In this document: one piece after another, positions 1 through 64,000 of the stretch
Position numbering within the stretch: position 1 is the stretch's first letter
How the letters are laid out: every line of letters begins with the position of its first letter
From: Paenibacillus tianjinensis
GTDB taxonomy: Bacteria > Bacillota > Bacilli > Paenibacillales > Paenibacillaceae
DNA length: 64,000 nt
Direction of reading: 5' to 3'
NCBI RefSeq assembly: GCF_017086365.1
Contig: NZ_CP070969.1
Coordinates: forward strand, 1,860,001-1,924,000
Notes under the pieces: generated by a model
Told to the model about the DNA's origin: nothing
The model's input: the letters and a program-made list of their open reading frames with translations, nothing else
Database searches by the model: none
Program-made: the position numbers and the translations under genes

Positions 1-111
1 CCAGCAGGCGGGAGGTTTTCTGCTTGTACGGGCCTGCCCCTCAGCTTAGAATCAAAGTTACTTTACACCACATTACAGGGCTGGTAAGCCTACAGAGAGG
101 AACATTCTATT

Positions 112-576
112 ATGGCATTACACATTGTGCTGGTTGAACCGGAAATTCCGGCAAATACAGGTAATATTGCCCGTACCTGCGCAGCCACAGGCACCCATCT
201 CCACCTGGTCCGCCCGCTGGGCTTCCGGACCGACGACGCAACCTTGAAACGGGCAGGGCTTGATTACTGGCATGCTGTCACAATCGAATATCATGATTCG
301 TTTGCGGAAGTGCAGGAAAAGTATAGCGGGGGACGCTTTTTCTATGCCACGACAAAAGCTCAGAAGCGCTATACGGATTTTGCTTTCCGGGACGGGGATT
401 TCTTCGTATTCGGGAAGGAAACCAAGGGGTTGCCGCCCGAAATTATCGAAGCCGGCAAGGAAACCGCTATGCGCATGCCGATGGGAGAAGCTGTGAGATC
501 GTTGAATTTATCCAATTCCGCAGCGATTATTGTTTACGAAGCATTGCGTCAAATGGATTTTCCGCAACTTTTCTAA
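112..576 (+). CDS. trmL: tRNA (cytidine(34)-2'-O)-methyltransferase TrmL
   Basis: A 154-residue SPOUT-fold methyltransferase of the TrmL/YibK family, which 2'-O-methylates the wobble base (C34 or U34) of tRNA-Leu isoacceptors using S-adenosylmethionine. The diagnostic parts are all visible: the N-terminal strand with NTGNIART (about residues 15-22), the FGKETKGLP loop near residue 100, and the C-terminal knot segment SLNLSNSAAI near 130-139 that holds SAM in this family. The length is normal for the family. A purine-rich GAGAGG lies about 12 bases before the ATG. It stands alone, followed by an unrelated regulator. The identification is firm; only the exact tRNA substrate is inferred from the family. 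Confidence 0.95.
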   Translation: MALHIVLVEPEIPANTGNIARTCAATGTHLHLVRPLGFRTDDATLKRAGLDYWHAVTIEYHDSFAEVQEKYSGGRFFYATTKAQKRYTDFAFRDGDFFVFGKETKGLPPEIIEAGKETAMRMPMGEAVRSLNLSNSAAIIVYEALRQMDFPQLF

Positions 577-652
577 AAGTAGACATGTTTTTTTGTTTTT
601 TTCAGCAGGATTCGACAATATAGTAACGAAATAGAAGAATACTGCCGAAATA

Positions 653-665
653 AGTAGTGACTACT
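653..665. promoter_or_regulatory. 13-bp perfect palindrome upstream of abrB-like gene
   Basis: AGTAGTGACTACT is a perfect palindrome with a central G, about 35 bp before the start codon of the AbrB-like gene. It could be an operator, possibly for autoregulation, but no consensus was recognised; the role is inferred from position only. Confidence 0.3.
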
Positions 666-700
666 AATTATTTGTTGAACAGGAGAGGTGTACGTTAGAT

Positions 701-955
701 ATGAAACCTGCTGGCGTAGTTCGTAAAGTAGATCAGCTGGGTAGAATTGTTCTGCCTAAGTCCCTGCGTAAAAGGTACCAAATGAATGAAGGCGATCCGG
801 TAGAAATTCTGGTACAGGGCGACCATATCATTTTGGAGCGCTACCGTCCCAAGTGTGTATTTTGCGGATCTATGGAAGGTGTAAGCGAGTATAAAGATCG
901 TTATATTTGCGCCGCATGCCTTGCAGAAATGACGCAATTGCCAAGACACGCCTAG
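701..955 (+). CDS. AbrB/SpoVT-family transition-state regulator
   Basis: An 84-residue DNA-binding regulator. Residues 1-50 form the swapped-hairpin AbrB fold (GVVRKVDQLGRIVLPKSLRK, then a basic, Val/Ile-rich second half). The C-terminal 35 residues carry two Cys pairs, CVFC and CAAC, like a small zinc ribbon, instead of the usual AbrB tail. In Bacillus, AbrB-type proteins repress stationary-phase and sporulation genes during growth; that role is inferred here. A GGAGAGGTG ribosome site precedes the ATG by about 11 bases. The gene is monocistronic and ends before a strong terminator. It could equally be called Abh-like; I do not assign a symbol because Paenibacillus has several paralogues. 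Confidence 0.9.
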   Translation: MKPAGVVRKVDQLGRIVLPKSLRKRYQMNEGDPVEILVQGDHIILERYRPKCVFCGSMEGVSEYKDRYICAACLAEMTQLPRHA

Positions 956-1044
956 TAATACCGCTTTCTCCTGGAGAAGACGGGCAAGGAAAATAATTAC
1001 ATAGTATGGTGCTGCGTGATTTCCGTCGTGGACCAGTGCTGAAA

Positions 1045-1073
1045 AAACGCCGCACATTGTGCGGCGTTTTTTT
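1045..1073. terminator. Bidirectional rho-independent terminator
   Basis: A stem AACGCCGCACA/TGTGCGGCGTT with a two-base loop has an A-run before it and a T-run after it, so it can end both the abrB-like gene on the plus strand and the small membrane-protein gene on the minus strand. Confidence 0.9.
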
Positions 1074-1099
1074 AGAATATAAGAATATTCCGGCAGCTG

Positions 1100-1204
1100 T
1101 TACAGGCCCTTGGTTTTGTCGTCGTTGTAGGATGAGGTTAGAATACCGGTCAGAAAGAGCAGGAATACCAGGGTGACAATCCAAAAGGTCAGGGAAAACG
1201 ACAT
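1100..1204 (-). CDS. 34-residue single-pass membrane protein
   Basis: A short gene with a textbook ribosome site: GGAGGTG six bases before ATG on the minus strand. The product begins MSFSLTFWIVTLVFLLF, a single hydrophobic span covering about residues 5-23, and ends in a charged tail NDDKTKGL. It shares the bidirectional terminator with the abrB-like gene. I recognise no family. Ribosome site, hydrophobicity pattern and terminator support it as a real gene; small membrane proteins of this kind are common in spore-formers, but no function can be given. Confidence 0.65.
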   Translation of the reverse strand: MSFSLTFWIVTLVFLLFLTGILTSSYNDDKTKGL

Positions 1205-1306
1205 GCTGGACACCTCCATCAAGGACTGTAGTAATTACATAGATTATAACCCGCCGCATGCTGAAATTAAAAGCGCAAAAGTGAGATTCCGCATTGACAC
1301 CGATTT

Positions 1307-2374
1307 TTATTTAAAGAACAGGAAGTTGGTTGGCACCTGCCGGAGATTTCCGTCAGACGGGTCGTTAATCACTTTGCCTCTGAAAATAAGGGATGAGGAA
1401 CCGCCGCCATCGAGATTATAGGCGTCGGTCACCCCCATGCTCCACAGCTTGTTTTGTATTTCTTCCAGGGTAGCCCCCGAGTTTCCGTTCTCGTTATATC
1501 CGTCCGCAACCAGAACCAGCAGCTGATCATCTTTATATTTGCCGATAACGGTGCGGGGGGCACGTTTGGGACTGGTCATCCATTTATACGGAATCGCCTG
1601 CCGCACACTGTTCTTAAGGAGAACCGGCACAAAGGTTGCCCCAAACACCGGTTCCAGCTGGTCAAGCTGCGATTTGCTTGTGAATTTGCCCCCTATGAGC
1701 CGGCCCGACTTATTCAGGCCCACGAAGCTGAGATCCTTGTAGGTCGGTTCAAAACCGTATATATATTTGCCGCCTACGATTGTAGTGGACAAAGGGTACC
1801 GTCTTCCTCCCTGATCGGCAAATCCTCCGGCGTTGATCCCGGCAACCGCACCATAGCGGGCCACGGCATGCATCGTGGTCTCAGCTTGACCGGTGCCGTC
1901 TCCGGCCAGGCTCATTTTCATTGCTGTAGCATCCTTCAGCCTGATCTTAAGGGCGTAAGCTTTATAGTTGCCGGGATTCAGCCGGTATAATTCAATCGTA
2001 ATCCGGTCACTGCTGATGACGTCGGCAGGTATGCCAAGCCGGGTTGTGATCCGCCGGTTATAGATATGTTCAGGTCGGGAAGCCTGGGCTGCAGCTGTAG
2101 TGACCAGCGCATTCATAGCGTTAGTAGTCTTCTTATACAGCTGGGCGCTGGCACCGATGGCGTCAATCGTGTAGGATGCTGAATTCTGTGCCTGCAGAAG
2201 ATCCTTTTTGAGCGCTGCTGTCAGTTCGAGCGGCCCCGGCTCTGCGGCAAACTGATCGGTGTTCAGGTTAAGGGTTAGGGGCGGCTGGTACCATAAAAGA
2301 CCAATAAATAAGCCAATAAAAGGCGCCGTCAGCAGCATGAAGAACCGGTTGACTCGTTTTACTGGCGTCATCAT
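1307..2374 (-). CDS. Phosphodiester glycosidase (NAGPA-domain) exported protein
   Basis: A 355-residue protein with an N-terminal membrane anchor or signal (hydrophobic about residues 10-30) and a C-terminal NAGPA domain (about 120-355). The domain shows the hallmarks GINAGGF near 178, the TVIG/LVLVADG strand and the NLDGGGSSSLIF motif near the end. Family members hydrolyse or bind glycosyl phosphodiesters and sit at the cell surface; the substrate here is unknown. It starts with ATGA overlapping the stop of the upstream coiled-coil gene, so the two are translationally coupled. A second protein of the same family lies much further right in the window, with a different N-terminal half. Confidence 0.85.
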   Translation of the reverse strand: MMTPVKRVNRFFMLLTAPFIGLFIGLLWYQPPLTLNLNTDQFAAEPGPLELTAALKKDLLQAQNSASYTIDAIGASAQLYKKTTNAMNALVTTAAAQASRPEHIYNRRITTRLGIPADVISSDRITIELYRLNPGNYKAYALKIRLKDATAMKMSLAGDGTGQAETTMHAVARYGAVAGINAGGFADQGGRRYPLSTTIVGGKYIYGFEPTYKDLSFVGLNKSGRLIGGKFTSKSQLDQLEPVFGATFVPVLLKNSVRQAIPYKWMTSPKRAPRTVIGKYKDDQLLVLVADGYNENGNSGATLEEIQNKLWSMGVTDAYNLDGGGSSSLIFRGKVINDPSDGNLRQVPTNFLFFK

Positions 2375-2778
2375 TTGAGCAGATCCATTTCTTTCTTCAA
2401 GGCTTCAAGCTGCTTCTTGACTTCACTCAGCTGCGTATACAGCTTGTTGCTGTTATCTGTCTTGTTGCTTGCATTATCCTTTGTAAAAGTAAGCAGTTCA
2501 TTAAAGGTCTGCACAGTATTCTGTAATTCCTTCACTTCTTCGGAGAGAACGGCGATTCGTGATTCATAATCTCTCTTCAAAACGGTAAGCTGCTGCTGGC
2601 TTTGGGCGCTAAGCTCGCTAAGCACCTGCTGCTTCAGATGGTTGGTGTAGCTGTACACGGCATAGACGCCGACTCCGATCATCAAAATCCAGAACAGTAA
2701 AAACCATTTTACGGAAGGGCCGTTTCTCGCTGCAGTGCGGCGCGAGTGTACTGGGGTCGATTCCGCTAGCGGTTGCAT
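2371..2778 (-). CDS. Membrane-anchored coiled-coil protein
   Basis: A 135-residue protein with a short basic cytoplasmic tail, one transmembrane segment (WFLLFWILMIGVGVYAVYSY, about residues 25-44) and a long extracytoplasmic coiled coil (about 48-135, rich in Leu, Glu, Lys and Gln heptads). A GAGGTGAT ribosome site precedes its ATG. It overlaps the phosphodiester-glycosidase gene by four bases and so is the first gene of a two-gene operon; it may act as a surface scaffold or partner for that enzyme, which is inference from the coupling. No named family was recognised. Confidence 0.75.
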   Translation of the reverse strand: MQPLAESTPVHSRRTAARNGPSVKWFLLFWILMIGVGVYAVYSYTNHLKQQVLSELSAQSQQQLTVLKRDYESRIAVLSEEVKELQNTVQTFNELLTFTKDNASNKTDNSNKLYTQLSEVKKQLEALKKEMDLLK

Positions 2779-3062
2779 TTCAACATCACCTCAAGCTATT
2801 TTTTTCAAGTCCCCATTCTATCAGACTTTTACAAGTTTCGCAAAAATGAAAGGAAGTTTGAAAGCGAGAAAAAGTAATTGCATCCTATTAAACTACTGCG
2901 ATACAATTTCTATAGATTGGAATATCTGAGTGGCGTATTCAAGGTAAAAGAAGGAAGAAACTAACAATAAGTCATCAACCATCCTTGCTTCCGTGGTAGC
3001 CGGAAACGTAAAGTGCTTTCCACTCTGGGTAAATATATAGATAGCAGGAGGTCTGGGCGTTA

Positions 3063-3719
3063 ATGATGAAGGTTTGGCGGGTGGTCATCGTGGGTTGTCA
3101 TCCCACAAGTATGCTGGGTACAAAGCTGATTTTGGAGGAGGGGGGAGAACTTATCGTTCAGGGGATGTATTCCACCTGGAGCGAGGGCGTGAGAGAAGTG
3201 CTGGAGCTTAAGCCGGATCTGGTACTGGCAGATTATCAAATGCCGGAGGGCAATGTGGAATCCGTGCTGCCGGAGATGAAAAATGGCTCAGAGCATTCAC
3301 ATTTCATCATCATGACTGAAGAGGATGACCAGGAATTATTCCAGCCCCTATTGGAGCTCGGAGCCAGCGGTGTTCTGTCCAAAGGAGCCTCCTCCAACCA
3401 GCTGCTCTTAATGATTGAAAGTCTGCGCGAAGGGTTCCTGTCGGTTCCGCTGAAATGGATTCAAAGGGGATACCGTCCAGTGACCTCGACACGGAGTCTG
3501 GAGGGCGTTATGCAGCTGACTCAGACAGAAATGTTCATAATGGAGCGGATTGTACAAGGAATTACTTACGACAAGATCGCTTTGGAGATAGAGGTAAGCC
3601 GTCGTTCCATCGATAACTACCTTCGGAAAATCTATGTAAAGCTTGAAGTAACGACTCGGGCTCAGGCTATCGAGAAGTATGCGCTTTTCTCAAGGCAAAA
3701 TAAGCAAATCTACGCGTAG
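3063..3719 (+). CDS. LuxR/NarL-type response regulator with atypical receiver
   Basis: A 218-residue regulator with a receiver domain (1-125) and a C-terminal LuxR helix-turn-helix (about 150-210; LTQTEMFIMERIVQG then SRRSIDNYLRKIYVKL). The phospho-acceptor position is kept (D57 in LADYQMP), as are the switch Thr (MTEEDD) and Lys (LSKGA). The acidic pair that normally follows the first strand is replaced by Gly11-Cys12 (VIVGCHPTS), so the Mg-binding pocket is incomplete. No kinase gene is adjacent. It may work without phosphorylation. An AGGAGG lies 11 bases before the first of two tandem ATG codons. Confidence 0.85.
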   Translation: MMKVWRVVIVGCHPTSMLGTKLILEEGGELIVQGMYSTWSEGVREVLELKPDLVLADYQMPEGNVESVLPEMKNGSEHSHFIIMTEEDDQELFQPLLELGASGVLSKGASSNQLLLMIESLREGFLSVPLKWIQRGYRPVTSTRSLEGVMQLTQTEMFIMERIVQGITYDKIALEIEVSRRSIDNYLRKIYVKLEVTTRAQAIEKYALFSRQNKQIYA

Positions 3720-3786
3720 TCCCTGCCTTTGCGACATATTGCCGGCCGGGCTGGAATATTCTTGGTACCAGGGAAGGGGGGAACAT

Positions 3787-5010
3787 ATGAAATATGAGTT
3801 TTCTGCCCGCGCGCATACATTGCTATCTTCACCGCTGCTTAGTATCCGGACACAGACGCGGCGCAGCACATTAATCTCTCTGGCAGAAGAACTGCCTGCT
3901 GAAGAATTGTTCCCATTATCGCTGCTTGCAGAAACGGCCTCTACCGTAATATCGGCTGATGCCAGTGCACTGCAATATGGTGATCCTGAGGGCTATGGTC
4001 CGCTGCGGGACTGGCTAACCGGGGACTGGCTCAAGGGAAAAGGAGTGGCTGCCCCGGAGGGCGGAGTTCTTCTGACAACGGGAAGTCAACAAGCTATCGA
4101 TTTGCTGTCCCGGGTCTATATCGATCCCGGTGACCGTGTGCTGGTGGAGAATCCGACTTCTCCGGGCTTTCTGCAGGCACTCCGCATGCAGGGTGCCGTC
4201 ATTATTCCGGTACAGGGAGACCGGGATGGACTGCTGTCTGACCATCTGCGTACCCAGATTCGCCAGCACCGGCCTAAGATGCTATTTGCGACACCGAGCT
4301 ACACGAACCCGAGCGGGATTCTCTGGAGTATGGAGCGGCGCAAGGAAGTGCTCGAGCTGTGCATCCGGAACAACGTGCTGATCGTAGAGGATGATTCCTA
4401 TGGCGATCTGCATTTCCAGCGGGCCGGTACCGGTGGATCGCCTGCCGTGCGGTATCCGTCATTGTATGCGCTGGAGAATGTCAGCCAAGGCGGGCATGTG
4501 CTCTACATCGGCTCATTCAGCAAGACGGTTGCGCCGGCCCTACGGACAGGCTGGGCAGCCGGCAGCCGGGAGCTGGTCGGGATGATGACTGCTGCCAAGC
4601 AGATGGCTGACTGGCAGTCCAGCTCGCTGAACCAGCGGCTGCTGCATCACCTGCTGGATGTAACGGCATTTGATCTGCGTGAGCATATCGCTCTGCTGAA
4701 CCGTGAATATAACACCCGCCTGAAACTCATGGCGGAGCTGCTGAAGCGTCCGGCTTGGAAGCATAGTGACTATGCACTGCCCGAGGGAGGTATGTTCCTG
4801 TGGGTTTCCCTCCCGGAAGGGCTTGATGCAATGACACTGCTCAAAGCGTCGCTGGCCAAAGGGGTCGCGTTCCTGCCGGGCCAGCTATGCAGTGTCAATG
4901 GCGGCGGCAACCGCATCCGTCTTAACTTCAGCCATCCCGGCCGGGATGAGCTGCTGCTGGGGATGAACCTGATGAGTGAGGCGGTCACGGAGTTTACTGC
5001 GCGGAGCTGA
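3787..5010 (+). CDS. PLP-dependent class I/II aminotransferase
   Basis: A 407-residue fold-type I aminotransferase. The start was chosen at the ATG six bases after AGGGGGGAA; an upstream in-frame start would run back into the response-regulator gene. Visible motifs are the cofactor-phosphate loop TTGSQQAIDL, PSYTNPSG, the Asp that contacts the pyridine nitrogen in VEDDSYGDL, the Schiff-base Lys in SFSKTVAPALRTGW and the C-terminal substrate Arg in NRIRLNFS. It resembles the catalytic half of MocR/2-aminoadipate aminotransferases without the GntR DNA-binding domain. The amino-acid substrate cannot be told. The gene follows the response regulator by 67 bases. Confidence 0.88.
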   Translation: MKYEFSARAHTLLSSPLLSIRTQTRRSTLISLAEELPAEELFPLSLLAETASTVISADASALQYGDPEGYGPLRDWLTGDWLKGKGVAAPEGGVLLTTGSQQAIDLLSRVYIDPGDRVLVENPTSPGFLQALRMQGAVIIPVQGDRDGLLSDHLRTQIRQHRPKMLFATPSYTNPSGILWSMERRKEVLELCIRNNVLIVEDDSYGDLHFQRAGTGGSPAVRYPSLYALENVSQGGHVLYIGSFSKTVAPALRTGWAAGSRELVGMMTAAKQMADWQSSSLNQRLLHHLLDVTAFDLREHIALLNREYNTRLKLMAELLKRPAWKHSDYALPEGGMFLWVSLPEGLDAMTLLKASLAKGVAFLPGQLCSVNGGGNRIRLNFSHPGRDELLLGMNLMSEAVTEFTARS

Positions 5011-5613
5011 GAGGTTTGCGTCCTGGGCTTGCTGCATGCTAGCGATTATGAAGCTGCGGCAGGGCAGGCGGGAGCAGGAAGACGAATAGGAAGGTAAAGC
5101 GAACCGGTGAAGGCGAACCAGTGAGAGACAACCAGTGAGAGGCAACTTGTAAGAGGCAATTCGTAAATGCCTATCTGTAAAATGACATGGCTGGCTTTGA
5201 CGACTCCCATCTGCTGTATTTTGTGCAACAGATTCGCCACTTCAGGCTTCACAAATTGTTTCTATTGCACTTTATACACCAGATTTCTGGAAAACCGCAG
5301 ATGAGGGCTGGATTTGGGGAGTTTAACTGCACAAAATACAATAGAATCAAATTTCTCCCTCATTAAGCCGGATTCTGTTGTACCAAATACAGCAGAACTC
5401 AAAATACGGACAGCTAGCATGAACTTGAAGTGAATCCGCTGCAGAATGCTTAGCCTAGCAAGCCCTTGGTTAGATGAGGGCTTGCTTTTTATTTGGTGAA
5501 AATGAAAGTAGTGCAAAATTTGCTGAGGATTACGGTGGGTAGATATTGCTTAGGTGCTGATATTGACAATGTTACTGATGGATGTTGCTGTTACGATTGC
5601 TTTTGCTAAGCTT
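5011..5613. repeat. Gene-free stretch with degenerate intergenic repeats
   Basis: No credible gene lies in this 600-bp gap. At about 5106-5160 there is an imperfect tandem array with a 14-bp period (AACCAGTGAGAGAC and variants, about four copies). From 5210 to 5410 related short motifs recur on both strands, such as TGTATTTTGTGCA, TGCACAAAATACAATAG and CCAAATACAGCAG. These look like interspersed non-coding repeats. A weaker hairpin with AAGCCCT/AGGGCTT arms occurs at about 5459-5485. Confidence 0.5.
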
Positions 5614-6438
5614 TTAGTGCTTGCCCGCGCTGACCTCGGCGATCGCGGCATATTCCAGCAGCGCCGCCGTGCCCGCCGGCGTCAGCGCGTACCGGCCGCG
5701 GTTCACCCGTGTGAACCAGCCGTAGTAGTTGCGCTGCAGCATCGCCGCAGCGCCGGGCACACCGCTGCGCCGGCGCAGCTCGGCGGGCGTGATGCCGGCC
5801 CGGGCCTGCGCAGCCGCCGGGCCCTCTGCAGGCGCCGCTGCGCCTGCCTTAGGTGCGCGGCTCTGCTTAGCGCGCCCATCCAGGAGGCCGAGCGCAGCTT
5901 CGGCCTCAAGGGCCTGCAGCGCGAGCGCGACGCGCAGCGCTTTCTCGCGGTAGGCCGTCACGAGCTTGACGCGCGTGCTGCCGCCGGTGTTGTAGTCCCC
6001 GCTGCGCTCGCGGAACTCATAGAGCAGCTTCTCGCGCCGCCGTGCGCCGCTGCGGACCTGGGGCGGCGCGTCGCCCGGCTCCGCGAGCACCTCGACCAGC
6101 GGGGCCTTCGTCTTGTAGAAGACGATAGTGATCAGCCCGAGGCCGAGGCGGCGGCACAGCCCGCTGAGCTCGCCCCAGCGCTGGTTCACCGCGCCTTTTT
6201 TGTCACGGACTCGTTCCACGGCGAGGTAGACATTGGGGCTGAGGCGCAGTCGTTCAACTCCCTGCAGCAGCAGGGCGAGGTTGAACGTTTTTTTCATCTC
6301 GACAATAAGCGGCAGCTCCTCCCCCTCCCGCAGGCCGACCAGATCGCAGGTCCGTACCTCGCCTTTGATCGAATAGCCCTGCCGCTCAAAAAATGCCTTC
6401 AAAGGAGCGTATAGCTCCGTTTCATGTTTTACTGCCAT
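5614..6438 (-). CDS. DUF2161-family protein, putative PD-(D/E)XK-type
   Basis: A protein of about 274 residues. The N-terminal half (1-120) has the DUF2161 pattern: LYAPLKAFFERQGY, CDLVGLREG, then PLIVEMKKTF, consistent with a nuclease-like D...ExK core. The C-terminal part looks like a winged helix (ITPAELRRRSGV, RGRYALTPAGTAALLEY), joined by an Ala/Gly/Pro-rich linker near residues 185-215. The ATG chosen has AGGAG eight bases upstream; a GTG nine bases earlier is possible. The coding sequence is strikingly richer in GC than its neighbours, especially in the linker. The biological role of the family is not known to me. Confidence 0.75.
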   Translation of the reverse strand: MAVKHETELYAPLKAFFERQGYSIKGEVRTCDLVGLREGEELPLIVEMKKTFNLALLLQGVERLRLSPNVYLAVERVRDKKGAVNQRWGELSGLCRRLGLGLITIVFYKTKAPLVEVLAEPGDAPPQVRSGARRREKLLYEFRERSGDYNTGGSTRVKLVTAYREKALRVALALQALEAEAALGLLDGRAKQSRAPKAGAAAPAEGPAAAQARAGITPAELRRRSGVPGAAAMLQRNYYGWFTRVNRGRYALTPAGTAALLEYAAIAEVSAGKH

Positions 6439-6613
6439 CGTACTCACTCCTGCGCCTAATTTAACATTATATGTGAAGTTCTAGTTTTTTTTAATGATTC
6501 TCTATTATAGCACAGCAAAAAAGAGGTCAACTATTCCGGGCTCGCCGCATAGGTATGTAATACACTTTTAAAGCCAATCGAGCAAGTAGGAGCGCAAGAG
6601 GAGGCAGCGAGCA

Positions 6614-8509
6614 ATGGATATTTTTGAGCGTATAGCTTCGTATCGGGCTGAGAACGACCGTTTGGCGTGGAGCGGCACCTTCAAGGACTATATAGAACTA
6701 TTGAAAAAAGACCCCTCTCCCGCTAAAACGGCTCATTCCCGCGTATACGACATGATCAAGTCACACGGCGTAGAAGACATCAACGGACGCAAACGGTATA
6801 AGTTTTTTGAACAGGAGATTTTTGGGCTCGACCGTGCGGTAGAGAAGCTGGTGGAGGAGTATTTCCATTCTGCCGCCCGCCGTCTCGACGTCCGCAAACG
6901 GATCCTGCTGCTCATGGGACCGGTCAGCGGCGGTAAATCGACACTGGTAACTCTGCTGAAAAGGGGTCTGGAGCAATATTCACGGACGGATGCAGGAGCG
7001 GTGTATGCGATTGAAGGCTGCCCGATGCATGAAGATCCGCTGCACCTGATTCCGCTGGAGCTGCGCCCGGAGATTGAGCGGGAACTCGGGGTACGCATTG
7101 AGGGCAATCTGTGCCCCTCCTGCCAAATGCGGCTCAAAAATGAATACCGCGGCGACATTGAACAGGTCAAAGTCGTGCGTGTGATTCTCTCGGAAGAAGA
7201 GCGCATCGGCATCGGGACCTTCAGTCCGTCTGATCCGAAGTCGCAGGATATCGCCGATCTAACCGGCAGCATCGACTTTTCCACCATTACCGAATACGGC
7301 TCGGAATCCGATCCGCGGGCCTACCGCTTCGACGGGGAGCTGAATAAGGCCAACCGCGGGGTGATGGAGTTCCAGGAAATGCTGAAGTGCGACGAGAAGT
7401 TCCTCTGGAACCTGCTCTCGCTGACCCAGGAAGGCAACTTCAAGGCGGGCCGGTTCGCACTGATTTCGGCGGATGAAATGATCATCGCCCACACGAATGA
7501 AACGGAGTACAAATCCTTCATCTCCAACAAAAAGAATGAGGCGCTCCAGTCCCGTATGATCGTCATGCCGGTGCCTTACAACCTTAGAGTGTCGGAAGAG
7601 GAAAAAATCTACGCCAAGCTGATCGCCCAGAGTGACATGAAGCATGTGCATATTGCCCCGCACGCATTGCGGGCCGCTGCGATTTTCTCCATCCTGACGC
7701 GCCTGAAGGACAGCAAAAAGCAGGGGATGGACCTGATCAAAAAGCTGCGGATGTATGACGGGGAAGAGGTAGAAGGCTACAAAGAAGCCGATCTTAAGGA
7801 AATGCAGTCGGAATACCTGGATGAAGGTATGTCCGGTATTGACCCGCGCTATGTCATCAACCGGATTTCCAGTGCTCTGATCAAAGGCGACCTGCAGTGC
7901 ATGAACGCGCTGGATGTGCTGCGGGCCATTAAAGACGGGCTGGATCAGCATCCTTCGATCACCAAGGAGGAACGCGAGCGGTACCTGAACTTTATTTCCA
8001 TCGCCCGCAAGGAATACGATATTCTGGCCAAAAGTGAAGTGCAGAAGGCCTTCGTCTACTCTTTTGAAGAATCGGCCAAAACGCTCTTCGAGAACTATCT
8101 CGACAACATTGAAGCGTTCTGCAACTGGAGTAAAATCCGCGACCCGCTGACCGATGAGGAGATGGAGCCGGATGAGCGGCTGATGCGCTCGATTGAGGAG
8201 CAGATCGGAATCTCCGAAAATGCCAAAAAGGCGTTCCGTGAAGAAATCCTGATCCGCATTTCAGCTTACTCCCGCAAAGGGAAAAAGTTCGAATACAATA
8301 ACCACGACCGGCTGCGTGAGGCGATTGAGAAGAAGCTGTTCACCGACCTGAAGGATATTGTCAAGATCACTACCTCCTCCAAAACGCCGGATGAAAGCCA
8401 GCTCAAACGCATCAATGAGGTGAGCAGACGCCTGATCGAAGACCACAACTACTGCCCGATCTGCGCCAATGAGCTGCTGAAATATGTCGGAAGCCTGCTA
8501 AACCGTTAA
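6614..8509 (+). CDS. prkA: PrkA serine protein kinase/AAA+ protein
   Basis: A 631-residue protein matching PrkA along its full length. An AAA+ P-loop is visible in GPVSGGKSTLV (about residue 103), followed by the cysteine pairs CPMHED and CPSCQ and the C-terminal PrkA domain ending CPICANELLKYVGSLL. In Bacillus, PrkA is a sporulation-associated, inner-coat-linked protein, described as both kinase and AAA+ protease. In many spore-formers it works in the same pathway as YhbH and SpoVR; spoVR lies further right in this window, but no yhbH was seen. AGGAGG sits nine bases before the ATG and a strong terminator follows. Confidence 0.96.
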   Translation: MDIFERIASYRAENDRLAWSGTFKDYIELLKKDPSPAKTAHSRVYDMIKSHGVEDINGRKRYKFFEQEIFGLDRAVEKLVEEYFHSAARRLDVRKRILLLMGPVSGGKSTLVTLLKRGLEQYSRTDAGAVYAIEGCPMHEDPLHLIPLELRPEIERELGVRIEGNLCPSCQMRLKNEYRGDIEQVKVVRVILSEEERIGIGTFSPSDPKSQDIADLTGSIDFSTITEYGSESDPRAYRFDGELNKANRGVMEFQEMLKCDEKFLWNLLSLTQEGNFKAGRFALISADEMIIAHTNETEYKSFISNKKNEALQSRMIVMPVPYNLRVSEEEKIYAKLIAQSDMKHVHIAPHALRAAAIFSILTRLKDSKKQGMDLIKKLRMYDGEEVEGYKEADLKEMQSEYLDEGMSGIDPRYVINRISSALIKGDLQCMNALDVLRAIKDGLDQHPSITKEERERYLNFISIARKEYDILAKSEVQKAFVYSFEESAKTLFENYLDNIEAFCNWSKIRDPLTDEEMEPDERLMRSIEEQIGISENAKKAFREEILIRISAYSRKGKKFEYNNHDRLREAIEKKLFTDLKDIVKITTSSKTPDESQLKRINEVSRRLIEDHNYCPICANELLKYVGSLLNR

Positions 8510-8534
8510 GGATTTATAGATCTGGATGAATACA

Positions 8535-8572
8535 AAAGCGTACCTCCCGTCTATCTGGGGTACGCTTTTTTT
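8535..8572 (+). terminator. Terminator of prkA
   Basis: Stem AAGCGTACC/GGTACGCTT followed by a run of seven T, 26 bases after the prkA stop codon. Confidence 0.92.
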
Positions 8573-8666
8573 GCCGTTGCTGAGTTTCAAACCATAGTTA
8601 TTAATATTTTTACACGCGGCACCAACTGGAGTGAAATCCGCAACTGATAGGTGACCTACACATGTA

Positions 8667-8716
8667 AAAGGGAGTATCCCGAAGCCGCTGTTTCTCAGCT
8701 TTGAGATATTCCCTTT
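8667..8716 (-). terminator. Terminator of the Gly-rich repeat protein gene
   Basis: Arms AAAGGGAGTATC and GATATTCCCTTT enclose an inner CTGAGAAACAG-like hairpin; read on the minus strand the stem runs into TTTT, 25 bases past the stop codon of the repeat-protein gene. Confidence 0.75.
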
Positions 8717-8741
8717 ATTGATGATGTGTTTAGTGAGTGGT

Positions 8742-9476
8742 TTATTCCTTCATGTGGCTGGAATCCTTCTCCTTGGATCCGCCGACGTTGAACCCCATGC
8801 CTCCGGTATAGCTGCCTATTTGTCCGGTAACTCCGAGGCCTGCGCCTTGACCGCCTCCGAGCTGTGCCTGTGCCTGGGCTCCGAGTCCATTCTGACCGCC
8901 GAGCTGCAGTCCAGCATTGAAGCCTGCACCTTGGCTGATACCTAAGTGACCTTCCGCATCCGCTTGAAGCCCGTACTCTCCTCCCACAGTGGCCCCGGTA
9001 TGAAAACCAGCCCCCTGACCGCCTCCGATCTGTGTTTTAGCCTGTGCAGCAACTCCGTATTTGCCGAGGGCCACAGCTTCCGTATCGATTCCAAGCCCTT
9101 TTTGCGTGCCGAGATGGGCGTTGCCCTGCGCTTGAATTCCATAGGAGGCGCCGCCAAGATGTCCATTCGCGTGGAGCTCCGCGCCGTTTTTTGCTACATG
9201 CCCGCCTGTATTCAGGCCTAAGCCATGCTTGCCGCCGACTTCGCCGCCGGTTTTCAATTGGATTCCCTGCCCGCTGCCTGCGCTTGCATTTAAATACCCG
9301 TCGGCCAGCTGTTTGGCGGTGGTGCCGGAATTGTCTGCTGCTGGGAGGTCTGCCGGGCTGCTGTCTGAGCGGTAGTGATGATAGTAGTGGGCATAGGGAA
9401 AAGATTCCTGACTGGCAGTCCGGATATAGCTGTACCGGTAATTTGTCGAGACCGGATTTTCGTTCTCAAAGGTCAT
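8742..9476 (-). CDS. Gly/Ala-rich repeat protein, possibly spore-surface
   Basis: A protein of about 244 residues. The first 65 residues are Tyr/Ser/His-rich; the rest is a run of about seven degenerate 20-22-residue repeats around GLGxxxxGxxxGGxxGxxAxAxxxLGxxxGxG (for example GGGQGAGFHTGATVGGEYG and GGGQGAGLGVTGQIGS). The regular Gly spacing with alternating hydrophobic positions suggests a beta-solenoid or a coat/filament-like surface protein. The ATG chosen has GGAGG eight bases upstream; another ATG 15 bases earlier is in frame but overlaps that ribosome site. No signal peptide or membrane span is seen. Function unknown. Confidence 0.75.
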   Translation of the reverse strand: MTFENENPVSTNYRYSYIRTASQESFPYAHYYHHYRSDSSPADLPAADNSGTTAKQLADGYLNASAGSGQGIQLKTGGEVGGKHGLGLNTGGHVAKNGAELHANGHLGGASYGIQAQGNAHLGTQKGLGIDTEAVALGKYGVAAQAKTQIGGGQGAGFHTGATVGGEYGLQADAEGHLGISQGAGFNAGLQLGGQNGLGAQAQAQLGGGQGAGLGVTGQIGSYTGGMGFNVGGSKEKDSSHMKE

Positions 9477-9710
9477 CCAAGATTCCTCCATTGTTATCCA
9501 TAGGTTTAAATTAGCCTATTCATCATGGGGATGAAATGATACCTTGTTTTCAGCAGTGACATTCTTATAGCCCATGCATTTGCCCGGCTTTTTCTTTTGT
9601 CTCCACCATATTCGTAAGATCATCTAATACCAATCATTTCAGGCTGGCACTATAATAAGTTAGGAAAAATTATATGGGAAATCACCCATGCCGGAAAGGA
9701 ATGTTCGTAC

Positions 9711-10670
9711 ATGCCATTAGTTGATATGCCGCTTGAACAGTTGAAGAAGTATGAGGGAAGGAATCCGCGGCCGGCAGATTTCGATGCCTACTGGGAGCGG
9801 GCGTTGGAAGAGCTTGAAGCTGTAGAGGCCAATCTTGAGCTGATTCCAAGCGCTTTTCAGACCCCTCAGGCAGAATGCTTCGATCTCTACTTTACGGGAG
9901 TGCGGGGAGCTCGCATTCATGCCAAATACATTCGCCCCAAAAAGGTGAACACGCCGCAGCCGGTGATTCTGCAATTCCACGGATACACCGGGGACTCCGG
10001 CGACTGGCAGGACAAGCTGGCGTATACATCGCTGGGCTTTTCGGTCTTGGCGCTCGATTGCCGGGGGCAGGGCGGTTCCTCGGAGGATACAGGAGGTGTG
10101 AAAGGAAACACCCATAATGGTCATATTATCCGCGGATTGGATGATCATCCGGACAACCTGCTGTTCCGCCATATCTATCTGGATACCGTCCAGTTAGCCA
10201 GAATTGCTTTTGGCCTGCCGGGGGTTGATCCGCAGCGTGTATATGCAGCTGGCGGATCCCAAGGAGGCGCGTTAACGATTGCCTGTGCAGCACTTGAACC
10301 CCGGGTAAAAAAGCTAGCACCCACATTTCCGTTCCTATGCGATTACAAACGCGTTTGGGAGATGGATCTGGATAAGGATGCCTATCTGGAGCTGAATACG
10401 TTTTTCCGTAAGTTCGATCCGCTGCATGAACGCGAGGATGAGATCTTTGAGAAGCTCGGATATATCGATCTGCAGTATTTGGCCCCGCGTATCCAAGGGG
10501 AAGTTTTATTTTTCACCGGCCTGATGGATACCATTTGTCCGCCTTCCACCCAGTTCGCAGCGTATAACAAAATCATTTCACCGAAGCAGCTGGTCGTCTA
10601 TCCGGATTTTGGACATGAATGGCTTCCCGGCAGTGCCGACCGTGCCATGCAGTTTTTCCTGGAAGAGTAG
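9711..10670 (+). CDS. Acetyl-xylan esterase/cephalosporin-C deacetylase family
   Basis: A 319-residue alpha/beta hydrolase of the AXE1 family (carbohydrate esterase 7), which removes acetyl groups from xylo-oligosaccharides and related acetylated compounds in the cytoplasm. The catalytic serine sits in GGSQGG (about residue 184), the Asp in GLMDTICPPS (near 272) and the His in FGHEW near the C-terminus; RGQGGSS (near 120) and HGYTG (near 90) are family-specific loops. The length matches the family. GAAAGGA lies 10 bases before the ATG. It is a single-gene unit between the repeat protein and the convergent Bce-like operon. Confidence 0.93.
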   Translation: MPLVDMPLEQLKKYEGRNPRPADFDAYWERALEELEAVEANLELIPSAFQTPQAECFDLYFTGVRGARIHAKYIRPKKVNTPQPVILQFHGYTGDSGDWQDKLAYTSLGFSVLALDCRGQGGSSEDTGGVKGNTHNGHIIRGLDDHPDNLLFRHIYLDTVQLARIAFGLPGVDPQRVYAAGGSQGGALTIACAALEPRVKKLAPTFPFLCDYKRVWEMDLDKDAYLELNTFFRKFDPLHEREDEIFEKLGYIDLQYLAPRIQGEVLFFTGLMDTICPPSTQFAAYNKIISPKQLVVYPDFGHEWLPGSADRAMQFFLEE

Positions 10671-10716
10671 CTTCATAGATTGATATTCGGCGGCGGACTT
10701 GCAGAAATTGGGGCAA

Positions 10717-12603
10717 TCAGTTAAAGCCAGCTGAGTGTTTCAAATGCTCTAAATAACGGGCACGGATCAGCAGAAAGTACAGGATTTGCGCGGCAAGGAA
10801 AATAATGCTGACCGTAATGGCCGAATGAATCACCGGCGAATGAAACAGGTTATGCAGAGCATAGAGCGCAACCGAGCTGTGAATAAGCGCGACCGCGAGC
10901 GGTACGAAAAACAACAGCGCCAGCTGTAGAGTTGCCACCTTCCCAAGCTCCTTGCCGGTCAACCCGATCTTCGATAGGGAACGGTACTTCTGCTTGTCAT
11001 CATTAAGGTCGGTAAACAGCCGGAAATATAGAAAGCTTCCCGTAGCAACAAAAAATAAGCAACTGACAAACAACCCGACGAAAAGCATCAGATTATAGGT
11101 CCGCTTCATCTCTTCCTCCAAATAGGCAGGAGATGCGAACCAAAAACGGGAGGGTTGTGCAGATCCGAGCTGCGCGGCGATGGCCTTCCCCGTGTCCGCC
11201 GTTGAATCGGCGCTGTCCGTATCGTAAGCGGTGAGAAGCTGTTCTTTTTGCGGATTGCCCAAGGTGTTATACATCCGATCCGGAACGATCAACAGCGGTT
11301 CATCAATCATGGGAGGTGTGACTGCCTTTCCGACGATTTGTTTCATGATGAGTGTGATGGACGTTCCTTTCACTGACCACTCGTGTTCCGGCAACGGCCG
11401 GTTATTCATGGTCCAGATGGGCGCGGCTTCCTTTTCCTGCAGCGACAGTACCGGGTAATCCAAGGCTTTTGCAAGCTTGTTATATTCGGATAGGTTGATG
11501 AAGTTCAGAGATTGTCCATTTATCGAATCGAAGGTTGCTACATGGACGGACAATTTATCATAACGAACTCCCCGTTCTTTGAGCACTTGTTCAATTTTGT
11601 TAGTGTGATAGGCTGCCTGCCCGGCATCGCCGGTGGTTTGGATATAAGTATAGGCGAACGGGTACGCAGCCGAGATTTGTTTGTGGATGGTTTCCAGAAA
11701 TCCCATCAAGCCGCCCATAGCGCAAATGGCGACTGTCGAAACGACCGTCACGAGAAAGAACAACCGGGCATTGTCCTTCATGCGGTAAGCCATGTCAGAT
11801 AGAACGAGCACATTCGTTTTGCGCAAAAAAACAGAGCGGTTGCTTCTTAACATACGAATCACAAACACGCTTAATTGTGTGTACATAAAGTAAGTGCCGA
11901 TGATGATGATAACCGTGACCGGCAAAAGAGCAAAAACGACTGTAGGACCTTTAACCTGGAACGATATGATGTATCCGGCAAGAAGAAGGCAGAACGCTGT
12001 AATGGAAAGAAGAACGGACGATTTAGGCTCAGGCTTCGGTTTGGCGCTGCTACTCAGCAGATCAATCGGCTTGCTGGCCCTTACGAATACGGCTGTGAAC
12101 GCGGAGATGACGAGAAACAACAGCACGAATGCGGACAGAGTGAGCAGAATGGCTGTGCCAGGCATGTAGTATGGCAGCGGGCTCATGTGCATCACATCGG
12201 CTCCGATCATCATGAATAGCTTGGCGAACAGCATGCCGGCGGCAAGACCTGCCACAATGGAAGCAAAACCGATCACCATATTTTCGATAAAGACGATCTG
12301 TCGCAGCTGGTTGTAAGTCATACCGTGCATAATGAGCACACCGAATTCCCGTTTGCGGGATTTCAGGAAGGCACTGCCGGAATAGAGAACGAAGAAGATG
12401 GAGAACAAATATACGATATATTCCGCAACCGTCATCGCCTCAACCGCTGACCCGTTGAAACCGGAATTTTTAATTGCAGGGTGAAAAATAAAAACAGCAT
12501 ACATGAAAAAGATCGTCACCGAAAACGTGCTGCTAAGAAAAAAAGCGGCATATGTCCGTTTGTTCCGGCTAACATTCCGGAGGGCAAATTGTCGCAGCGT
12601 CAC
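10717..12603 (-). CDS. BceB-type ABC transporter permease
   Basis: A 628-residue FtsX-like permease. It has the BceB layout: several membrane spans up front, a large extracellular domain between spans (about residues 310-510) and two or more spans at the end. In the family this domain binds peptide antibiotics such as bacitracin or lantibiotics complexed with lipid-linked cell-wall precursors and also signals to the partner kinase. It is the last gene of a four-gene minus-strand operon (response regulator, kinase, ATPase, permease), 24 bases after the ATPase gene. The antibiotic recognised cannot be predicted. Confidence 0.92.
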   Translation of the reverse strand: MTLRQFALRNVSRNKRTYAAFFLSSTFSVTIFFMYAVFIFHPAIKNSGFNGSAVEAMTVAEYIVYLFSIFFVLYSGSAFLKSRKREFGVLIMHGMTYNQLRQIVFIENMVIGFASIVAGLAAGMLFAKLFMMIGADVMHMSPLPYYMPGTAILLTLSAFVLLFLVISAFTAVFVRASKPIDLLSSSAKPKPEPKSSVLLSITAFCLLLAGYIISFQVKGPTVVFALLPVTVIIIIGTYFMYTQLSVFVIRMLRSNRSVFLRKTNVLVLSDMAYRMKDNARLFFLVTVVSTVAICAMGGLMGFLETIHKQISAAYPFAYTYIQTTGDAGQAAYHTNKIEQVLKERGVRYDKLSVHVATFDSINGQSLNFINLSEYNKLAKALDYPVLSLQEKEAAPIWTMNNRPLPEHEWSVKGTSITLIMKQIVGKAVTPPMIDEPLLIVPDRMYNTLGNPQKEQLLTAYDTDSADSTADTGKAIAAQLGSAQPSRFWFASPAYLEEEMKRTYNLMLFVGLFVSCLFFVATGSFLYFRLFTDLNDDKQKYRSLSKIGLTGKELGKVATLQLALLFFVPLAVALIHSSVALYALHNLFHSPVIHSAITVSIIFLAAQILYFLLIRARYLEHLKHSAGFN

Positions 12604-12627
12604 TTATTGATCCTCCCGAAACTCCTC

Positions 12628-13401
12628 TTAATGGACACGAAGCGTTGAAAGCTCATGTGCATTCCCTCCCATTAGCGAAAGCATATCGATAATCTGCTGG
12701 AAGAAAGCCTGGCGGTTGTTTCCACTGTAAAATTCATTATAGAGTCGGCCGTCCTTGATGAATACGACCCGGTGGCAGTAGCTGGCCGCGAGAGCATCAT
12801 GGGTGACCAGCAGCATGGTCGTTTGATCGGTATGGTTGATGGCCTCCATCATTTCCATTACATCCCGTGAGGATTTGGAATCGAGATTTCCCGTCGGCTC
12901 ATCGGCCAGCAGCAGCGAAGGGGAATGAATAATGGCCCTTGCAATGGCGGCCCTCTGCCGTTGCCCTCCCGAAACCTCATAGGTTCGTTTATTCAGAATT
13001 TCGGTGATGCCCAGTTTTTTGGCCACCGGATGAAGCTTGGCGTCCATCTCTTTCACACTTTTCCCGTCCAGCGTAAGAGGGAGGAGGATATTTTCCCCGA
13101 TGGTCAGCGTATCCAGCAAATTAAAATCCTGAAAGACAAAACCCAGCTTCCGTCTGCGGAACAGGGCCAGATCGTGTTTGGATAACAGGTGGGGATTCTC
13201 CCCATTAATCAACACTTCCCCGGAGGTAGGCGTGTCGATTGTGGATACTACGTTCAGCAGGGTTGTTTTGCCGCTGCCTGAAGGACCCATAATGCCGACA
13301 AATTCGCCTTTGCCGACAACCAGATTCATATCACTCATCGCCCTATACGCAATGCTGCCAGCATAAACTTTTTCCAGATTGCGCACGATTAACATATCCA
13401 T
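12628..13401 (-). CDS. BceA-type ABC transporter ATPase
   Basis: A protein of about 257 residues with a complete ABC cassette: Walker A GPSGSGKTT, Q-loop FQDFNLL, signature VSGGQRQRAAIARAI, Walker B LLLADEPTGNLD and the switch His in VTHD. This is the MacB/BceA type that pairs with an FtsX-like permease. The start was set at the ATG 10 bases after AAAGGAAG, one base beyond the kinase stop codon; ATG codons up to 21 bases upstream would overlap the kinase gene. It powers the adjacent BceB-like permease in antimicrobial-peptide detoxification. Confidence 0.92.
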   Translation of the reverse strand: MDMLIVRNLEKVYAGSIAYRAMSDMNLVVGKGEFVGIMGPSGSGKTTLLNVVSTIDTPTSGEVLINGENPHLLSKHDLALFRRRKLGFVFQDFNLLDTLTIGENILLPLTLDGKSVKEMDAKLHPVAKKLGITEILNKRTYEVSGGQRQRAAIARAIIHSPSLLLADEPTGNLDSKSSRDVMEMMEAINHTDQTTMLLVTHDALAASYCHRVVFIKDGRLYNEFYSGNNRQAFFQQIIDMLSLMGGNAHELSTLRVH

Positions 13402-13402
13402 A

Positions 13403-14404
13403 TCAGGCATTCTTCCTTTCATACGGCCGGATCCCCATCCATATACGTACTGCTGTCCCTTGTCCCTGCTCGGATTCGATTTCGACGTGATGATCTAGCC
13501 TCGAGGCGATTTCCCGAACCAGGTAGAGCCCCATGCCGGTGGATTCGCCGAACTGTCTTCCGTTTTCCCCTGTAAAATAGGCATCGAACACCCGCTTGAT
13601 ATCCTGTTTCGGTATTCCCGCTCCGTTGTCCCGAATCTCAAGAGCAACTTGCTGTCCGTCTACCTCAGAGCTAATCAGGACACGGCTGCTTGCGCCTGCC
13701 GAATACCGCACCGCATTGGTGATTAATTGGCCGAGTGCGAATGCAAGCCATTTGTCATCGGACATGACCATCAGCCGTTCATCCACCTGAATTTCCGGGA
13801 AGACCTTATTGCGGATAAATAAATTTCTGTGTTCAGCCACCACTTTCCCGACCAGCTGATGAAGATGCACCGGCTCCGCCACGAAATCCTGCTCGAACGC
13901 ATCCAAGCGTGAGGTATACAGCACCGTGTCAAGTCCCTTTCTCAGCTTGTCTATTTCCTCTCGAATGCTGTCAAAGAAGGGGTCGGTTTCATTCTGAACC
14001 GCAAGGTGCATAACGGATAGCGGGGTTTTCATCTGGTGCACCCACTGATTGATAAAGGTGATGTGATCGTTCAGCTTTTTACGGTATTGTTGGATATCGT
14101 TCTGATACAGACGATACTTCCCCTGAAGCAGATGCCCAAGTGCATCCGCGAGCGGAGCGTTCCCGATAAATTCGGCCGATTCGTCAATGGACAGAAGCGG
14201 ACGAGTCAGCCTCCGGTAAAACCGGTAATGGCGGATATAACGGTATATCAGGTAAAACGAGAATAAGGCCGTATTTACAATGCAGATGTACGCAAGATCG
14301 AAGGTATTCCGAAAACCGGATAAGCGGCACATATAAACAGTCAGCAGAAGCTGTCCGGCATACATAAAGATTAACGGGGTCTGCTCTCTCCAAAATAACC
14401 TCAT
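13403..14404 (-). CDS. BceS-type intramembrane-sensing histidine kinase
   Basis: A 333-residue kinase with two close membrane spans (about residues 12-30 and 36-56) and almost no extracellular loop, as in BceS, which senses through the transporter rather than directly. The phospho-accepting His lies in NQWVHQMKTPLSVM (near 124); the ATP-binding part shows FALGQLITNAVRYS, DNGAGI and GESTGMGLYLV. It overlaps the response regulator gene by four bases (ATGA), so they are translationally coupled. Confidence 0.93.
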   Translation of the reverse strand: MRLFWREQTPLIFMYAGQLLLTVYMCRLSGFRNTFDLAYICIVNTALFSFYLIYRYIRHYRFYRRLTRPLLSIDESAEFIGNAPLADALGHLLQGKYRLYQNDIQQYRKKLNDHITFINQWVHQMKTPLSVMHLAVQNETDPFFDSIREEIDKLRKGLDTVLYTSRLDAFEQDFVAEPVHLHQLVGKVVAEHRNLFIRNKVFPEIQVDERLMVMSDDKWLAFALGQLITNAVRYSAGASSRVLISSEVDGQQVALEIRDNGAGIPKQDIKRVFDAYFTGENGRQFGESTGMGLYLVREIASRLDHHVEIESEQGQGTAVRIWMGIRPYERKNA

Positions 14405-15102
14405 GGCTCCTCCCTCCAGAAAGGCCGCAGTTTATATCCGGCTCCCCGCACGGTTTCCAGCGCTTCTTCAACGCCGAGCTCAGATAACTTTTTACGGATA
14501 CGCGTGATATTGACATTAAGCGTGTTGTCGTCAACTAACTGCTGATTGTTCCACAGTTTGTCCAGAAGATAGTCGCGGCTGACCACCTTGGAGCTGTTTT
14601 CCATCAGTGTTTCGATCAGCAAGGATTCTTTATGACTGAGATCTACGGTTTTGCCGGATAAGGTCAGCTCAAGCCTTTCGGGATACAACACGAGTCCTGT
14701 GCATTCCACGGTCCGTTCCCTCTTGCTCAGCGCGTATGAGCCGTAGGCACGGCGAAGCTGGCTCTTGATCTTGGCCATGACCACTTCATAATCGAAGGGC
14801 TTGGCGATATAATCATCCGCCCCGTTCTCCAGCGCCATAACCTGCTCCATTTTGCCGTCGCGGGCGGAGATGAACAGAATCGGGCAGGTGGAGACCGTTC
14901 GGATTTGCCTGCACCAGTAATAGCCGTCGTAACGGGGCAGATTAACATCCAGCAGCACGAGATCCGGACGAATGCCCTGGAACACCTCCATAACCCGGTC
15001 GAACTCCTTGACCGCTTCAGCCCGGAACCCGTATTTCTCCACATAGGATTGAAGCAGCTGCGCCAGCTTAAGATCGTCTTCTACAATCAGGATACTAAAC
15101 AT
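14401..15102 (-). CDS. BceR-type OmpR-family response regulator
   Basis: A 233-residue regulator. The receiver domain (1-120) carries the acidic pair in IVEDD, the phospho-acceptor Asp in LLDVNLP (about residue 52), Ser in FISA and Lys in AKPFDYE; the C-terminal winged helix (130-230) has LSHKESLLIETLMEN and TRIRKKL. It heads the operon and is preceded by AAGGAG nine bases before ATG. In the family it activates its transporter genes when peptide antibiotics are present. Confidence 0.94.
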   Translation of the reverse strand: MFSILIVEDDLKLAQLLQSYVEKYGFRAEAVKEFDRVMEVFQGIRPDLVLLDVNLPRYDGYYWCRQIRTVSTCPILFISARDGKMEQVMALENGADDYIAKPFDYEVVMAKIKSQLRRAYGSYALSKRERTVECTGLVLYPERLELTLSGKTVDLSHKESLLIETLMENSSKVVSRDYLLDKLWNNQQLVDDNTLNVNITRIRKKLSELGVEEALETVRGAGYKLRPFWREEP

Positions 15103-15233
15103 AGATTTGGCTCCTTTTTTGAATAGGCCGGATTAGGTTCAGCTTTAAACTATTATAACCTCCAGCAGCACTCTTTCAAGCGGATGAGATCCCATTTTAC
15201 GGGTCCTCCAATCCCGCTGGCAAATTTCATACT

Positions 15234-15250
15234 TGTAAGATTAATGTAAG
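15234..15250. promoter_or_regulatory. Candidate OmpR-type operator (11-bp-spaced direct repeat)
   Basis: TGTAAG occurs twice with an 11-bp period in the divergent region between the bceR-like gene and the esterase gene. Direct repeats one helical turn apart are typical for OmpR-family regulators, so the BceR-like protein may bind here and control one or both sides. Inference only. Confidence 0.35.
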
Positions 15251-15330
15251 GTAAATCGATAGCTTAGAGCGTTCTGTGAGGATAAGATTGGAACAAACAA
15301 GAATAGAAAGTTTTAAAAAGGAGAATCGGG

Positions 15331-16833
15331 ATGAGACTGTTTGAACTGTTGCTTTTTTTATCAAATATCGGCTGTTTAGCATTAACAGTCCTATTAACAA
15401 AGGGACGGCGTAGAATTCCAGTATTCGTTGCAAGCGGGATCGCTACACTTTTACTGGTCATTCATTGGGCGGTGGAAGGATACAGGGTTCAGCTATTGTT
15501 CCCGTATTGTATAACGATCCTTTTTTTGGCGGTTTCAGGTTATCGCTTTTTTAAGAAAAACGGCCCCAATAAAATTCCGCGATTCCTGTCGGGTGCAGCT
15601 TATACCGCTATAGCGGTAATGCTGGCCGTAACAGCGGTCCTCATGTATGCATTTCCGGTATTTAAACTACCTGAACCGGCAGGCGAATTTAAGGTAGGCA
15701 CGCAAACTTTTCATTTCGTGGATACCCATAGGAAAGAGATGTTCGGCGAAAGCAGAGAAGGGAATAGAGAATTAATGGTTCAGGTATGGTATCCGGCTCA
15801 AGCCGGCACCGGCAAGTATACTCCCTTTATTCCTGAACCCCGGATCTTACGCTATATGGCCGCGGACTATGGGCTTCCCGGGTTTACTTTTGGGCACCTG
15901 AGGTACGTATCCAGTCATACTTATTCGGGGGCCGAAGCCTCTTCGGCACAGACTTCATACCCGCTGATTCTTGCGAATCCCGGCAACGGCTCTTCCAGGT
16001 TCCTCCACACGTCGCAAGCCGAATCTCTCGCGAGTCACGGATATATCGTGGCAATTATCGACCACACCTACAATACATTTGCCACTGAGTTTCCAGACGG
16101 GCGAATCACGACCAGCACAACCAACGACTTATTCTCACCCGGCAATGATTACCGGACCGGAAGAGAAATTCGCGACAAGCTGGGAAAAGTCTTAACCGAA
16201 GATGTGACGTTTGTGCTGGACCAATTCCAGCTCATCCAATCAGGGCAGATTCCAAGTCATCTACAAGGGAAGATTGATCTGGGGCATGTCGGGGTGTTCG
16301 GTCATTCCATCGGTGGAGCAACGGCCTATGACGCTGCTTACGATCCGCGGATCGCGGTTGGCATAGACCTTGATGGAGGACTTTATCGTCTGCGTGACAG
16401 AGAGGGCCTGCGAAAGCCGTTTTTGTTCATTAACTCGGAAAGCTATTCCGAAAAATTAAAAAGGGTGATGGACAACCGGGTCTACACGGATGCAGAGCTT
16501 AAACGTATGGGCTCAACTAGAGAGTGGGAGGATCAAGTCACAGAAGATAAAAAGCTGGAGCTTGAACGGATGCGTGAAACAGCCGGCGCAGGGGGGCGAG
16601 TCCTATCTATTGAAAATACGGAGCATTTAAATTTTACCGACGTCCAGTTCATTTCACCGATCTTCAAAAGGCTGGGCATTACAGGAAAGATAAAGCCTGA
16701 AAGAGCGGACGCCGTTATCAATGCCTACATGCTGGATTTCTTCGATATGTATCTGAAAAATCAAGGCGGAATGTTACTAAAAGGACCGGATAGCCGCTTC
16801 CCGGAAGTGAAGTTCGTAAATTTGCTGCTATAA
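15331..16833 (+). CDS. Membrane-anchored PAF-acetylhydrolase-like esterase
   Basis: A 500-residue protein with three or four N-terminal membrane spans (residues 1-110) and a C-terminal alpha/beta hydrolase resembling platelet-activating-factor acetylhydrolase isoform II. Visible are the nucleophile elbow FGHSIGGAT (near residue 330), an Asp in GIDLDGG and a late His in NTEHLNF. AAAGGAG precedes the ATG. It is divergent from the bce-like operon and may share its regulatory region, so a role in lipid or lipid-linked antibiotic detoxification is possible but is inference. Confidence 0.85.
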   Translation: MRLFELLLFLSNIGCLALTVLLTKGRRRIPVFVASGIATLLLVIHWAVEGYRVQLLFPYCITILFLAVSGYRFFKKNGPNKIPRFLSGAAYTAIAVMLAVTAVLMYAFPVFKLPEPAGEFKVGTQTFHFVDTHRKEMFGESREGNRELMVQVWYPAQAGTGKYTPFIPEPRILRYMAADYGLPGFTFGHLRYVSSHTYSGAEASSAQTSYPLILANPGNGSSRFLHTSQAESLASHGYIVAIIDHTYNTFATEFPDGRITTSTTNDLFSPGNDYRTGREIRDKLGKVLTEDVTFVLDQFQLIQSGQIPSHLQGKIDLGHVGVFGHSIGGATAYDAAYDPRIAVGIDLDGGLYRLRDREGLRKPFLFINSESYSEKLKRVMDNRVYTDAELKRMGSTREWEDQVTEDKKLELERMRETAGAGGRVLSIENTEHLNFTDVQFISPIFKRLGITGKIKPERADAVINAYMLDFFDMYLKNQGGMLLKGPDSRFPEVKFVNLLL

Positions 16834-16842
16834 AAAAGGAAA

Positions 16843-16890
16843 GGGCACGATCCCGCACATTTCCGCCAGGGAGATGCACTGATCGTGCCC
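16843..16890 (-). terminator. Terminator downstream of spoVR
   Basis: A 10-bp perfect stem GGGCACGATC/GATCGTGCCC with a loop of about 28 bases; on the minus strand it is followed by a pyrimidine run ending in TTTTTT, right after the spoVR stop codon. It also lies just past the plus-strand esterase gene. Confidence 0.75.
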
Positions 16891-16899
16891 ATAATTCTG

Positions 16900-17486
16900 C
16901 TACAAAAACTTCCGCTGCACCTTTTTGCCGTCATAGGTAAAAAAGGCTTTTTTGTCTTCGACCACGGTTTGCAGGTGTACTGTACGGCCCCAGAGGTTGT
17001 AGATATGCGGGAGGGTACGCTCCAGATATTTCAGATCCAGCTCGATGCTCTCGTAGCGGTGGGCGATCATCAGCTCGCCATTACGCTCGTAGTCAGCATC
17101 CTGGACAACCAGGTAAGGTGAGCCACCGTTGACCCTGGCGAGCACGAGCTGGTCGCGCACATTCTCCCAGGCTTTGTCGGTGATTTTCCATTCCGGGCCT
17201 TTTTTCTCGAACACATAGAGGTCCAGGTCATTGACCAGCTCCTTGGACAGGTAGCTGCGGATGAATGAGATGTCAGAGTCGAGCTCGCGGACTTCGAAGA
17301 TTTTGTCGCGGTCCCAGCGGCGCTCGATGTCCTCGAAGATTTTGAGACCCAGGTAATACGGGTTCAGGCTCTGGCGCGAAGGCTGCACCACCGATGAATT
17401 CAGCTTCGAGTATTCAATCGTCTCCTCGGGCGTCAGGTCCAGCTCGCGCATGATGCGCTGATGCCAGTAGGAGGCCCAGCCTTCGT
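16900..17486 (-). CDS. spoVR: spoVR, 3' part (split by the inserted element)
   Basis: This is the C-terminal 40% of SpoVR, a cytoplasmic protein of sporulating cells linked to spore cortex formation. It reads [17 protein letters not shown] at the junction and runs to [14 protein letters not shown]. Upstream of the junction the frame meets a TAG within the element, so there is no start of its own; only internal ATG codons exist. Fusion to the other host part at the 13-bp core gives a continuous frame. Compared with the element's own copy, this part lacks 17 residues after RRWD, an in-frame gap in a stretch the other copy keeps. Confidence 0.93.
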
Positions 17487-17502
17487 ATTGCTAAGGTGCT
17501 TA
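17474..17502. other. Left attachment site (attL) of the spoVR element
   Basis: The shared core GCCCAGCCTTCGT is followed on the element side by ATTGCT and the arm AAGGTGCTTA. That arm is an exact inverted copy of one at the other end. The TTA of the arm is the stop codon of the leftmost element gene on the minus strand. Confidence 0.88.
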
Positions 17503-19893
17503 TCTCAATGACAAGCGTTTTTCAAATTTGAGTTCTGCCCTAAACAACCTGTGAATATCGAACTCATCTACTCTATCAGTATCAAAATCTGCCTCTATGG
17601 CACTTTCTTTATATGAAGCTTTTGGTTTTCCCCTGACTTCTTTTTTATCAATTGCTCGAAGTAGACCCACTTTGTAAAGAGCATTTATTGCATCACTCGA
17701 GCTCATTGTATTATTTTGATAATCAAGCATTGATATTTCATTAGTAAAAAGTTTATTGAGATTTTCTTTTGACCACAACCATCCCTTAGTAGTTATTGTA
17801 GAGTTATTTTTTCTAAATGCTTCAATGACATCTCTTAAATTAGGGTATAGTTTTTTATACTCAGCACACAGATCCTCAATAAAGTTTTTTACAAACTTTT
17901 CCTCTGAATCTAGAATATTCTTGTTGGTTAAAGGGTATTTGTAGTTATTTACTTCAATAATTTTTCTGCAGAAATGAATTAGTTCTCTTGGTCTTAATAA
18001 TGATCGTTCAATTAAATAATCTCCTATTGGTTTAGAGACCTTATTATCATTTTTCCCGATATAAGTGTATTCCTCAGGATAAATCTTACACAGGTAGTAT
18101 TTAGGATCGTGTAATAAGTGCTTCGGAGGATGCTTCTTTGTGAAAAAATGACAAATCCTAGTGTTTAGAACCTCTAATAATTTATGTTTATTCCATCTTA
18201 GCTCAACAACGTTTCCTCGCATCTGTGATATGAAGCTATTTTCTTTTTTTGCGATAATGCTAAGGATATCTTCCCGCAAAAAAATTATAGGTTTTACTAT
18301 TGTGCTTTCTCTAACAATGTGCATTGATGCTTTAATTAAACTATTTACAAGTAGTATCGTGAAATCTGGATCAAGGTCATAATCATCATCTAAGTTATCA
18401 AAAAGAATGAAAATATGGTTATCTTTTAATTCTGGAAATTGAGCGAGTTCTTTATCGATCTGATTAAAATGAACATTTTCGAATTTGGATTTACTTTGGT
18501 ATGACAAATTCTGTTCCGTTGTTAACAATTTGAGGAAAGATACAAAAGTACCAACAAAACTTTGATCCTGACTGTTTAAAGCTGTGAAATCATAAAATGA
18601 AGATAGGTTTTCTTTTGAGAATAATTCACTTTCTTGTGTTTGAGAAATTAAATTCTTGACCATAAGAGCATAGATCGTATTAAGCCATATTTTTGATAAT
18701 TTATTTCTGAATATTTCATTTGGAATAGTTTTTGCTTGCTCTCGGATATTATCAATTTGTAAGTAATCAGGTCTTATGATCATACAGGAATTTGGTTTAT
18801 CAGCTTTGAGCATTTTTGCGATGGAACTTTTACCTGTCCCTCTTTTTCCTGAAACCAAAAAGATATTTCCATTTTTTATTCGGTTATATTCTTCAGTGTT
18901 AATAAAGTAGCTATGTAGATTATGATCATTTTCCCCAGAGTCGTTACCAAATAATACATCTACATCGATAATATTTCTGTCTGGAATCGAGAGAGACTCA
19001 TCTTTCTCAGCTTCTAATTTACTAGGAGGAGCTAATTTTGAAGCATAATTATCAGATAACAATTTTTTATTTGATATCACCGACAAAATTTTTCTTATTT
19101 CATGAGCGTGTTGATTGGTTTTATCGACATAATACGGAATTACTTCTAATTCATAAGTGTCTTTAAAATGTTTTATTATTGAATCATCAGGATTGTTAAG
19201 AACTATGTAATGTTTATTTTTTGAGAAAGTTTGAATTTTTTCCAAAAAACCCGAGAAGTATTGATCAGTAAAGGAGAAGCCTATAAAAATAAATTGTTTG
19301 CTCGTAGCTAATGTTTTGAAAATCGCTTCGTACTTTTCATTGTTGTATAGATCATTGTATTGTTCTTTACTAATTACAATACTTCCTTGATTAGAGATAT
19401 TACCGTGTAAATGATAAATGCGTTTTCCTAAAGGATTCAAGAGTTGGCTGGAACGTAGGTCAACTTCATTTAGATTTTGAGGAATAAATCCGCTGATGTT
19501 CTTTATGTGCTCAAATAAAATATGATCATAATTCGTAGTTAGATAAATTTTAAAGTCTAGTTCGCCGAGTTCTTTATAATTATGTAAATTATCTGGGATA
19601 TCATCGAGTTTCTTTTCGTTGATAATGTTTACAATTGAGTCTTGGATATCTCGATCGTTCATGCCTGAAAAACGTTTAATATCGTTTATTGCTTCCCAGT
19701 AGTTGTTATTTTTAAGCGAAAAGAGAACCGTTTGTCTCATGAAATCCTGTTCGAGGTTCCTTGATGAAATTAGTTCTATTAATTTTGACCAATTAGGTAT
19801 GTCAAAGGGAGTCGATAAACCAGATCCTAAGAAAGGAACAAGGTTTCCTTCGTTGTAAAGTTTATTTAAGTCATTAACTAGCTGTGCTCTCAT
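17500..19893 (-). CDS. SIR2-like/P-loop ATPase fusion, likely anti-phage
   Basis: A 797-residue protein. Residues 1-260 match a SIR2-like NADase domain: LVPFLGSGLS (about 17-26), TTNYDHILFE (near 118), YHLHGNI (near 163) and FIFIGFSFTD (near 202). The rest is a P-loop ATPase with Walker A SGKRGTGKSS (near 350) and a candidate Walker B IFILFDNLDDD (near 495), resembling Sll1717-type ATPases. SIR2 domains in defence systems deplete NAD+ after phage sensing; here the ATPase part would be sensor or switch (inference). The start was chosen at ATG with GGAGG six bases upstream, not at a longer frame. The stop codon lies in the attachment arm. The gene is very AT-rich. Confidence 0.85.
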   Translation of the reverse strand: MRAQLVNDLNKLYNEGNLVPFLGSGLSTPFDIPNWSKLIELISSRNLEQDFMRQTVLFSLKNNNYWEAINDIKRFSGMNDRDIQDSIVNIINEKKLDDIPDNLHNYKELGELDFKIYLTTNYDHILFEHIKNISGFIPQNLNEVDLRSSQLLNPLGKRIYHLHGNISNQGSIVISKEQYNDLYNNEKYEAIFKTLATSKQFIFIGFSFTDQYFSGFLEKIQTFSKNKHYIVLNNPDDSIIKHFKDTYELEVIPYYVDKTNQHAHEIRKILSVISNKKLLSDNYASKLAPPSKLEAEKDESLSIPDRNIIDVDVLFGNDSGENDHNLHSYFINTEEYNRIKNGNIFLVSGKRGTGKSSIAKMLKADKPNSCMIIRPDYLQIDNIREQAKTIPNEIFRNKLSKIWLNTIYALMVKNLISQTQESELFSKENLSSFYDFTALNSQDQSFVGTFVSFLKLLTTEQNLSYQSKSKFENVHFNQIDKELAQFPELKDNHIFILFDNLDDDYDLDPDFTILLVNSLIKASMHIVRESTIVKPIIFLREDILSIIAKKENSFISQMRGNVVELRWNKHKLLEVLNTRICHFFTKKHPPKHLLHDPKYYLCKIYPEEYTYIGKNDNKVSKPIGDYLIERSLLRPRELIHFCRKIIEVNNYKYPLTNKNILDSEEKFVKNFIEDLCAEYKKLYPNLRDVIEAFRKNNSTITTKGWLWSKENLNKLFTNEISMLDYQNNTMSSSDAINALYKVGLLRAIDKKEVRGKPKASYKESAIEADFDTDRVDEFDIHRLFRAELKFEKRLSLR

Positions 19894-20253
19894 ATTTAGC
19901 CTCCAAAGTAGTATCTTACAGAGCATTATATTACCATTATCATACATCATATATTGATAACTTAACAATTAAGATATACTGGATTACACCCACTTGTACC
20001 TTGAAAAATGAATTTTATATAATATACCCAATCACCGAGAAACGTTTACCATCCTAAAATCCTGCCCATACTGATGAATGTAGAAAGTGGACAAACCCCA
20101 GTGTACAAGCACTTTCTCTGTGCTTTGTCTCGGTAGCCGGGTAGGCTACCGATCGGGTGCCTATCTCGTTACCGAGATTTTGGCACCCGTGAAGGACAAG
20201 CTGACCAAATAACCGAGAACTCGTCCACATTCAGGTGAGAAAACCTAGACAAC
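19894..20253. other. Palindrome-rich intergenic region with ACCGAGA motifs
   Basis: No gene is seen. Several hairpins lie in series: GAAAGTG/CACTTTC (20083-20116), CGGTAGCC/GGCTACCG (20131-20151) and CGGGTGCC/GGCACCCG (20154-20189) enclosing ATCTCG/CGAGAT. TCTCGGTA (20128-20135) can also pair with TACCGAGA (20170-20177), giving mutually exclusive folds. The heptamer ACCGAGA occurs directly at about 20034, 20171 and 20212 and inverted at 20128. It may be a structured leader, a cis-regulatory RNA or a recombinase-binding region. Confidence 0.55.
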
Positions 20254-20287
20254 TAAAAAACCGACCGTCTTAGTTAAGACAGTCGGT
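20254..20287 (-). terminator. Terminator of the recombinase operon
   Basis: Read on the minus strand, a long stem (ACCGAC...GTCTTA/TAAGAC...GTCGGT, one mismatch) is followed by TTTTTTAG. It overlaps the end of the coiled-coil reading frame. Confidence 0.9.
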
Positions 20288-20751
20288 TAACTAATGCTCG
20301 TTCTTACAAGGCTACTTCTTGTTTGGATAGCTATTTCGCCATGCGTAACTATTTTCTTGCTATCAATGGTTTTTGGAGTAAATGTAGCTTGCACAACCAG
20401 ATAGGTAATCATTTTTCGGATGTCATTATCATTGTCGTGATTAGTCATGATACTCATGGTTCTGATATTACGCGTGATTTCATCTTCATTTCCCTCAATA
20501 AGTTCGAGGTACTGAGCGCTCTTGTCTAACTGATTAATTTCTGTTTTAAGTTTTTTGATCCGACTGAACAGGTGTTCCTTCTGCAGAGTAAGGATTTGAA
20601 CCATTTTGGTGTTATCGTCGATGCTTTCAAGGTCTTTCACTAATGACGCAAGGCGTTTTGATTGATCTTCTGCCATTTGCAGTTGATGTTCTGCTCCATT
20701 TAACTCGACCATGGTCCTACTCAATCGATCAGTAACGAGCTGACGCTCTTT
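20287..20751 (-). pseudogene. C-terminal coiled coil of serine recombinase B, after an in-frame amber codon
   Basis: This open stretch is in the same frame as the upstream recombinase, separated from it by a single TAG. It encodes about 154 residues: a Leu/Glu/Lys-rich coiled coil (about 1-95, for example KEHLFSRIKKLKTEINQLD) and a tail IRKMITYLVVQATF then IVTHGEIAIQTRSS, the usual end of large serine recombinases. Restart codons exist (TTG at 20724, ATG at 20712), but the Shine-Dalgarno before the ATG is weak and too close. So it is either the lost tail of a nonsense-mutated recombinase or a separately made coiled-coil subunit. I favour the former. Confidence 0.7.
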
Positions 20752-21864
20752 CTATAACTCGTTATATACATACAAACTAACGGTTTCTAGATTTTGAGAC
20801 TTCAAATCCTTCAACACAACATCAATGACCGTATGAATCCGATCTAGCTCGATCTTATATTTGCATGTAGGGCAGAAATACCATTTTTTCCCGTAGAGTT
20901 TGTTTCGTTTCTTATCAAATGTAGTTTGGTCTTTACCAATCAAAATACTATTACAGACTGAACAATTCAGCAGATTGCTTAAAAAGAAGCTCGTTTTGTA
21001 CATTTTCGGGTTGAGATTTCCGGTCTTTCTCTGCTCGAAGATCGCCCAGGTTTCTTTCCATTCATCCAAGCTCATAATCGGCTCGATTAAGTCACTTTTT
21101 ATCATCAACCAGTTTTCGATTGGAGTAATTGAATTTCTTGAGTGTTCAGATTTGCGATGGTGAGACATGTAACCAGCGTAAAAAGGGTTCGTTATAATCC
21201 AGCGTACAGTTGCCTTATTAATGGTTTTACCGAATTCATGGCTGATCAAGCGGGAAATGGATTGGAAACCCTCTCGATTGCGGTACAACTCATACAGACG
21301 TCGTACAATTGTTAATTCTTCTCCACATTGAGAAAAGGATTTGTTTATTTTGTCATAGCGGTAACCAAAAGGGGCTTTACCGCCAGTCCATTTTCCTTTA
21401 ATTAAAATACTCTTAGCGGTATCTCGGGTACGAATTCGAGTATTATCGACTTCCATTTTGGAAGTCCCATCCTTGATCAGATCAACAATAAAATCCCCAG
21501 AGTCATACAAGCTCTCAGAACTGCTAATAACAACAGGAATATTGCAACCGGCTAATATCATTCGAATCTTCTGATGTTCCGTCGGATTTCTTGCAATACG
21601 GTCATGATGATTAATTAGGACGAAATCAAATTTGCCGTCGATCGCTTCTTTAAGAAGAAGGGAGATTCCATCACGGTCATCTAACTTCTTTTTTCTAGCG
21701 GACACGCCAGCATCTTCGTACTCACATGTAATCATGCATCCATATTTCTTGGCAAATTCATAAGCCATGGACCGCTGGGTTTCCATCGTTTGTTTATCCG
21801 TAGAATGACGCCCATAGAATGCGCCCCTCATTCCAGGCTTTATGAGATCAGCTAACGCCAACAT
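20752..21864 (-). CDS. Large serine recombinase B, truncated at an amber codon
   Basis: 370 residues: resolvase domain with the catalytic Ser in YGRHSTDKQ (Ser21), DRIARNPTEHQ further on, a recombinase domain (GKAPFGYRYDKINKSF, ATVRWIITNPFYAGY) and a zinc ribbon (CSVC and CPTC, about 305-345). The frame stops with TAG right after SLYVYNEL, where other family members enter the coiled coil, and the coiled coil follows in the same frame. The start overlaps the upstream recombinase gene by 17 bases. Without its tail it would probably bind and synapse att sites poorly, unless the tail is supplied in trans or by readthrough. Confidence 0.82.
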   Translation of the reverse strand: MLALADLIKPGMRGAFYGRHSTDKQTMETQRSMAYEFAKKYGCMITCEYEDAGVSARKKKLDDRDGISLLLKEAIDGKFDFVLINHHDRIARNPTEHQKIRMILAGCNIPVVISSSESLYDSGDFIVDLIKDGTSKMEVDNTRIRTRDTAKSILIKGKWTGGKAPFGYRYDKINKSFSQCGEELTIVRRLYELYRNREGFQSISRLISHEFGKTINKATVRWIITNPFYAGYMSHHRKSEHSRNSITPIENWLMIKSDLIEPIMSLDEWKETWAIFEQRKTGNLNPKMYKTSFFLSNLLNCSVCNSILIGKDQTTFDKKRNKLYGKKWYFCPTCKYKIELDRIHTVIDVVLKDLKSQNLETVSLYVYNEL

Positions 21865-23299
21865 GTACAATCACAGCCTTTCCTTTAAACGGGTCTCGAA
21901 ATTGGATATAAAGTGAGGGTGTGTCAATCTCGATTCGATAGACAATGTCCCGGATGAACTCTTCTCTTTCACTGTCTTTATAGGAGAGAACCTCGGTTAT
22001 TAAATCAACTGATTGTTGAAGTTCCTTTATTAGATGGAATTGTTTCTGCAGTTGATCAAGCTCAAGGGGATAATAATGTTGCATTTCCTCTTCCCGACGG
22101 ATGCAATTGTGCAGGTAGAATAGCTTATCCTGTAAATCGGGTGTTGGGGACTGCAGCCATAATGAGGTATCTTTATAGAGCTTCTGTTTGTATAATTGAA
22201 TCGCCTCTTGGCTCTCAGCGATGGAGTCTTTGTAAAACTGAATCATGTTCCCGTGTGTCAGCTGGTACAGTTCAGGAAAGTAGGTTTGAAACTGCCCTGT
22301 GATGAATTTTGCACATTCCTCTAGAATCATTTCTTCTAGCAGATCAGGAGAGAGACGGATGTAATTATGCTTCTTACAAGTGTAATATTTCCTTGTACTT
22401 ACATCCGTTTTTTCTTTGCCAAACATGGCTTTGTTGCACTTGCCGCAAAATAGCAGATCGTCGAGAGTCATAGGGATTCGACTAGTTTTTCGAGAGCGAG
22501 TTTGGATAAGATTATTCATCCGTTCCTGTGCCTTACTCCAAGTTAATTCGTCAACGATACGAAGCCTTTCATTCTCAATCTCAACATACTCACCAAATTC
22601 CTCGATTTTTCGAATGCCCTTATATATGGTGTTTCCAATCAAACTTTGGATTCGATTGTAATCCCATTTGGCAGGAAAACAATCATGTTGCTGTATATCT
22701 CGAACAAAGTCCGAGAATGTATTACATTTGGTCTCAATGATTGCATTATACAGTTTGTAGATCGTCTTAGCCTGATCCGGATGTTGATCATAGTTCTTGT
22801 CCTTATCAACTACATAACCATAAGCGACTCGACCTTGAGCATGTTTCCCTTGTTTTGTCATCGTATATTTTGTTTCTTTGATGCGTTGGACGATCTGATT
22901 GGCTTCACGCTGATTGAACCCGGCAATGATTAGCTCGAAGAATTCTCCGGCTGGCGAGTATTGGATCGGTATTTCATTATCGGCGGTGAATACAACCTTG
23001 ATTTGTTTGGAGCGAAGTAACTCAAATAACTCCATTGACTGCACCACATTTCTGGCTAAACGATCACGTTTATAAACATAAAGCATTGAAACCTGATCGT
23101 TTTCGATGTCATGAATTAAACGGCTTAACTCAGGACGTTCGTGAATTTCGGTTTTTCTTGCCGATACAGCTTCATCCAGATATAGATCATCGAATAATAA
23201 GCCCTTCGCTTTGACTTTCTCTAGCGCAAGAGCCTTTTGCATATCAATAGAATGCTCCTGCGTTTTAATGGAAGATCGAGCATACAATACCGTTTTCAT
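21848..23299 (-). CDS. Large serine recombinase A
   Basis: 483 residues, complete. The resolvase domain has LYARSSIKTQ (catalytic Ser10) and YKRDRLARNVVQS; then come a recombinase domain (RVAYGYVVDKDKNY, GNTIYKGIRKI), a zinc ribbon (FCGKCNKAMFG and TCKKH, about 285-325), a coiled coil (about 350-440) and a terminal beta segment. The ATG has AGGAG 10 bases upstream. The gene lies between a 52-residue gene seven bases upstream and recombinase B, which overlaps its end, so the three form one operon. It is a candidate integrase/excisionase for the spoVR site, alone or with B, reminiscent of paired Ccr recombinases. Confidence 0.9.
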   Translation of the reverse strand: MKTVLYARSSIKTQEHSIDMQKALALEKVKAKGLLFDDLYLDEAVSARKTEIHERPELSRLIHDIENDQVSMLYVYKRDRLARNVVQSMELFELLRSKQIKVVFTADNEIPIQYSPAGEFFELIIAGFNQREANQIVQRIKETKYTMTKQGKHAQGRVAYGYVVDKDKNYDQHPDQAKTIYKLYNAIIETKCNTFSDFVRDIQQHDCFPAKWDYNRIQSLIGNTIYKGIRKIEEFGEYVEIENERLRIVDELTWSKAQERMNNLIQTRSRKTSRIPMTLDDLLFCGKCNKAMFGKEKTDVSTRKYYTCKKHNYIRLSPDLLEEMILEECAKFITGQFQTYFPELYQLTHGNMIQFYKDSIAESQEAIQLYKQKLYKDTSLWLQSPTPDLQDKLFYLHNCIRREEEMQHYYPLELDQLQKQFHLIKELQQSVDLITEVLSYKDSEREEFIRDIVYRIEIDTPSLYIQFRDPFKGKAVIVHVGVS

Positions 23300-23306
23300 T
23301 GGCTAT

Positions 23307-23465
23307 TCACTCCTCTCCAGGGTTTTGGTCAACATGTTCGGCGATAAGCTGCTTCTTCAGCAGAGTGACGTATAGTTCCATCCATTTGCGAGCGGCAAGT
23401 GGGTCATGAATTTGACTAATGGACGAAATTTGAAGCTCTGTGGTACGAGTTTTTTTGCGGTTCAA
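23307..23465 (-). CDS. 52-residue accessory protein, candidate directionality factor
   Basis: The small frame starts at TTG with AGGAGG nine bases upstream and ends seven bases before recombinase A, so it is probably co-translated. The product is basic at the N-terminus (NRKKTRTTELQ) and has one amphipathic helix (KWMELYVTLLKKQLIAEHV). No family was recognised. Small proteins beside large serine recombinases can act as recombination directionality factors (SprB of SP-beta is of similar size); that is inference from size and position. A longer upstream frame exists, but the ribosome site favours the TTG. It diverges from the HTH gene only 33 bases away. Confidence 0.6.
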   Translation of the reverse strand: MNRKKTRTTELQISSISQIHDPLAARKWMELYVTLLKKQLIAEHVDQNPGEE

Positions 23466-23498
23466 GGTGTTATTCCTCCTAAGGTGGTGATAAAGAAG

Positions 23499-23843
23499 AT
23501 GAGCAATTTCGGACAACAATTAAGGCAGATTAGACAGCAGAAGGGGTTCGGTCTGAACGAGTTCGCCAAAGAGATAGGGGTTTCACCCGCGTACTTAAGC
23601 AATCTGGAAACGGGAAAAACACAGACCATCCAGCTAGAAATATTGAGTAAGCTGAAGCAAGAACTACATATGATCATTAACGAGGATGTTGCCCAGAACG
23701 ATCATACAGTGTGGCGTGCAGAGCGCATAGGTGAATTGCTGTTGGACTTGCACCGCACCAATCCGATAGCTACTGATTACTTGATGACGATGGTGGAACA
23801 AGGAGTGGAGCTATTCACAGCCGGATCATCCGACATCCATTAA
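23499..23843 (+). CDS. XRE-family helix-turn-helix regulator
   Basis: 114 residues. The N-terminal 65 residues are a Cro/CI-type HTH: FGQQLRQIRQQKGFGLNEFAKEIGVSPAYLSNLETGKT, followed by a short helical tail. The ATG has AAGGTGGTG upstream; the same frame stays open further up. Being divergent from the recombinase operon with starts 33 bp apart, each gene's promoter must lie inside the other's coding sequence, a layout suited to a repressor controlling recombinase expression. Likely role: lysogeny-type control of element excision (inference). Confidence 0.85.
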   Translation: MSNFGQQLRQIRQQKGFGLNEFAKEIGVSPAYLSNLETGKTQTIQLEILSKLKQELHMIINEDVAQNDHTVWRAERIGELLLDLHRTNPIATDYLMTMVEQGVELFTAGSSDIH

Positions 23844-23959
23844 GCTGTCCCAAACTTTGGATAAATATTCATCATCATAAATGTCTGTTTATTATCGTGA
23901 ATAAACGGACGACGATAAGGAAAGCTTAACCCCTGTAGATGGAGTTAGGCTTTTGGCGT

Positions 23960-24205
23960 TTAGTCGGTAATGTCTGAGGTTGGATTATTCTGCGCCATCG
24001 TTATTTGGTAGTTTGAAGGGTGATCTCTACCGAGCTTTTGCTGTAGCCAAATGTCTGCCGCTGCACGTTTTAGACGAATTTCAAAATCATTGAGGCGATT
24101 CAATAAAAGTTCTGAGAATGAGTGCTCTTGCAAGTCGGATAATAATGTGAAACTGTTCTGTTCATCATGATGTTCAATTGTAAAACGGACTTTGAGTTGT
24201 CCCAT
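23960..24205 (-). CDS. 81-residue protein of the recombinase module
   Basis: The ATG is preceded by GAGGTGAT at the right distance. The product MGQLKVRFTIEHHDEQ...RAAADIWLQQKLGRDHPSNYQ is acidic with a central amphipathic helix and no known motif. It is divergent from recombinase C with about 100 bp between the starts. Its place among three recombinases suggests an accessory or directionality role, but there is no direct evidence. The region beyond its stop holds a GCTTAAC/GTTAGGC hairpin. Confidence 0.6.
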   Translation of the reverse strand: MGQLKVRFTIEHHDEQNSFTLLSDLQEHSFSELLLNRLNDFEIRLKRAAADIWLQQKLGRDHPSNYQITMAQNNPTSDITD

Positions 24206-24308
24206 AATATCACCTCGATCTAATCTATGCATCAAGGTCGCAGGGACAACCCTATGAAATAGCATATATAGAAGAGGACAGGCATAGGTATGGACAAGGG
24301 GGGAAGTC

Positions 24309-25787
24309 ATGAGCGGAAAACAACAGAAAAATGAAGCATATGATATCCGTTCTGTGGCTTTGTACTGCCGGGTTTCTACCGATGAGCAAGCAAGAGAGGG
24401 CGTCTCACTGGATGAACAGCAGGAACGGTTAAAAGCTTATTGCCGGGCAATGGGCTGGACGGAGCAGGTTCAGCTTTTCGTCGATGACGGTTATTCAGCT
24501 AAAAACCTGGATCGACCGGAGTTAAAAAGGTTGCTGCAGGCGGTAAAGAGCGGAAACGTATCTCGTATCATGGTCACCAAGCTCGATCGGATGAGTAGAC
24601 GATTGTTAGATTTACTGAATCTAATTGACATGTTTCAAAATTGCGAGGTTTCTTTTGTATCCATTAGCGAATCTTTTGATACTAACACACCATCTGGTCG
24701 TCTTACGCTACAGGTTTTGGGAGCAGTTGCTGAGTTTGAGCGGGAGCGTATTCGTGAACGTGTGTTTGAAAATATGTTTCACGCCGCCACTACTGGAAAA
24801 TGGTTAACGCAAAGTCCGTATGGGTATGACCTATTGGACAAGTCCTTAGTTATTAATGATAAGGAAGCAGATATAGTAAGGCGGGTGTACGATTTGTACC
24901 TGAATGAAGGGCTCGGTTTTTATTCCATTGCGAAAAGATTAAATGAGGAAGGCATTCCATCCAGACAGCGGAAAGAGTGGTCCATTCGAGCAATTAAGTT
25001 GATGTTAACGAATCCCGCTTATAAAGGTACATTGGTCTGGAATCGGATAGATTCAAGCAAATCAAAGCGTAAAGACAAGGATGAATCGGAGTGGGTGAAC
25101 GTGGAAGATTGTCTACCGGTCATTATTGAGAAGCCAATATGGGAAAGTGTGCAAAGACGAAAGGGACAAACGTCTATGGCTCCAAGAGCCCAGACAAGTC
25201 CGCATCTGTTGGGTGGTATGCTAAGATGTGGGAATTGTGGATCGGGTATGAGTATTGGTTTCTCAGGTTCTCCTAGTAAACGATATCGTGTTTATCGTTG
25301 TTCAGCGAATAAGAATAAAGGCACATGTACGAGTAAGCAATATCGTGCAGATTTGGTTGAGGAATGGTTTAAAGATGGATTGCTGCAGATCGTTGGAGAT
25401 ACTTCCGGTATCTTGATGATCATGGCGAAGGAAGCGGCTATAAAGTCGGATAGAGATCAACTTGAGCAAAAGGCAAACACTGCTAAAGCACGGTATAAGC
25501 GGAAAATAGAAGCCTATACTTCGGGCTTAATTGAGCTGGACGATTTAAATGAAGAGAAGGCAAGACTAGATCAGATTTTATCGGGGCTTGAGAAGATAGA
25601 TCATGGGGAAGCCGAATCAATAGATATGGGACAGCTTCAGAAGGAGTTAAACGGAAAAGTGAACAATATCATTAGCGCTATAAATTTGCTGCCGGTCGAA
25701 CAAGCCAAAGGCATTATTCAAACATTGATACAATATATGATCGTTCACGGGGATGAGGATATTGAAATTAAACTACAGCCGCTATAA
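24309..25787 (+). CDS. Large serine recombinase C
   Basis: 492 residues, complete and the most canonical of the three. Resolvase domain with LYCRVSTDEQ (catalytic Ser23), TKLDRMSRRL and FERERIRERV; recombinase domain with SPYGYDLL, GFYSIAKRLNEEGIPS and MLTNPAYKGTLVWNR; zinc ribbon with CGNCG and CSANKNKGTC; coiled coil about 375-450; tail ending VHGDEDIEIKLQPL. It resembles SpoIVCA/TnpX-type integrases. GGGGGGAAG lies just before the ATG. It is the best single candidate for the enzyme that joins the spoVR sites, although it is about 7 kb from the nearer end. Confidence 0.92.
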   Translation: MSGKQQKNEAYDIRSVALYCRVSTDEQAREGVSLDEQQERLKAYCRAMGWTEQVQLFVDDGYSAKNLDRPELKRLLQAVKSGNVSRIMVTKLDRMSRRLLDLLNLIDMFQNCEVSFVSISESFDTNTPSGRLTLQVLGAVAEFERERIRERVFENMFHAATTGKWLTQSPYGYDLLDKSLVINDKEADIVRRVYDLYLNEGLGFYSIAKRLNEEGIPSRQRKEWSIRAIKLMLTNPAYKGTLVWNRIDSSKSKRKDKDESEWVNVEDCLPVIIEKPIWESVQRRKGQTSMAPRAQTSPHLLGGMLRCGNCGSGMSIGFSGSPSKRYRVYRCSANKNKGTCTSKQYRADLVEEWFKDGLLQIVGDTSGILMIMAKEAAIKSDRDQLEQKANTAKARYKRKIEAYTSGLIELDDLNEEKARLDQILSGLEKIDHGEAESIDMGQLQKELNGKVNNIISAINLLPVEQAKGIIQTLIQYMIVHGDEDIEIKLQPL

Positions 25788-25811
25788 ATCTATACAATAT
25801 CATTAAGAATG

Positions 25812-25834
25812 CCCCCGCCGGATATGGACGGGGG
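25812..25834. terminator. Convergent terminator between recombinase C and KfrA-like gene
   Basis: Stem CCCCCG/CGGGGG extended by CG and GG pairs around GGATAT lies between two convergent genes; T-runs are short, so efficiency is uncertain. Confidence 0.55.
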
Positions 25835-25849
25835 TTATGTTTATTCCTT

Positions 25850-26749
25850 TTACGTTTGAGGAGGTTCATCTCCGAGCATTTCATACAAACCCTTAGCGTC
25901 ATCTGGTAGATCGTATTCCTGATTCTGCTCATCTTCTGTGTCATCATAAACATCAGTAAATAATTGTTGTTGCCCACTTACAGATAGAATAGGTTCATCT
26001 TTTCTTGGACGTCCTCTTTTGCGGGGTGGGTCATCAGGATCTCCTTTACGTAACTTGCGTTGGGATAATAGGAGCAACTCTGCTTCTTTTTTGGCAAAAT
26101 CCGTTTTTAATTGTTCAACTTCTAATTTCTTCTCATACTCCATTCGCAATAGATTGATCTGATGCTGCTGCATTTGGCATTGTTGCTTGAGGTCCTGGTT
26201 ATCTTCGACTAGTCGCTGGATTGTGGATGGATAATCGGAAGATAGCCATTGAGTGCGTTCATGATTCAGCCTTTCGATTTCTGCTTCTTTTTCGTGCAAG
26301 GATTTCTTCAATGTTGAGCATAGTTCGTCGACAATGCTGCTTTGCTTCTGTAGATCCGTTAGATTTTTCTTATGCTGATTTGTCTGCTCTTCCGTTTCAA
26401 TTAATTGAGATTCCAAATTCTTGCGGAATTGCTCGCTTTGCTGTAGTTGCTGCTGTATCTCGTCTGATGCTTTCGTCCATTCAGCTTCTTGATGTACCAC
26501 CTCATCCGCTGTTTTCTTCAACAATTGTACTATGGTTTCTTGGACACGTGTTAGGTTCTGTACGATATAGTCCAAGTCGCTGGCGTATCGTTTGATACCT
26601 TCTTGATGTCTTAACTGGTGTAAATCATAGATAGAGAGCATATGCTGGAACCACTCTTTTTGTGTACTGAAGTCCGAATCTTTGAAGAGTTGATCGATTT
26701 TTTCCTTCAGTTCTGGAGCAATCTTAACTCCGAATGTTGGATCTGCCAT
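25850..26749 (-). CDS. KfrA-like coiled-coil DNA-binding protein with AT-hook
   Basis: 299 residues. Residues 1-45 (FGVKIAPELKEKIDQLF, then KEWFQHMLSIY) resemble a ribbon-helix-helix or KfrA-type N-terminal DNA-binding unit. Residues 60-225 are an almost uninterrupted coiled coil rich in Gln, Glu and Lys. Near residue 240 is an AT-hook, KRGRPRKDE, followed by an acidic tail. Such proteins organise DNA of plasmids and integrative elements and often regulate themselves; three GTTAAC boxes lie just upstream. AAGGAG precedes the ATG by 13 bases. It probably helps element maintenance or silencing (inference). Confidence 0.75.
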   Translation of the reverse strand: MADPTFGVKIAPELKEKIDQLFKDSDFSTQKEWFQHMLSIYDLHQLRHQEGIKRYASDLDYIVQNLTRVQETIVQLLKKTADEVVHQEAEWTKASDEIQQQLQQSEQFRKNLESQLIETEEQTNQHKKNLTDLQKQSSIVDELCSTLKKSLHEKEAEIERLNHERTQWLSSDYPSTIQRLVEDNQDLKQQCQMQQHQINLLRMEYEKKLEVEQLKTDFAKKEAELLLLSQRKLRKGDPDDPPRKRGRPRKDEPILSVSGQQQLFTDVYDDTEDEQNQEYDLPDDAKGLYEMLGDEPPQT

Positions 26750-26774
26750 ATCTTCTATACAACTCCTTGGAATG

Positions 26775-26827
26775 GTTAACTGAGTAACCGTTGGTATGAT
26801 TGAGGTTAACCAGTTGTTGAAGTTAAC
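26775..26827. promoter_or_regulatory. GTTAAC box cluster, candidate operator
   Basis: The palindromic hexamer GTTAAC occurs at 26775, 26805 and 26822 (first two as GGTTAAC) directly upstream of the KfrA-like gene and ahead of the divergent DUF262 gene. It is a plausible site for autoregulation; inference from position and repetition. Confidence 0.4.
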
Positions 26828-26954
26828 TTTGTAGTCAGTGTTCCTCGTTTTATGTATACGCTTGGAATTTCCAAGATATGAAGGTTTTACAGGTGTCGAT
26901 ATCGAATATTCCCTATTAATCTACTACTATTGAACTAGAGAGAGGTAGTTTTCA

Positions 26955-28613
26955 TTGAAAAAAACCATAGAGGCTAATGAAATGTCGGTAATGCGTTTAT
27001 TTTCTGTTGGAAATGAACAGTTTATTGTCCCTGTATACCAAAGAAGATATCTATGGGGCAAGGATCAATGGATAGACTTATGGAATGATATTCAGAACAT
27101 AGAAGTTGGGGAAGACCATTTCCTAGGTTCAATAGTGGTTATTAATCCTCAACATAATATTGAGATTAATCAATTTGAAGTTGTTGACGGGCAACAACGA
27201 TTAACTACGCTTTCCTTGCTCATTGCTGCTTTGCGTGACAGTTTGATTCAGAGCGGAGGCGAACAGGAAGAATCAATTGGAGAGGCTCTTCATGGATATT
27301 TACATTGTTCTACCATGTTCAATAAAAACTTGCCGAAGCTTATACCAGGAAGATTGGACAGGGATGATTTTGCAATAATTGTTGATCGGAAAATAAAAGA
27401 GATGACGAACTCGAATATGTATTTGGCATATCAATTTTTTAAAGAACTTTTTTTCGAGCAAAATGATTTGGTCGAATTAGCAAAGACGATAATTGGATCG
27501 TTGAAGGTAGTTTTAATACAGGTGATGTCTCATAAGGATGCATTTAGATTATTTGAAACTCTGAATGACCGGGGCTTATCTCTCTCGGCAGCAGACCTGA
27601 TTAAAAATTACATTTTAAGTAAAGCTGCTCGTACTTCCGAAGATGCACTTGATGATATCGTTGAAACTTGGGATGAAATAGTTGAGCTTGTTGGTCAGTT
27701 GGATCACCTTCGTTTCTTTAGACAAGTATTGTTGTCTAAAACGGATGGCGTATTTTCGTTTAATAAATTATATGATCGATATAAAACCGTAGTTGATAAG
27801 TCAGACTCTATTGTAGATTTGGTAGATGAACTGAAAGAGTATGCCGTTTTTTATAATCAAATATGTACAGCCACTACAAAGTATCCATCAGTTAATGAAA
27901 AATTACGAGCGATAAATGCAATTGGGGCAGCGACCAGCTATACACTCTTGTTAAAATTACTCAGAAACCATGTGACTGAACAGCAACTTGTATCCATACT
28001 TAACCTAATTGAGACATTTGCATTGAGACGAGCTATTTGTAGTTGGTCGACGAACAACTTAGATCTAATATTTAATCATTTGGCGCTCAATACTCCAGTT
28101 GATACTATTTGTGTAGAATATATAAAAGGGGTACTGACAAGGGCTGATTATATTCCATCGGACGCAGATTTCGTTGCTAATTTAAAAACGAAGAACTTTA
28201 GACAAGATGATCAATGCAAATACATACTGGAGCGGATTGAGGATTACCACGTAAACTTCAGTAAAGAAAAAAGCATAGCAAACCGATCCTTTGTCCATAT
28301 CGAGCATATTATGCCAAAAACGATCAAATCCAAGAGTAGTAAAAAAGAATACGGAGATTGGGAGACGTATTTGGGAACTGACACGGCTTTACATGATATC
28401 CATGTTAATAAAATTGGAAATCTGACTCTACTGGGTTCAAGCTTAAATATCTCAGCATCCAATAATCCTTTTGAAGAAAAGAAAAAAAATTATGAGCAAT
28501 CTTCGATTCTAATGACTAAACAACTTACTGATTGTCCGAAGTGGGATATAGCAGCAATTCAAGGACGGACAGAGAGACTAGCTGGCATCGCAGTAGCGAT
28601 CTGGAAGCTGTAA
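26955..28613 (+). CDS. GmrSD-like DUF262/DUF1524 protein, likely type IV restriction
   Basis: 552 residues starting at TTG with AGAGAGG about eight bases upstream. The N-terminal DUF262 domain (1-230) carries QRRYLWGKDQW and VDGQQRLTTL, the ParB-like nucleotidase signature. The C-terminal DUF1524 domain holds an HNH-like nuclease motif: HIEHIMPK (near 448), then IGNLTLLGSSLN and a late KKKNYEQS. This is the single-chain form of GmrSD, a nucleotide-dependent nuclease that cuts phage DNA with modified (for example glucosylated) cytosines. Modification specificity is inferred from the family. It is followed by a small gene that may be its partner. Confidence 0.88.
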   Translation: MKKTIEANEMSVMRLFSVGNEQFIVPVYQRRYLWGKDQWIDLWNDIQNIEVGEDHFLGSIVVINPQHNIEINQFEVVDGQQRLTTLSLLIAALRDSLIQSGGEQEESIGEALHGYLHCSTMFNKNLPKLIPGRLDRDDFAIIVDRKIKEMTNSNMYLAYQFFKELFFEQNDLVELAKTIIGSLKVVLIQVMSHKDAFRLFETLNDRGLSLSAADLIKNYILSKAARTSEDALDDIVETWDEIVELVGQLDHLRFFRQVLLSKTDGVFSFNKLYDRYKTVVDKSDSIVDLVDELKEYAVFYNQICTATTKYPSVNEKLRAINAIGAATSYTLLLKLLRNHVTEQQLVSILNLIETFALRRAICSWSTNNLDLIFNHLALNTPVDTICVEYIKGVLTRADYIPSDADFVANLKTKNFRQDDQCKYILERIEDYHVNFSKEKSIANRSFVHIEHIMPKTIKSKSSKKEYGDWETYLGTDTALHDIHVNKIGNLTLLGSSLNISASNNPFEEKKKNYEQSSILMTKQLTDCPKWDIAAIQGRTERLAGIAVAIWKL

Positions 28614-28638
28614 ATAATAAAGATTGGAGATGTCATAG

Positions 28639-28971
28639 ATGAAAGAAGAAATCGTATTATTTAAGATCCATAAAGGTCTTAAAGACCGAGATCATTATGA
28701 AGCTACACGAAAGCATTGGAGGATGAGCAAGAAGCGTATTGAATACATTAAGTATGCAGTAGGTATCAACCAGGGAAAGGTCGAATGTGTTTATCAGCCC
28801 ACTAGTTGGGTAGTTGTAGAAGAGGGAGAACTTAAAGGGAGATTGCAATTTGAAGGAAGCGAAGCAAGCTCTGACATCATTCATAAATTGCAACGTGTTC
28901 AAGATCAACTGCTAAAGAAATTTGGGGCGGGAAATCCTGTGGCATATATTTCACTATCTGAATTAGAATAA
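28639..28971 (+). CDS. 110-residue partner of the GmrSD-like protein, possibly PUA/EVE-like
   Basis: The gene starts 25 bases after the DUF262 gene, with GGAG before the ATG, and ends at a terminator, so the two form an operon. The pattern YEATRKHWRMSKKR, then YAVGINQGKVECVYQPTSW and GRLQFEGSEA, reminds me of small PUA-superfamily modules found beside or within nucleases, some of which read modified bases. That assignment is tentative. If right, it would be the modified-base sensor for the neighbouring nuclease. Confidence 0.5.
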   Translation: MKEEIVLFKIHKGLKDRDHYEATRKHWRMSKKRIEYIKYAVGINQGKVECVYQPTSWVVVEEGELKGRLQFEGSEASSDIIHKLQRVQDQLLKKFGAGNPVAYISLSELE

Positions 28972-28976
28972 GATCG

Positions 28977-29009
28977 AGCTAGGCTGCTTATCGGCAGCTT
29001 AGCTTTTTT
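28977..29009 (+). terminator. Terminator after the GmrSD-like pair
   Basis: An 11-bp stem AGCTAGGCTGC/GCAGCTTAGCT (one G-U pair) runs into six T. It separates the GmrSD-like operon from the helicase gene. Confidence 0.9.
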
Positions 29010-29106
29010 GGTATTTTAAAACTAAAGCAAGAGGATTAATTGGGTCTAATGTCGAATAGACAGTCATTATAATCGGGAATATGTGACTAAAAAGGAGTTT
29101 TTAGGA

Positions 29107-30297
29107 GTGAAAACAGATATATTCAACAAGAAGATACATAAATGGAAAACCAACCTGATAGACCTCTCTAAACGAAACAGGTTAATAAATTTTAAAGATA
29201 ATGTAGCTTCGGTTATAAAGTTTAAAACCGATTTAAATATGATGCATCAGTCTTTGTCTAGTGATAAATCGTTAATGGTACAATCCATTGTTGATCTTCA
29301 AAAATTTATTGATAAAGAAAAAAGGGCACTTGCAAAGAAGGCAGCAGTAGCTGAAGTTGAAGATAATGAATTTGATGACATTGTAGTATTCGCATATGAA
29401 AAATTAGAAAATGCACTGCAAAGTATTCGACTAAAAGCCAAGTCATCACTAGATGAAAAGGGCGTTAACACTTTGTATGTGACTTTTGGGCAGTTGGTTT
29501 GGAAAGAGTCCCGTGATAGCAGCATTGAGATGAAATCTCCATTATTATTATTTCCAGTTACTTTAAAGAGAGAAAACTCAGATAGACCCTACTATCTTGA
29601 GCGATTTGATGATGATTTGACTTTAAATCCTACTTTAGTCCATAAAATCAAAAGCGATTTTGGAATTGTACTTCCTCCGATTACTGAAGAAGACGAAGTA
29701 AATATTGTTGAATACTTGAACAAAGTAAAAAATGTAATAAAAAGTAACAAAGAATGGTCCGTTACTGCGGATGCTTATTTAGGATTATTTTCTTTCAGCA
29801 AAATTGTAATGTACAAAGACTTTGAACAATTTACTTCAGAAATAAGTAATCATCCGGTTGTACAGAAACTGGCAGGAGTATTGAATGAACATGAACATGA
29901 TGAGTACAAAGAAACGGATCTAATCGAACATCATGATCGTATATCAAAATCAGTTGAATCATTTCAAATTTTGGACGCGGATTCAAGTCAACAAGAAGCA
30001 ATACTTGCAGCAAATAATGGTAAAAGCTTTATCATTAGTGGTCCTCCTGGAACCGGTAAAAGCCAAACGATCTCAAATATAATTGCTGAGAGCTTAGCTA
30101 AAGGTAAAAAGGTTTTATTTGTGAGTGAGAAAAAAGCCGCCTTAGAGGTAGTTAAAAAGCGCCTGGATGATAAACAATTAGGCGATTTCTGCTTGGAGCT
30201 TCACAGTAACACTACGAATAAAAAGTCGGTGCTCGCTGAGCTGGATCGGACTTTAAGTCAGCAGTTCTCTCCGAAGTCGGGACAGAGTCTGTAAAAT
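29107..30297 (+). pseudogene. DUF4011 helicase-nuclease, 5' part (split by IS256-family element)
   Basis: The first about 390 residues of a giant superfamily 1 helicase. The start is a GTG with AAAGGAG nine bases upstream. The DUF4011 signature WKTNLIDLSKRNRLINFKDN is at residues 12-32, and Walker A ISGPPGTGKSQTISN is near 310. The frame runs into the insertion sequence after SPKSGQ and stops after two foreign residues. Deleting the insertion and one 8-bp target copy restores a single frame of about 1647 residues. The intact family member is thought to be a single-protein anti-phage helicase-nuclease. Confidence 0.88.
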
Positions 30298-31644
30298 ATA
30301 TTGTGTAAACTCTCAAACCCATTAAAATGGAAGTAAGAGAAAGGTTGGGGAGAACACATGGGACTTTGGACAAAACAACAGTTACGGGAATTTATTAAGG
30401 AAAACAACTTGGTAAGCGCACAGGATGCGCAGAATGCTCTAAAAGAGCTATTTGCGGAGACGATTCAGGAGATGCTGGAAGCCGAAATGGACACTCATTT
30501 AGGCTACGGAAAGCATGAAGTGAAGGCGAAGCTCACGCCAAACAGCCGTAACGGAAAGAGCCGTAAAACGGTTGTCAGTGAGTACGGGGAACAGGAAATC
30601 GCTATCCCTCGTGACCGTCTGGGTGAGTTTGAGCCACTTGTCGTCAAGAAGCATCAGTCGAACGTAACCGGCATCGAAGAGCAAATCATCGCTCTGTACG
30701 CCAAAGGGATTAGTACCCGAGAAATTCAGGATCACCTGGGGCAGATGTATGGCATTGAGGTGTCGCCTACGCTCATTTCCAATGTCACAAATAAGATTGT
30801 TCCTCTCATTAAAGAATGGCAGAATCGGCCTCTGCAAGGCGTTTACGCTGTTGTCTATCTGGATGCGATCCACTTCAAAGTCAAGCAAGACGGGGCCATT
30901 ATCAACAAGGCTGCCTACATGGTCATTGGCATTGATCTGGACGGAAACAAAGACGTGCTGGGCATGTGGATTGGTGAGAACGAGTCCTCCAAGTTCTGGC
31001 TCAGCGTGCTGAATGAACTCAAGAATCGTGGAGTGGGGGACATTCTCATTATCTGCGTGGATAACCTGTCCGGGTTCTCTCAAGCGATTGCGGCCTGCTA
31101 TCCCCAAACTGAAATCCAGAAGTGTATTATTCACCAAATCCGCAGCTCTACACGGTACGTGTCTTACAAGGATATTAAGAAGGTGACCGCCGACTTAAAG
31201 CCTATATACAAGGCAGCTACCGAGGAAGGTGCCTTGCTTGAACTCGACCGTTTTGAGGAAGTCTGGGGGGCGAAATATCCCCTCATTATCCGTTCGTGGC
31301 GGACGAATTGGGACGAACTTGCTACTTTTTTCAAGTACCCGCCTGAGATACGTAAACTGATTTACACCACCAATATGATTGAGAGTTACCACCGTCAGCT
31401 TCGTAAAGTAACCAAAGGAAAGAGCATCTTTCCTACCGATGAAGCTCTGCTAAAAATGCTCTATCTGGCCACCGTCGATGTCACTCGAAAATGGACTGGA
31501 CGTGTCCAAAACTGGGGCCAAATGCTGCTCCAGCTTTCGGTATTTTTCCCAGACCGGGTCGGTCAACACTTGCGTTAGATTCGCGACTTCCCCCTCGGGG
31601 GAATCTGTGCTTAAAAGAGTTTACACAAAATTATTGACAGACCC
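30285..31644. mobile_element. IS256-family insertion sequence (1360 bp)
   Basis: Terminal inverted repeats of 29 bp match at 24 positions (outer GTCTGT, inner TTGTGTAAACTCT). The element is flanked by an exact 8-bp target duplication, TCGGGACA (30277-30284 and 31645-31652), as usual for IS256. It holds one transposase gene. Intact ends and an undamaged transposase suggest recent insertion. Confidence 0.95.
30358..31578 (+). CDS. IS256-family (mutator-type) transposase
   Basis: 406 residues, full length. The N-terminal half has the family pattern ALKELFAETIQEMLEAEMD and LTPNSRNGKSRKTV. The DDE catalytic residues are in VVYLDAIHFK (first Asp, near 170), IICVDNLSGF (second Asp, near 237) and NMIESYHRQLRKVTK (Glu, near 343). 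GGTTGGGGAG lies upstream of the ATG. It is inserted in the same orientation as the helicase gene it breaks. Confidence 0.96.
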   Translation: MGLWTKQQLREFIKENNLVSAQDAQNALKELFAETIQEMLEAEMDTHLGYGKHEVKAKLTPNSRNGKSRKTVVSEYGEQEIAIPRDRLGEFEPLVVKKHQSNVTGIEEQIIALYAKGISTREIQDHLGQMYGIEVSPTLISNVTNKIVPLIKEWQNRPLQGVYAVVYLDAIHFKVKQDGAIINKAAYMVIGIDLDGNKDVLGMWIGENESSKFWLSVLNELKNRGVGDILIICVDNLSGFSQAIAACYPQTEIQKCIIHQIRSSTRYVSYKDIKKVTADLKPIYKAATEEGALLELDRFEEVWGAKYPLIIRSWRTNWDELATFFKYPPEIRKLIYTTNMIESYHRQLRKVTKGKSIFPTDEALLKMLYLATVDVTRKWTGRVQNWGQMLLQLSVFFPDRVGQHLR

Positions 31645-31652
31645 TCGGGACA

Positions 31653-34600
31653 GAATACTTTTGAGCATTTCGATAAAATCAAAAAGCATTTAAATTCTTA
31701 CACCGAGGCATTACATAAACCTGTTCCGCCGCTTCAACTAACGGCATTTCAGGCTCATGGTAAACTCTCCAAGTTGACTGAAGTACCAGAGCTTACTTTT
31801 GCAATTAAAGAAGTTGGGAAGCTTACAGATGCTAATCTACTAGAAATACACGAATTATTAGGACGCTTACGTCAATATGCTAGTGTGTTAAGGGGAAGCG
31901 AAACCCACATTTGGAGTGGTTCGCAAGTAAAGAAGTTTACTCTTGAGTTACAGAGTGATATATCCGTTAAGTTTAAACGATTATCTGGTATTTTTAGTTC
32001 GATAGATATTGAACTAACCAATCTTATCGAACAATTAGGGTTGAATTGGAACGCAAATCCTAATAACTTTATTAGGTTGCAATTAATAAATAATCTTTTG
32101 AAAGACATCCCAATTGTTCCTGAAGATTGGCTGCGAAACGAAGGGCATCTTGCATATAGAAGTACACTCTGTAATGAAGCAATGGAAAAGTTCGATGCAT
32201 ATCATTCAGCCAAGCAGAACATTGCATCTACTTACAATGAAGAGGTCTGGAGATTGGATGTTGATCAAGTCTCAGCGGACCTTTCGCGTACTAGAGACGA
32301 GATAAATAGGTTGATGGACGAGAGCTTTATAACTGAGTTAACCATGGATTCACAGCCTACTTTATCTGACTTCAAGTCACTAAACGTTTCACTTAATGAA
32401 TTAATAGATATTAATGATGATTTGTCTCAAGTTTTTGGTTTCAATGTTGACGCATTCAATTTAGAGCGCGTGATGATCTTTAATTCCATCTTAGAAAAAA
32501 TTGCTCTTCGTATTAGACCTACAGCTCATTGGTTTGATGTTGATTCATTTAATAAAGTAAAAGAATCATTATTAGAAACTCGAACGATGATCGAAGAGTT
32601 TCAATTCGATATTGATGCCTTTAATCAAAAATATGATCGTCAACTATTAGAGCGTATGGAGCTTAATGGGATGCTCGATCGGTTCATGTTAAATTATTCG
32701 AGCATTTTTAGGATTTTCAAAGGTTCATATCGAAACGATCAAAAAATTCTAAATTTCCATTTGAAATCACCTGCAAAGAGGAAGTTTGGTGAATTGCTAC
32801 ATGATGTCAAATTAATCGATCGAATTCTTAAAAAGAAACAGTGGATCGAATCAGAGCATCTTCGTATTGTATCGTTATTAGGAGGTAATTATAAAGGTCT
32901 GGATACTAATTGGGCAGAACTCGCAGCAAATATTGGGCATATGGAAGATTTAAATAATTGCATTACAGGCAATCGTATACCTGATGAGAAGATCAAGTTA
33001 CTATTGTTGCAGGCTACAATGAGTGAAATGGAACAAGTTGCAGCACTCCATAACAAAATCAATCGAGCAATGTCTGTTGTAAGTGAGTTATCTACCAATG
33101 CCAAACGATTGTTAAGTAAGAATATTGGGAATGAGATCGAAAAGATGCCAGTATTGGAACTAAGAAAAGTAATTAGCGAAGTGATAACTGCTTCGGATTC
33201 GTTTCTGAATGCGAAGTCGACCTTGCTTTCATATTCGGTAAAAACGTTATTTAACAAATATAAAGAAATGGTCGATGATCTTCAAGAAATTCGTAATTAC
33301 AAGGAATCGAAACAAGTAATTGATGGAAATAAACCCCTTTTTAAGTCTGTCTTTGGTCCCTTATTCAGTGATTATGATACAAATTGGGACAATGTCTTAA
33401 AATCATTAGAATGGACTAAAAATTTAAGAGAAGTAGTTATTAATACAATCCCCGAGAAAATAATTCAAGCAATACAATTACGAGATAACTTGTTATATGA
33501 TTTTTCACATAAAACAATAGAAAAGGTTAGCAAGAGTATTTACGACAGTTTGACTTTGTTGCAATTCTTCCAGTCCATCTTTCCAGCAGAATCGACTGTA
33601 TTCGATGGGAAAACCTTGAAAGAAGCGGATTATAAGGATTTCGCGGCGAAGTTGGAGAACTGGGCGAATGAATCGTATAAATTGGAAGAATGGACGGCAG
33701 TTCAACAAATACTATCCGACGCAAATAAATTAGGGATTCAAGAGTTTATACATGAAGTTAAAGGAATGGAAGTAACTGATAGTGTGGATTTTACTGCTGC
33801 TTTTCTAAAAAGATTTTTTAAGCTGTGGTTAGATTTTGCTTATGATTTATTGCCTGCATTACAACATTTCAATGCAGATCAACATGGCAAGTTAATTGCC
33901 CAGTTTAAAACACTTGATAAATCACAACTGCAGTCCAATGGTTCACGCATTCATGCGATATTGAATAATAACAAAAAAACACGGTTATCGAGTTCTGATT
34001 TCACTTTTAAAGTCGGAGTCCTTAGAAGAGAGATTTCAAAGAAAACAAAACATAAGCCGATTCGTAAATTATTCGCCGAGATTCCAGAAGTGATTTTTGC
34101 GCTTAAACCATGCTTAATGATGAGTCCAATGTCGGTAAGCCAGTTTATTGATCCATCCAATATTTCATTTGATACTGTTATTTTTGATGAAGCTTCGCAG
34201 TTATGTACTGAGGATGCGGTCGGAGCGATTTTTAGAGGGAAACAAATCATAATCGCAGGTGATAAAAAGCAGCTGCCTCCAACAAAATTCTTTGGAACTA
34301 CAATAGAAGAAGATGAGGAATTTGCTGATGAAGATGATGAGAGCAATGATTCTTATGAAAGTGTATTAGAAGAAGCATCTATATTCATGAGAGTCAAACC
34401 GCTTTTATGGCATTATCGTAGTAAACATGAATCCCTAATAGCATTTTCGAACAATGAGATTTATGATAAGCAACTTTACACATTCCCAAGTTTCAGTAAT
34501 GCTAAGGATGATGGTGTTTCGCTCGTTTATGTTCCGGATGGCATATATGAACGCAGTACGAGTCGTCGTAATTTGAATGAGGCTAAAACTGTTGCACAAC

Positions 34601-35418
34601 TGGTATTCGAGCATGTTAGGCGGTCACCTGAACGCAGCCTTGGTGTTATTGCTTTTAGTGAAGCACAACAGCAGGCTATCCTAGATCAAATCAACGCTTT
34701 ACGCAAACAACATAAAGATTCTCGATTTGAATCGTTCTTTGATGATAGTAAAAGTGATTATTTCTTCGTTAAAAACTTGGAGAATGTTCAAGGCGATGAG
34801 CGAGACACCATTTTCTTTAGCGTTGGTTATGGTAAAGATTCAAATGGAACTATTCATTATAACTTTGGACCACTGAATAAACCGGGCGGAGAACGCCGCT
34901 TAAATGTTGCAGTAACTCGCGCGAAGTATGAAATCAAGTTAGTATCCAGTATTATCCATTCTGATTTGGATGATGCAAAGCTCAACAAAAAAGGTCCGCA
35001 ATTACTGAAGGCATATTTGTATTATGCACATACCGGCGGTGAGTTCAGTTCGAATACGGGAATTCAAAATGATGGAGAGTTTGATTCTCCGTTAGAAGAA
35101 GATGTATATGAGGCGTTAACCGCAAGAGGACTTATATTGCGTAAACAAGTTGGATGCTCTTCGTACCGTATTGACCTTGCTGTCGTCGATCCTAAAAAGC
35201 CAGGTAATTATATCTTGGGAATTGAGTGCGACGGAGCAGCCTATCACTCGTCTAAAACGGCTAGAGACAGAGATCGATTGCGGCAAGAAATACTGGAATC
35301 TCTCGGATGGAAGATCCATCGTATTTGGTCGCAGGATTGGTTCAAGAGAAAGAAAGATGAAATTAATAAGATAATGAACATTATTAGAAATGAAAATGGA
35401 GGAGAAAGTCATGAATGA
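31653..35418 (+). pseudogene. DUF4011 helicase-nuclease, 3' part (after the insertion)
   Basis: About 1250 residues in the same frame as the 5' part once the insertion is removed. After a long helical middle region come the second half of the helicase (VIFDEASQLCTEDAVGA, IIAGDKKQLPP, VQGDERDTIFFSVGYG, NVAVTRAKYEI) and a C-terminal Vsr-like/DUF559 nuclease domain (SPLEEDVYEAL, then YRIDLAVVD, IECDGAAYHSS and RIWSQDWF). The nuclease Asp and Glu are present. The part lacks its own start and Walker A, so the insertion must abolish function. It overlaps the next small gene by ATG reuse. Confidence 0.88.
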
Positions 35419-35671
35419 ACTTATCGAGTATTAATGGAAATTAGGGATGGTATCTATTCTATTAATTCAAATATAGACGAGTTAAAAAGTCGCGGTCAAT
35501 GAATTAAGAGGCACAGGTTTATACGATAAAATTTCGGACGTCTACGATAAAATTGATTCGGCAGTGAGCGATATTAAAGGTGTCGGATTGTATGATACGA
35601 TCGCTGACGTTGCAAGTAAGTTGGATGATGTAAGTTCAACTTTGGATAGAATTGAAATTAATACGATGTAG
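35411..35671 (+). pseudogene. Small coiled-coil protein gene with two compensating single-base indels
   Basis: Frame 1 starts ATGAATGAACTTATCGAG and soon stops; the frame MEIRDGIYSINSNIDELKS follows in another phase; then frame 1 resumes as VNELRGTGLYDKISDVYDKI and runs to TAG. A missing base near 35429 and an extra base near 35490 would explain this. The intact product would be about 86 residues of amphipathic heptads with two GxGLYDxIxDV repeats. It overlaps the end of the helicase gene and was probably its operon partner. Confidence 0.7.
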
Positions 35672-35689
35672 ATTGATTAAATAATTCAA

Positions 35690-35730
35690 AATAAGCCTAC
35701 GCATGATTTGTGTGCGCAGGCTTATTTTTT
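35690..35730 (+). terminator. Terminator of the helicase operon
   Basis: Stem AATAAGCCTACGC/GTGCGCAGGCTTATT followed by TTTT, 20 bases after the small coiled-coil pseudogene. Confidence 0.88.
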
Positions 35731-36001
35731 ATAAGGCTATGTTAAGCCATATTGTTTACCGTTGTTTACCGCCAAATGAACAATGAGTTCGCTTGTCCTT
35801 TTTTCCTATCCCCATTCCGTAAGTATGTAGTGTGCTGATGTTCCCTCCATTGTAAAAACATGGTACTATTTAACTATACATGATTACCCATTTTTAAATA
35901 GAGATATGTTTTGCCCAATAAAAGTATGCTCTTCTCTTGTTTTACGGCAGACGAGCATTTTGGCGTGATAAATTGGATCCGACTAGCAGCTGGCACTAAG
36001 T

Positions 36002-36011
36002 TAACGGGCAG
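36002..36011 (+). repeat. Direct repeat TAACGGGCAG, left of the Wadjet operon
   Basis: This 10-mer is repeated in the same orientation at 44369-44378, just beyond the Wadjet operon, possibly marking the ends of an older insertion. The stretch 35731-36073 otherwise holds no gene. Confidence 0.35.
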
Positions 36012-36073
36012 GAGAGCAAAAATTCATATTGTAAGTTATAAGAGTTAACTAATGAGATGAAAGGCAGGCGCGT

Positions 36074-37588
36074 ATGGACGCAACTTTGTTTTCGGATGTG
36101 AAGGAAGCATCCTATTTATCTACGAAAAAAACGTACCGTTATCGCCCAATCATAAGGTATATGTACGAACAAAAACGTATTTTTAATACCGAAGTTTTAC
36201 CAAACGAAATTTTTAATTATTTGATACAATACCCTCAGTTCGGCGATTACACTATGGAAGAGTTGTTCGCCGATTTAAACGCACTTGTGAAGAGTAACAA
36301 TTTGACAGAGATTCCGGATAACACTGAAGTCGAAGGCATTGAAGAGTTCAAAAGAAATCGAAGATTATTTGTCTTGACGGATTTTACTTTTGAAATCGAA
36401 AAAATGCTGACGTCATTCGAAAAAAACTTTCATCGTATCGGCACCTCATTGGAGCCAACACTTCCAGAGAAGCTTTACAACGCACTGCATAGACTTCGTG
36501 ATTTTAGCCGAAGAAAAAACATGGATAAAGAAGATTTAGTCTTCCTAAACGAAGTTTGGGAAGATATGTTCGATAAATTTTTAAAATTAGATAACAATGC
36601 CTCGATGTATTTGTCCCACATCAATGCAGAAAAATTAGAGGTGATTATGGCGCAGCCAGACGCCTTTATTGTCTTTAAAGACGAATTTGTGGCATATTTA
36701 ACTAATTTTATTATTGGATTAAAGAAAAATGCGCCTTACATCGAGCAGATCCTACGGGATATTGAAGATCCGGGATTTACTGTTTTGAAGAAATATTTGA
36801 TTCAATTTCAACGCACAATTCCGAAGACGGAGGTTATTCCTGACAGTGACTTCGAAATGGCGTACGACGAAATTTGGCTAGGTGTCACGCACTGGTTCAT
36901 CTCTATAGATGAAAAAGAAAGCAAAGTACGGCAATTGGAAAGACGAACGAATAGTTCGATTGTGAGTGTTACGAAACTTGCGCAGCAAGCTGCTGAACGG
37001 CAATTTTATACACGCAATCGCAAAACCGATTATTTGCACCTGGCTAAAATGGTCCACCAACAAAACGACCTGGAAGAGGCAGGTGAATTATTTAGTTTTC
37101 TTTTCGGGTTCGATAACATTAAGCATTTCAAAACAAACGGAAAAGAAACAGACTCCACTAAATATACGATTTGGGACTGTCAGCCAGAGGAAGTGGACAT
37201 CACATACCGGGCGAAGCAGCCTACGGATAAACAAACAAAGCGTAGCTTAAAAGTTCCGGCGATGGGCGAAGAAGCTTTGCAACGTAAACGAATGCTGGAG
37301 GCACAAAGGGATTACGAAGATAAGGAAATAAAAAAGCTGCTGGATTGTAACTATTTGGCACTTCGCGAATTAGGTACTGTTGAGTCCTTCATTCGTAACG
37401 CTATCTTGACCTGGATAAACAAGGGGATGTTGTCCAAGATGCAAGATTCGAACATATGCGAAGGAAGAACGGAACATGGTGTCAAGTTTAAGCTTGCGCA
37501 AGTAAGCGATGACATTATCGAACTGCATTCTCCTGATGGGATACTAAAATTACCCGATTATGAATTTACCTTTAGCGAGGTGAAATAA
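36074..37588 (+). CDS. jetA: Wadjet protein JetA (kleisin-like)
   Basis: 504 residues, first gene of a four-gene operon in the jetA-B-C-D order. The N-terminal 100 residues look like a winged helix (YRYRPIIRYMYEQKRIF, NEIFNYLIQYPQFGDYTMEELFADLNAL), and the rest is helical. JetA is the kleisin (MukF-like) subunit that links the SMC heads. The identification rests mostly on gene order with the unmistakable SMC-like third gene, because JetA is poorly conserved. The length fits the type II form best, but the type assignment is tentative. Wadjet extrudes and cleaves small circular DNA, so it limits plasmids. Confidence 0.82.
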   Translation: MDATLFSDVKEASYLSTKKTYRYRPIIRYMYEQKRIFNTEVLPNEIFNYLIQYPQFGDYTMEELFADLNALVKSNNLTEIPDNTEVEGIEEFKRNRRLFVLTDFTFEIEKMLTSFEKNFHRIGTSLEPTLPEKLYNALHRLRDFSRRKNMDKEDLVFLNEVWEDMFDKFLKLDNNASMYLSHINAEKLEVIMAQPDAFIVFKDEFVAYLTNFIIGLKKNAPYIEQILRDIEDPGFTVLKKYLIQFQRTIPKTEVIPDSDFEMAYDEIWLGVTHWFISIDEKESKVRQLERRTNSSIVSVTKLAQQAAERQFYTRNRKTDYLHLAKMVHQQNDLEEAGELFSFLFGFDNIKHFKTNGKETDSTKYTIWDCQPEEVDITYRAKQPTDKQTKRSLKVPAMGEEALQRKRMLEAQRDYEDKEIKKLLDCNYLALRELGTVESFIRNAILTWINKGMLSKMQDSNICEGRTEHGVKFKLAQVSDDIIELHSPDGILKLPDYEFTFSEVK

Positions 37589-37591
37589 ACG

Positions 37592-38779
37592 ATGAAGAAA
37601 CTAACGGATGAATACTTGGAATGTATTCAGCGGCTGTTGGATGATTTTTGGGTTCTGCGTTTCGAAAACGAAGAGCTCTTTTTTTACATCAGACAATACG
37701 AACACGAGCTTCGAACCTACTTTAAAGATACATTCCGGTTTAAGCTCGTTGTAGGGAGCGACTTTGCGAAGCTTGAGAAATTTCAGCTTACGCCCCACCC
37801 GGATATGGGCATCGAAGTTTTTAAAGAAAACAAAGACTATGTTTTCTTTTTCTGCTTGCTCGCTTTCCTAGAAGGCAAAACGACACAGCAATTCACAATA
37901 TCGGACGTTTGCGAAGCAATCGTTTCGTATTTTCCGGAACGAATCGGCTCAGACGGACTCCCTGAAACAACCCTCATCACATGGAAAGAAGCAGAAGGGT
38001 ACTACAATCGTTTATCGTTAATTCGAGTTTTGAAAGAGGCGGAACGCAGACATCTAATTATTGTGGTCGACAGAGAGTTAGACGGATTTCGAAATTCAGA
38101 TTCTAACGATGCACTTTTGAAGAGCACAGGTCTTGGTAAATATTTTATTCGTAATTTTGGCTTCGATATTACAAAGGCAAATTCACTAGACGATGTCATT
38201 TCGATGCAAACGGATCAAGAGAAAGGACTTGGTATCGAAACCAAACACAAAATGTACCGCCGGCTGTTTTTGGAGCCAGTGATGTATAAAGATGAAGCAC
38301 AGGGGCTGGAGTTTGATTACTTGCGCACCTACGGTCACCATATCGGAGACCACGCGGATAAATACTACGATATGAATTTTGAACTATACCTCAACACTGC
38401 GATGCTCACACGAAGAACCAGCCGGCGAAACGAATTTACTTTTCCAGCCGACAATGCGGAATCCAACTTGGTCGTTCAATTTGCTAGCGAAGTTCGCAGC
38501 CTTTATATTGACGAATCTATTAATCCCTCGGCAAATGGTAACATCTCACTATCTGTGGCACACATAGAAGGCATCGTTCGTACACTTATCGAACAAAAAA
38601 GCAGTAAATGGACAGCCACATTAAAAGCCCAAAGCGTTCATGAATTAATTATGACCATCACGAAATTTCTGCTTAAATGGAATTTGGCTCGCCCGCTAGA
38701 TGATGGCGGACTCATGCTGTATGACGCTGCGGTTCGCTTTGATGAAAAAAACAACATCCTAAAGGGGCTCAGTTCATGA
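37592..38779 (+). CDS. jetB: Wadjet protein JetB (KITE-like)
   Basis: 395 residues with GAGGTGA before the ATG, three bases after the jetA stop codon. The sequence has winged-helix character (FTISDVCEAIVSYF, YNRLSLIRVLKEAERRHLIIV) as expected for a MukE/KITE subunit that binds the kleisin. Its stop overlaps the start of jetC by four bases (ATGA), giving tight translational coupling. A second winged-helix-like region is at the C-terminus (VHELIMTITKFLLKWNLARP). Function assigned from operon position and fold pattern. Confidence 0.8.
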   Translation: MKKLTDEYLECIQRLLDDFWVLRFENEELFFYIRQYEHELRTYFKDTFRFKLVVGSDFAKLEKFQLTPHPDMGIEVFKENKDYVFFFCLLAFLEGKTTQQFTISDVCEAIVSYFPERIGSDGLPETTLITWKEAEGYYNRLSLIRVLKEAERRHLIIVVDRELDGFRNSDSNDALLKSTGLGKYFIRNFGFDITKANSLDDVISMQTDQEKGLGIETKHKMYRRLFLEPVMYKDEAQGLEFDYLRTYGHHIGDHADKYYDMNFELYLNTAMLTRRTSRRNEFTFPADNAESNLVVQFASEVRSLYIDESINPSANGNISLSVAHIEGIVRTLIEQKSSKWTATLKAQSVHELIMTITKFLLKWNLARPLDDGGLMLYDAAVRFDEKNNILKGLSS

Positions 38780-41700
38780 TTATATTCAAAAAAGAAACTA
38801 ACCGATGGAAACCTCATAGGCTTATACTGTGCAACTACTGGTACTATACGTACAAAGTATATCAATTTAAAAATGGTCGCATCCTTTTTCGGGGACACAA
38901 TGCTTCCGGAAAATCTATTACAATGCAATCACTCTTCACATTTTTGCTCGACGGGAATAAATCCCCATCAAGACTTGACCCTTTTGGTTCCTCAGCGAGG
39001 AAACTCTATGAAATCCTGCTGGGCGAAGAATCGGTGAATCGCGATATTCAAGAGCGGATTGGTTATATTGCCATTGAGTACAAAAGAGAGAAGACCGAGG
39101 AATATATGACGACTGGCTTTGGTCTTCATTCAAAACGCAAAGACAACCGCCTAAAAAATGCGTGGGGATTCGTGATTCACGACCCTTTTCGTAGAATTAA
39201 CGAAGGAGAAAATCCGCTTCCCGTCTACAAGCGCGAAAAGTTGGACGGAAAATGGGAACGGCTGCCTCTGACCCGCGAGGAATTTGTTAAAGCCGTAGGA
39301 AACAGCGGCACAGTGGTTGATGAATCGCATTACGCCGCGCTCGTTAACAGTCATTTGTTTAAATTCCCTGATGCTTCGAATCTAGAGATGTTCACGGAGG
39401 TTTTGACGCAGCTAAAAAGCCCGAAGTTGTCGCGTGAAGCTGGTCCAAACAAACTCAAAGAAGTTCTGCACAACTCGCTTATGCCCATTTCGGACAAGGA
39501 AATATCTCCGCTTACCGTTACCGTAGAATCCATGGACAAAACTCAAGCAACCATCGAAAAACATGAGCAGGACTTGGCAGCGGTTAGAAGTATGGCAACT
39601 GAATATGCCAGATATAAGCGATACGTATTTGCCGAGAAAGCGAAGTATTATCTCGACAATAAACGCATCCTAGATAGCCACGCCAAGAAATTCAAGGAAA
39701 CAGAATATACGATTCGCCTTAAATCGGCTGAGAAAGAAACGAAGGAAGCCGAAAAGGAAAGTAAAAGCAATGAACTCGAAGTTTTAAACCGAGAGTATGA
39801 TGAATATCGGGGCGGTGAAGTGGCTCAACTGCAAGGCAATCTAGATAAAGCCGAACGGGAACTGACGCAGTTCTCAAAAGACGCTCTTGCAAAAGAAGAG
39901 CGCTTTAACACAAAAAACGACCTGGTTACGAAATCCATTGAAAAAATACGGAAACTCGAAGATGCAATTTACACCGCAAAAAAAGAAATGGGTGCTCATT
40001 TAGCGGAACTTGAGGATATGTCCGTAGACACCGGCTTTGATGACGTTCTGTACCTCCCTCATTTTAAAAAATGTGCGGATGATGCCGCTTATGACTTCTC
40101 CATGTGGGAGCGGGATTCAAAAAAATATCTGTCTCTACTACAGACGACACGTTCAAAGATTAAAGAATATGAGTCTCTTAAAGATAAAACGAATGCGCTG
40201 AAAACTGAAATCGAGCGTCTACAAATCCGTTACAACGAACAACGCGAACTTCTCAAGGAACTTGCTAACTCCTATGATTGGGAGAGAGAAGAGGGCGCGA
40301 AAGAGTTGTCGGTTTGGTTTGAGTCGCTTTGCACATTGACTGCAAGCAATGGGGCGATACAAGAAACGCTCGATTTGTTTCCGGAGTACCTAATTTCTGT
40401 TTCGGACGAGCAATTGAAAAGTCCGCTTTCGATTGAGAAAGATGCTCAGATTGAACATGCACAGGTGGAGTCGATTAAACTTCAAAACCTGATAGATTCC
40501 TTAAAGTTGAGAAAAGGGGAGCTCGAAGCTACCCTTAGTGACCTTGAAAATAACAAAGAAATTGAGCCATACAAATCCTACGCTAAGGCTGAGCAATTCA
40601 AAGGGCTAACTGAAATGGGTGTTCCCTTTATCCCATTTTGGGCGGCTGTCGAGTTTAAAGAAGGTTTGAGTGGGGAAGCGAAAGCAAATATTGAGTCGGT
40701 TGCTATCGAGCTTGATTTGCTTAACGCAGCTATTGTTCCTGTTCATGCTTACGATGAAGCCAAAAAAAATAGTGTCGTACTGTCCCGCAACAACAAATGT
40801 GACCGCAATTTGACCGAATATTTGACCCCAGTTTCAAGTGACAACGTTTCTGATACCGATATACTTGCTGTCTTAATGGGCATTTCGATTGACCACACAA
40901 GTCAAACTTTCGTCGCAGCTTCCGGCGAATTTAAAACCGGTATCGTCGAAGGAACCTCTCCTTCTTTTGGCGACGCAAAGTTTATTGGTAAAACGGCTCG
41001 TGATTTGCTTCGTAAAAAAGAGATTGTCCGCATTCAAGGCGAAATTGTAACTATTGAGGACGAACTCGAACAGCTTCATTCGCAAAAAAAGGCATGGCTT
41101 GAAACGAAGCAACAGATTGCAAATGAGTTTTCTTCTTTCCCGTTCTTTAATACGTTAAAAACAGCAAAGAGTCAGTACGAAGAGAAAATAAATTTTATTA
41201 CGCATATCGTCAAATCCGAATTGGATAACAAGTCGGAGCTTTATAAGAGACTAGCCGCTGAACTAGAGGGACTGCTATTGTCTGTTAAAGCAACGGCTGC
41301 TTTCACAAGCCTACCACTTACGGAGAAGGCGTTCGCGGAAGCCATTGATGCCACCAACCATTATTTACTTCTTCTGACGAACATCAAAAGCGATTTCCGA
41401 GCTCTTGCTGATAAACGGAATTCCCTGCGCACCGAGCAAGATAATAAAGAAGAGCATGAAAATGACCTGGAGGATTTAAGGGGAGAATTGTTTACCATCC
41501 GTAACAAGATAGACCGCACATCGAAATATATTCAGTCCCTTGAAGACCAATTGAAACTAAGCGGTGCCGAAGAAGTACGTAAACGCATCGCGGAAGTCAT
41601 CGCGAAACTTCAATCTTTGCCGGGTGAAATAAGTCAGCTTGCGACGGATGTGGGCGTTATTCAAAACAAAATTGCAACCATGGTTGAATCCCTGCCTTCA

Positions 41701-42981
41701 CTTAAATCTACGATTCATTTTTACAACGAGCTTTGCTCGGCATGGGAAGTAATTTTTGTCCAAGATGTACGAGAAAATGCTTCGGAATATGAGCTTGATG
41801 AAACGTTGGACACCAAGATGATGGCGAAGCAAATTTACGACAAGTTTGGCGTTCTGCTCGACAAAAAGGAAAAGTCTCAAGTAAATACCGAATTATCGAA
41901 ACATTTTACAGCAAGCAGCATGAGCTTAATCGAATACGATGCAGAATTAAAAGCTGTTCCTTACATGGTTAACTTCACGAACATTCCAGAAGAGGAACAA
42001 GCAAACGTAGAACTGCTCAAATCGGTAGCGCAGTTCTCGAAAATTACGCTTCAACTTCAAATTGATGGTGAACTTCGTACGCTTTCACCTTCTGAATTAC
42101 GCACGAAACTCGAAGGCTACGTTAATATGCAAAAGAAAACACTCACAGATAAGGACCGCGAGCTATTCGAAGATATTATGATTAATTCCATTGGCGAAAC
42201 GATTCGCAACAAGATTCGCAGTGCTAATGATTGGGTTAACCGCATCAATGCTTTTATGGAACTTGCGAAAAATTCAAGCGGTTTGAGGTTCCAAGTCCAG
42301 TGGAAACCGATTACTAAGCAAGATGAAGGCGAACTAAAAACCGAAGATTTGGTCAAATTGCTCGAACGCGACCCCAAACTACTAGCAGATCATGACCGAC
42401 TCAGTATCTCTCAGCATTTCCGTTCGAAGGTAAATGCGGCGAAGCAAATCATGGAGACTGACGGTAAAGTACAGTTCTTGGAGGTGATTAAATCTGTTTT
42501 GGACTATCGCAAATGGTATGAAATAATCATCAAGTACGAAAAACCAGGCGAATCCATGAAAGAAATGCAGACGAAGCATTTCAACTCGTTCAGTGGTGGC
42601 GAAAAGGCGCTCGCGATGTATACGCCGTTACTTGCAGCTGTTGACGCTAGACTTCAAAGCGCCAGCGAAGATGCCCCCCGTATTTTTGCACTCGACGAAG
42701 CATTCGCAGGCGTTGATGATAACAACATCGAAGAAACCTTCAAGATTATCGAAATGTTCGATTTTGACTACACCTTGAATTCGCAAGCGTTGTGGGGATG
42801 TTTTTCTGAAGTGAAGCATCTTTCTATTTACGACTTGTCCCGTCCGCAAAACGCAAACTACGTCATCACCACTCAATACGAGTGGGATGGCATCCGGAAA
42901 ATCTCTATTGCGGAAAGTCTCGATGACATTATGCCGGAAGAGACGTTTGAATTAGTGGACGAACAAGCTGTTCTTTTCTAA
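38776..42981 (+). CDS. jetC: Wadjet protein JetC (SMC/MukB-like ATPase)
   Basis: 1401 residues. The ATPase head is split at the two ends: Walker A in RGHNASGKSITMQ (about 38-50), ABC signature in FNSFSGGEKALAM (near 1270) and Walker B in RIFALDEAFAGVDD (near 1302). Between them are long coiled-coil arms (about 270-580 and 750-1050, broken by a hinge-like region near 600-760). This is the motor that extrudes DNA loops on plasmid-sized circles. The frame is intact, unlike the helicase next door. Confidence 0.95.
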   Translation: MIIFKKETNRWKPHRLILCNYWYYTYKVYQFKNGRILFRGHNASGKSITMQSLFTFLLDGNKSPSRLDPFGSSARKLYEILLGEESVNRDIQERIGYIAIEYKREKTEEYMTTGFGLHSKRKDNRLKNAWGFVIHDPFRRINEGENPLPVYKREKLDGKWERLPLTREEFVKAVGNSGTVVDESHYAALVNSHLFKFPDASNLEMFTEVLTQLKSPKLSREAGPNKLKEVLHNSLMPISDKEISPLTVTVESMDKTQATIEKHEQDLAAVRSMATEYARYKRYVFAEKAKYYLDNKRILDSHAKKFKETEYTIRLKSAEKETKEAEKESKSNELEVLNREYDEYRGGEVAQLQGNLDKAERELTQFSKDALAKEERFNTKNDLVTKSIEKIRKLEDAIYTAKKEMGAHLAELEDMSVDTGFDDVLYLPHFKKCADDAAYDFSMWERDSKKYLSLLQTTRSKIKEYESLKDKTNALKTEIERLQIRYNEQRELLKELANSYDWEREEGAKELSVWFESLCTLTASNGAIQETLDLFPEYLISVSDEQLKSPLSIEKDAQIEHAQVESIKLQNLIDSLKLRKGELEATLSDLENNKEIEPYKSYAKAEQFKGLTEMGVPFIPFWAAVEFKEGLSGEAKANIESVAIELDLLNAAIVPVHAYDEAKKNSVVLSRNNKCDRNLTEYLTPVSSDNVSDTDILAVLMGISIDHTSQTFVAASGEFKTGIVEGTSPSFGDAKFIGKTARDLLRKKEIVRIQGEIVTIEDELEQLHSQKKAWLETKQQIANEFSSFPFFNTLKTAKSQYEEKINFITHIVKSELDNKSELYKRLAAELEGLLLSVKATAAFTSLPLTEKAFAEAIDATNHYLLLLTNIKSDFRALADKRNSLRTEQDNKEEHENDLEDLRGELFTIRNKIDRTSKYIQSLEDQLKLSGAEEVRKRIAEVIAKLQSLPGEISQLATDVGVIQNKIATMVESLPSLKSTIHFYNELCSAWEVIFVQDVRENASEYELDETLDTKMMAKQIYDKFGVLLDKKEKSQVNTELSKHFTASSMSLIEYDAELKAVPYMVNFTNIPEEEQANVELLKSVAQFSKITLQLQIDGELRTLSPSELRTKLEGYVNMQKKTLTDKDRELFEDIMINSIGETIRNKIRSANDWVNRINAFMELAKNSSGLRFQVQWKPITKQDEGELKTEDLVKLLERDPKLLADHDRLSISQHFRSKVNAAKQIMETDGKVQFLEVIKSVLDYRKWYEIIIKYEKPGESMKEMQTKHFNSFSGGEKALAMYTPLLAAVDARLQSASEDAPRIFALDEAFAGVDDNNIEETFKIIEMFDFDYTLNSQALWGCFSEVKHLSIYDLSRPQNANYVITTQYEWDGIRKISIAESLDDIMPEETFELVDEQAVLF

Positions 42982-43004
42982 ATCATGTAAACGAGGAAGT
43001 AACC

Positions 43005-44315
43005 ATGCCAACTATTGCAGAAGCCACACAATATTTCAAGGAGGAAAGAGGCTTTGACCGCCTCTTTCCCCTTATATTAAAGCGATACAAAGGTCTTCAA
43101 GCGTTAAGCGGAACCGTGAAATTGAAAGATATAGAGCCAAATGAAGTTAACGCCATTGAACGCTTTTTAGCCAAACAGCTTAAAATCGTTAATGGCGTAG
43201 CTACTATTTCTGTTGAAAACATTGTTGAGGAATACAGCAAAACGCTGTACGGTCACATCCCTTTCCTTGACCTATTAGAATCTTATTTTGACAAACCGAT
43301 TTTAACTAACAAAAAGGAAAGAGAAATACTTAGCTCCGTTAAGTTTTCTTTTTTTGAAAACAGCTACCTGCTTTACAAGAGTGCTTTGGGCGATATTATT
43401 TACGACCGAATTCAATCGAGGTCCCGCGGTAGCGCGCAGGTGCATTTGTTATATGAGCGAGACAAATCGTTATTAAGTTCCATTTTGCCTGCTGTGTTTT
43501 TTGCTATTTCCAAACTTCCTTTGGATGAACCGGTCAGACTTCCGCTGTTCGCGTCTGGAATCAATGGAAATCCTCACTTTCTAGATTTCGATACAGAAGC
43601 GGGACGTATTTTTATTTCTTTTCTTCAAATATTATTGGAAAATGATGATGTTAAAAGTTACGAATCGCAACCTAGCGCCGAAGAAATGACTGAGATTTTA
43701 AATTTTTTTGGCATTTGGAGAGACGATGTTCTTAACCAAGTGTCGTGTTTCGGAATCCGTGGATATAAGAGTGATGACTCTTCATTTCTTGTGCTGGATG
43801 CCGCGACTGAGGAAAAAACATTTATCAACTTACCCCTTCGCGATGTGCTTCGATTAAAGCGAGTTGAAACTTATCGAAATACCGTTTTTATTGTTGAAAA
43901 TTCCTCTTTGTTTTCTAGTCTTGTTGATTGTTTTATTCAAGAAGATAACTTTCCAAGTATCTTATGCACGCATGGTCAATTGAATCTAGCTTCGCTTAAG
44001 TTGCTCGATAAATTGTCTCAAACCGCTGATGTAATTTATTATTCCGGAGACCACGATGTGGACGGTCTTATTATTGCCGAGAACGTCAGTCGCAGGCTTG
44101 GACATAAATTAGAATTGTGGCGTTTTGATGCTGAGAGTTATACGAGTAGCCTTTCGGATGTGCCGCTAAGAAACGAATCTCGGTTGCAATTTGTGACCAA
44201 TGAACATTTACTGCCCTTAAAGCAGCTTTTGCAAGAACTAAACTGCGCAGCGTATCAAGAGCGTTTGTTCCCTGAATACATTAAAGACATTAAAAACGTA
44301 TTGAGAGTTTATTAA
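43005..44315 (+). CDS. jetD: Wadjet nuclease JetD (Toprim)
   Basis: 436 residues with GAGGAAGT five bases before the ATG. The C-terminal 150 residues form a topoisomerase VI/Toprim-like fold: VFIVENSSLFSSLV gives the conserved Glu (near 305) and YYSGDHDVDGLIIAENV the DxD (near 350). JetD cleaves the DNA once the JetABC motor has stalled. The N-terminal part (FDRLFPLILKRYKGL, KDIEPNEVNAIERFLA) is the arm domain. A DUF2399-like tail would fit a type II system. A terminator follows. Confidence 0.87.
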   Translation: MPTIAEATQYFKEERGFDRLFPLILKRYKGLQALSGTVKLKDIEPNEVNAIERFLAKQLKIVNGVATISVENIVEEYSKTLYGHIPFLDLLESYFDKPILTNKKEREILSSVKFSFFENSYLLYKSALGDIIYDRIQSRSRGSAQVHLLYERDKSLLSSILPAVFFAISKLPLDEPVRLPLFASGINGNPHFLDFDTEAGRIFISFLQILLENDDVKSYESQPSAEEMTEILNFFGIWRDDVLNQVSCFGIRGYKSDDSSFLVLDAATEEKTFINLPLRDVLRLKRVETYRNTVFIVENSSLFSSLVDCFIQEDNFPSILCTHGQLNLASLKLLDKLSQTADVIYYSGDHDVDGLIIAENVSRRLGHKLELWRFDAESYTSSLSDVPLRNESRLQFVTNEHLLPLKQLLQELNCAAYQERLFPEYIKDIKNVLRVY

Positions 44316-44331
44316 AAACTTTATCAAAGAA

Positions 44332-44361
44332 AGCCGGTCCACAAAGGATCGGCTGCCTTTT
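44332..44361 (+). terminator. Terminator of the Wadjet operon
   Basis: Stem AGCCGGTCC/GGATCGGCT followed by GCCTTTTAT, 16 bases after the jetD stop codon. Confidence 0.8.
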
Positions 44362-44368
44362 ATACAAC

Positions 44369-44378
44369 TAACGGGCAG
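44369..44378 (+). repeat. Direct repeat TAACGGGCAG, right of the Wadjet operon
   Basis: Exact copy, in the same orientation, of the 10-mer at 36002-36011. The two bracket the Wadjet operon at a distance of about 8.4 kb. Wider flanks do not match, so coincidence is possible. Confidence 0.35.
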
Positions 44379-44433
44379 TTTGATCAACAAGGAGCTTGGG
44401 AGGGCGATTCAAAATGAAGTTTTTACATACGAT

Positions 44434-44463
44434 CAAAAAAATACCCGAAGGCTAGTGCCTTCG
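44434..44463 (-). terminator. Terminator of the 171-residue gene
   Basis: On the minus strand, a 7-bp stem CGAAGGC/GCCTTCG with loop ACTA is followed by GGTATTTTTTT, immediately after the gene's stop codon. Confidence 0.88.
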
Positions 44464-44470
44464 AGCTGTA

Positions 44471-44986
44471 CTATTTCTTAAAAAAGTTTTCTTCAAAGCG
44501 TTTAGCCTTTCCCTGAATTATCGATATTTTCTGAGCCTCATCTCTTTGCTTCTTTTCCTCGCTTTCTTTTTGGAGTTGTAATTTCTTATTTTCGATTTCT
44601 TTTTCTAAATCTAATATAGTTTCGGTGATAATCTTGCTCCAACTACCTTCCACATCCCATTTTACAAACGAGGTAGCATTATACTTGAAACCAATTATGT
44701 CTTTATTCCAATCAACCTGTAGCCCATGTGGTGCATTATAAACTGTAAGTTCTTCTTTTGTGCTCTTATCGACGAGAGTAATCGTCATAGTCCAGTCTGC
44801 CCACTGATGAAGGTAATAATGAACATTTTGATACTCTAATTTAATTGTTCTATCGTTTTCGTAACCAATAGATTCTTTAACAGGGAGACCTATTTCCTCC
44901 CCATACTTTAGAACCCTAAGTAAGCTTTTTAGTGGGAGCATCACTTGTTTTGGTTGTTCTATCGGTTTCTTCTTAGAAAAAAACAT
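44471..44986 (-). CDS. Hypothetical protein with charged C-terminal helix
   Basis: 171 residues, starting MFFSKKKPIEQPKQ; the ATG has GGTGGTGA upstream, so a GTG 18 bases earlier is less likely. The middle (about 40-110) looks like a small beta-rich fold (YYLHQWADWTMTITLVDKS). The last 50 residues are a highly charged helix (EKEIENKKLQLQKESEEKKQRDEAQ). No signal peptide, membrane span or known motif. It stands alone between the Wadjet operon and the spare spoVR copy, with its own terminator. Confidence 0.65.
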   Translation of the reverse strand: MFFSKKKPIEQPKQVMLPLKSLLRVLKYGEEIGLPVKESIGYENDRTIKLEYQNVHYYLHQWADWTMTITLVDKSTKEELTVYNAPHGLQVDWNKDIIGFKYNATSFVKWDVEGSWSKIITETILDLEKEIENKKLQLQKESEEKKQRDEAQKISIIQGKAKRFEENFFKK

Positions 44987-45062
44987 TCCGTCACCACCCG
45001 CCACAATTTGTAATCATTATATGTGGGAAATCTTTCGGATATGCTGTTGCCGCAAAGTCAAG

Positions 45063-45091
45063 ACTGCCTTTGTAAAAAAGGCAGTTTTTTG
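45063..45091 (+). terminator. Orphan terminator-like hairpin
   Basis: Stem ACTGCCTT/AAGGCAGT followed by TTTTTT in a gene-free stretch (44987-45273). No plus-strand gene ends here; it may be a remnant of a lost gene. Confidence 0.5.
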
Positions 45092-45273
45092 AACTGTCAG
45101 CTTTGCAAATCATTAAGCGGCTCTCATTAAGGTTTGCATTCCCGTCCATTGGCACTAATTAAGTAATTTTTTTAATCTCCAGTAATTGTTCAACTTTGAT
45201 TACAAGTCCAGCATCTACCAAAACATTAAAAGCCTAAAGTATATATTGCTTCATTAGGATTTAACATAGCCTT

Positions 45274-46704
45274 TTACAAAAACTTTCGACTAACCTTCTT
45301 CCCCTCATACATAAACAAAAGCGGTTTATCATCCACAATCGTCTCGAGGTAAATGGTCTTCCCCCACAACTGATAAACATAAGGCAGAGTCCGCTCAACA
45401 TATTTCAAATCCAGTTCAACCCCTTCAAACTGATGCAGTAAATAAAGCTCGCCGTTCTGTGAATAATCCCCATCCTTCACAACTAGGCAAGGAAAACCGC
45501 CGTTAACGCGAGAGTATACAAGCTGATCACGGATATTCTCCCATGATTTGTCGGTAATTTTCCATTCGGGACCCTTCTTCTCGAAAACATATAAGTCCAG
45601 GTCATTCACCAAATCTTTGGTCAAGTAATTTCGGATAAAAGATATGTCAGCATCGTTTTCGCGGACTTCAAACATTTTTTCTCTACCGCGTACTGGCACT
45701 CTTCCGTACCGTTCTCTTTCTTTCTGAGTGGGGTTATCCCAGCGCTTCTCGATATCCTCAAATATTTTAAGCCCCAGGTAATAGGGGTTCAATGAATGCC
45801 GGGAAGGTTGCACGACGGATGAGTTAAGCGCAGCATATTCGACGGTCTCGTCAGAGGTTAAATCAAGTTCACGCATGATCCGTTGGTGGAAGAAGCTTGC
45901 CCAGCCCTCATTCATAATCTTGGTCTCGATCTGCGCCCAGAAGTACAGCATTTCATCACGAAGCATGGTTAAGATATCTCGCTGCCAAGGCTCCAATATG
46001 GCTGAATACTCCTCAATGAACCACAGAATATCCTTCTCAGGTTGAGGAGGGAAGGATACAGGTGGCTCTTTGACCTCCTTTGAATCTACTTTCTCTAGTG
46101 ACCACAAATCATCATAAGGCGATGAGGGTGGAATGAGTTTCGCTACCGGGGAACGTTTCTGCATGGAATAGATGTAAGCATTCTTTTCCATCCGATAAGG
46201 CTTAACGATCGAAGGATCGACATGCTCCTGAATGGCAAGCACGGCATCGATAAATTGTTCAACGGCTAACGTTCCATGGATCATTTCGTATTCACGGATT
46301 CGTTCTGCCGTTGTAGTCATGCTCTCAACCATATTCCGGTTTGTCTTTGAGAAGTGAGCATTGTTCTTGAAGAAGTCGCAATGGGCGAGGACATGAGCGA
46401 CGATCAGTTTGTTCTGGACGAGAGAGTTGCTGTCGAGCAGGAAGGCATAGCAAGGATCAGAGTTGATGACGAGCTCGTATATTTTACTCAGACCGAAGTC
46501 GTATTGCATCTTCATCTTGTTGAACGTCTTGCCGAAGCTCCAGTGACTGTATCGGGTGGGCATGCCGTACGCACCGAAGGTGTAGATGATATCGGACGGG
46601 CAGATTTCGTATCTCATGGGGTAGAAATCAAGTCCGAGTCCAGTTGCGATCTCCGTAATTTCGGCAATGGCATATTCCAGTGCTTTTAGGTCTGTGGCGG
46701 GCAT
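45274..46704 (-). CDS. spoVR: SpoVR, complete copy carried by the element
   Basis: 476 residues, complete from [22 protein letters not shown] to [12 protein letters not shown], with GGAGG eight bases before the ATG. It aligns along its length with the split host copy. It retains a 17-residue segment after EKRWD ([17 protein letters not shown]) that the host 3' part lacks. At the position of the attachment core it encodes the same residues (MNEGWAS), but two synonymous changes (AAC to AAT, GAA to GAG) break the 13-bp core. No clear sigma-E promoter was seen upstream. It may supply SpoVR while the host gene is disrupted. Confidence 0.95.
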
Positions 46705-46810
46705 TCTTCATTCCTCCAATTCAATTTGCGATTTTATTGCTATTACAGAGAAGCGGACTGATTGAATCGCCTTCGGGTTGGTAAGGATGGATGTAAAGGA
46801 GCGATGTTAA

Positions 46811-47398
46811 ATGACTGTGTTGTTCAGTTTATCGATTGTTGCAATTTGCTATTTACTGAATCTGTATTCCAACCAGAAACGTGTGTTAGAGAGCTATCGC
46901 GAGAATGCGCTGTATGCGTTCTCTTCACATGAAGATATGAAAGAGACCCTTCGCATTGGCTTGTATAACCGTTTTAAACGGGATTTTGATCAAGAGAAAG
47001 ATGAAGATCCGCTGCTGTTCGAACATTTTGTTGCAGATATAATTAAAACTGTTCGAAGTGGCAGTACCTACGTTACAAGAGGTTCGGGCGATTTCGGCGT
47101 CGATATTGAAGAAAGAACAGATAATAGTCTGTTTTTGGGTCAAGTGAAGTGTTACAACGATCAGAATCTGGTTGGCTTCAGTCCGATTGCTATTATTCAC
47201 TCCCAGATGGTTAAACAAGACGCTGTAGGTGGTTATGTGGTCACGACGAGTGATTTTACTCCTAATGCTCGTGCCTACGCACAGGGATTGAATATTGATT
47301 TGATTAATGGCAGACAGTTGGTGGAGCTGTGGTTAGACCATCTGAATGCAAAAAGTGAAAGGATCGAAGTAGTAAAGGCAGAGCCACAATTAAATTAG
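46811..47398 (+). CDS. Membrane-anchored Mrr-like restriction endonuclease
   Basis: 195 residues. A single N-terminal membrane span (LFSLSIVAICYLLNLYS, about 4-20) is followed by a charged linker and an Mrr-type PD-(D/E)XK domain (about 70-180): FEHFVADIIKT, then the active-site pattern GDFGVDIEER and LGQVKCY (Asp...QxK), and a C-terminal GGYVVTTSDFTPNARAYA block typical of the fold. AAAGGAG is nine bases before the ATG. Mrr-family enzymes restrict modified or foreign DNA; membrane attachment suggests action on entering DNA (inference). Confidence 0.85.
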   Translation: MTVLFSLSIVAICYLLNLYSNQKRVLESYRENALYAFSSHEDMKETLRIGLYNRFKRDFDQEKDEDPLLFEHFVADIIKTVRSGSTYVTRGSGDFGVDIEERTDNSLFLGQVKCYNDQNLVGFSPIAIIHSQMVKQDAVGGYVVTTSDFTPNARAYAQGLNIDLINGRQLVELWLDHLNAKSERIEVVKAEPQLN

Positions 47399-47443
47399 CG
47401 CTTCAAACGACAGGCATTTACTAATGAGCTTCAGAGGAATATA

Positions 47444-47452
47444 TGCTATAAT
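47444..47452 (+). promoter_or_regulatory. Extended -10 promoter of the toxin-antitoxin pair
   Basis: TGCTATAAT, a perfect extended -10 element, lies 60 bp before the antitoxin start; no good -35 hexamer is needed with the TGn motif. Confidence 0.5.
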
Positions 47453-47511
47453 GCAGCTATGGGTGTGATGTTCAGAAGACTTAACGATTTCTTCAAAGGG
47501 AGGTTGTAAGG

Positions 47512-47745
47512 ATGAATTTTAATCTCAAAGCTCCTGATGGCACTGTCATTGCATCGTATGAGAAGAACCATAAGGAATTTATTCGTATTGCCGGTTTGGA
47601 ATATGAAATCTATAACCCAGTAGACGAACTGGATTCCGATCCGGAAATTCGCCAGATGATCGAAGCATCCGAGAAGGATATTATGCAAGGCAAGCTATAC
47701 TCTACGGATGATTTGATCGAATTGGTGAAGCGTGGTGGACTGTAA
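47512..47745 (+). CDS. Antitoxin of a type II pair (putative)
   Basis: 77 residues with GGGAGG nine bases before the ATG. The product is acidic (FNLKAPDGTVIASYEK, NPVDELDSDPEIRQMIEASEKDI) and ends in a short helix DDLIELVKRGGL that could wrap the toxin. It lacks an obvious classical HTH. It is directly followed by the toxin gene, which begins at the base after its stop codon. Identification rests mainly on the toxin neighbour. Confidence 0.7.
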   Translation: MNFNLKAPDGTVIASYEKNHKEFIRIAGLEYEIYNPVDELDSDPEIRQMIEASEKDIMQGKLYSTDDLIELVKRGGL

Positions 47746-48027
47746 TTGATAGTCCAATGGACCGAAACGGCGCTAAACCGGCTCAGGCAGATTAAGAGCG
47801 ATCACTTCACTGAACAGGAAACAATGGAGTACATGATCAACCTCATTCGGCGTACGGAAGTGAAAGTTGTCAGCATGGGAACAATTATGCCGTCACGCGA
47901 ATATCATAACACTTATTATTGCTTCGTGGACCGATATGTTGTCTCTTATAAAGTGTTGGATAACGGAGAACGCTTTGTGATCACCTCATTCAAGTACGGT
48001 GCTATGAAGCGAAATCTTAAATACTAA
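47746..48027 (+). CDS. ParE/RelE-superfamily toxin (putative)
   Basis: 93 residues from a TTG that abuts the antitoxin stop, with GGTGGA inside the end of the antitoxin gene as ribosome site. The pattern VQWTETALNRLRQIK, VVSMGTIMPSREY, YCFVDRYVVSYKVLDNGERFVITSFKYGAMKR fits the RelE/ParE fold. The pair is the last unit before the right attachment site and ends in a strong terminator, a position suited to stabilising the element against loss. Whether it cuts mRNA or poisons gyrase cannot be read from the sequence. Confidence 0.78.
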   Translation: MIVQWTETALNRLRQIKSDHFTEQETMEYMINLIRRTEVKVVSMGTIMPSREYHNTYYCFVDRYVVSYKVLDNGERFVITSFKYGAMKRNLKY

Positions 48028-48033
48028 TGTTAG

Positions 48034-48061
48034 CCGATTCCCATGGGAGTCGGTTTTTTTC
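48034..48061 (+). terminator. Terminator of the toxin-antitoxin pair
   Basis: Stem CCGATTCCC/GGGAGTCGG followed by a run of seven T, ending about 12 bases before the right attachment arm. Confidence 0.92.
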
Positions 48062-48071
48062 TGCCCAAAAC

Positions 48072-48917
48072 TTAAGCACCTTGGCGAACCGAAGCCCAGC
48101 CTTCGTTCATGATCTTCGTCTCCATCTGCGGCCAGAAATAGAGCATTTCGTCACGCAGCATGGTCATAATGTCGCGCTGCCAGTCCTCCAGTGTCGTCGA
48201 ATACTGCTGGATGAACCAGACAATATCCTTCTCCGGCTCCGGCGGGAAGGTGCGTTTTGCGGCTGCATCGGGCGCTGCAGGTCCGGCGTTGGCCTGATCC
48301 AGCTTCCAGAGCTCGCTGTAGGCATTCTCCTCAGCGGCTCCGCTTGCCGGGGTATCCTTGCGCTCCCTCATTTTGGCTTCCAGCAGATGGGCTTTTCCCA
48401 GCTTGTGCGGCTGAATCAGGCTGGGATCGATATGCTCCTGGATCGCCAGCACCGAGTCGATGAAGCTCTCCACGGTATCAATCCCGTAGGTCACCGAATA
48501 TTGGGCTATCCGGTCGGCTGTGGCAGACATGCTCTCAACCATATCACGGTTGGACATGGAGAAGCGCATATTGTTTTTGAAGAAATCGCAGTGCGCCAGG
48601 ACGTGGGCGACGATCAGCTTATTCTGGATCAGCGAGTTGCCGTCCAGCAGGAAGGCATAGCAGGGATTGGAGTTAATGACGAGCTCGTAGATTTTGCTGA
48701 GCCCGAAATCATATTGCGACTTCATCTTATGAAAGGTTTTACCAAAGCTCCAGTGTCCGAATCGGGTCGGCATCCCGTAGGCACCGAAGGTATAGATAAT
48801 ATCGGCGGGGCATATTTCATAACGCATCGGGTAGAAATCCAGCCCAAACCCGGTAGCGATCTCCGTGATCTCGGCAATCGCCCGCTCCAGCGCTTTTATC
48901 TCATCTTCTTGAGGCAT
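48072..48917 (-). CDS. spoVR: spoVR, 5' part (split by the inserted element)
   Basis: The first 276 residues of host SpoVR, from [23 protein letters not shown] to KIMNEGWAS, followed by five element-encoded residues (VRQGA) and a TAA inside the attachment arm. The ATG follows AAGGA; a longer upstream frame lacks a ribosome site. Until excision, the cell can only make a truncated protein from this part. Joining to the 3' part gives [16 protein letters not shown] and a protein of about 465 residues, close to the usual length. A sigma-E-like promoter lies about 100 bp upstream. Confidence 0.94.
48073..48106. other. Right attachment site (attR) of the spoVR element
   Basis: Arm TAAGCACCTT, spacer GGCGAACCGAA, then core GCCCAGCCTTCGT. 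With the left-end sequence this builds a 50-bp attP whose halves match at 19 of 25 mirrored positions around a central CA. Confidence 0.88.
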
Positions 48918-49013
48918 GCATCCTTCTCTCCCTCCAGCTTGCTGTGTTTGCTGCAACTTATTCTGACTGCGCCGCAGAAGTTCCGCAGCTGCGTCCGGAA
49001 CTGTTCTTATACG

Positions 49014-49042
49014 AGTATATGGGGAGCAGGGTGAGAGTATGA
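49014..49042 (-). promoter_or_regulatory. Sigma-E-like promoter of spoVR
   Basis: On the minus strand a -35-like TCATACT is followed, 14 bases later, by a -10-like CATATACT. They match the Bacillus sigma-E consensus (KMATATT and CATACAHT) at 6 of 7 and 7 of 8 positions. spoVR of B. subtilis is a sigma-E gene, so the assignment fits. Confidence 0.65.
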
Positions 49043-49073
49043 TGGCGGGCTGTAGGAAGAGAGAAACCAAACC

Positions 49074-49123
49074 AGCCGGATGCCTAATCTGAAGGGACAG
49101 ATCAGGCATCCGGCTAATTTTTT
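49074..49123. terminator. Strong terminator-like hairpin
   Basis: An 18-bp stem starting AGCCGGATGCCT, one mismatch, runs into TAATTTTTT on the plus strand. No plus-strand gene ends upstream within the host part; it may block read-through into the minus-strand spoVR promoter region. Confidence 0.65.
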
Positions 49124-49392
49124 CGGCGTTATGAGATTAGGGCAGATGACTCTTTGAGCCATAATTGTAGTTTATACAACTAAATCGACGAAATAGGAGC
49201 CTAAGTTTCAGTTAGTTGTAGTTCGTACACTTATTTTGTGCTCAACTTAAGAAAAAGGCTCTAATAGCTATTTATAATTGTATGAAATACAACTAATACA
49301 GAAAAAGCGGGGCTGAGCTCTTTTTAATTGTACAGAATACACTTACCCTTGTCCGGCGTACTGCCGGAGAAGCTATAGTTACCAAAGCACAA
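49124..49392. repeat. Gene-free stretch with TTGTA-type intergenic repeats
   Basis: Four degenerate copies of a palindromic motif resembling TTGTAnnnnATACAACTA occur on both strands (near 49167, 49205, 49278, 49330). They are similar in style to the repeats at 5210-5410. No gene is evident. Confidence 0.45.
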
Positions 49393-50406
49393 TTAATACA
49401 CAAACCTCCGCTGCGCCCAGTAACTGAACAGGAAGATCGAGATCTCGGTCAGGATCTTGGCTGCGGCCAGCGGGATGATCAGCTGCTCATTATAGAAGTA
49501 GAGCAGCCCGTAGTTGAACAGCAGCACGAGAATCACGAGGGAGAAGTATTTGGGCAACGACTGGAGTCTTGACTTCTTGCCGCTGGTGAAGACATATTTC
49601 CGGTTGACGGAATAATTGAAGATTGAGCTGCATAATCTTGCGCCGACTACGGACAGGAACAGGTTATGAGTGAGCCTCTGGAACAGGAACAGCAGCGTGA
49701 AGTCGAGCAGGGCAGACAGCAGCGATGAGGTGCTGAACATCAGAATCGGCAGATAGATCCGGAACGAGTCTACAAGCGGCCGGAAATGGGACGATTTATT
49801 GTGGTCCAGATACACGGTATCAATGAACGCTTCAGTGATTTTATAGCCCTCCTCGCGGGCGGCCAGCAGCATGTTCATTTCGTACTCGAACCGGTCACCC
49901 GGAATCCGGCACAGCCAATCCAGCATCGAGGGGGAGAAGCCGCGCAGGCCGGTCTGGGTATCACAGATTTTCGTGCCTGTGGTGAGGGAGAAGACTCCTC
50001 TTGTCACCGAGTTTCCAAAGCGGCTGCGCAGCGGAATCTTTCCGCTGAAACGGCGGCTGCCGAGTACAATCCCGGGAGTGGGCTGGTTCAGCAGGATATC
50101 GGCAATCCGCTTAATGTCATGGGGCAGATGCTGCCCGTCACTATCTGCGCAGACTACATAGCCGGGCAGCCTGGCCTCCTGGATATACTTGAAGCCGGTC
50201 TTTAGAGCCTGTCCTTTTCCGAGATTGACAGAATGAGTCAGGACATCGCAGCCAAAGGCTTCAGCAGTCTGGAAGAGTCCGCGGTAAGCCGGGCCGCTGC
50301 CGTCATCCACAATGACGATGGAGCAGAGCTGATAATCTTGCAGCCTGATAATCAAATCCAGCAGCCGTTCGTCTGGTTCATACGCAGGAATTAGTATAGT
50401 TATCAT
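49393..50406 (-). CDS. Family 2 glycosyltransferase fused to GtrA-like membrane domain
   Basis: About 337 residues. The N-terminal GT-A domain (1-220) has LIPAYEPDERL, IVDDGSGP, the donor-binding CADSDGQH and LGSRRFSGK motifs, as in polyprenyl-phosphate glycosyltransferases. The C-terminal 120 residues hold four membrane spans with the GtrA pattern (LLDFTLLFLFQRL, FNYSVNRKYVF). It probably transfers a sugar to a lipid carrier and flips it for surface decoration. The ATG has AAGGAG eight bases upstream and lies six bases after the stop codon of the co-oriented upstream gene, so they form an operon. Confidence 0.9.
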   Translation of the reverse strand: MITILIPAYEPDERLLDLIIRLQDYQLCSIVIVDDGSGPAYRGLFQTAEAFGCDVLTHSVNLGKGQALKTGFKYIQEARLPGYVVCADSDGQHLPHDIKRIADILLNQPTPGIVLGSRRFSGKIPLRSRFGNSVTRGVFSLTTGTKICDTQTGLRGFSPSMLDWLCRIPGDRFEYEMNMLLAAREEGYKITEAFIDTVYLDHNKSSHFRPLVDSFRIYLPILMFSTSSLLSALLDFTLLFLFQRLTHNLFLSVVGARLCSSIFNYSVNRKYVFTSGKKSRLQSLPKYFSLVILVLLFNYGLLYFYNEQLIIPLAAAKILTEISIFLFSYWAQRRFVY

Positions 50407-50411
50407 AAGGG

Positions 50412-51392
50412 TCACTCCTTAATATAAAGTATGTCGCTTACACCACGTTCCTGGTTTTTGCCCTGCGGGTTATTGACGACCCGTCCCATGAAATACATGG
50501 TGGATGAACCGCCGCCGTCGAGGTTGTAGGCTTCTGTAGCACCGAGGTCCTGCATCAGATCTGCAAGCTCGGAGAGTGTCATTCCGCGGCTGTAGCCTTC
50601 GTTGCGCCCGTCAACAACTACGAACACATAATGGTTCGGAGCGATCATCCCGATCGCCGTCCGCGGATTTGCATTTTGGATCGAGCGGTTGCCGAAGTTG
50701 GTATCAATTTTGACATTGCTGAAATCACTGGTAATCTGGCTGTCCTGAATCAGAATCGGACCGAACGAGAGTGTATTCGTAGCCCCTTGCGCCAGCAGTT
50801 CGGACGAAGAAATCTCTTCCTCGTTATAGGTCTGCATCGTCCCGTCCTCGAACAGCGCCATCGCGTCCCGCACCGGATCATCCCGGTATACCGTGCCATT
50901 GCGGATAATCACGCCGTCTTCACGAAAGCCGTAGTAATCGCCGTTGATCGCGAACAGCGCATCGTTGCTTGCGGCTATTTCTGAGGTAATCTCTGTGATA
51001 TTCGTACCAAAGCTGTTGTCGGCAAAAGCGGAACGCAGGCTGCTGGAATTCTTAAGCACGACATCAGCGACAAAATAAGTGATCTGGTCGGAGCCGGACC
51101 CGGTTTGCACCTCGTCAATCTTGATCTGGATATCGTCGCTGCTATAGCTCCAGTCATCTGAAGTGGCATGAACCTCAGCGGCAGTCTTGGCAGTCGTGAC
51201 ATTGGTGTCGGACGTACCGCTTGAGCTAGCTGACGAAGCTGCTTCATCAGCCACGACGACTTCTACATGCTCGATTAAGTAACGGTCTGCCAGTTTATAT
51301 ACCACTCCGCCAGCCACCAGCAGAAAGACTAGAATACCTATCCCAATTTTTTGTTTGAAGCTCAGGGTTTTCTTTTTGTCCATTTGTGCCAT
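50412..51392 (-). CDS. Phosphodiester glycosidase (NAGPA-domain) membrane protein
   Basis: 326 residues: short basic N-terminus, one membrane span (IGIGILVFLLVAGGVVYKLA, about 16-35), a Ser/Thr/Ala-rich linker (50-75) and an extracellular NAGPA domain (about 90-326) with ALFAINGDYYGFR, NPRTAIGM, VFVVVDGRNEGYSRGMTL and YNLDGGGSSTMYF. GAGGTGAT precedes the ATG. It is operonic with a glycosyltransferase/GtrA protein, suggesting synthesis or trimming of an exopolysaccharide or teichoic-acid sugar phosphodiester. Confidence 0.9.
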   Translation of the reverse strand: MAQMDKKKTLSFKQKIGIGILVFLLVAGGVVYKLADRYLIEHVEVVVADEAASSASSSGTSDTNVTTAKTAAEVHATSDDWSYSSDDIQIKIDEVQTGSGSDQITYFVADVVLKNSSSLRSAFADNSFGTNITEITSEIAASNDALFAINGDYYGFREDGVIIRNGTVYRDDPVRDAMALFEDGTMQTYNEEEISSSELLAQGATNTLSFGPILIQDSQITSDFSNVKIDTNFGNRSIQNANPRTAIGMIAPNHYVFVVVDGRNEGYSRGMTLSELADLMQDLGATEAYNLDGGGSSTMYFMGRVVNNPQGKNQERGVSDILYIKE

Positions 51393-51609
51393 TACAGGAT
51401 CACCTCTATGTTTAAGTTCTTAAGATGCATGATACGCGCGATACCTTTAATGAATCTGAAATGACTTAAGAGCCGTTATTTACGATCCAGCGTGCCCGCT
51501 TCCCAGTATTTATCTGTGTTGATGTATAGTAGAAAGAAATGCAAACGGTTGGTATACTTTAAGCAAATGTCCATACCCTTCCAGTCCCCTATAAGGAGGA
51601 TCCGCATGA

Positions 51610-52109
51610 ATGCGTGTATCACGAATGAGTACTCAAGTGCTCTGCTTAAGTCTATTGACGCTGACCGTACTGCTGATGATAGTCTTCTCAGGCTGCTCCC
51701 TGCTCCATAAGGAAAAGGCGGGTGGACCTCTAAGCCATGAGATCAACGAACAAGAGGACGTTGTCTATTCTCACGGCTTCAAGAGAAGCTGGTAAAAGAT
51801 CTCCAGAACGGCTCTGTTGCCGAGACCAGTGGCTTTAAGCTGTCCCATGAGCAGCTGCAGATGATTTTCAGGGAACTAGTGCTGGCCAATTATATGCAGG
51901 ACAAAACTTTAACGGATTCATGCAACATCAAGCCGTCTGTGAGCTATGAACTGCAAATAGGCATTAATGATCAAGAGCAGCAGTTTGCGTGGAGCGAATG
52001 TGACCAAAGCGCAGACGGCAAGGTAATGACAGCGCTGGCCCGTTACATCATCGGCATGGTGGAGGAGGAAAAGCTCTATAAAGAGCTGCCAGACATCCGG
52101 GGCTATTAG
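51610..52109 (+). pseudogene. Lipoprotein gene with a frameshift
   Basis: The 5' frame encodes a lipoprotein signal (LLTLTVLLMIVFSGCS, lipobox Cys near 29) and about 30 more residues before stopping at SHGFKRSW. One base shifted, the sequence continues as EKLVKDLQNGSVAETSGFKLSHEQLQMIF down to KELPDIRGY. A single-base change near 51785 would join them into about 165 residues. No ribosome site serves the second frame. So the gene is either recently broken or the read contains an error. Function unknown; it lies just upstream of a two-component system. Confidence 0.72.
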
Positions 52110-52169
52110 GAATGAGCTGAATATTGCTATACTTTAACTAACAAATAATAGAGTTCTGGGGGAGCTGCC

Positions 52170-52898
52170 GTGCTACAGCGTGTACTGTTAATAGAAGATA
52201 ATGAAGATATAAGCCGAATGGTAAGCTCATATTTGGAAAAAGAAGGCTATGAGGTGGATACGGCCTTCGACGGGGAAGCGGCAGAACGGAAGATCACCGA
52301 CGGCACTGCCTATGCTCTGGTGCTGCTGGATCTGATGCTGCCGAAGCGCAGCGGCATGGATGTGCTTCAGACGATCCGTACCGCGAGTCTTGTGCCGGTG
52401 CTGATAATGTCGGCTAAGGACAGTGATGTGGATAAGGCACTCGGACTTGGTTTTGGTGCGGATGATTATATCACCAAGCCGTTCTCGATGATTGAGCTGG
52501 CGGCCCGGGTGAAGGCGGCAATCCGCCGGGCGGGTTATGCAGCAGCCGGTGCCAAAACAGATGAAGCTATGGCATCCAATGAACAGGCAAAGGTCATTCT
52601 GCTGCGCGGCCTGACGGTGAACCTGGACACGTTCTCGGCACAGAAGGACGGAGAAGAGATCAAGCTGACCGCCAAGGAGTTTCATATCCTGAGGCTGTTC
52701 GCCGCGAATCCGGGCAGAGTGTTCACGAAGGCGCAGATTTATAGCCTGGTCTGGGAAGATGATTACTATGGGGATGAGAATGTCATTAACGTACATATGC
52801 GCAGGCTGCGGGAGAAGATCGAGGACGATCCGTCCCATCCGGAGTACATCAAAACACTGTGGGGCATCGGTTATAAGCTGGGGGATGTGCTGCTATGA
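52170..52898 (+). CDS. OmpR-family response regulator
   Basis: 242 residues from a GTG with GGGGGAG upstream. Receiver domain: LLIEDNEDI acidic cluster, phospho-Asp in LLDLMLPKRSG (near 53), Ser in IMSAKDS, Lys in TKPFSM. Winged helix (about 150-240): LTAKEFHILRLFAANPGRVF, INVHMRRLREKI and IKTLWGIGYKLG. It overlaps the kinase gene by four bases. The following ABC transporter, with a tandem box in front of it, is a likely target. Confidence 0.93.
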   Translation: MLQRVLLIEDNEDISRMVSSYLEKEGYEVDTAFDGEAAERKITDGTAYALVLLDLMLPKRSGMDVLQTIRTASLVPVLIMSAKDSDVDKALGLGFGADDYITKPFSMIELAARVKAAIRRAGYAAAGAKTDEAMASNEQAKVILLRGLTVNLDTFSAQKDGEEIKLTAKEFHILRLFAANPGRVFTKAQIYSLVWEDDYYGDENVINVHMRRLREKIEDDPSHPEYIKTLWGIGYKLGDVLL

Positions 52899-53830
52899 TT
52901 GTTTTTTTTAGCGGGGCACTTGTGCTGCTCCTGCTTGTGATCCTGTGGCAATATCTGCGGCTGCGGGAGCACGGACGCCAGCTGGAGTACATTCATTCCA
53001 AGCTGGAGAGTATTATGGACCGGGGCTCGCACGAGAGGCTGCTTCTGTTCAACAGTGATCCTGCGCTGCAAAAGCTGCTTGCGAGTCTCAACTCGCTGCT
53101 GGATGTCAATCACAAGGGTGCGGTAGAGATGGCCAGGCAGGAGCAATCCATGCGCCATATGCTGGCCAACATTTCCCATGATCTCAAGACCCCGCTGACA
53201 GTAGTGCTCGGCTATATTGAAACGCTGCTTCAGGATGATTCCATGCCTGCTGAGGAGCAGGAGAGGGTGCTGCGGACGATCCATGCCAAAGCGGAAGAAG
53301 TGATTACGCTGATGAACCGTTTTTTTGATCTGGCTAAGCTGGAGTCAGGTGACAAGGACATACCGCTGACCAAGGTAGAGACCGGTGAATTGTGCCGCCG
53401 CAATATTCTCTCCTTCTATGAGCTTCTCAGCGCTAAAGGCAGTGAAGTGCAAATTGATATTCCGGATGAGCCCCTGTTCATCATGGGTAATGAAGAGGCG
53501 CTGGACCGGGTGCTCGGCAATCTGTTGTCCAATGCCATTTCCTACGGCGATGCCGGAGGGGTGCTCGGTCTGCGGCTGTACAGTCAAGCGGACAAGGTGT
53601 GCATAGAAGTATGGGACAAGGGCAAGGGGATTTCGGAAGACCATCAGGATAAAATTTTCGAGCGGCTGTATACCCTGGAGGACTCGCGCAACCGGACCTA
53701 TCAGGGCAGCGGGCTGGGCCTCACGATCACCAAAAGACTGACCGAGCAGATGAACGGTAGCATTAAGCTGACCAGCAAACCTTACATCAGAACATCCTTT
53801 ACCCTGTCATTCCGCAGGCTGGATTATTAA
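52895..53830 (+). CDS. Sensor histidine kinase
   Basis: 311 residues with a single N-terminal membrane span (FFSGALVLLLLVILWQYL, about 4-21) and no extracellular domain, so the signal is probably sensed at the membrane or through a partner. Phospho-His in LANISHDLKTPLTVV (near 95), N-box GNLLSNAISYG, G1 box WDKGKGI and G2 box GSGLGLTITKRL. Translationally coupled to the response regulator by ATGA. With the transporter that follows, the layout resembles antibiotic-responsive Bcr/lantibiotic-immunity modules. Confidence 0.92.
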   Translation: MIVFFSGALVLLLLVILWQYLRLREHGRQLEYIHSKLESIMDRGSHERLLLFNSDPALQKLLASLNSLLDVNHKGAVEMARQEQSMRHMLANISHDLKTPLTVVLGYIETLLQDDSMPAEEQERVLRTIHAKAEEVITLMNRFFDLAKLESGDKDIPLTKVETGELCRRNILSFYELLSAKGSEVQIDIPDEPLFIMGNEEALDRVLGNLLSNAISYGDAGGVLGLRLYSQADKVCIEVWDKGKGISEDHQDKIFERLYTLEDSRNRTYQGSGLGLTITKRLTEQMNGSIKLTSKPYIRTSFTLSFRRLDY

Positions 53831-53846
53831 GGCGTTCACCACAGCT

Positions 53847-53864
53847 TAAGAATTTCGTAAGAAT
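53847..53864. promoter_or_regulatory. Candidate response-regulator operator
   Basis: TAAGAAT occurs twice with an 11-bp period, about 80 bp before the ABC transporter genes and after the kinase gene. The spacing is typical of OmpR-family sites; inference only. Confidence 0.35.
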
Positions 53865-53940
53865 CAGGTAATAAAAAAGAAAATTCCGCCCTGTAATATA
53901 AGAAACAAGGAAAACAATGAAGCCAAAGGGGATAACGGAA

Positions 53941-54858
53941 ATGACAACGATACTACGGACATGGGACTTAACCAAGGTATACGAAGGCAAGGAAGCCGTG
54001 AATCACGTCAATATGAATATTAAGCAGGGTGAGATTTACGGCTTTTTGGGACCGAACGGGGCCGGCAAAACAACCGTGATGAAAATGATGACCAACCTGG
54101 TTAAACCGACTGCGGGCGAGATTGAATTTTTCGGTGAAAAGATGACGGAGCGTTCTTACGAGATGCTCAAGCGTATGGGCTGTATTATTGAATATCCGGT
54201 GTTCTATGACAAGCTGACCGCCAAGGAAAACCTGGAGCTGCACGGAGAATATATGGGCTACTATGACCCGAAAGCGATGAAGGAAGCGCTGGAGCTGGTG
54301 AAGCTTACAGGCATTGACAAAAAGCCGGTGAAGCAGTTCTCTCTGGGGATGAAGCAGCGGCTGGGGATTGCCAGAGCCGTGATGACGAAGCCGGAGCTGC
54401 TCATCCTGGATGAGCCGATCAACGGGCTGGACCCGCTGGGGATTAAAGAGCTGCGCGAGGTATTCCGCATGCTGAGCCGTGAATACGGGATGACACTGCT
54501 GATCTCCAGCCACATCCTGGGTGAAATTGAACAGATCGCCGATACCATTGGCCTCATCCGCGATGGGGTGCTTTTGGAAGAAGTTGCAATGGATACGATC
54601 CGCAGCCGGGATACTGACTATATTGAGCTGGTTACAGAAGAGAGCACGAAGGCGGTATATGTGCTGACACATGCGCTGGGCCTGGGCAATATCAAAGTGA
54701 TGGGTCCCCGCACGGTCCGGATTTACGACCCGATCCCGCAGCTTGAGCTGAGTAAGGCACTCACAGCGGCTAATGTGGAGCTGGAAAGTCTGAACAAGAA
54801 GCATCATTCGCTGGAAGACTATTTTGTAGAACTGATGGGGGGTGAAGTCGTTGCTTAA
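53941..54858 (+). CDS. ABC transporter ATPase (BcrA/CcmA-type)
   Basis: About 305 residues: Walker A GPNGAGKTT, Q-loop IIEYPVFYDKL, signature FSLGMKQRLGIARAV, Walker B LLILDEPINGLDP and switch SSHILGE. This is the subfamily that pairs with ABC-2 permeases, for example bacitracin exporter BcrA and lantibiotic immunity proteins. The ATG with AAGGGG nine bases upstream was chosen; another in-frame ATG 24 bases earlier also has a ribosome site. It overlaps the permease gene. Confidence 0.92.
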   Translation: MTTILRTWDLTKVYEGKEAVNHVNMNIKQGEIYGFLGPNGAGKTTVMKMMTNLVKPTAGEIEFFGEKMTERSYEMLKRMGCIIEYPVFYDKLTAKENLELHGEYMGYYDPKAMKEALELVKLTGIDKKPVKQFSLGMKQRLGIARAVMTKPELLILDEPINGLDPLGIKELREVFRMLSREYGMTLLISSHILGEIEQIADTIGLIRDGVLLEEVAMDTIRSRDTDYIELVTEESTKAVYVLTHALGLGNIKVMGPRTVRIYDPIPQLELSKALTAANVELESLNKKHHSLEDYFVELMGGEVVA

Positions 54859-55540
54859 ACTGATCCGGCTTGAATTGCGCAAAAATAAAATCAATCTGCT
54901 CCGGGCTGTGCTGATCACCGATCTGGTGATTCTGTTATTTATGATTCTTATCGCATTCACAGGAATCGACGATGCCGGCGAATTCATTACCTATGCCGAT
55001 GTATTTGAGGGTGTGCATATATTTGTAAAAGTTACTTTTCTGATTTTCGGTTCTGTTCTGATCAGCAAGCTGGTCATTGATGAGTATAAAAATAACACAG
55101 TGACTGTGCTCTTTATGTACCCGATCCCGCGCAAAAAGCTAATGGCAGCCAAACTAATTATTGTGTCGCTCTTCATTCTGATTACCGTCTTCGTGTCCAA
55201 TGTGCTGATAAGTGCTGCTCTCGTCGGCTTCAATCACTACTTCATGGATACGATCACGGGAGAAGTGACACTGAAGCTGATTACGTCGCAGATTACTATG
55301 GCTGCTTCGGATGCGGTGTATTCAGCAGGGATTGGTCTCATCCCGTTGTTCTTCGGACTACGCAAAAAATCAGTACCGGCCACAATTGTGTCCGCTGTGC
55401 TGATTGCTAGCATCCTGTCATCCGGCTTCGGCAATTTCCGGATGGGTAATCAGGTAGGTGTCTCCTTATTTCTCGGACTGGTTGGTGTGGCTGTTGCTTA
55501 TCTGTCTATCCGAAATATTGAGCATCAGGACATTGCATGA
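54842..55540 (+). CDS. ABC-2 type permease
   Basis: 232 residues from a GTG that overlaps the ATPase gene by 17 bases. Six hydrophobic segments are visible (for example VLITDLVILLFMILIAF, ILITVFVSNVLISAALVGF and GVSLFLGLVGVAVAYLSI), as in half-size ABC-2 permeases of the LanEFG/BcrB kind. Together with the ATPase it probably exports a hydrophobic peptide or antibiotic under control of the adjoining two-component system. Substrate unknown. Confidence 0.88.
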   Translation: MKSLLKLIRLELRKNKINLLRAVLITDLVILLFMILIAFTGIDDAGEFITYADVFEGVHIFVKVTFLIFGSVLISKLVIDEYKNNTVTVLFMYPIPRKKLMAAKLIIVSLFILITVFVSNVLISAALVGFNHYFMDTITGEVTLKLITSQITMAASDAVYSAGIGLIPLFFGLRKKSVPATIVSAVLIASILSSGFGNFRMGNQVGVSLFLGLVGVAVAYLSIRNIEHQDIA

Positions 55541-55566
55541 TCTGAATAAATAGTCCAAAATACCCG

Positions 55567-55617
55567 TAAAAACCGCTTGGCGCCTGTGTTTTCTTGGCGA
55601 CCACAAGCGGTTTTTTT
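55567..55617 (+). terminator. Terminator of the ABC transporter operon
   Basis: Stem AACCGCTTG/CAAGCGGTT with an inner GGCGCC/GGCGACC arm, followed by seven T. Confidence 0.88.
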
Positions 55618-55716
55618 GCTATAATAGATTTTAATTCAGGATTTTCTACATATATAGAGAATTTCCGCATTTACGGAATAAGAATAGCAGATTCAGAGCA
55701 GTGAAGGAGTTGGGCT

Positions 55717-57363
55717 ATGCATAAAGACTGGGCTGCCATTTTGGGCAGGGTGCTTTCTGAGGAAAGCGCTTATAAAGCATTATACGATCATCATCCTGAT
55801 TTGATTATTGTACTCGACAGGCAGGGAGACTACGTCGGCAGTAACCGTGCTTTGAGCGCTGCAGACGCTGGCGGAATGGCGCGTATCCGTGCAAACGGGG
55901 AAGAGCTCCCCCGGATACTCCCCGGTGAAGCTCATTTTGCAGCAGCCCTCGAAGGGATGACCTCCAGCTTTGAACTTGCGGACCAAGAAACCCAAGGTGA
56001 ATCCGTTCCCTGCATTATTTCCTATATTCCTTTGAAATCTGCTGAAGGCATTGCTGGTGTATTTGCAATTATTCATCATGAGCGTTCCGCTCTGCTCCCC
56101 GGAATGCTGCTGGACTGGTTCAGCCAGCTGGCGGCAGCCGGACATGAAGCCGGGAGGAAAGAGGCGGAAGATCAGATGGAATTGGAATCAGGAGATCTTA
56201 AACGGCCGGCATTACTGCTGGAGATGGCAGAAGATCAGCGGCTGAGCCTGATTCTGAATTCCGTATCGGCCGGGATATTCGGCCTGGATACAGAGGGTCG
56301 TACCATTTTTATTAACCGTGAAGGTGCGGATATGCTGGGCTATGACGCCTCGGAGCTGGCCGGAGTTCATCTAATGGAACAGATTCAGCATATCCGCAGC
56401 AACGTCTCCCCCTACACCCTGATAGAAAGTCCGCTCCGGAGTACGCTGGAAGACGGGATTACCCGCAGCAAGAACGATGGGATTTTCTGGCGTAAGGACG
56501 GTACCAGCTTTTTCGTCAATTACCGGATTGCACCGCTGCTGGACAATGGGAGCATCTGCGGTGTGGTGGTTTCTTTCAGCGATATTACGAATGAGCGGGA
56601 GATTCTCCAGGCGAAGGAATCGGCTGAGCAGGCAGCCCAGGCCAAGTCGGATTTCCTGGCGATGATGAGCCATGAAATCCGGACTCCGATGAACGGGATG
56701 ATCGGAATGGCCGATCTGCTGCTGGAGACAGAGCTTGAGGAGGAGCAGCGCAGCTATGCGGAAATACTGCGGAGCAGCAGCTACAGCCTGCTGCAAATCC
56801 TGAACGATATCCTCGACTTCAGCAAAATGGAAGCAGGGAAGATGCCGCTGCAATCTGAGATCTTCGAGCTGCGCGAAATGCTGGAGAATGTTATTGACCT
56901 GTTCACTCCAAAGGCGGAGGAGAAGAAGCTGGCCCTGCGCTGGTGGGCGGATACAAGTGTCCCGGAAGCAGTGACCACCGACCCTAGCCGGTTGCGGCAG
57001 ATCATTGTAAATCTGGTCGGGAATGCGCTGAAATTCACCGAGCGGGGAAGTGTAACCTTGTCGGTGAAGAATATTCCGCTGCCGGGTTCTCAGGAATATC
57101 TGCTGGAGTTTTCGGTTCGTGATACGGGTGTAGGCATTGCCGACAGCAAGCTGAACCTGCTGTTTCAGTCCTTTTCACAGCTGCATCCGTCTATTAACCG
57201 CAAATATGGTGGGACGGGTCTGGGCCTCGCGATATGCAAGCAGCTTGTGGAGTTGATGGGCGGAACCATCTTTGTGGAGAGTGAAGAGGGCAGGGGCTCC
57301 ATCTTCCGCTTTATGCTGCCCTTCGTGAAGGAAGAGATGGAAGCGGAGACAGTGCCATATTGA
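55717..57363 (+). CDS. PAS-PAS sensor histidine kinase (cytoplasmic)
   Basis: 548 residues without membrane spans. A first PAS-like domain (about 18-125; [19 protein letters not shown]), a clear second PAS domain (about 185-300; [20 protein letters not shown]), then HisKA with phospho-His in [13 protein letters not shown] (near 326), and HATPase ([32 protein letters not shown]). Hybrid kinases of this class often end in receiver domains; this one does not. No partner regulator is adjacent. AAGGAG precedes the ATG. Sporulation-phosphorelay input is possible but unproven. Confidence 0.92.
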
Positions 57364-57367
57364 GCCG

Positions 57368-57404
57368 AAAGGCTGTCCAAGCTGATGCCGGGACAGCTTT
57401 TTTT
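57368..57404 (+). terminator. Terminator of the PAS kinase gene
   Basis: Stem AAAGGCTGTCC/GGGACAGCTTT followed by a T-run directly after the stop codon. Confidence 0.9.
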
Positions 57405-57431
57405 GATGTGTGGAGGGTAACGGGTCTAGAT

Positions 57432-57473
57432 AAAAACGAGCAGGCTGCGGAAGATCCCGCAGCCTGCTCGTTT
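57432..57473 (-). terminator. Terminator of degV
   Basis: A 17-bp stem AACGAGCAGGCTGCGG/CCGCAGCCTGCTCGTT runs into TTTTTA on the minus strand, 28 bases after the DegV stop codon. Confidence 0.92.
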
Positions 57474-57500
57474 AGGCAGACCTAAGAAAGTAATAACACT

Positions 57501-58346
57501 CTAATGCATGTACATGAGTCCTACAGTTGCCGGGCCACAATGGCTGCCGATAACACAACCGGCATGGATAACAGCAATTTCTTCTACGTCAGTTTGCTCC
57601 CGGAGCGCCTTTTCTAGAAATTTGGCATCCTCTTCGGCCAGAGTATGGGCCACAATCAGCAGCTCTTTATCCATTTCTTTGGCATTCAAGAGTGCATGCT
57701 GCAGCATTTGTTCCACAGCCTTTTCTTTCTTGCCGCGGACTCTGCTTACCGGCACGATGGCGCCGTCAATCAGCCGCAGTACCGGCCGGATCTTCAGCAG
57801 GCTTCCGATAAAATTCTGCATCCCCGAGCAGCGGCCGCCCATATATAAGTAGTCCAGTGTATCCACGACGAATTCCGTCTCGACCCGGCTGCGGCACTGC
57901 TCCAGCATAGCGGCGATCTCCGCGCTGCTGTGGCCTTTGGCGGCTGCCCGGGCAGCCTTCATGACGAGCAGCGCGATGCCCCCGCATAACGTTTCGGAGT
58001 CTACGACCCGGACGCGTCCTTCCGGAAATTCGCCTGCAGCCAGCAGGGCATTCTGATATGTAGAGGATAATGCAGAGGATAAGCCGACGTATACAGCATC
58101 TCCGCCGCTGGCGATGACCGGCTCGAAGGCCGCTATGAAATCAGCAGGTGACGGTGCAGCAGTTTTGGGCAAAGCTCCGTCTGCAGCGACCCTTTGGTAG
58201 ACTTCCTCTGGTGTAATGTCCACACCATCCTTGTAGGTACCGTCCTGAAACACTACATACAGCGGAATGATGCCGATATCATACGTTTCCTTCCAGCCTT
58301 GCGGCAAATCGGAAGTGCTGTCAGAAAAGATTTTTACGATAGACAT
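57501..58346 (-). CDS. DegV family fatty-acid-binding protein
   Basis: 281 residues of the DegV/FakB family, which bind a fatty acid in a two-domain fold and present it to the FakA kinase for phospholipid synthesis. Signature features: IFSDSTSDLP at the N-terminus, TAAPSPADFIAAFE, YVGLSSALSSTYQNA, VVDSETLCGGIALLV and LDYLYMGGRCSG. The C-terminus has HAGCVIGSHCGPATVGLMY. The ATG with AAGGAG seven bases upstream was chosen over an upstream ATG in the same frame. Confidence 0.93.
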   Translation of the reverse strand: MSIVKIFSDSTSDLPQGWKETYDIGIIPLYVVFQDGTYKDGVDITPEEVYQRVAADGALPKTAAPSPADFIAAFEPVIASGGDAVYVGLSSALSSTYQNALLAAGEFPEGRVRVVDSETLCGGIALLVMKAARAAAKGHSSAEIAAMLEQCRSRVETEFVVDTLDYLYMGGRCSGMQNFIGSLLKIRPVLRLIDGAIVPVSRVRGKKEKAVEQMLQHALLNAKEMDKELLIVAHTLAEEDAKFLEKALREQTDVEEIAVIHAGCVIGSHCGPATVGLMYMH

Positions 58347-58456
58347 GAGTTTCTCCTTCACCGAATCTCGGATGACAATATGCATATTTAAGCCATATAA
58401 TCTGTTTATTATACCAAGCCTATGGCGAATCTCAAACTAAAAATTAGGATCTGATA

Positions 58457-58488
58457 GAAAAAAGACTACCCGGAGCGGATAGTCTTTG
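58457..58488 (-). terminator. Terminator of the AraC/GyrI-type gene
   Basis: On the minus strand, AAAGACTATCC pairs with GGGTAGTCTTT and is followed by a T-run, 35 bases after the stop codon. Confidence 0.85.
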
Positions 58489-58521
58489 ACCGTATACTGC
58501 ATTGCCGTGAAGGCATGCTGC

Positions 58522-59382
58522 TTATTTCTTAACGACAGGAATCCACACTTCGCATACATAATCGTCAGCTTGCGGATCACCGGGAGGATAGAGCTCGAAC
58601 TCCGGCCCGCCAGCATGCTCATAACCAGTGCCGGGGAACCATTCCTGAAAAATCCGCTCCCAGACGTTTTGGATGGCATGCGGCATCGGACCTGTTGAAG
58701 TGAATACCGCCCAGTTAGCTGCTGGAACAACGGCAGTTTCAAAGCCCTGCGGGTCAGCGGCAGCCTCTGCTTCTACTCCGATCCAATAGGACAGCATTTC
58801 CCTCTCCATGTCCATGCTCATACAGATACCGAGCCAATTTTTGTCTGCAGCAAGCTGAATCAGTTGGTCCGAAGTACCGTCACTGTTGCATTCATTCCAG
58901 AACTCTGGGATTCTGCGATGATTCTCCCCGTCCCGGGTGGTCACCTCCATTGATTTGCCGATAACGTTAAAAGCCGGTTTCTCCACGATCTTGTAGTCCA
59001 TTTCCTGATCTCCCTTCAATGATAGATGGAAAGAGAGGCGGGGGAACGCCTTTAGCTTCACCCCGGGTTCGCGCGCGGCAGAAGGAGACAATCCGTGTGC
59101 TTTGCGGAACGCCTTGGCGAACGACTCCGGAGAATCATATCCGTATTTCAGCGCTACATCCAGCACTCTGATCTTTGAGCTGGCCAGCTCCTGAGCTGCC
59201 CGGGTCAATCTGCGCCTGCGGATATAGTCTGCCAACGTAAAGCCGGTCAGCATGCTGAACATGCGCTGGAAATGGAATGGAGACACATGAGCAATCTTCG
59301 CGATATCCTCGATGCGCAGCTGCTCTGTCATTTTCCTCTCCATATAGTCCAGGGCTTCCTTCATTCGGATCAGCCATTCCAA
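58522..59382 (-). CDS. AraC-family regulator with GyrI-like effector domain
   Basis: About 286 residues. Two N-terminal AraC helix-turn-helix motifs (LRIEDIAKIAHVSPFHFQRMFSML and VLDVALKYGYDSPESFAKAFRKAHG, about 25-105) precede a GyrI-like/SOUL-type small-molecule-binding domain (about 130-286; FNVIGKSMEVTT, NWAVFTSTGPMP, FELYPPG, CEVWIPV). This Rob/BmrR-like layout suggests control of drug efflux or stress genes. The ATG nine bases upstream directly abuts the AAGGGAG ribosome site, so the TTG at proper spacing was chosen; both give nearly the same protein. Confidence 0.9.
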   Translation of the reverse strand: MEWLIRMKEALDYMERKMTEQLRIEDIAKIAHVSPFHFQRMFSMLTGFTLADYIRRRRLTRAAQELASSKIRVLDVALKYGYDSPESFAKAFRKAHGLSPSAAREPGVKLKAFPRLSFHLSLKGDQEMDYKIVEKPAFNVIGKSMEVTTRDGENHRRIPEFWNECNSDGTSDQLIQLAADKNWLGICMSMDMEREMLSYWIGVEAEAAADPQGFETAVVPAANWAVFTSTGPMPHAIQNVWERIFQEWFPGTGYEHAGGPEFELYPPGDPQADDYVCEVWIPVVKK

Positions 59383-59497
59383 GTGTGCCATCTCCCTTTG
59401 ACTTCATCCTATCATGCCATGAGTGACCAGTCCTGTTATTCTGTGCTCATTAATGACAGGTTCGTTTCCACAGTATAACCGATTAGAGGACAGGCTG

Positions 59498-61186
59498 TCA
59501 GTTCCCTAAACGGTAGACTCTGGCTTCATAAGGCCGCAGCGTTCCCCGTTCTCCGGCTGCCGGCTCGTCAGGATAATTGCCGATAATGGTTTCTTTTACG
59601 GCGGCGAGCTCTGCAGGAAGCTCTACCGTCTGTGGAGTCTCGCTGAAATTCAGCAATACCAGCCATTGTTCATCCTCCAGCGTACGGGTGTAGGCATAGA
59701 TATCCTCATGCTCAGGCAGCAGCAGCTCGTAATCGCCGTAAGCCATAATGAGATGCTTTTTGCGCAGGGCGATCAGCTTCTGATAGTAATAAAAGACGGA
59801 ATCTGAATCGGCCAGCGCCTGTTCAACATTGATCTCTGTATAGCGCGGATTAACCTTCAGCCAAGGTGTCCCTTCGGTAAAGCCGGCATTATCCGTAGCA
59901 TCCCACTGCATAGGTGTGCGTGCATTGTCACGGCCTTTGATATGGATCGCCTGCAGAATCGAATCATGATCAGCTCCGCCTTCGGTGACCTTTTCCCGGT
60001 ACATGTTCAGTATTTCGATATCTTTGTAGTCTTCCAGCAACGGGAATTTGACGTTCGTCATCCCGATTTCTTCACCCTGGTAAATGTACGGCGTACCCTT
60101 CAGCGTGTGCAGCAGAGTGGCAAGCATTTTAGCAGAGATGACCCGGTATTCCCCGTCATTGCCGAACCGCGAGACCATCCGGGGCTGGTCATGGTTATTA
60201 AGGTAGAGGCTGTTCCAGCCGCGGTCAGCGAGACCGACCTGCCATTTGTGCAGAATCTCCCGCAGGCCCTTCAGCGTCCAGGGGATCACATTCCACTTGC
60301 CGCCCGGGCCGGAGTCGACGTCCATATGCTCGAACTGGAACACCATCTGCAGCTCGTGGCGGTCTTCGTCCGTATAGAGAATAGCATCTTCCACACTCGC
60401 TCCGGGCGTTTCGCCAACCGTCATGATATCGTATTTAGACAGCACTTCACGGTTCATTTCCTGTAAAAATTCATGGACCCGCGGGCCGTTCATATAATAT
60501 TCGCCGCCGCCGGCCAGTTCGCCGGGAGCCAGCCCCTCGTGATGAGCCGAAGGCAGGCCTTCTACTTTGGAGATCATATTGATTACGTCCATGCGCAGCC
60601 CGTCTACTCCTTTGTCGAGCCAGAAAGCGATCATCTTATGCAGCGCTTCGCGCAGCTGCGGATTCTCCCAGTTGAGGTCTGGCTGCTTGCGGGAGAACAG
60701 ATGAAGATAGTATTCACCGGTAGCTTCATCCAGCTCCCAGGCCGGTCCGCTGAAGATCGAGCTCCAGTTGTTTGGAAGCTCGCCGTTTGGACCGCCCGGA
60801 CGCCAAATATAATAATCACGGTAAGGATTATCCTTGGAGGAACGGGATTCTGCGAACCAGGCATGCTCATCGGAGGAGTGGTTGATGACGAGGTCCATCA
60901 TCAGCTTAATGCCGCGTTCATGCAGCCCGGCAAGCAGCTCCTCCCAGTCGTGCAAGGTACCGAATTCATCCATAATATCCTCGTAATCACTGATGTCGTA
61001 CCCGTTATCATCATTCGGCGATTTATAGACCGGAGATAGCCAGACCACATCGACACCTAGCTTCTGCAGGTAATCCAGCCGGGAGATAATGCCTTGCAGA
61101 TCTCCAATTCCGTCTCCGTTGCTGTCCTGGAAGCTCCGGGGGTAGATTTGGTAGACAACGGCTTCTTTCCAAAAGGCTCTGTTCAT
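59498..61186 (-). CDS. malL: GH13 alpha-glucosidase (oligo-1,6-glucosidase type)
   Basis: 562 residues of the GH13 family with the (beta/alpha)8 barrel: QIYPRSFQDSNGDGIGDL at the start, DLVINHSSDEH, the nucleophile Asp in GLRMDVINM (near 203), acid/base Glu in TVGETPG (near 257) and the transition-state Asp in LNNHDQPR (near 329). QIYPRSF and the following Val/Ile pattern fit oligo-1,6-glucosidases and sucrase-isomaltases (MalL, TreC relatives). It hydrolyses isomalto-oligosaccharides or maltose in the cytoplasm. AAAGGAG precedes the ATG. The neighbouring GH65 phosphorylase shares the orientation, but a 300-bp gap and a terminator separate them. Confidence 0.9.
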   Translation of the reverse strand: MNRAFWKEAVVYQIYPRSFQDSNGDGIGDLQGIISRLDYLQKLGVDVVWLSPVYKSPNDDNGYDISDYEDIMDEFGTLHDWEELLAGLHERGIKLMMDLVINHSSDEHAWFAESRSSKDNPYRDYYIWRPGGPNGELPNNWSSIFSGPAWELDEATGEYYLHLFSRKQPDLNWENPQLREALHKMIAFWLDKGVDGLRMDVINMISKVEGLPSAHHEGLAPGELAGGGEYYMNGPRVHEFLQEMNREVLSKYDIMTVGETPGASVEDAILYTDEDRHELQMVFQFEHMDVDSGPGGKWNVIPWTLKGLREILHKWQVGLADRGWNSLYLNNHDQPRMVSRFGNDGEYRVISAKMLATLLHTLKGTPYIYQGEEIGMTNVKFPLLEDYKDIEILNMYREKVTEGGADHDSILQAIHIKGRDNARTPMQWDATDNAGFTEGTPWLKVNPRYTEINVEQALADSDSVFYYYQKLIALRKKHLIMAYGDYELLLPEHEDIYAYTRTLEDEQWLVLLNFSETPQTVELPAELAAVKETIIGNYPDEPAAGERGTLRPYEARVYRLGN

Positions 61187-61447
61187 TTCAACGACTCCTT
61201 TGAATTTGGTTTGTTATATACCCACATAAACAATCTAAGCTGAACTTTGAAATTTTACTAGAATGGGCAGCAGTAACGGAGGGGAAGCTTGGAACTGTAG
61301 GAGCGATAGCGTTCGCCTTTGTTCACAGATTTCAACCGCCTATCGGTTCAAATCAAGAAATCAGTGAACAACAGTGACCGGAAGTCCGAGCATTCCCCGC
61401 AGTTACGGCGTAAGCCTATTGAGCAGATTTTCCAGTTCAGCTTACAT
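61187..61447. repeat. Intergenic stretch with a 21-bp interspersed repeat
   Basis: No gene. AGCGATAGCGTTCGCCTTTGT at 61302-61322 matches, in inverted orientation, 19 of 21 bases at 63960-63980, on the other side of the GH65 gene. The motif looks like a genome-wide Paenibacillus-type repeat. The flanking GGAGGGGAAGC and GCATTCCCCGC parts could also pair. Confidence 0.45.
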
Positions 61448-61480
61448 AAAAAGCCCCGAAAGCCATAAGCCTCCGGGGCA
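61448..61480 (-). terminator. Terminator of the GH65 gene
   Basis: On the minus strand, GCCCCGGAGGC pairs with GCTTTCGGGGC around TTATG and is followed by TTTTTAT, eight bases after the stop codon. Confidence 0.9.
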
Positions 61481-61487
61481 TTAAGAA

Positions 61488-63806
61488 TTATGCCGTTACT
61501 GGGGTGCCCTCAGCAGTAACGCTGCTTAGCCCGTTCACAGTATACTCCTTGCCGTGAATCGTAAGTGCCGCCGGAACATCGGTTTCATTGACAACCGTAA
61601 CCTGTAGATCAGTAACGATAACCTTCAGCCGTGAGCCGCGGAACATGATTTTGAACGAATACGATGTCCAGTGTCCCGGATTGGAAGGCTTCAGGATCAG
61701 CCGGTCTGCTTGAACGCGCAATCCGCCAAAGCCGTGTACAATCGACATCCACGTTCCTGCCATACTGGTGGTGTGGCAGCCGTCTTCCGTATCATTATTG
61801 TAGTTGTCGAGATCCAGTCTCGAAGTACGCAGGTACATTTCATAAGCTTTTTCCTTGTAGCCCAGCTCACAAGCCAGAATGGCATGGATACAAGGGGAGA
61901 GGGAAGACTCATGAACAGTAATCGGCTCGTAGAAGTCGAAATTCCGTTTTTTGGTGTCCAGATCATAGCGGTCACCAAGGAAATACAATCCCTGAAGCAC
62001 ATCGGCCTGTTTAATGAAGCAGGAACGAAGGATGCGGTCCCAGGACCATTTTTGGTTAAGCGGTAGGTTCTCCGGCAGAACATCCTTTACCTGAATGATT
62101 TCCTTGTCGAGGAAACCGTCCTGCTGCAGGAAGATGCCAAGCTCTTCATCGGACGGATAATACATTTTGCTGATAATTTCATTCCACTGGGCGGTTTCGC
62201 TGTCTGCAAGCTCCAGTTTGTCGGCGAGCTCGGCATAACGGGAACTTTCATTTTCCTGCAGGTACGCCAGCGCTTCCAGTGTATATTCCATGGTCCAGGC
62301 AGCGATCCGGTTCGTATACCAGTTGTTATTAACGTTGTTCTCGTATTCGTTCGGACCGGTTACGCCGAGCATCACATACTGATCCTTGCGCGGTACATAA
62401 TGTACACGTTCTTCCCAGAAGCGGGAGATCTCCACCAGTACCTCAAGGCCGTATTGGCCCAGGTAAGCCTTGTCGCCAGTGTAGTTCACATAGTTGTAGA
62501 TCGCATAGGCAATGGCACCGTTGCGGTGAATTTCCTCGAAAGTAATCTCCCACTCGTTGTGGCATTCTTCGCCGTTCATAGTCACCATCGGATAAAGTGC
62601 ACCCTTTTTGAAGCCGAGCTTGCGGGCGTTTTCCTTGGCCTTTTCCAGATGCTTGTAGCGGTAGATCAGCAGATTGCGGGCAATGGTGGAATCCGCAGTA
62701 CTCAGATAGAATGGCACACAATACGCTTCGGTATCCCAGTAAGTGCTGCCGCCGTATTTTTCACCCGTGAAGCCTTTAGGCCCGATATTCAGCCGGTCAT
62801 CTTCGCCGGTGTAGGTCTGATTAAGCTGGAAAATGTTAAAGCGGATCGCCTGCTGTGCCGAGACATCCCCTTCAATAATAATGTCGCTTTCCTTCCATTT
62901 GTCGCCCCATGCTGCAGCCTGTTCAGTCAAAAGCGTCACAAATCCGGCTTCCCGGGCGCTGTTCAGCGCGGTATGGGCCGCCTCTACAAGCTGGCCGAGT
63001 CCGTAATTTCGGGAGGTCACATTGGCGGCATATTTATAGATAACCACCTGATCACCGGCCTGTACCGCAAGGCTGACTTTACTAGCCACGTATTTCTCCT
63101 GCTCAATTGCTTCAGGTGTCGTTGTAAGCTTTTCACCATTGACCAAAATGTCGTAGGCAAACGCCGAAGTCACATGGAAATCAAGCTTCTTCGTTTTGAG
63201 GGTCAGGTATCCGCCTTCCGCTTCGCTTTTCTTCTCCACTTCGTTCCAGAACTTCTCATCGTAGTTGGAGTCCTTGTTCTTGATGTCGCCGTCGAGGTAA
63301 GGAGTGATCGTAAGCTGTCCGGCAAAATTCACCGGAATAATGGAATAGCGGATGGCGCCGATCTCGTGGCGGGCCATGCTGACAATGCGGATGCTCTCCA
63401 CCTGAACCTCTTTGCCGTCTTCAAGGGTGGCGGTGAAGCTGCGGGACAGCGTGCCTTCCTTCATATTAAGCACACGGCGGAACTGGCTTACAGTGCAGGC
63501 AGCCAGATCGAGCGGAGTACCGTCCAGGTCAATATTGATCCCAATCCAGTTGGTGCTGTTCAGCACTTTGGCAAAATACTCCGGATAGCCGTTTTTCCAC
63601 CAGCCGACCCGTGTTTTGTCAGGATAGTACACACCCGCCATATAACTGCCCTGCAGGCTGTGACCGCTGTACTGCTCTTCAAAGTTCGCTCTGCCGCCCA
63701 TATAGCCGTTCCCGATGCTGAATACGCTCTCGGAAATTTCCTGGGTCTGCGGATCGAAGGACTCTTCAATGATGGACCATTCATCAATTTTCAAATATTG
63801 TTTCAT
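61488..63806 (-). CDS. GH65 phosphorylase (maltose phosphorylase type)
   Basis: 772 residues spanning a full GH65 enzyme: N-terminal beta-sandwich (1-270; SVFSIGNGYMGGRANFEE), the (alpha/alpha)6 barrel with GSTYWDTEAYCVPFYL (near 355) and the catalytic Glu within ECHNEWEITFEEIHRNG (near 415-431), VTGPNEYENNVNNN, and the C-terminal phosphate-binding region DTEDGCHTTSMAGTW. The family phosphorolyses maltose, trehalose, kojibiose or nigerose to glucose and beta-glucose-1-phosphate. The residue set HNEWEITFEEIHR suggests maltose, but kojibiose or nigerose cannot be excluded. AAAAGGAG precedes the ATG. Confidence 0.93.
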   Translation of the reverse strand: MKQYLKIDEWSIIEESFDPQTQEISESVFSIGNGYMGGRANFEEQYSGHSLQGSYMAGVYYPDKTRVGWWKNGYPEYFAKVLNSTNWIGINIDLDGTPLDLAACTVSQFRRVLNMKEGTLSRSFTATLEDGKEVQVESIRIVSMARHEIGAIRYSIIPVNFAGQLTITPYLDGDIKNKDSNYDEKFWNEVEKKSEAEGGYLTLKTKKLDFHVTSAFAYDILVNGEKLTTTPEAIEQEKYVASKVSLAVQAGDQVVIYKYAANVTSRNYGLGQLVEAAHTALNSAREAGFVTLLTEQAAAWGDKWKESDIIIEGDVSAQQAIRFNIFQLNQTYTGEDDRLNIGPKGFTGEKYGGSTYWDTEAYCVPFYLSTADSTIARNLLIYRYKHLEKAKENARKLGFKKGALYPMVTMNGEECHNEWEITFEEIHRNGAIAYAIYNYVNYTGDKAYLGQYGLEVLVEISRFWEERVHYVPRKDQYVMLGVTGPNEYENNVNNNWYTNRIAAWTMEYTLEALAYLQENESSRYAELADKLELADSETAQWNEIISKMYYPSDEELGIFLQQDGFLDKEIIQVKDVLPENLPLNQKWSWDRILRSCFIKQADVLQGLYFLGDRYDLDTKKRNFDFYEPITVHESSLSPCIHAILACELGYKEKAYEMYLRTSRLDLDNYNNDTEDGCHTTSMAGTWMSIVHGFGGLRVQADRLILKPSNPGHWTSYSFKIMFRGSRLKVIVTDLQVTVVNETDVPAALTIHGKEYTVNGLSSVTAEGTPVTA

Positions 63807-64000
63807 TGTTTTTTGGCTCCTTTTAAATGAGAGATGATATAAATGGAACTATGAGTTCGATGGTACGGTCTACGTGGGGCCGCTGCGAATACAAAAGGAT
63901 GTTACGATCGCTGTTGTCCCCGGATGCTCAGATGAAAACTATAGGGTAAGCATCCGGGGACAAAGGCGAACGCTGGCGCTTCTGCACATTCCTTTTGCCT
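63807..64000. repeat. Upstream region of the GH65 gene with interspersed repeat
   Basis: Nothing coding is seen. It holds the inverted partner (63960-63980) of the 21-bp repeat described in the gap before the GH13 gene, and a short CCCCGGATGC/GCATCCGGGG hairpin (about 63919-63959). Confidence 0.45.

Follow-up and report, generated by a model that had tools for sequence, protein, structure and literature searches.

The spoVR gene of Paenibacillus tianjinensis (G000) is interrupted at about codon 274 by a 30.6-kb element that itself contains a complete spoVR, and this internal copy is the sole intact spoVR in the single-contig genome (Table 1). We consider it probable that the element is a non-prophage defence island with three serine recombinases, which integrates through one of them, LSR-A, at one codon of spoVR, and that it represents a self-complementing variant of such islands, equipped with a spare SpoVR whose att site has been changed. 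As the element holds an intact SpoVR, SpoVR function in this strain need not depend on excision.

Table 1. Features of the element and its flanks. Positions are those of the window, the whole stretch of 64,000 nucleotides that was analysed.
Feature	Position	Strand	Remark
Host spoVR 3' (C-terminal) part, begins at core	16900..17486	-	PF04293 positions 265-403
13-bp core GCCCAGCCTTCGT, C-half end	17474..17486	.	sequence match
SIR2-domain/ATPase protein, LmuA-like N-terminal part	17500..19968	-	defence cargo
LSR-C	20287..21870	-	one in-frame stop after codon 372
LSR-B	21848..23299	-	
Xre-type HTH regulator (cl3)	23406..23843	+	
cl2, 81 aa, divergent from LSR-A	23960..24205	-	candidate recombination directionality factor
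Sigma-E-like promoter upstream of LSR-A	24262..24291	+	GCATATA-N14-CATAGGTAT, -35 = 6/7
LSR-A, large serine recombinase	24309..25787	+	ORF open; proposed spoVR integrase/excisionase
Coiled-coil-like protein	25850..26749	-	adjoins LSR-A in several elements
GmrSD-type type IV restriction protein	26955..28613	+	defence cargo
DUF4011/MTES_1575 helicase-nuclease gene	29083..35418	+	split by Mutator-family transposase (30358-31578)
Wadjet-type JetABCD operon	36074..44315	+	best PADLOC models JetA2-D2
Complete SpoVR, 476 aa, NEGWASFF	45274..46704	-	host spoVR orientation; proposed spare
Mrr-type nuclease	46811..47398	+	conserved left-end cassette
Cassette small ORF 1	47512..47745	+	toxin-antitoxin-like (label a guess)
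Cassette small ORF 2	47746..48027	+	toxin-antitoxin-like (label a guess)
13-bp core GCCCAGCCTTCGT, N-half end	48094..48106	.	sequence match
Host spoVR 5' (N-terminal) part, ends at core	48094..48917	-	PF04293 positions 3-270
Sigma-E-like promoter, host spoVR	49008..49041 (approximate)	-	TCATACT-N14-CATATACT

The interruption had been claimed in a first-pass annotation of the same DNA, and the claim held: the two host halves carry the same core, the length common to both copies being 13 bp exactly, and fusing the host sides gives a single open frame for a SpoVR of 465 aa from the likely start. The core GCCCAGCCTTCGT has two copies in the window and none in 100 shuffles of it. That annotation counted only the two halves and missed the complete copy; the genome (1 contig, 100% complete) has three SpoVR matches, the two host halves and the copy within the element. 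Relatives with an uninterrupted spoVR and the identical 13-bp core, which it had suggested looking for, were found (e.g. G082, G332 and G333), so that the objection it had anticipated, relatives lacking the core, does not apply. The core and its arms are similar across relatives, one core base differing in G372. A search of 394 family genomes for the attR junction was positive in 19, spread over 6 of 19 genera, with 0 for the reversed control, and the numbers of split-spoVR genomes taken from the family are to be read as "at least". Joining the two ends of the element gives a 50-bp imperfect palindrome with 19 of 25 inverted matches and a central TG, a score reached in none of 2000 shuffles (best shuffle 16), and this symmetry is the one expected for a serine-integrase attP. 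The excised junction or attP circle was found in 0 of 100 assemblies of the genus, which is expected for vegetative DNA but lends excision no support. Selection on the host halves of G000 is not relaxed (dN/dS 0.022-0.056), which would suit a native gene still in use or a recent insertion. With the sporulation gene-intervening elements the island shares a mother-cell target gene (this role of spoVR being taken from cited papers), a short direct core, a frame restorable on excision, and a recombinase of its own with att sites, LSR-A being linked to the site by co-occurrence.

The complete SpoVR recurs at the same place, in the same orientation and with the same cassette in four genera, and is intact in three of them. 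Its dN/dS of 0.029-0.044, vs 0.07-0.14 for its cassette neighbours, indicates strong purifying selection, part of which could precede its capture. The right att arm of the spare is changed relative to the host target site, and LSR-A should not, judging by sequence, use this altered site. Divergence equals that of the att arm in windows covering the gene start and in one lying about 97 codons upstream, and the WASFF form is the only spoVR, at the native locus, in G004, G343 and G373 among the matches listed; as the form exists outside islands, lineage drift may account for the altered arm. (The SpoVR tree was built without nat_G129, nat_G286, nat_L082 and sixteen further native loci, and the PrkA tree comprises 9 rows, G003 being left out.) The element could instead be a plain skin- or gin-like one, with spoVR rebuilt by mother-cell excision and an internal SpoVR that is a passenger of no importance, a reading we regard as unlikely. 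It would fit the majority of relatives, as 11 of the 14 split family loci are split-only and keep LSR-A and only 3 hold an intact spare; it would also fit the host halves that stay intact in G000, and the spare that is broken in G189 and reduced to remnants in G129 and G036. A passenger should decay, however, and the low dN/dS of the spare, the lowest of the cassette, counts against this reading, as does its recurrence in one and the same position across four genera.

LSR-A is the conserved recombinase, with about 63-64% identity between two subfamilies vs about 29-45% for LSR-B and LSR-C; it is related by sequence to YokA, the SP-beta integrase, and in a phage and plasmid search every match to it was below 60% identity. 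Among the family loci, all 11 with a split-only spoVR have an open LSR-A, as do all 3 with a split spoVR and an intact spare, vs 0 of 4 'restored' loci. A tblastn search for it in G046, G067, G100, G372 and G189 gave fragments or nothing, and in G189, the genome with the broken spare, no LSR-A lies within the 15 kb read. The pattern scan scored LSR-A as 0 in L097, L116, L125 and L128-L130 despite tblastn matches, and such zeros do not denote breakage. In the genome collection, a spoVR half lies near LSR-A (in fetched flanks of up to 10 kb) at 28 of the 36 loci examined, 6 of the 36 being family genomes counted before, and full-length SpoVR is absent from 10 of 13 genomes behind collection loci with LSR-A and a spoVR half. 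LSR-A relatives adjoin split spoVR in many spore-forming Bacillota; as three genomes whose LSR-A relatives have 53-56% identity hold an intact spoVR, LSR-A relatives are not everywhere tied to the split gene.

The stop in LSR-C of G000 was at first read as a sign of lost excision, which was given up with the conservation of LSR-A, and LSR-C was also dropped as the excisionase: LSR-B and LSR-C are a divergent pair and LSR-A is conserved, like GirAB vs GirC as described for gin (PMC5595907). The same stop, together with the intact spare, would suit a static island, one that this strain can no longer excise and whose spare supplies all SpoVR function. We find this quite improbable, since the operon recombinases of gin are described as dispensable and the separate GirC as the one that excises (PMC5595907), while the analogous LSR-A is open here and has both a promoter-like site and cl2, and the host spoVR halves are undecayed. 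The small gene cl2 is our candidate directionality factor for LSR-A; it adjoins LSR-A in all 13 family elements with the region available and in 31 of 36 collection loci, 6 of these only at E 0.004-0.02. Its predicted structure (mean pLDDT 77.9) gave no match to PDB structures at E up to 0.001. Row 1 of alignment A2 is given without the first Met.

With regard to a possible sporulation control of the recombinase or the candidate directionality factor, promoter-like sequences were observed, in loci that are related. The sigma-E consensus is KMATATT at -35 and CATA at -10. The spacing of its boxes is given as 12+-1 (PMC517825). Upstream of LSR-A, a -35 box of at least 6/7 occurs in 12 of 39 mutually related loci (shuffle mean 1.87, maximum 7 in 1000), and 8 family loci reach only 4/7; these 39 regions remain after removal of 5 collection loci duplicating family genomes. 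A CATA box upstream of cl2 is found in all but one of the 39 loci (38, vs 24.4 expected and 33 at most), but a sigma-E promoter for cl2 was rejected, because among the 33 loci whose box fell within the range scored no -35 reached 6/7. The SpoIIID box has the consensus RRACARNY, and candidate boxes of this kind number 55 vs a shuffle mean of 11.4 and a maximum of 25; because the loci are related, we keep this excess as a lead only. A longer SpoIIID box string had no match in a literature search, and TIGR02849, taken for a SpoIIID profile, turned out to be the SpoIIIAD family. That the element is an ordinary integrative island lacking developmental control, with spoVR a tolerated landing site, is very unlikely in view of the sigma-E-like promoter at many LSR-A genes, the restriction of open LSR-A within the family to loci where spoVR is split, and the low dN/dS of the split spoVR genes.

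Scored without shuffle control, the sigma-E-like match is 11-13/15 in 11 of 12 native spoVR upstream regions and at most 10/15 in 4 of 4 spare copies; the native FF-type spoVR of G004 also has no good sigma-E match. From attL to the spare, the strand that would be read has no terminator-like site in any of 3 elements, the G255 scan ending about 130 nt short. Weak sigma-A-like sites ahead of the spare on that strand number 2, 3 and 2 in three elements, no more than in shuffles, and because of them read-through is not the sole possible source of transcript. A sigma-A promoter for the spare was considered and rejected, with none in the Mrr-spare gap of G000 and the weak sites lying farther upstream. 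A function of the internal SpoVR together with Mrr and the two small ORFs, other than the supply of SpoVR, would agree with its position beside Mrr in all four spare-carrying elements, with one or both small ORFs, and with its lack of a clear sigma-E promoter, yet we regard it as very unlikely, as the one native spoVR that G004, G343 and G373 each have among the matches listed is a close relative of the spare.

We propose that LSR-A would integrate the island at one codon of spoVR, that sigma-E would switch on LSR-A in the mother cell and that cl2 would turn it toward excision, spoVR being rejoined in the mother cell and the island retained in the spore. The spare SpoVR, with its changed right att arm, would escape LSR-A and, being host-oriented and without a clear sigma-E promoter, may be transcribed by read-through that starts at the host spoVR promoter. 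Bringing a spare of the very gene it disrupts, the island would be tolerated whether or not it is excised. Tentatively, and with more doubt than confidence, we extend this to a 'home-and-rescue' strategy in which an island disrupts a gene required in one cell type, brings a promoterless spare that is recoded at the att site against use by the island's own integrase and positioned to be driven by the promoter of the broken gene, and in some lineages has that spare later replace the native gene.

The annotation rightly described the contents as defence genes and not a prophage: the cargo is as listed in Table 1, and no phage structural families were found among the Pfam matches of 20 element ORFs (>=100 aa). 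An NCBIfam search of both cassette small ORFs gave no match.

Gene-intervening elements are considered to persist since the host must excise them for sporulation (PMC6957869). If our reading is true, a self-supplied, site-proof spare would solve this problem in a second way and free the island from dependence on excision. The family provides a natural series, from excision only, through spare plus excision, to a repaired gene with a decayed recombinase, which lets the selection maintaining the recombinase be tested. LSR-A and the spoVR site together define an element family, and since LSR-A adjoins a split spoVR in numerous genera of the Bacillota, spoVR is a broad hotspot for such islands.

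The likeness to skin (in sigK) and SP-beta (in spsM), drawn in the annotation, stands in part. All are serine-recombinase elements in a mother-cell gene whose frame is, or here would be, restored on excision, skin spoIVCA being under sigma-E and SpoIIID (PMC4191935, PMC5025042, PMC517825), and the present one is an integrase element with comparative evidence for excision in the family; spoVR is not, however, a new target, as vrin shows. Unlike the present element, skin and SP-beta are prophages or prophage remnants, and the parts of these accounts we draw on do not mention an extra copy of the gene they interrupt (PMC4191935, PMC5025042, PMC517825); each has a single recombinase (PMC5595907). 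Nor is the non-prophage nature a novelty, since gin, in gerE of Bacillus cereus ATCC 10987, is a known non-prophage element with three recombinases (PMC5595907). As there described, gin resembles our element in being a non-phage island with restriction cargo and a mother-cell target, with three serine recombinases (two divergent ones in an operon and one separate and conserved) and a small partner protein; the absence of phage structural genes and the three serine recombinases recur here, LSR-C having its stop in G000. The two differ in target (gerE vs spoVR) and, compared by description, in the partner (GirX of 42 aa vs cl2 of about 80 aa), and the excision of gin was demonstrated whereas that of our element we infer (PMC5595907). 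The available text on gin mentions no intact gerE within it (PMC5595907), whereas the present element holds a complete spoVR. With the spoVR target known from vrin and the three-recombinase layout from gin, what sets this variant apart is the island-borne complete spoVR. The vrin element interrupts the same gene, spoVR, in Geobacillus thermoglucosidasius C56-YS93 (Abe et al. 2013, as cited in PMC4191935), the spoVR case being placed in B. weihenstephanensis instead by PMC6957869; set beside our element by description, vrin has phage-related genes, and an internal spoVR is not mentioned in that portion of the source (PMC4191935). In two Geobacillus loci of our set (L100 and L127), LSR-A adjoins a spoVR half.

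SpoVR is matched three times in the single-contig genome of P. tianjinensis (G000), by the two halves of the host gene that flank the element and by a complete 476-aa copy inside it (PF04293, E 3.8e-150). The 13-bp core reported in the first-pass annotation is present at both ends of the element and nowhere else in the window, and the joined host sides read without frameshift or stop, as had been claimed. The element has a GC content of 39.6% vs 51.2% in the window flanks, and its joined ends form an imperfect 50-bp palindrome centred on TG with 19 of 25 matches, a value that none of 2000 shuffles reached. The split spoVR and the defence island of that annotation are thus borne out; the complete internal SpoVR had been overlooked, and spoVR is not a new target, being already known from vrin according to the citing portion of PMC4191935.

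Coordinates of the features discussed
Feature	Sequence	Position	Strand
Element splitting host spoVR	G000, window	17474..48106	
Complete internal SpoVR	G000, window	45274-46704	-
Mutator-family transposase within the DUF4011/MTES_1575 helicase-nuclease gene	G000, window	30358-31578	
Truncated NEGWATFF SpoVR near an LSR-A relative	L097 (Paenibacillus sp. J45TS6)	20706-21479	
sigK and its fragments (L176-L178)	G000, outside the window	C1:1385522-1442600	

Defence genes rather than a prophage had been expected, and the cargo indeed includes SIR2/LmuA-like, GmrSD and helicase-nuclease genes, a Wadjet operon and an Mrr nuclease, while a Pfam scan of 20 element ORFs detected no phage structural families. 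The helicase-nuclease gene is itself split by a transposase. Three large serine recombinases are encoded, LSR-A standing alone and LSR-B and LSR-C forming an operon, with a single in-frame stop after codon 372 of LSR-C; this three-recombinase, non-phage design is already described for gin in the relevant part of PMC5595907. No account of an intervening element that carries an intact copy of the gene it interrupts, altered at the att site, was found in the open-licence papers searched, which did not include the original description of vrin.

At least 10 of 100 genus genomes carry spoVR split at the same point (in at least nine the two halves share a contig, whereas those of G090 lie on separate ones). 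Among 394 family genomes, 19 from 6 of 19 genera have the attR pattern, and none has the reversed control pattern; the junction arms show small changes only. Eleven of the 19 have the split alone (G036, G058, G059, G077, G078, G088, G090, G092, G097, G129, G286), three have the split and an intact internal SpoVR (G000, G255, G351), and four have an intact spoVR with a displaced C-half downstream of it (G046, G067, G100, G372). The last, G189, has a broken internal copy, a contig start that hides the other junction, and a best SpoVR match (E 2.5e-207) listed without a position. LSR-A is open in 11/11 split-only elements, in 3/3 with the intact spare and in 0/4 restored loci (split-only vs restored, Fisher p ~0.0007, overstated since the genomes are related); none was found in the stretch of the G189 contig examined.

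In the restored loci (L019 in G046, L020 in G067, L043-L044 in G100 and L054-L055 in G372) the recombinases are decayed, and the second C-half, with its attR arm, lies 4.6-7.4 kb downstream of the intact spoVR. In G046 and G067 identity between the C-halves is 82-100% per 50 nt and the likeness ends after about 600 nt; in G100 it stays at 92-100% as far as the stretch goes; in G372 their register is lost past 100 nt. Separately, at least 15 of 100 genus genomes, including G008, G018 and G019, carry an additional, divergent gene of the SpoVR family, which has a mid-domain gap and an open frame of 419-477 aa.

The spare reads NEGWASFF (FF) where host SpoVR reads NEGWASYW (YW); among the best 120 database relatives listed, 19 are FF, 100 YW and one FW. 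In the DNA, AGY has taken the place of TCN for the serine and Phe-Phe that of Tyr-Trp, so that the spare is altered in its right att arm and barely in its left. All FF copies, island-borne and native, group together in the SpoVR tree (100/99). In G004, G343 and G373 the sole spoVR among the matches listed is an FF form at the native locus. The tree of the neighbour PrkA places G004 with G000 and G085, and G343 and G373 with G351 and its relatives, at moderate support (81/94), whereas the SpoVR tree groups G004 with G373 (99/96); this different placement of G004 suggests that an FF spoVR was transferred into the native locus.

The spare occupies the same cassette in G000, G255, G351 and G189, made up of small ORFs, Mrr and SpoVR and located at the attL end, and is oriented like the host gene; in G189 one small ORF was also not found on the contig. 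The dN/dS of the spare is 0.029-0.044 vs 0.07-0.14 for its cassette neighbours, though the selection seen may be older than its capture. The spare may also be a passenger. An intact one is missing from 11 of 14 split elements, and no relaxation of selection was seen in the host halves of G000. The FF form itself may be drift; by excess divergence the spare's right att arm ranks within the lowest 1% of windows, though equally low values occur in windows at the start of the gene and in one lying 97 codons upstream.

Native upstream regions of both forms carry a sigma-E-like promoter scoring 11-13/15 in 11 of 12 cases (9 in G004), whereas each of the four island copies either stays at 10 or below or lacks a box, a comparison made without shuffle control and with a small gap for two. 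No terminator-like site was found on the reading strand from attL to the spare in three elements (the G255 scan ends ~130 nt short); the sigma-A-like sites there are weak and no more numerous than in shuffles. On these grounds we propose that the promoter of the split host spoVR would drive the spare by read-through.

Outside the family, a genome collection scanned with 13 LSR-A queries yielded 236 relatives, of which the best 80 were retained and the first 36 examined, six of these 36 being family genomes already counted. Relatives occur in Geobacillus, Bacillus, Schinkia, Peribacillus, Lysinibacillus, Brevibacillus, Alicyclobacillus, Anaerobacillus, Heliorestis and others, and LSR-A is also a sequence relative of the SP-beta integrase. 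The fetched flanks held a SpoVR half or fragment in 28/36, an uninterrupted SpoVR stretch in 1/36 and nothing in 7/36; whole-genome searches behind such loci found full-length SpoVR absent in 10 of 13 genomes and present in three. LSR-A is thus tied to spoVR, as judged by co-occurrence, though not everywhere. The uninterrupted stretch (L097) is truncated at the locus end and lies ~10 kb away from an LSR-A that shares 91% identity with the query. In G401, G403 and G404 (loci L116, L122 and L125) the LSR-A relatives are 53-56% identical and, as spoVR is intact, their target may lie elsewhere.

When CATA boxes upstream of LSR-A are paired with a KMATATT-like -35, the best pair in each locus matches at least 6/7 of the -35 in 12 of 39 loci (shuffle mean 1.87, maximum 7 in 1000) and just 4/7 in eight family loci; the summed score over the 39 regions is 187 vs a shuffle maximum of 173. 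The spacer is 14 in 33 of 39, fitting the sigma-E spacing in the pertinent section of PMC517825 if, as assumed here, the 10-nt -10 element begins two bases before CATA. The skin recombinase gene spoIVCA of B. subtilis is described in parts of PMC517825 and PMC5025042 as controlled by sigma-E and SpoIIID, and sigma-E and sigma-K genes are present in G000 with scores above family cut-offs. Divergent from LSR-A lies cl2, a small protein (81 aa in G000), in 13/13 family elements for which this region was available and 31/36 collection loci (six only at E 0.004-0.02). Its position and its size, near that of the 72-aa C. difficile factor (PMC5025042, in part), make cl2 a candidate directionality factor, to which searches by structure added nothing. 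We infer from sequence that excision may be under sporulation control.

Elsewhere in G000, four fragments of sigK and several shorter pieces are spread over the 57 kb that follow an intact sigK (233 aa). The four fragments start at sigK nt 186, 200, 314 and 314, extend to the 3' end and are 87-94% identical over 389-517 nt. The arrangement looks like the outcome of repeated invasion and restoration of sigK.
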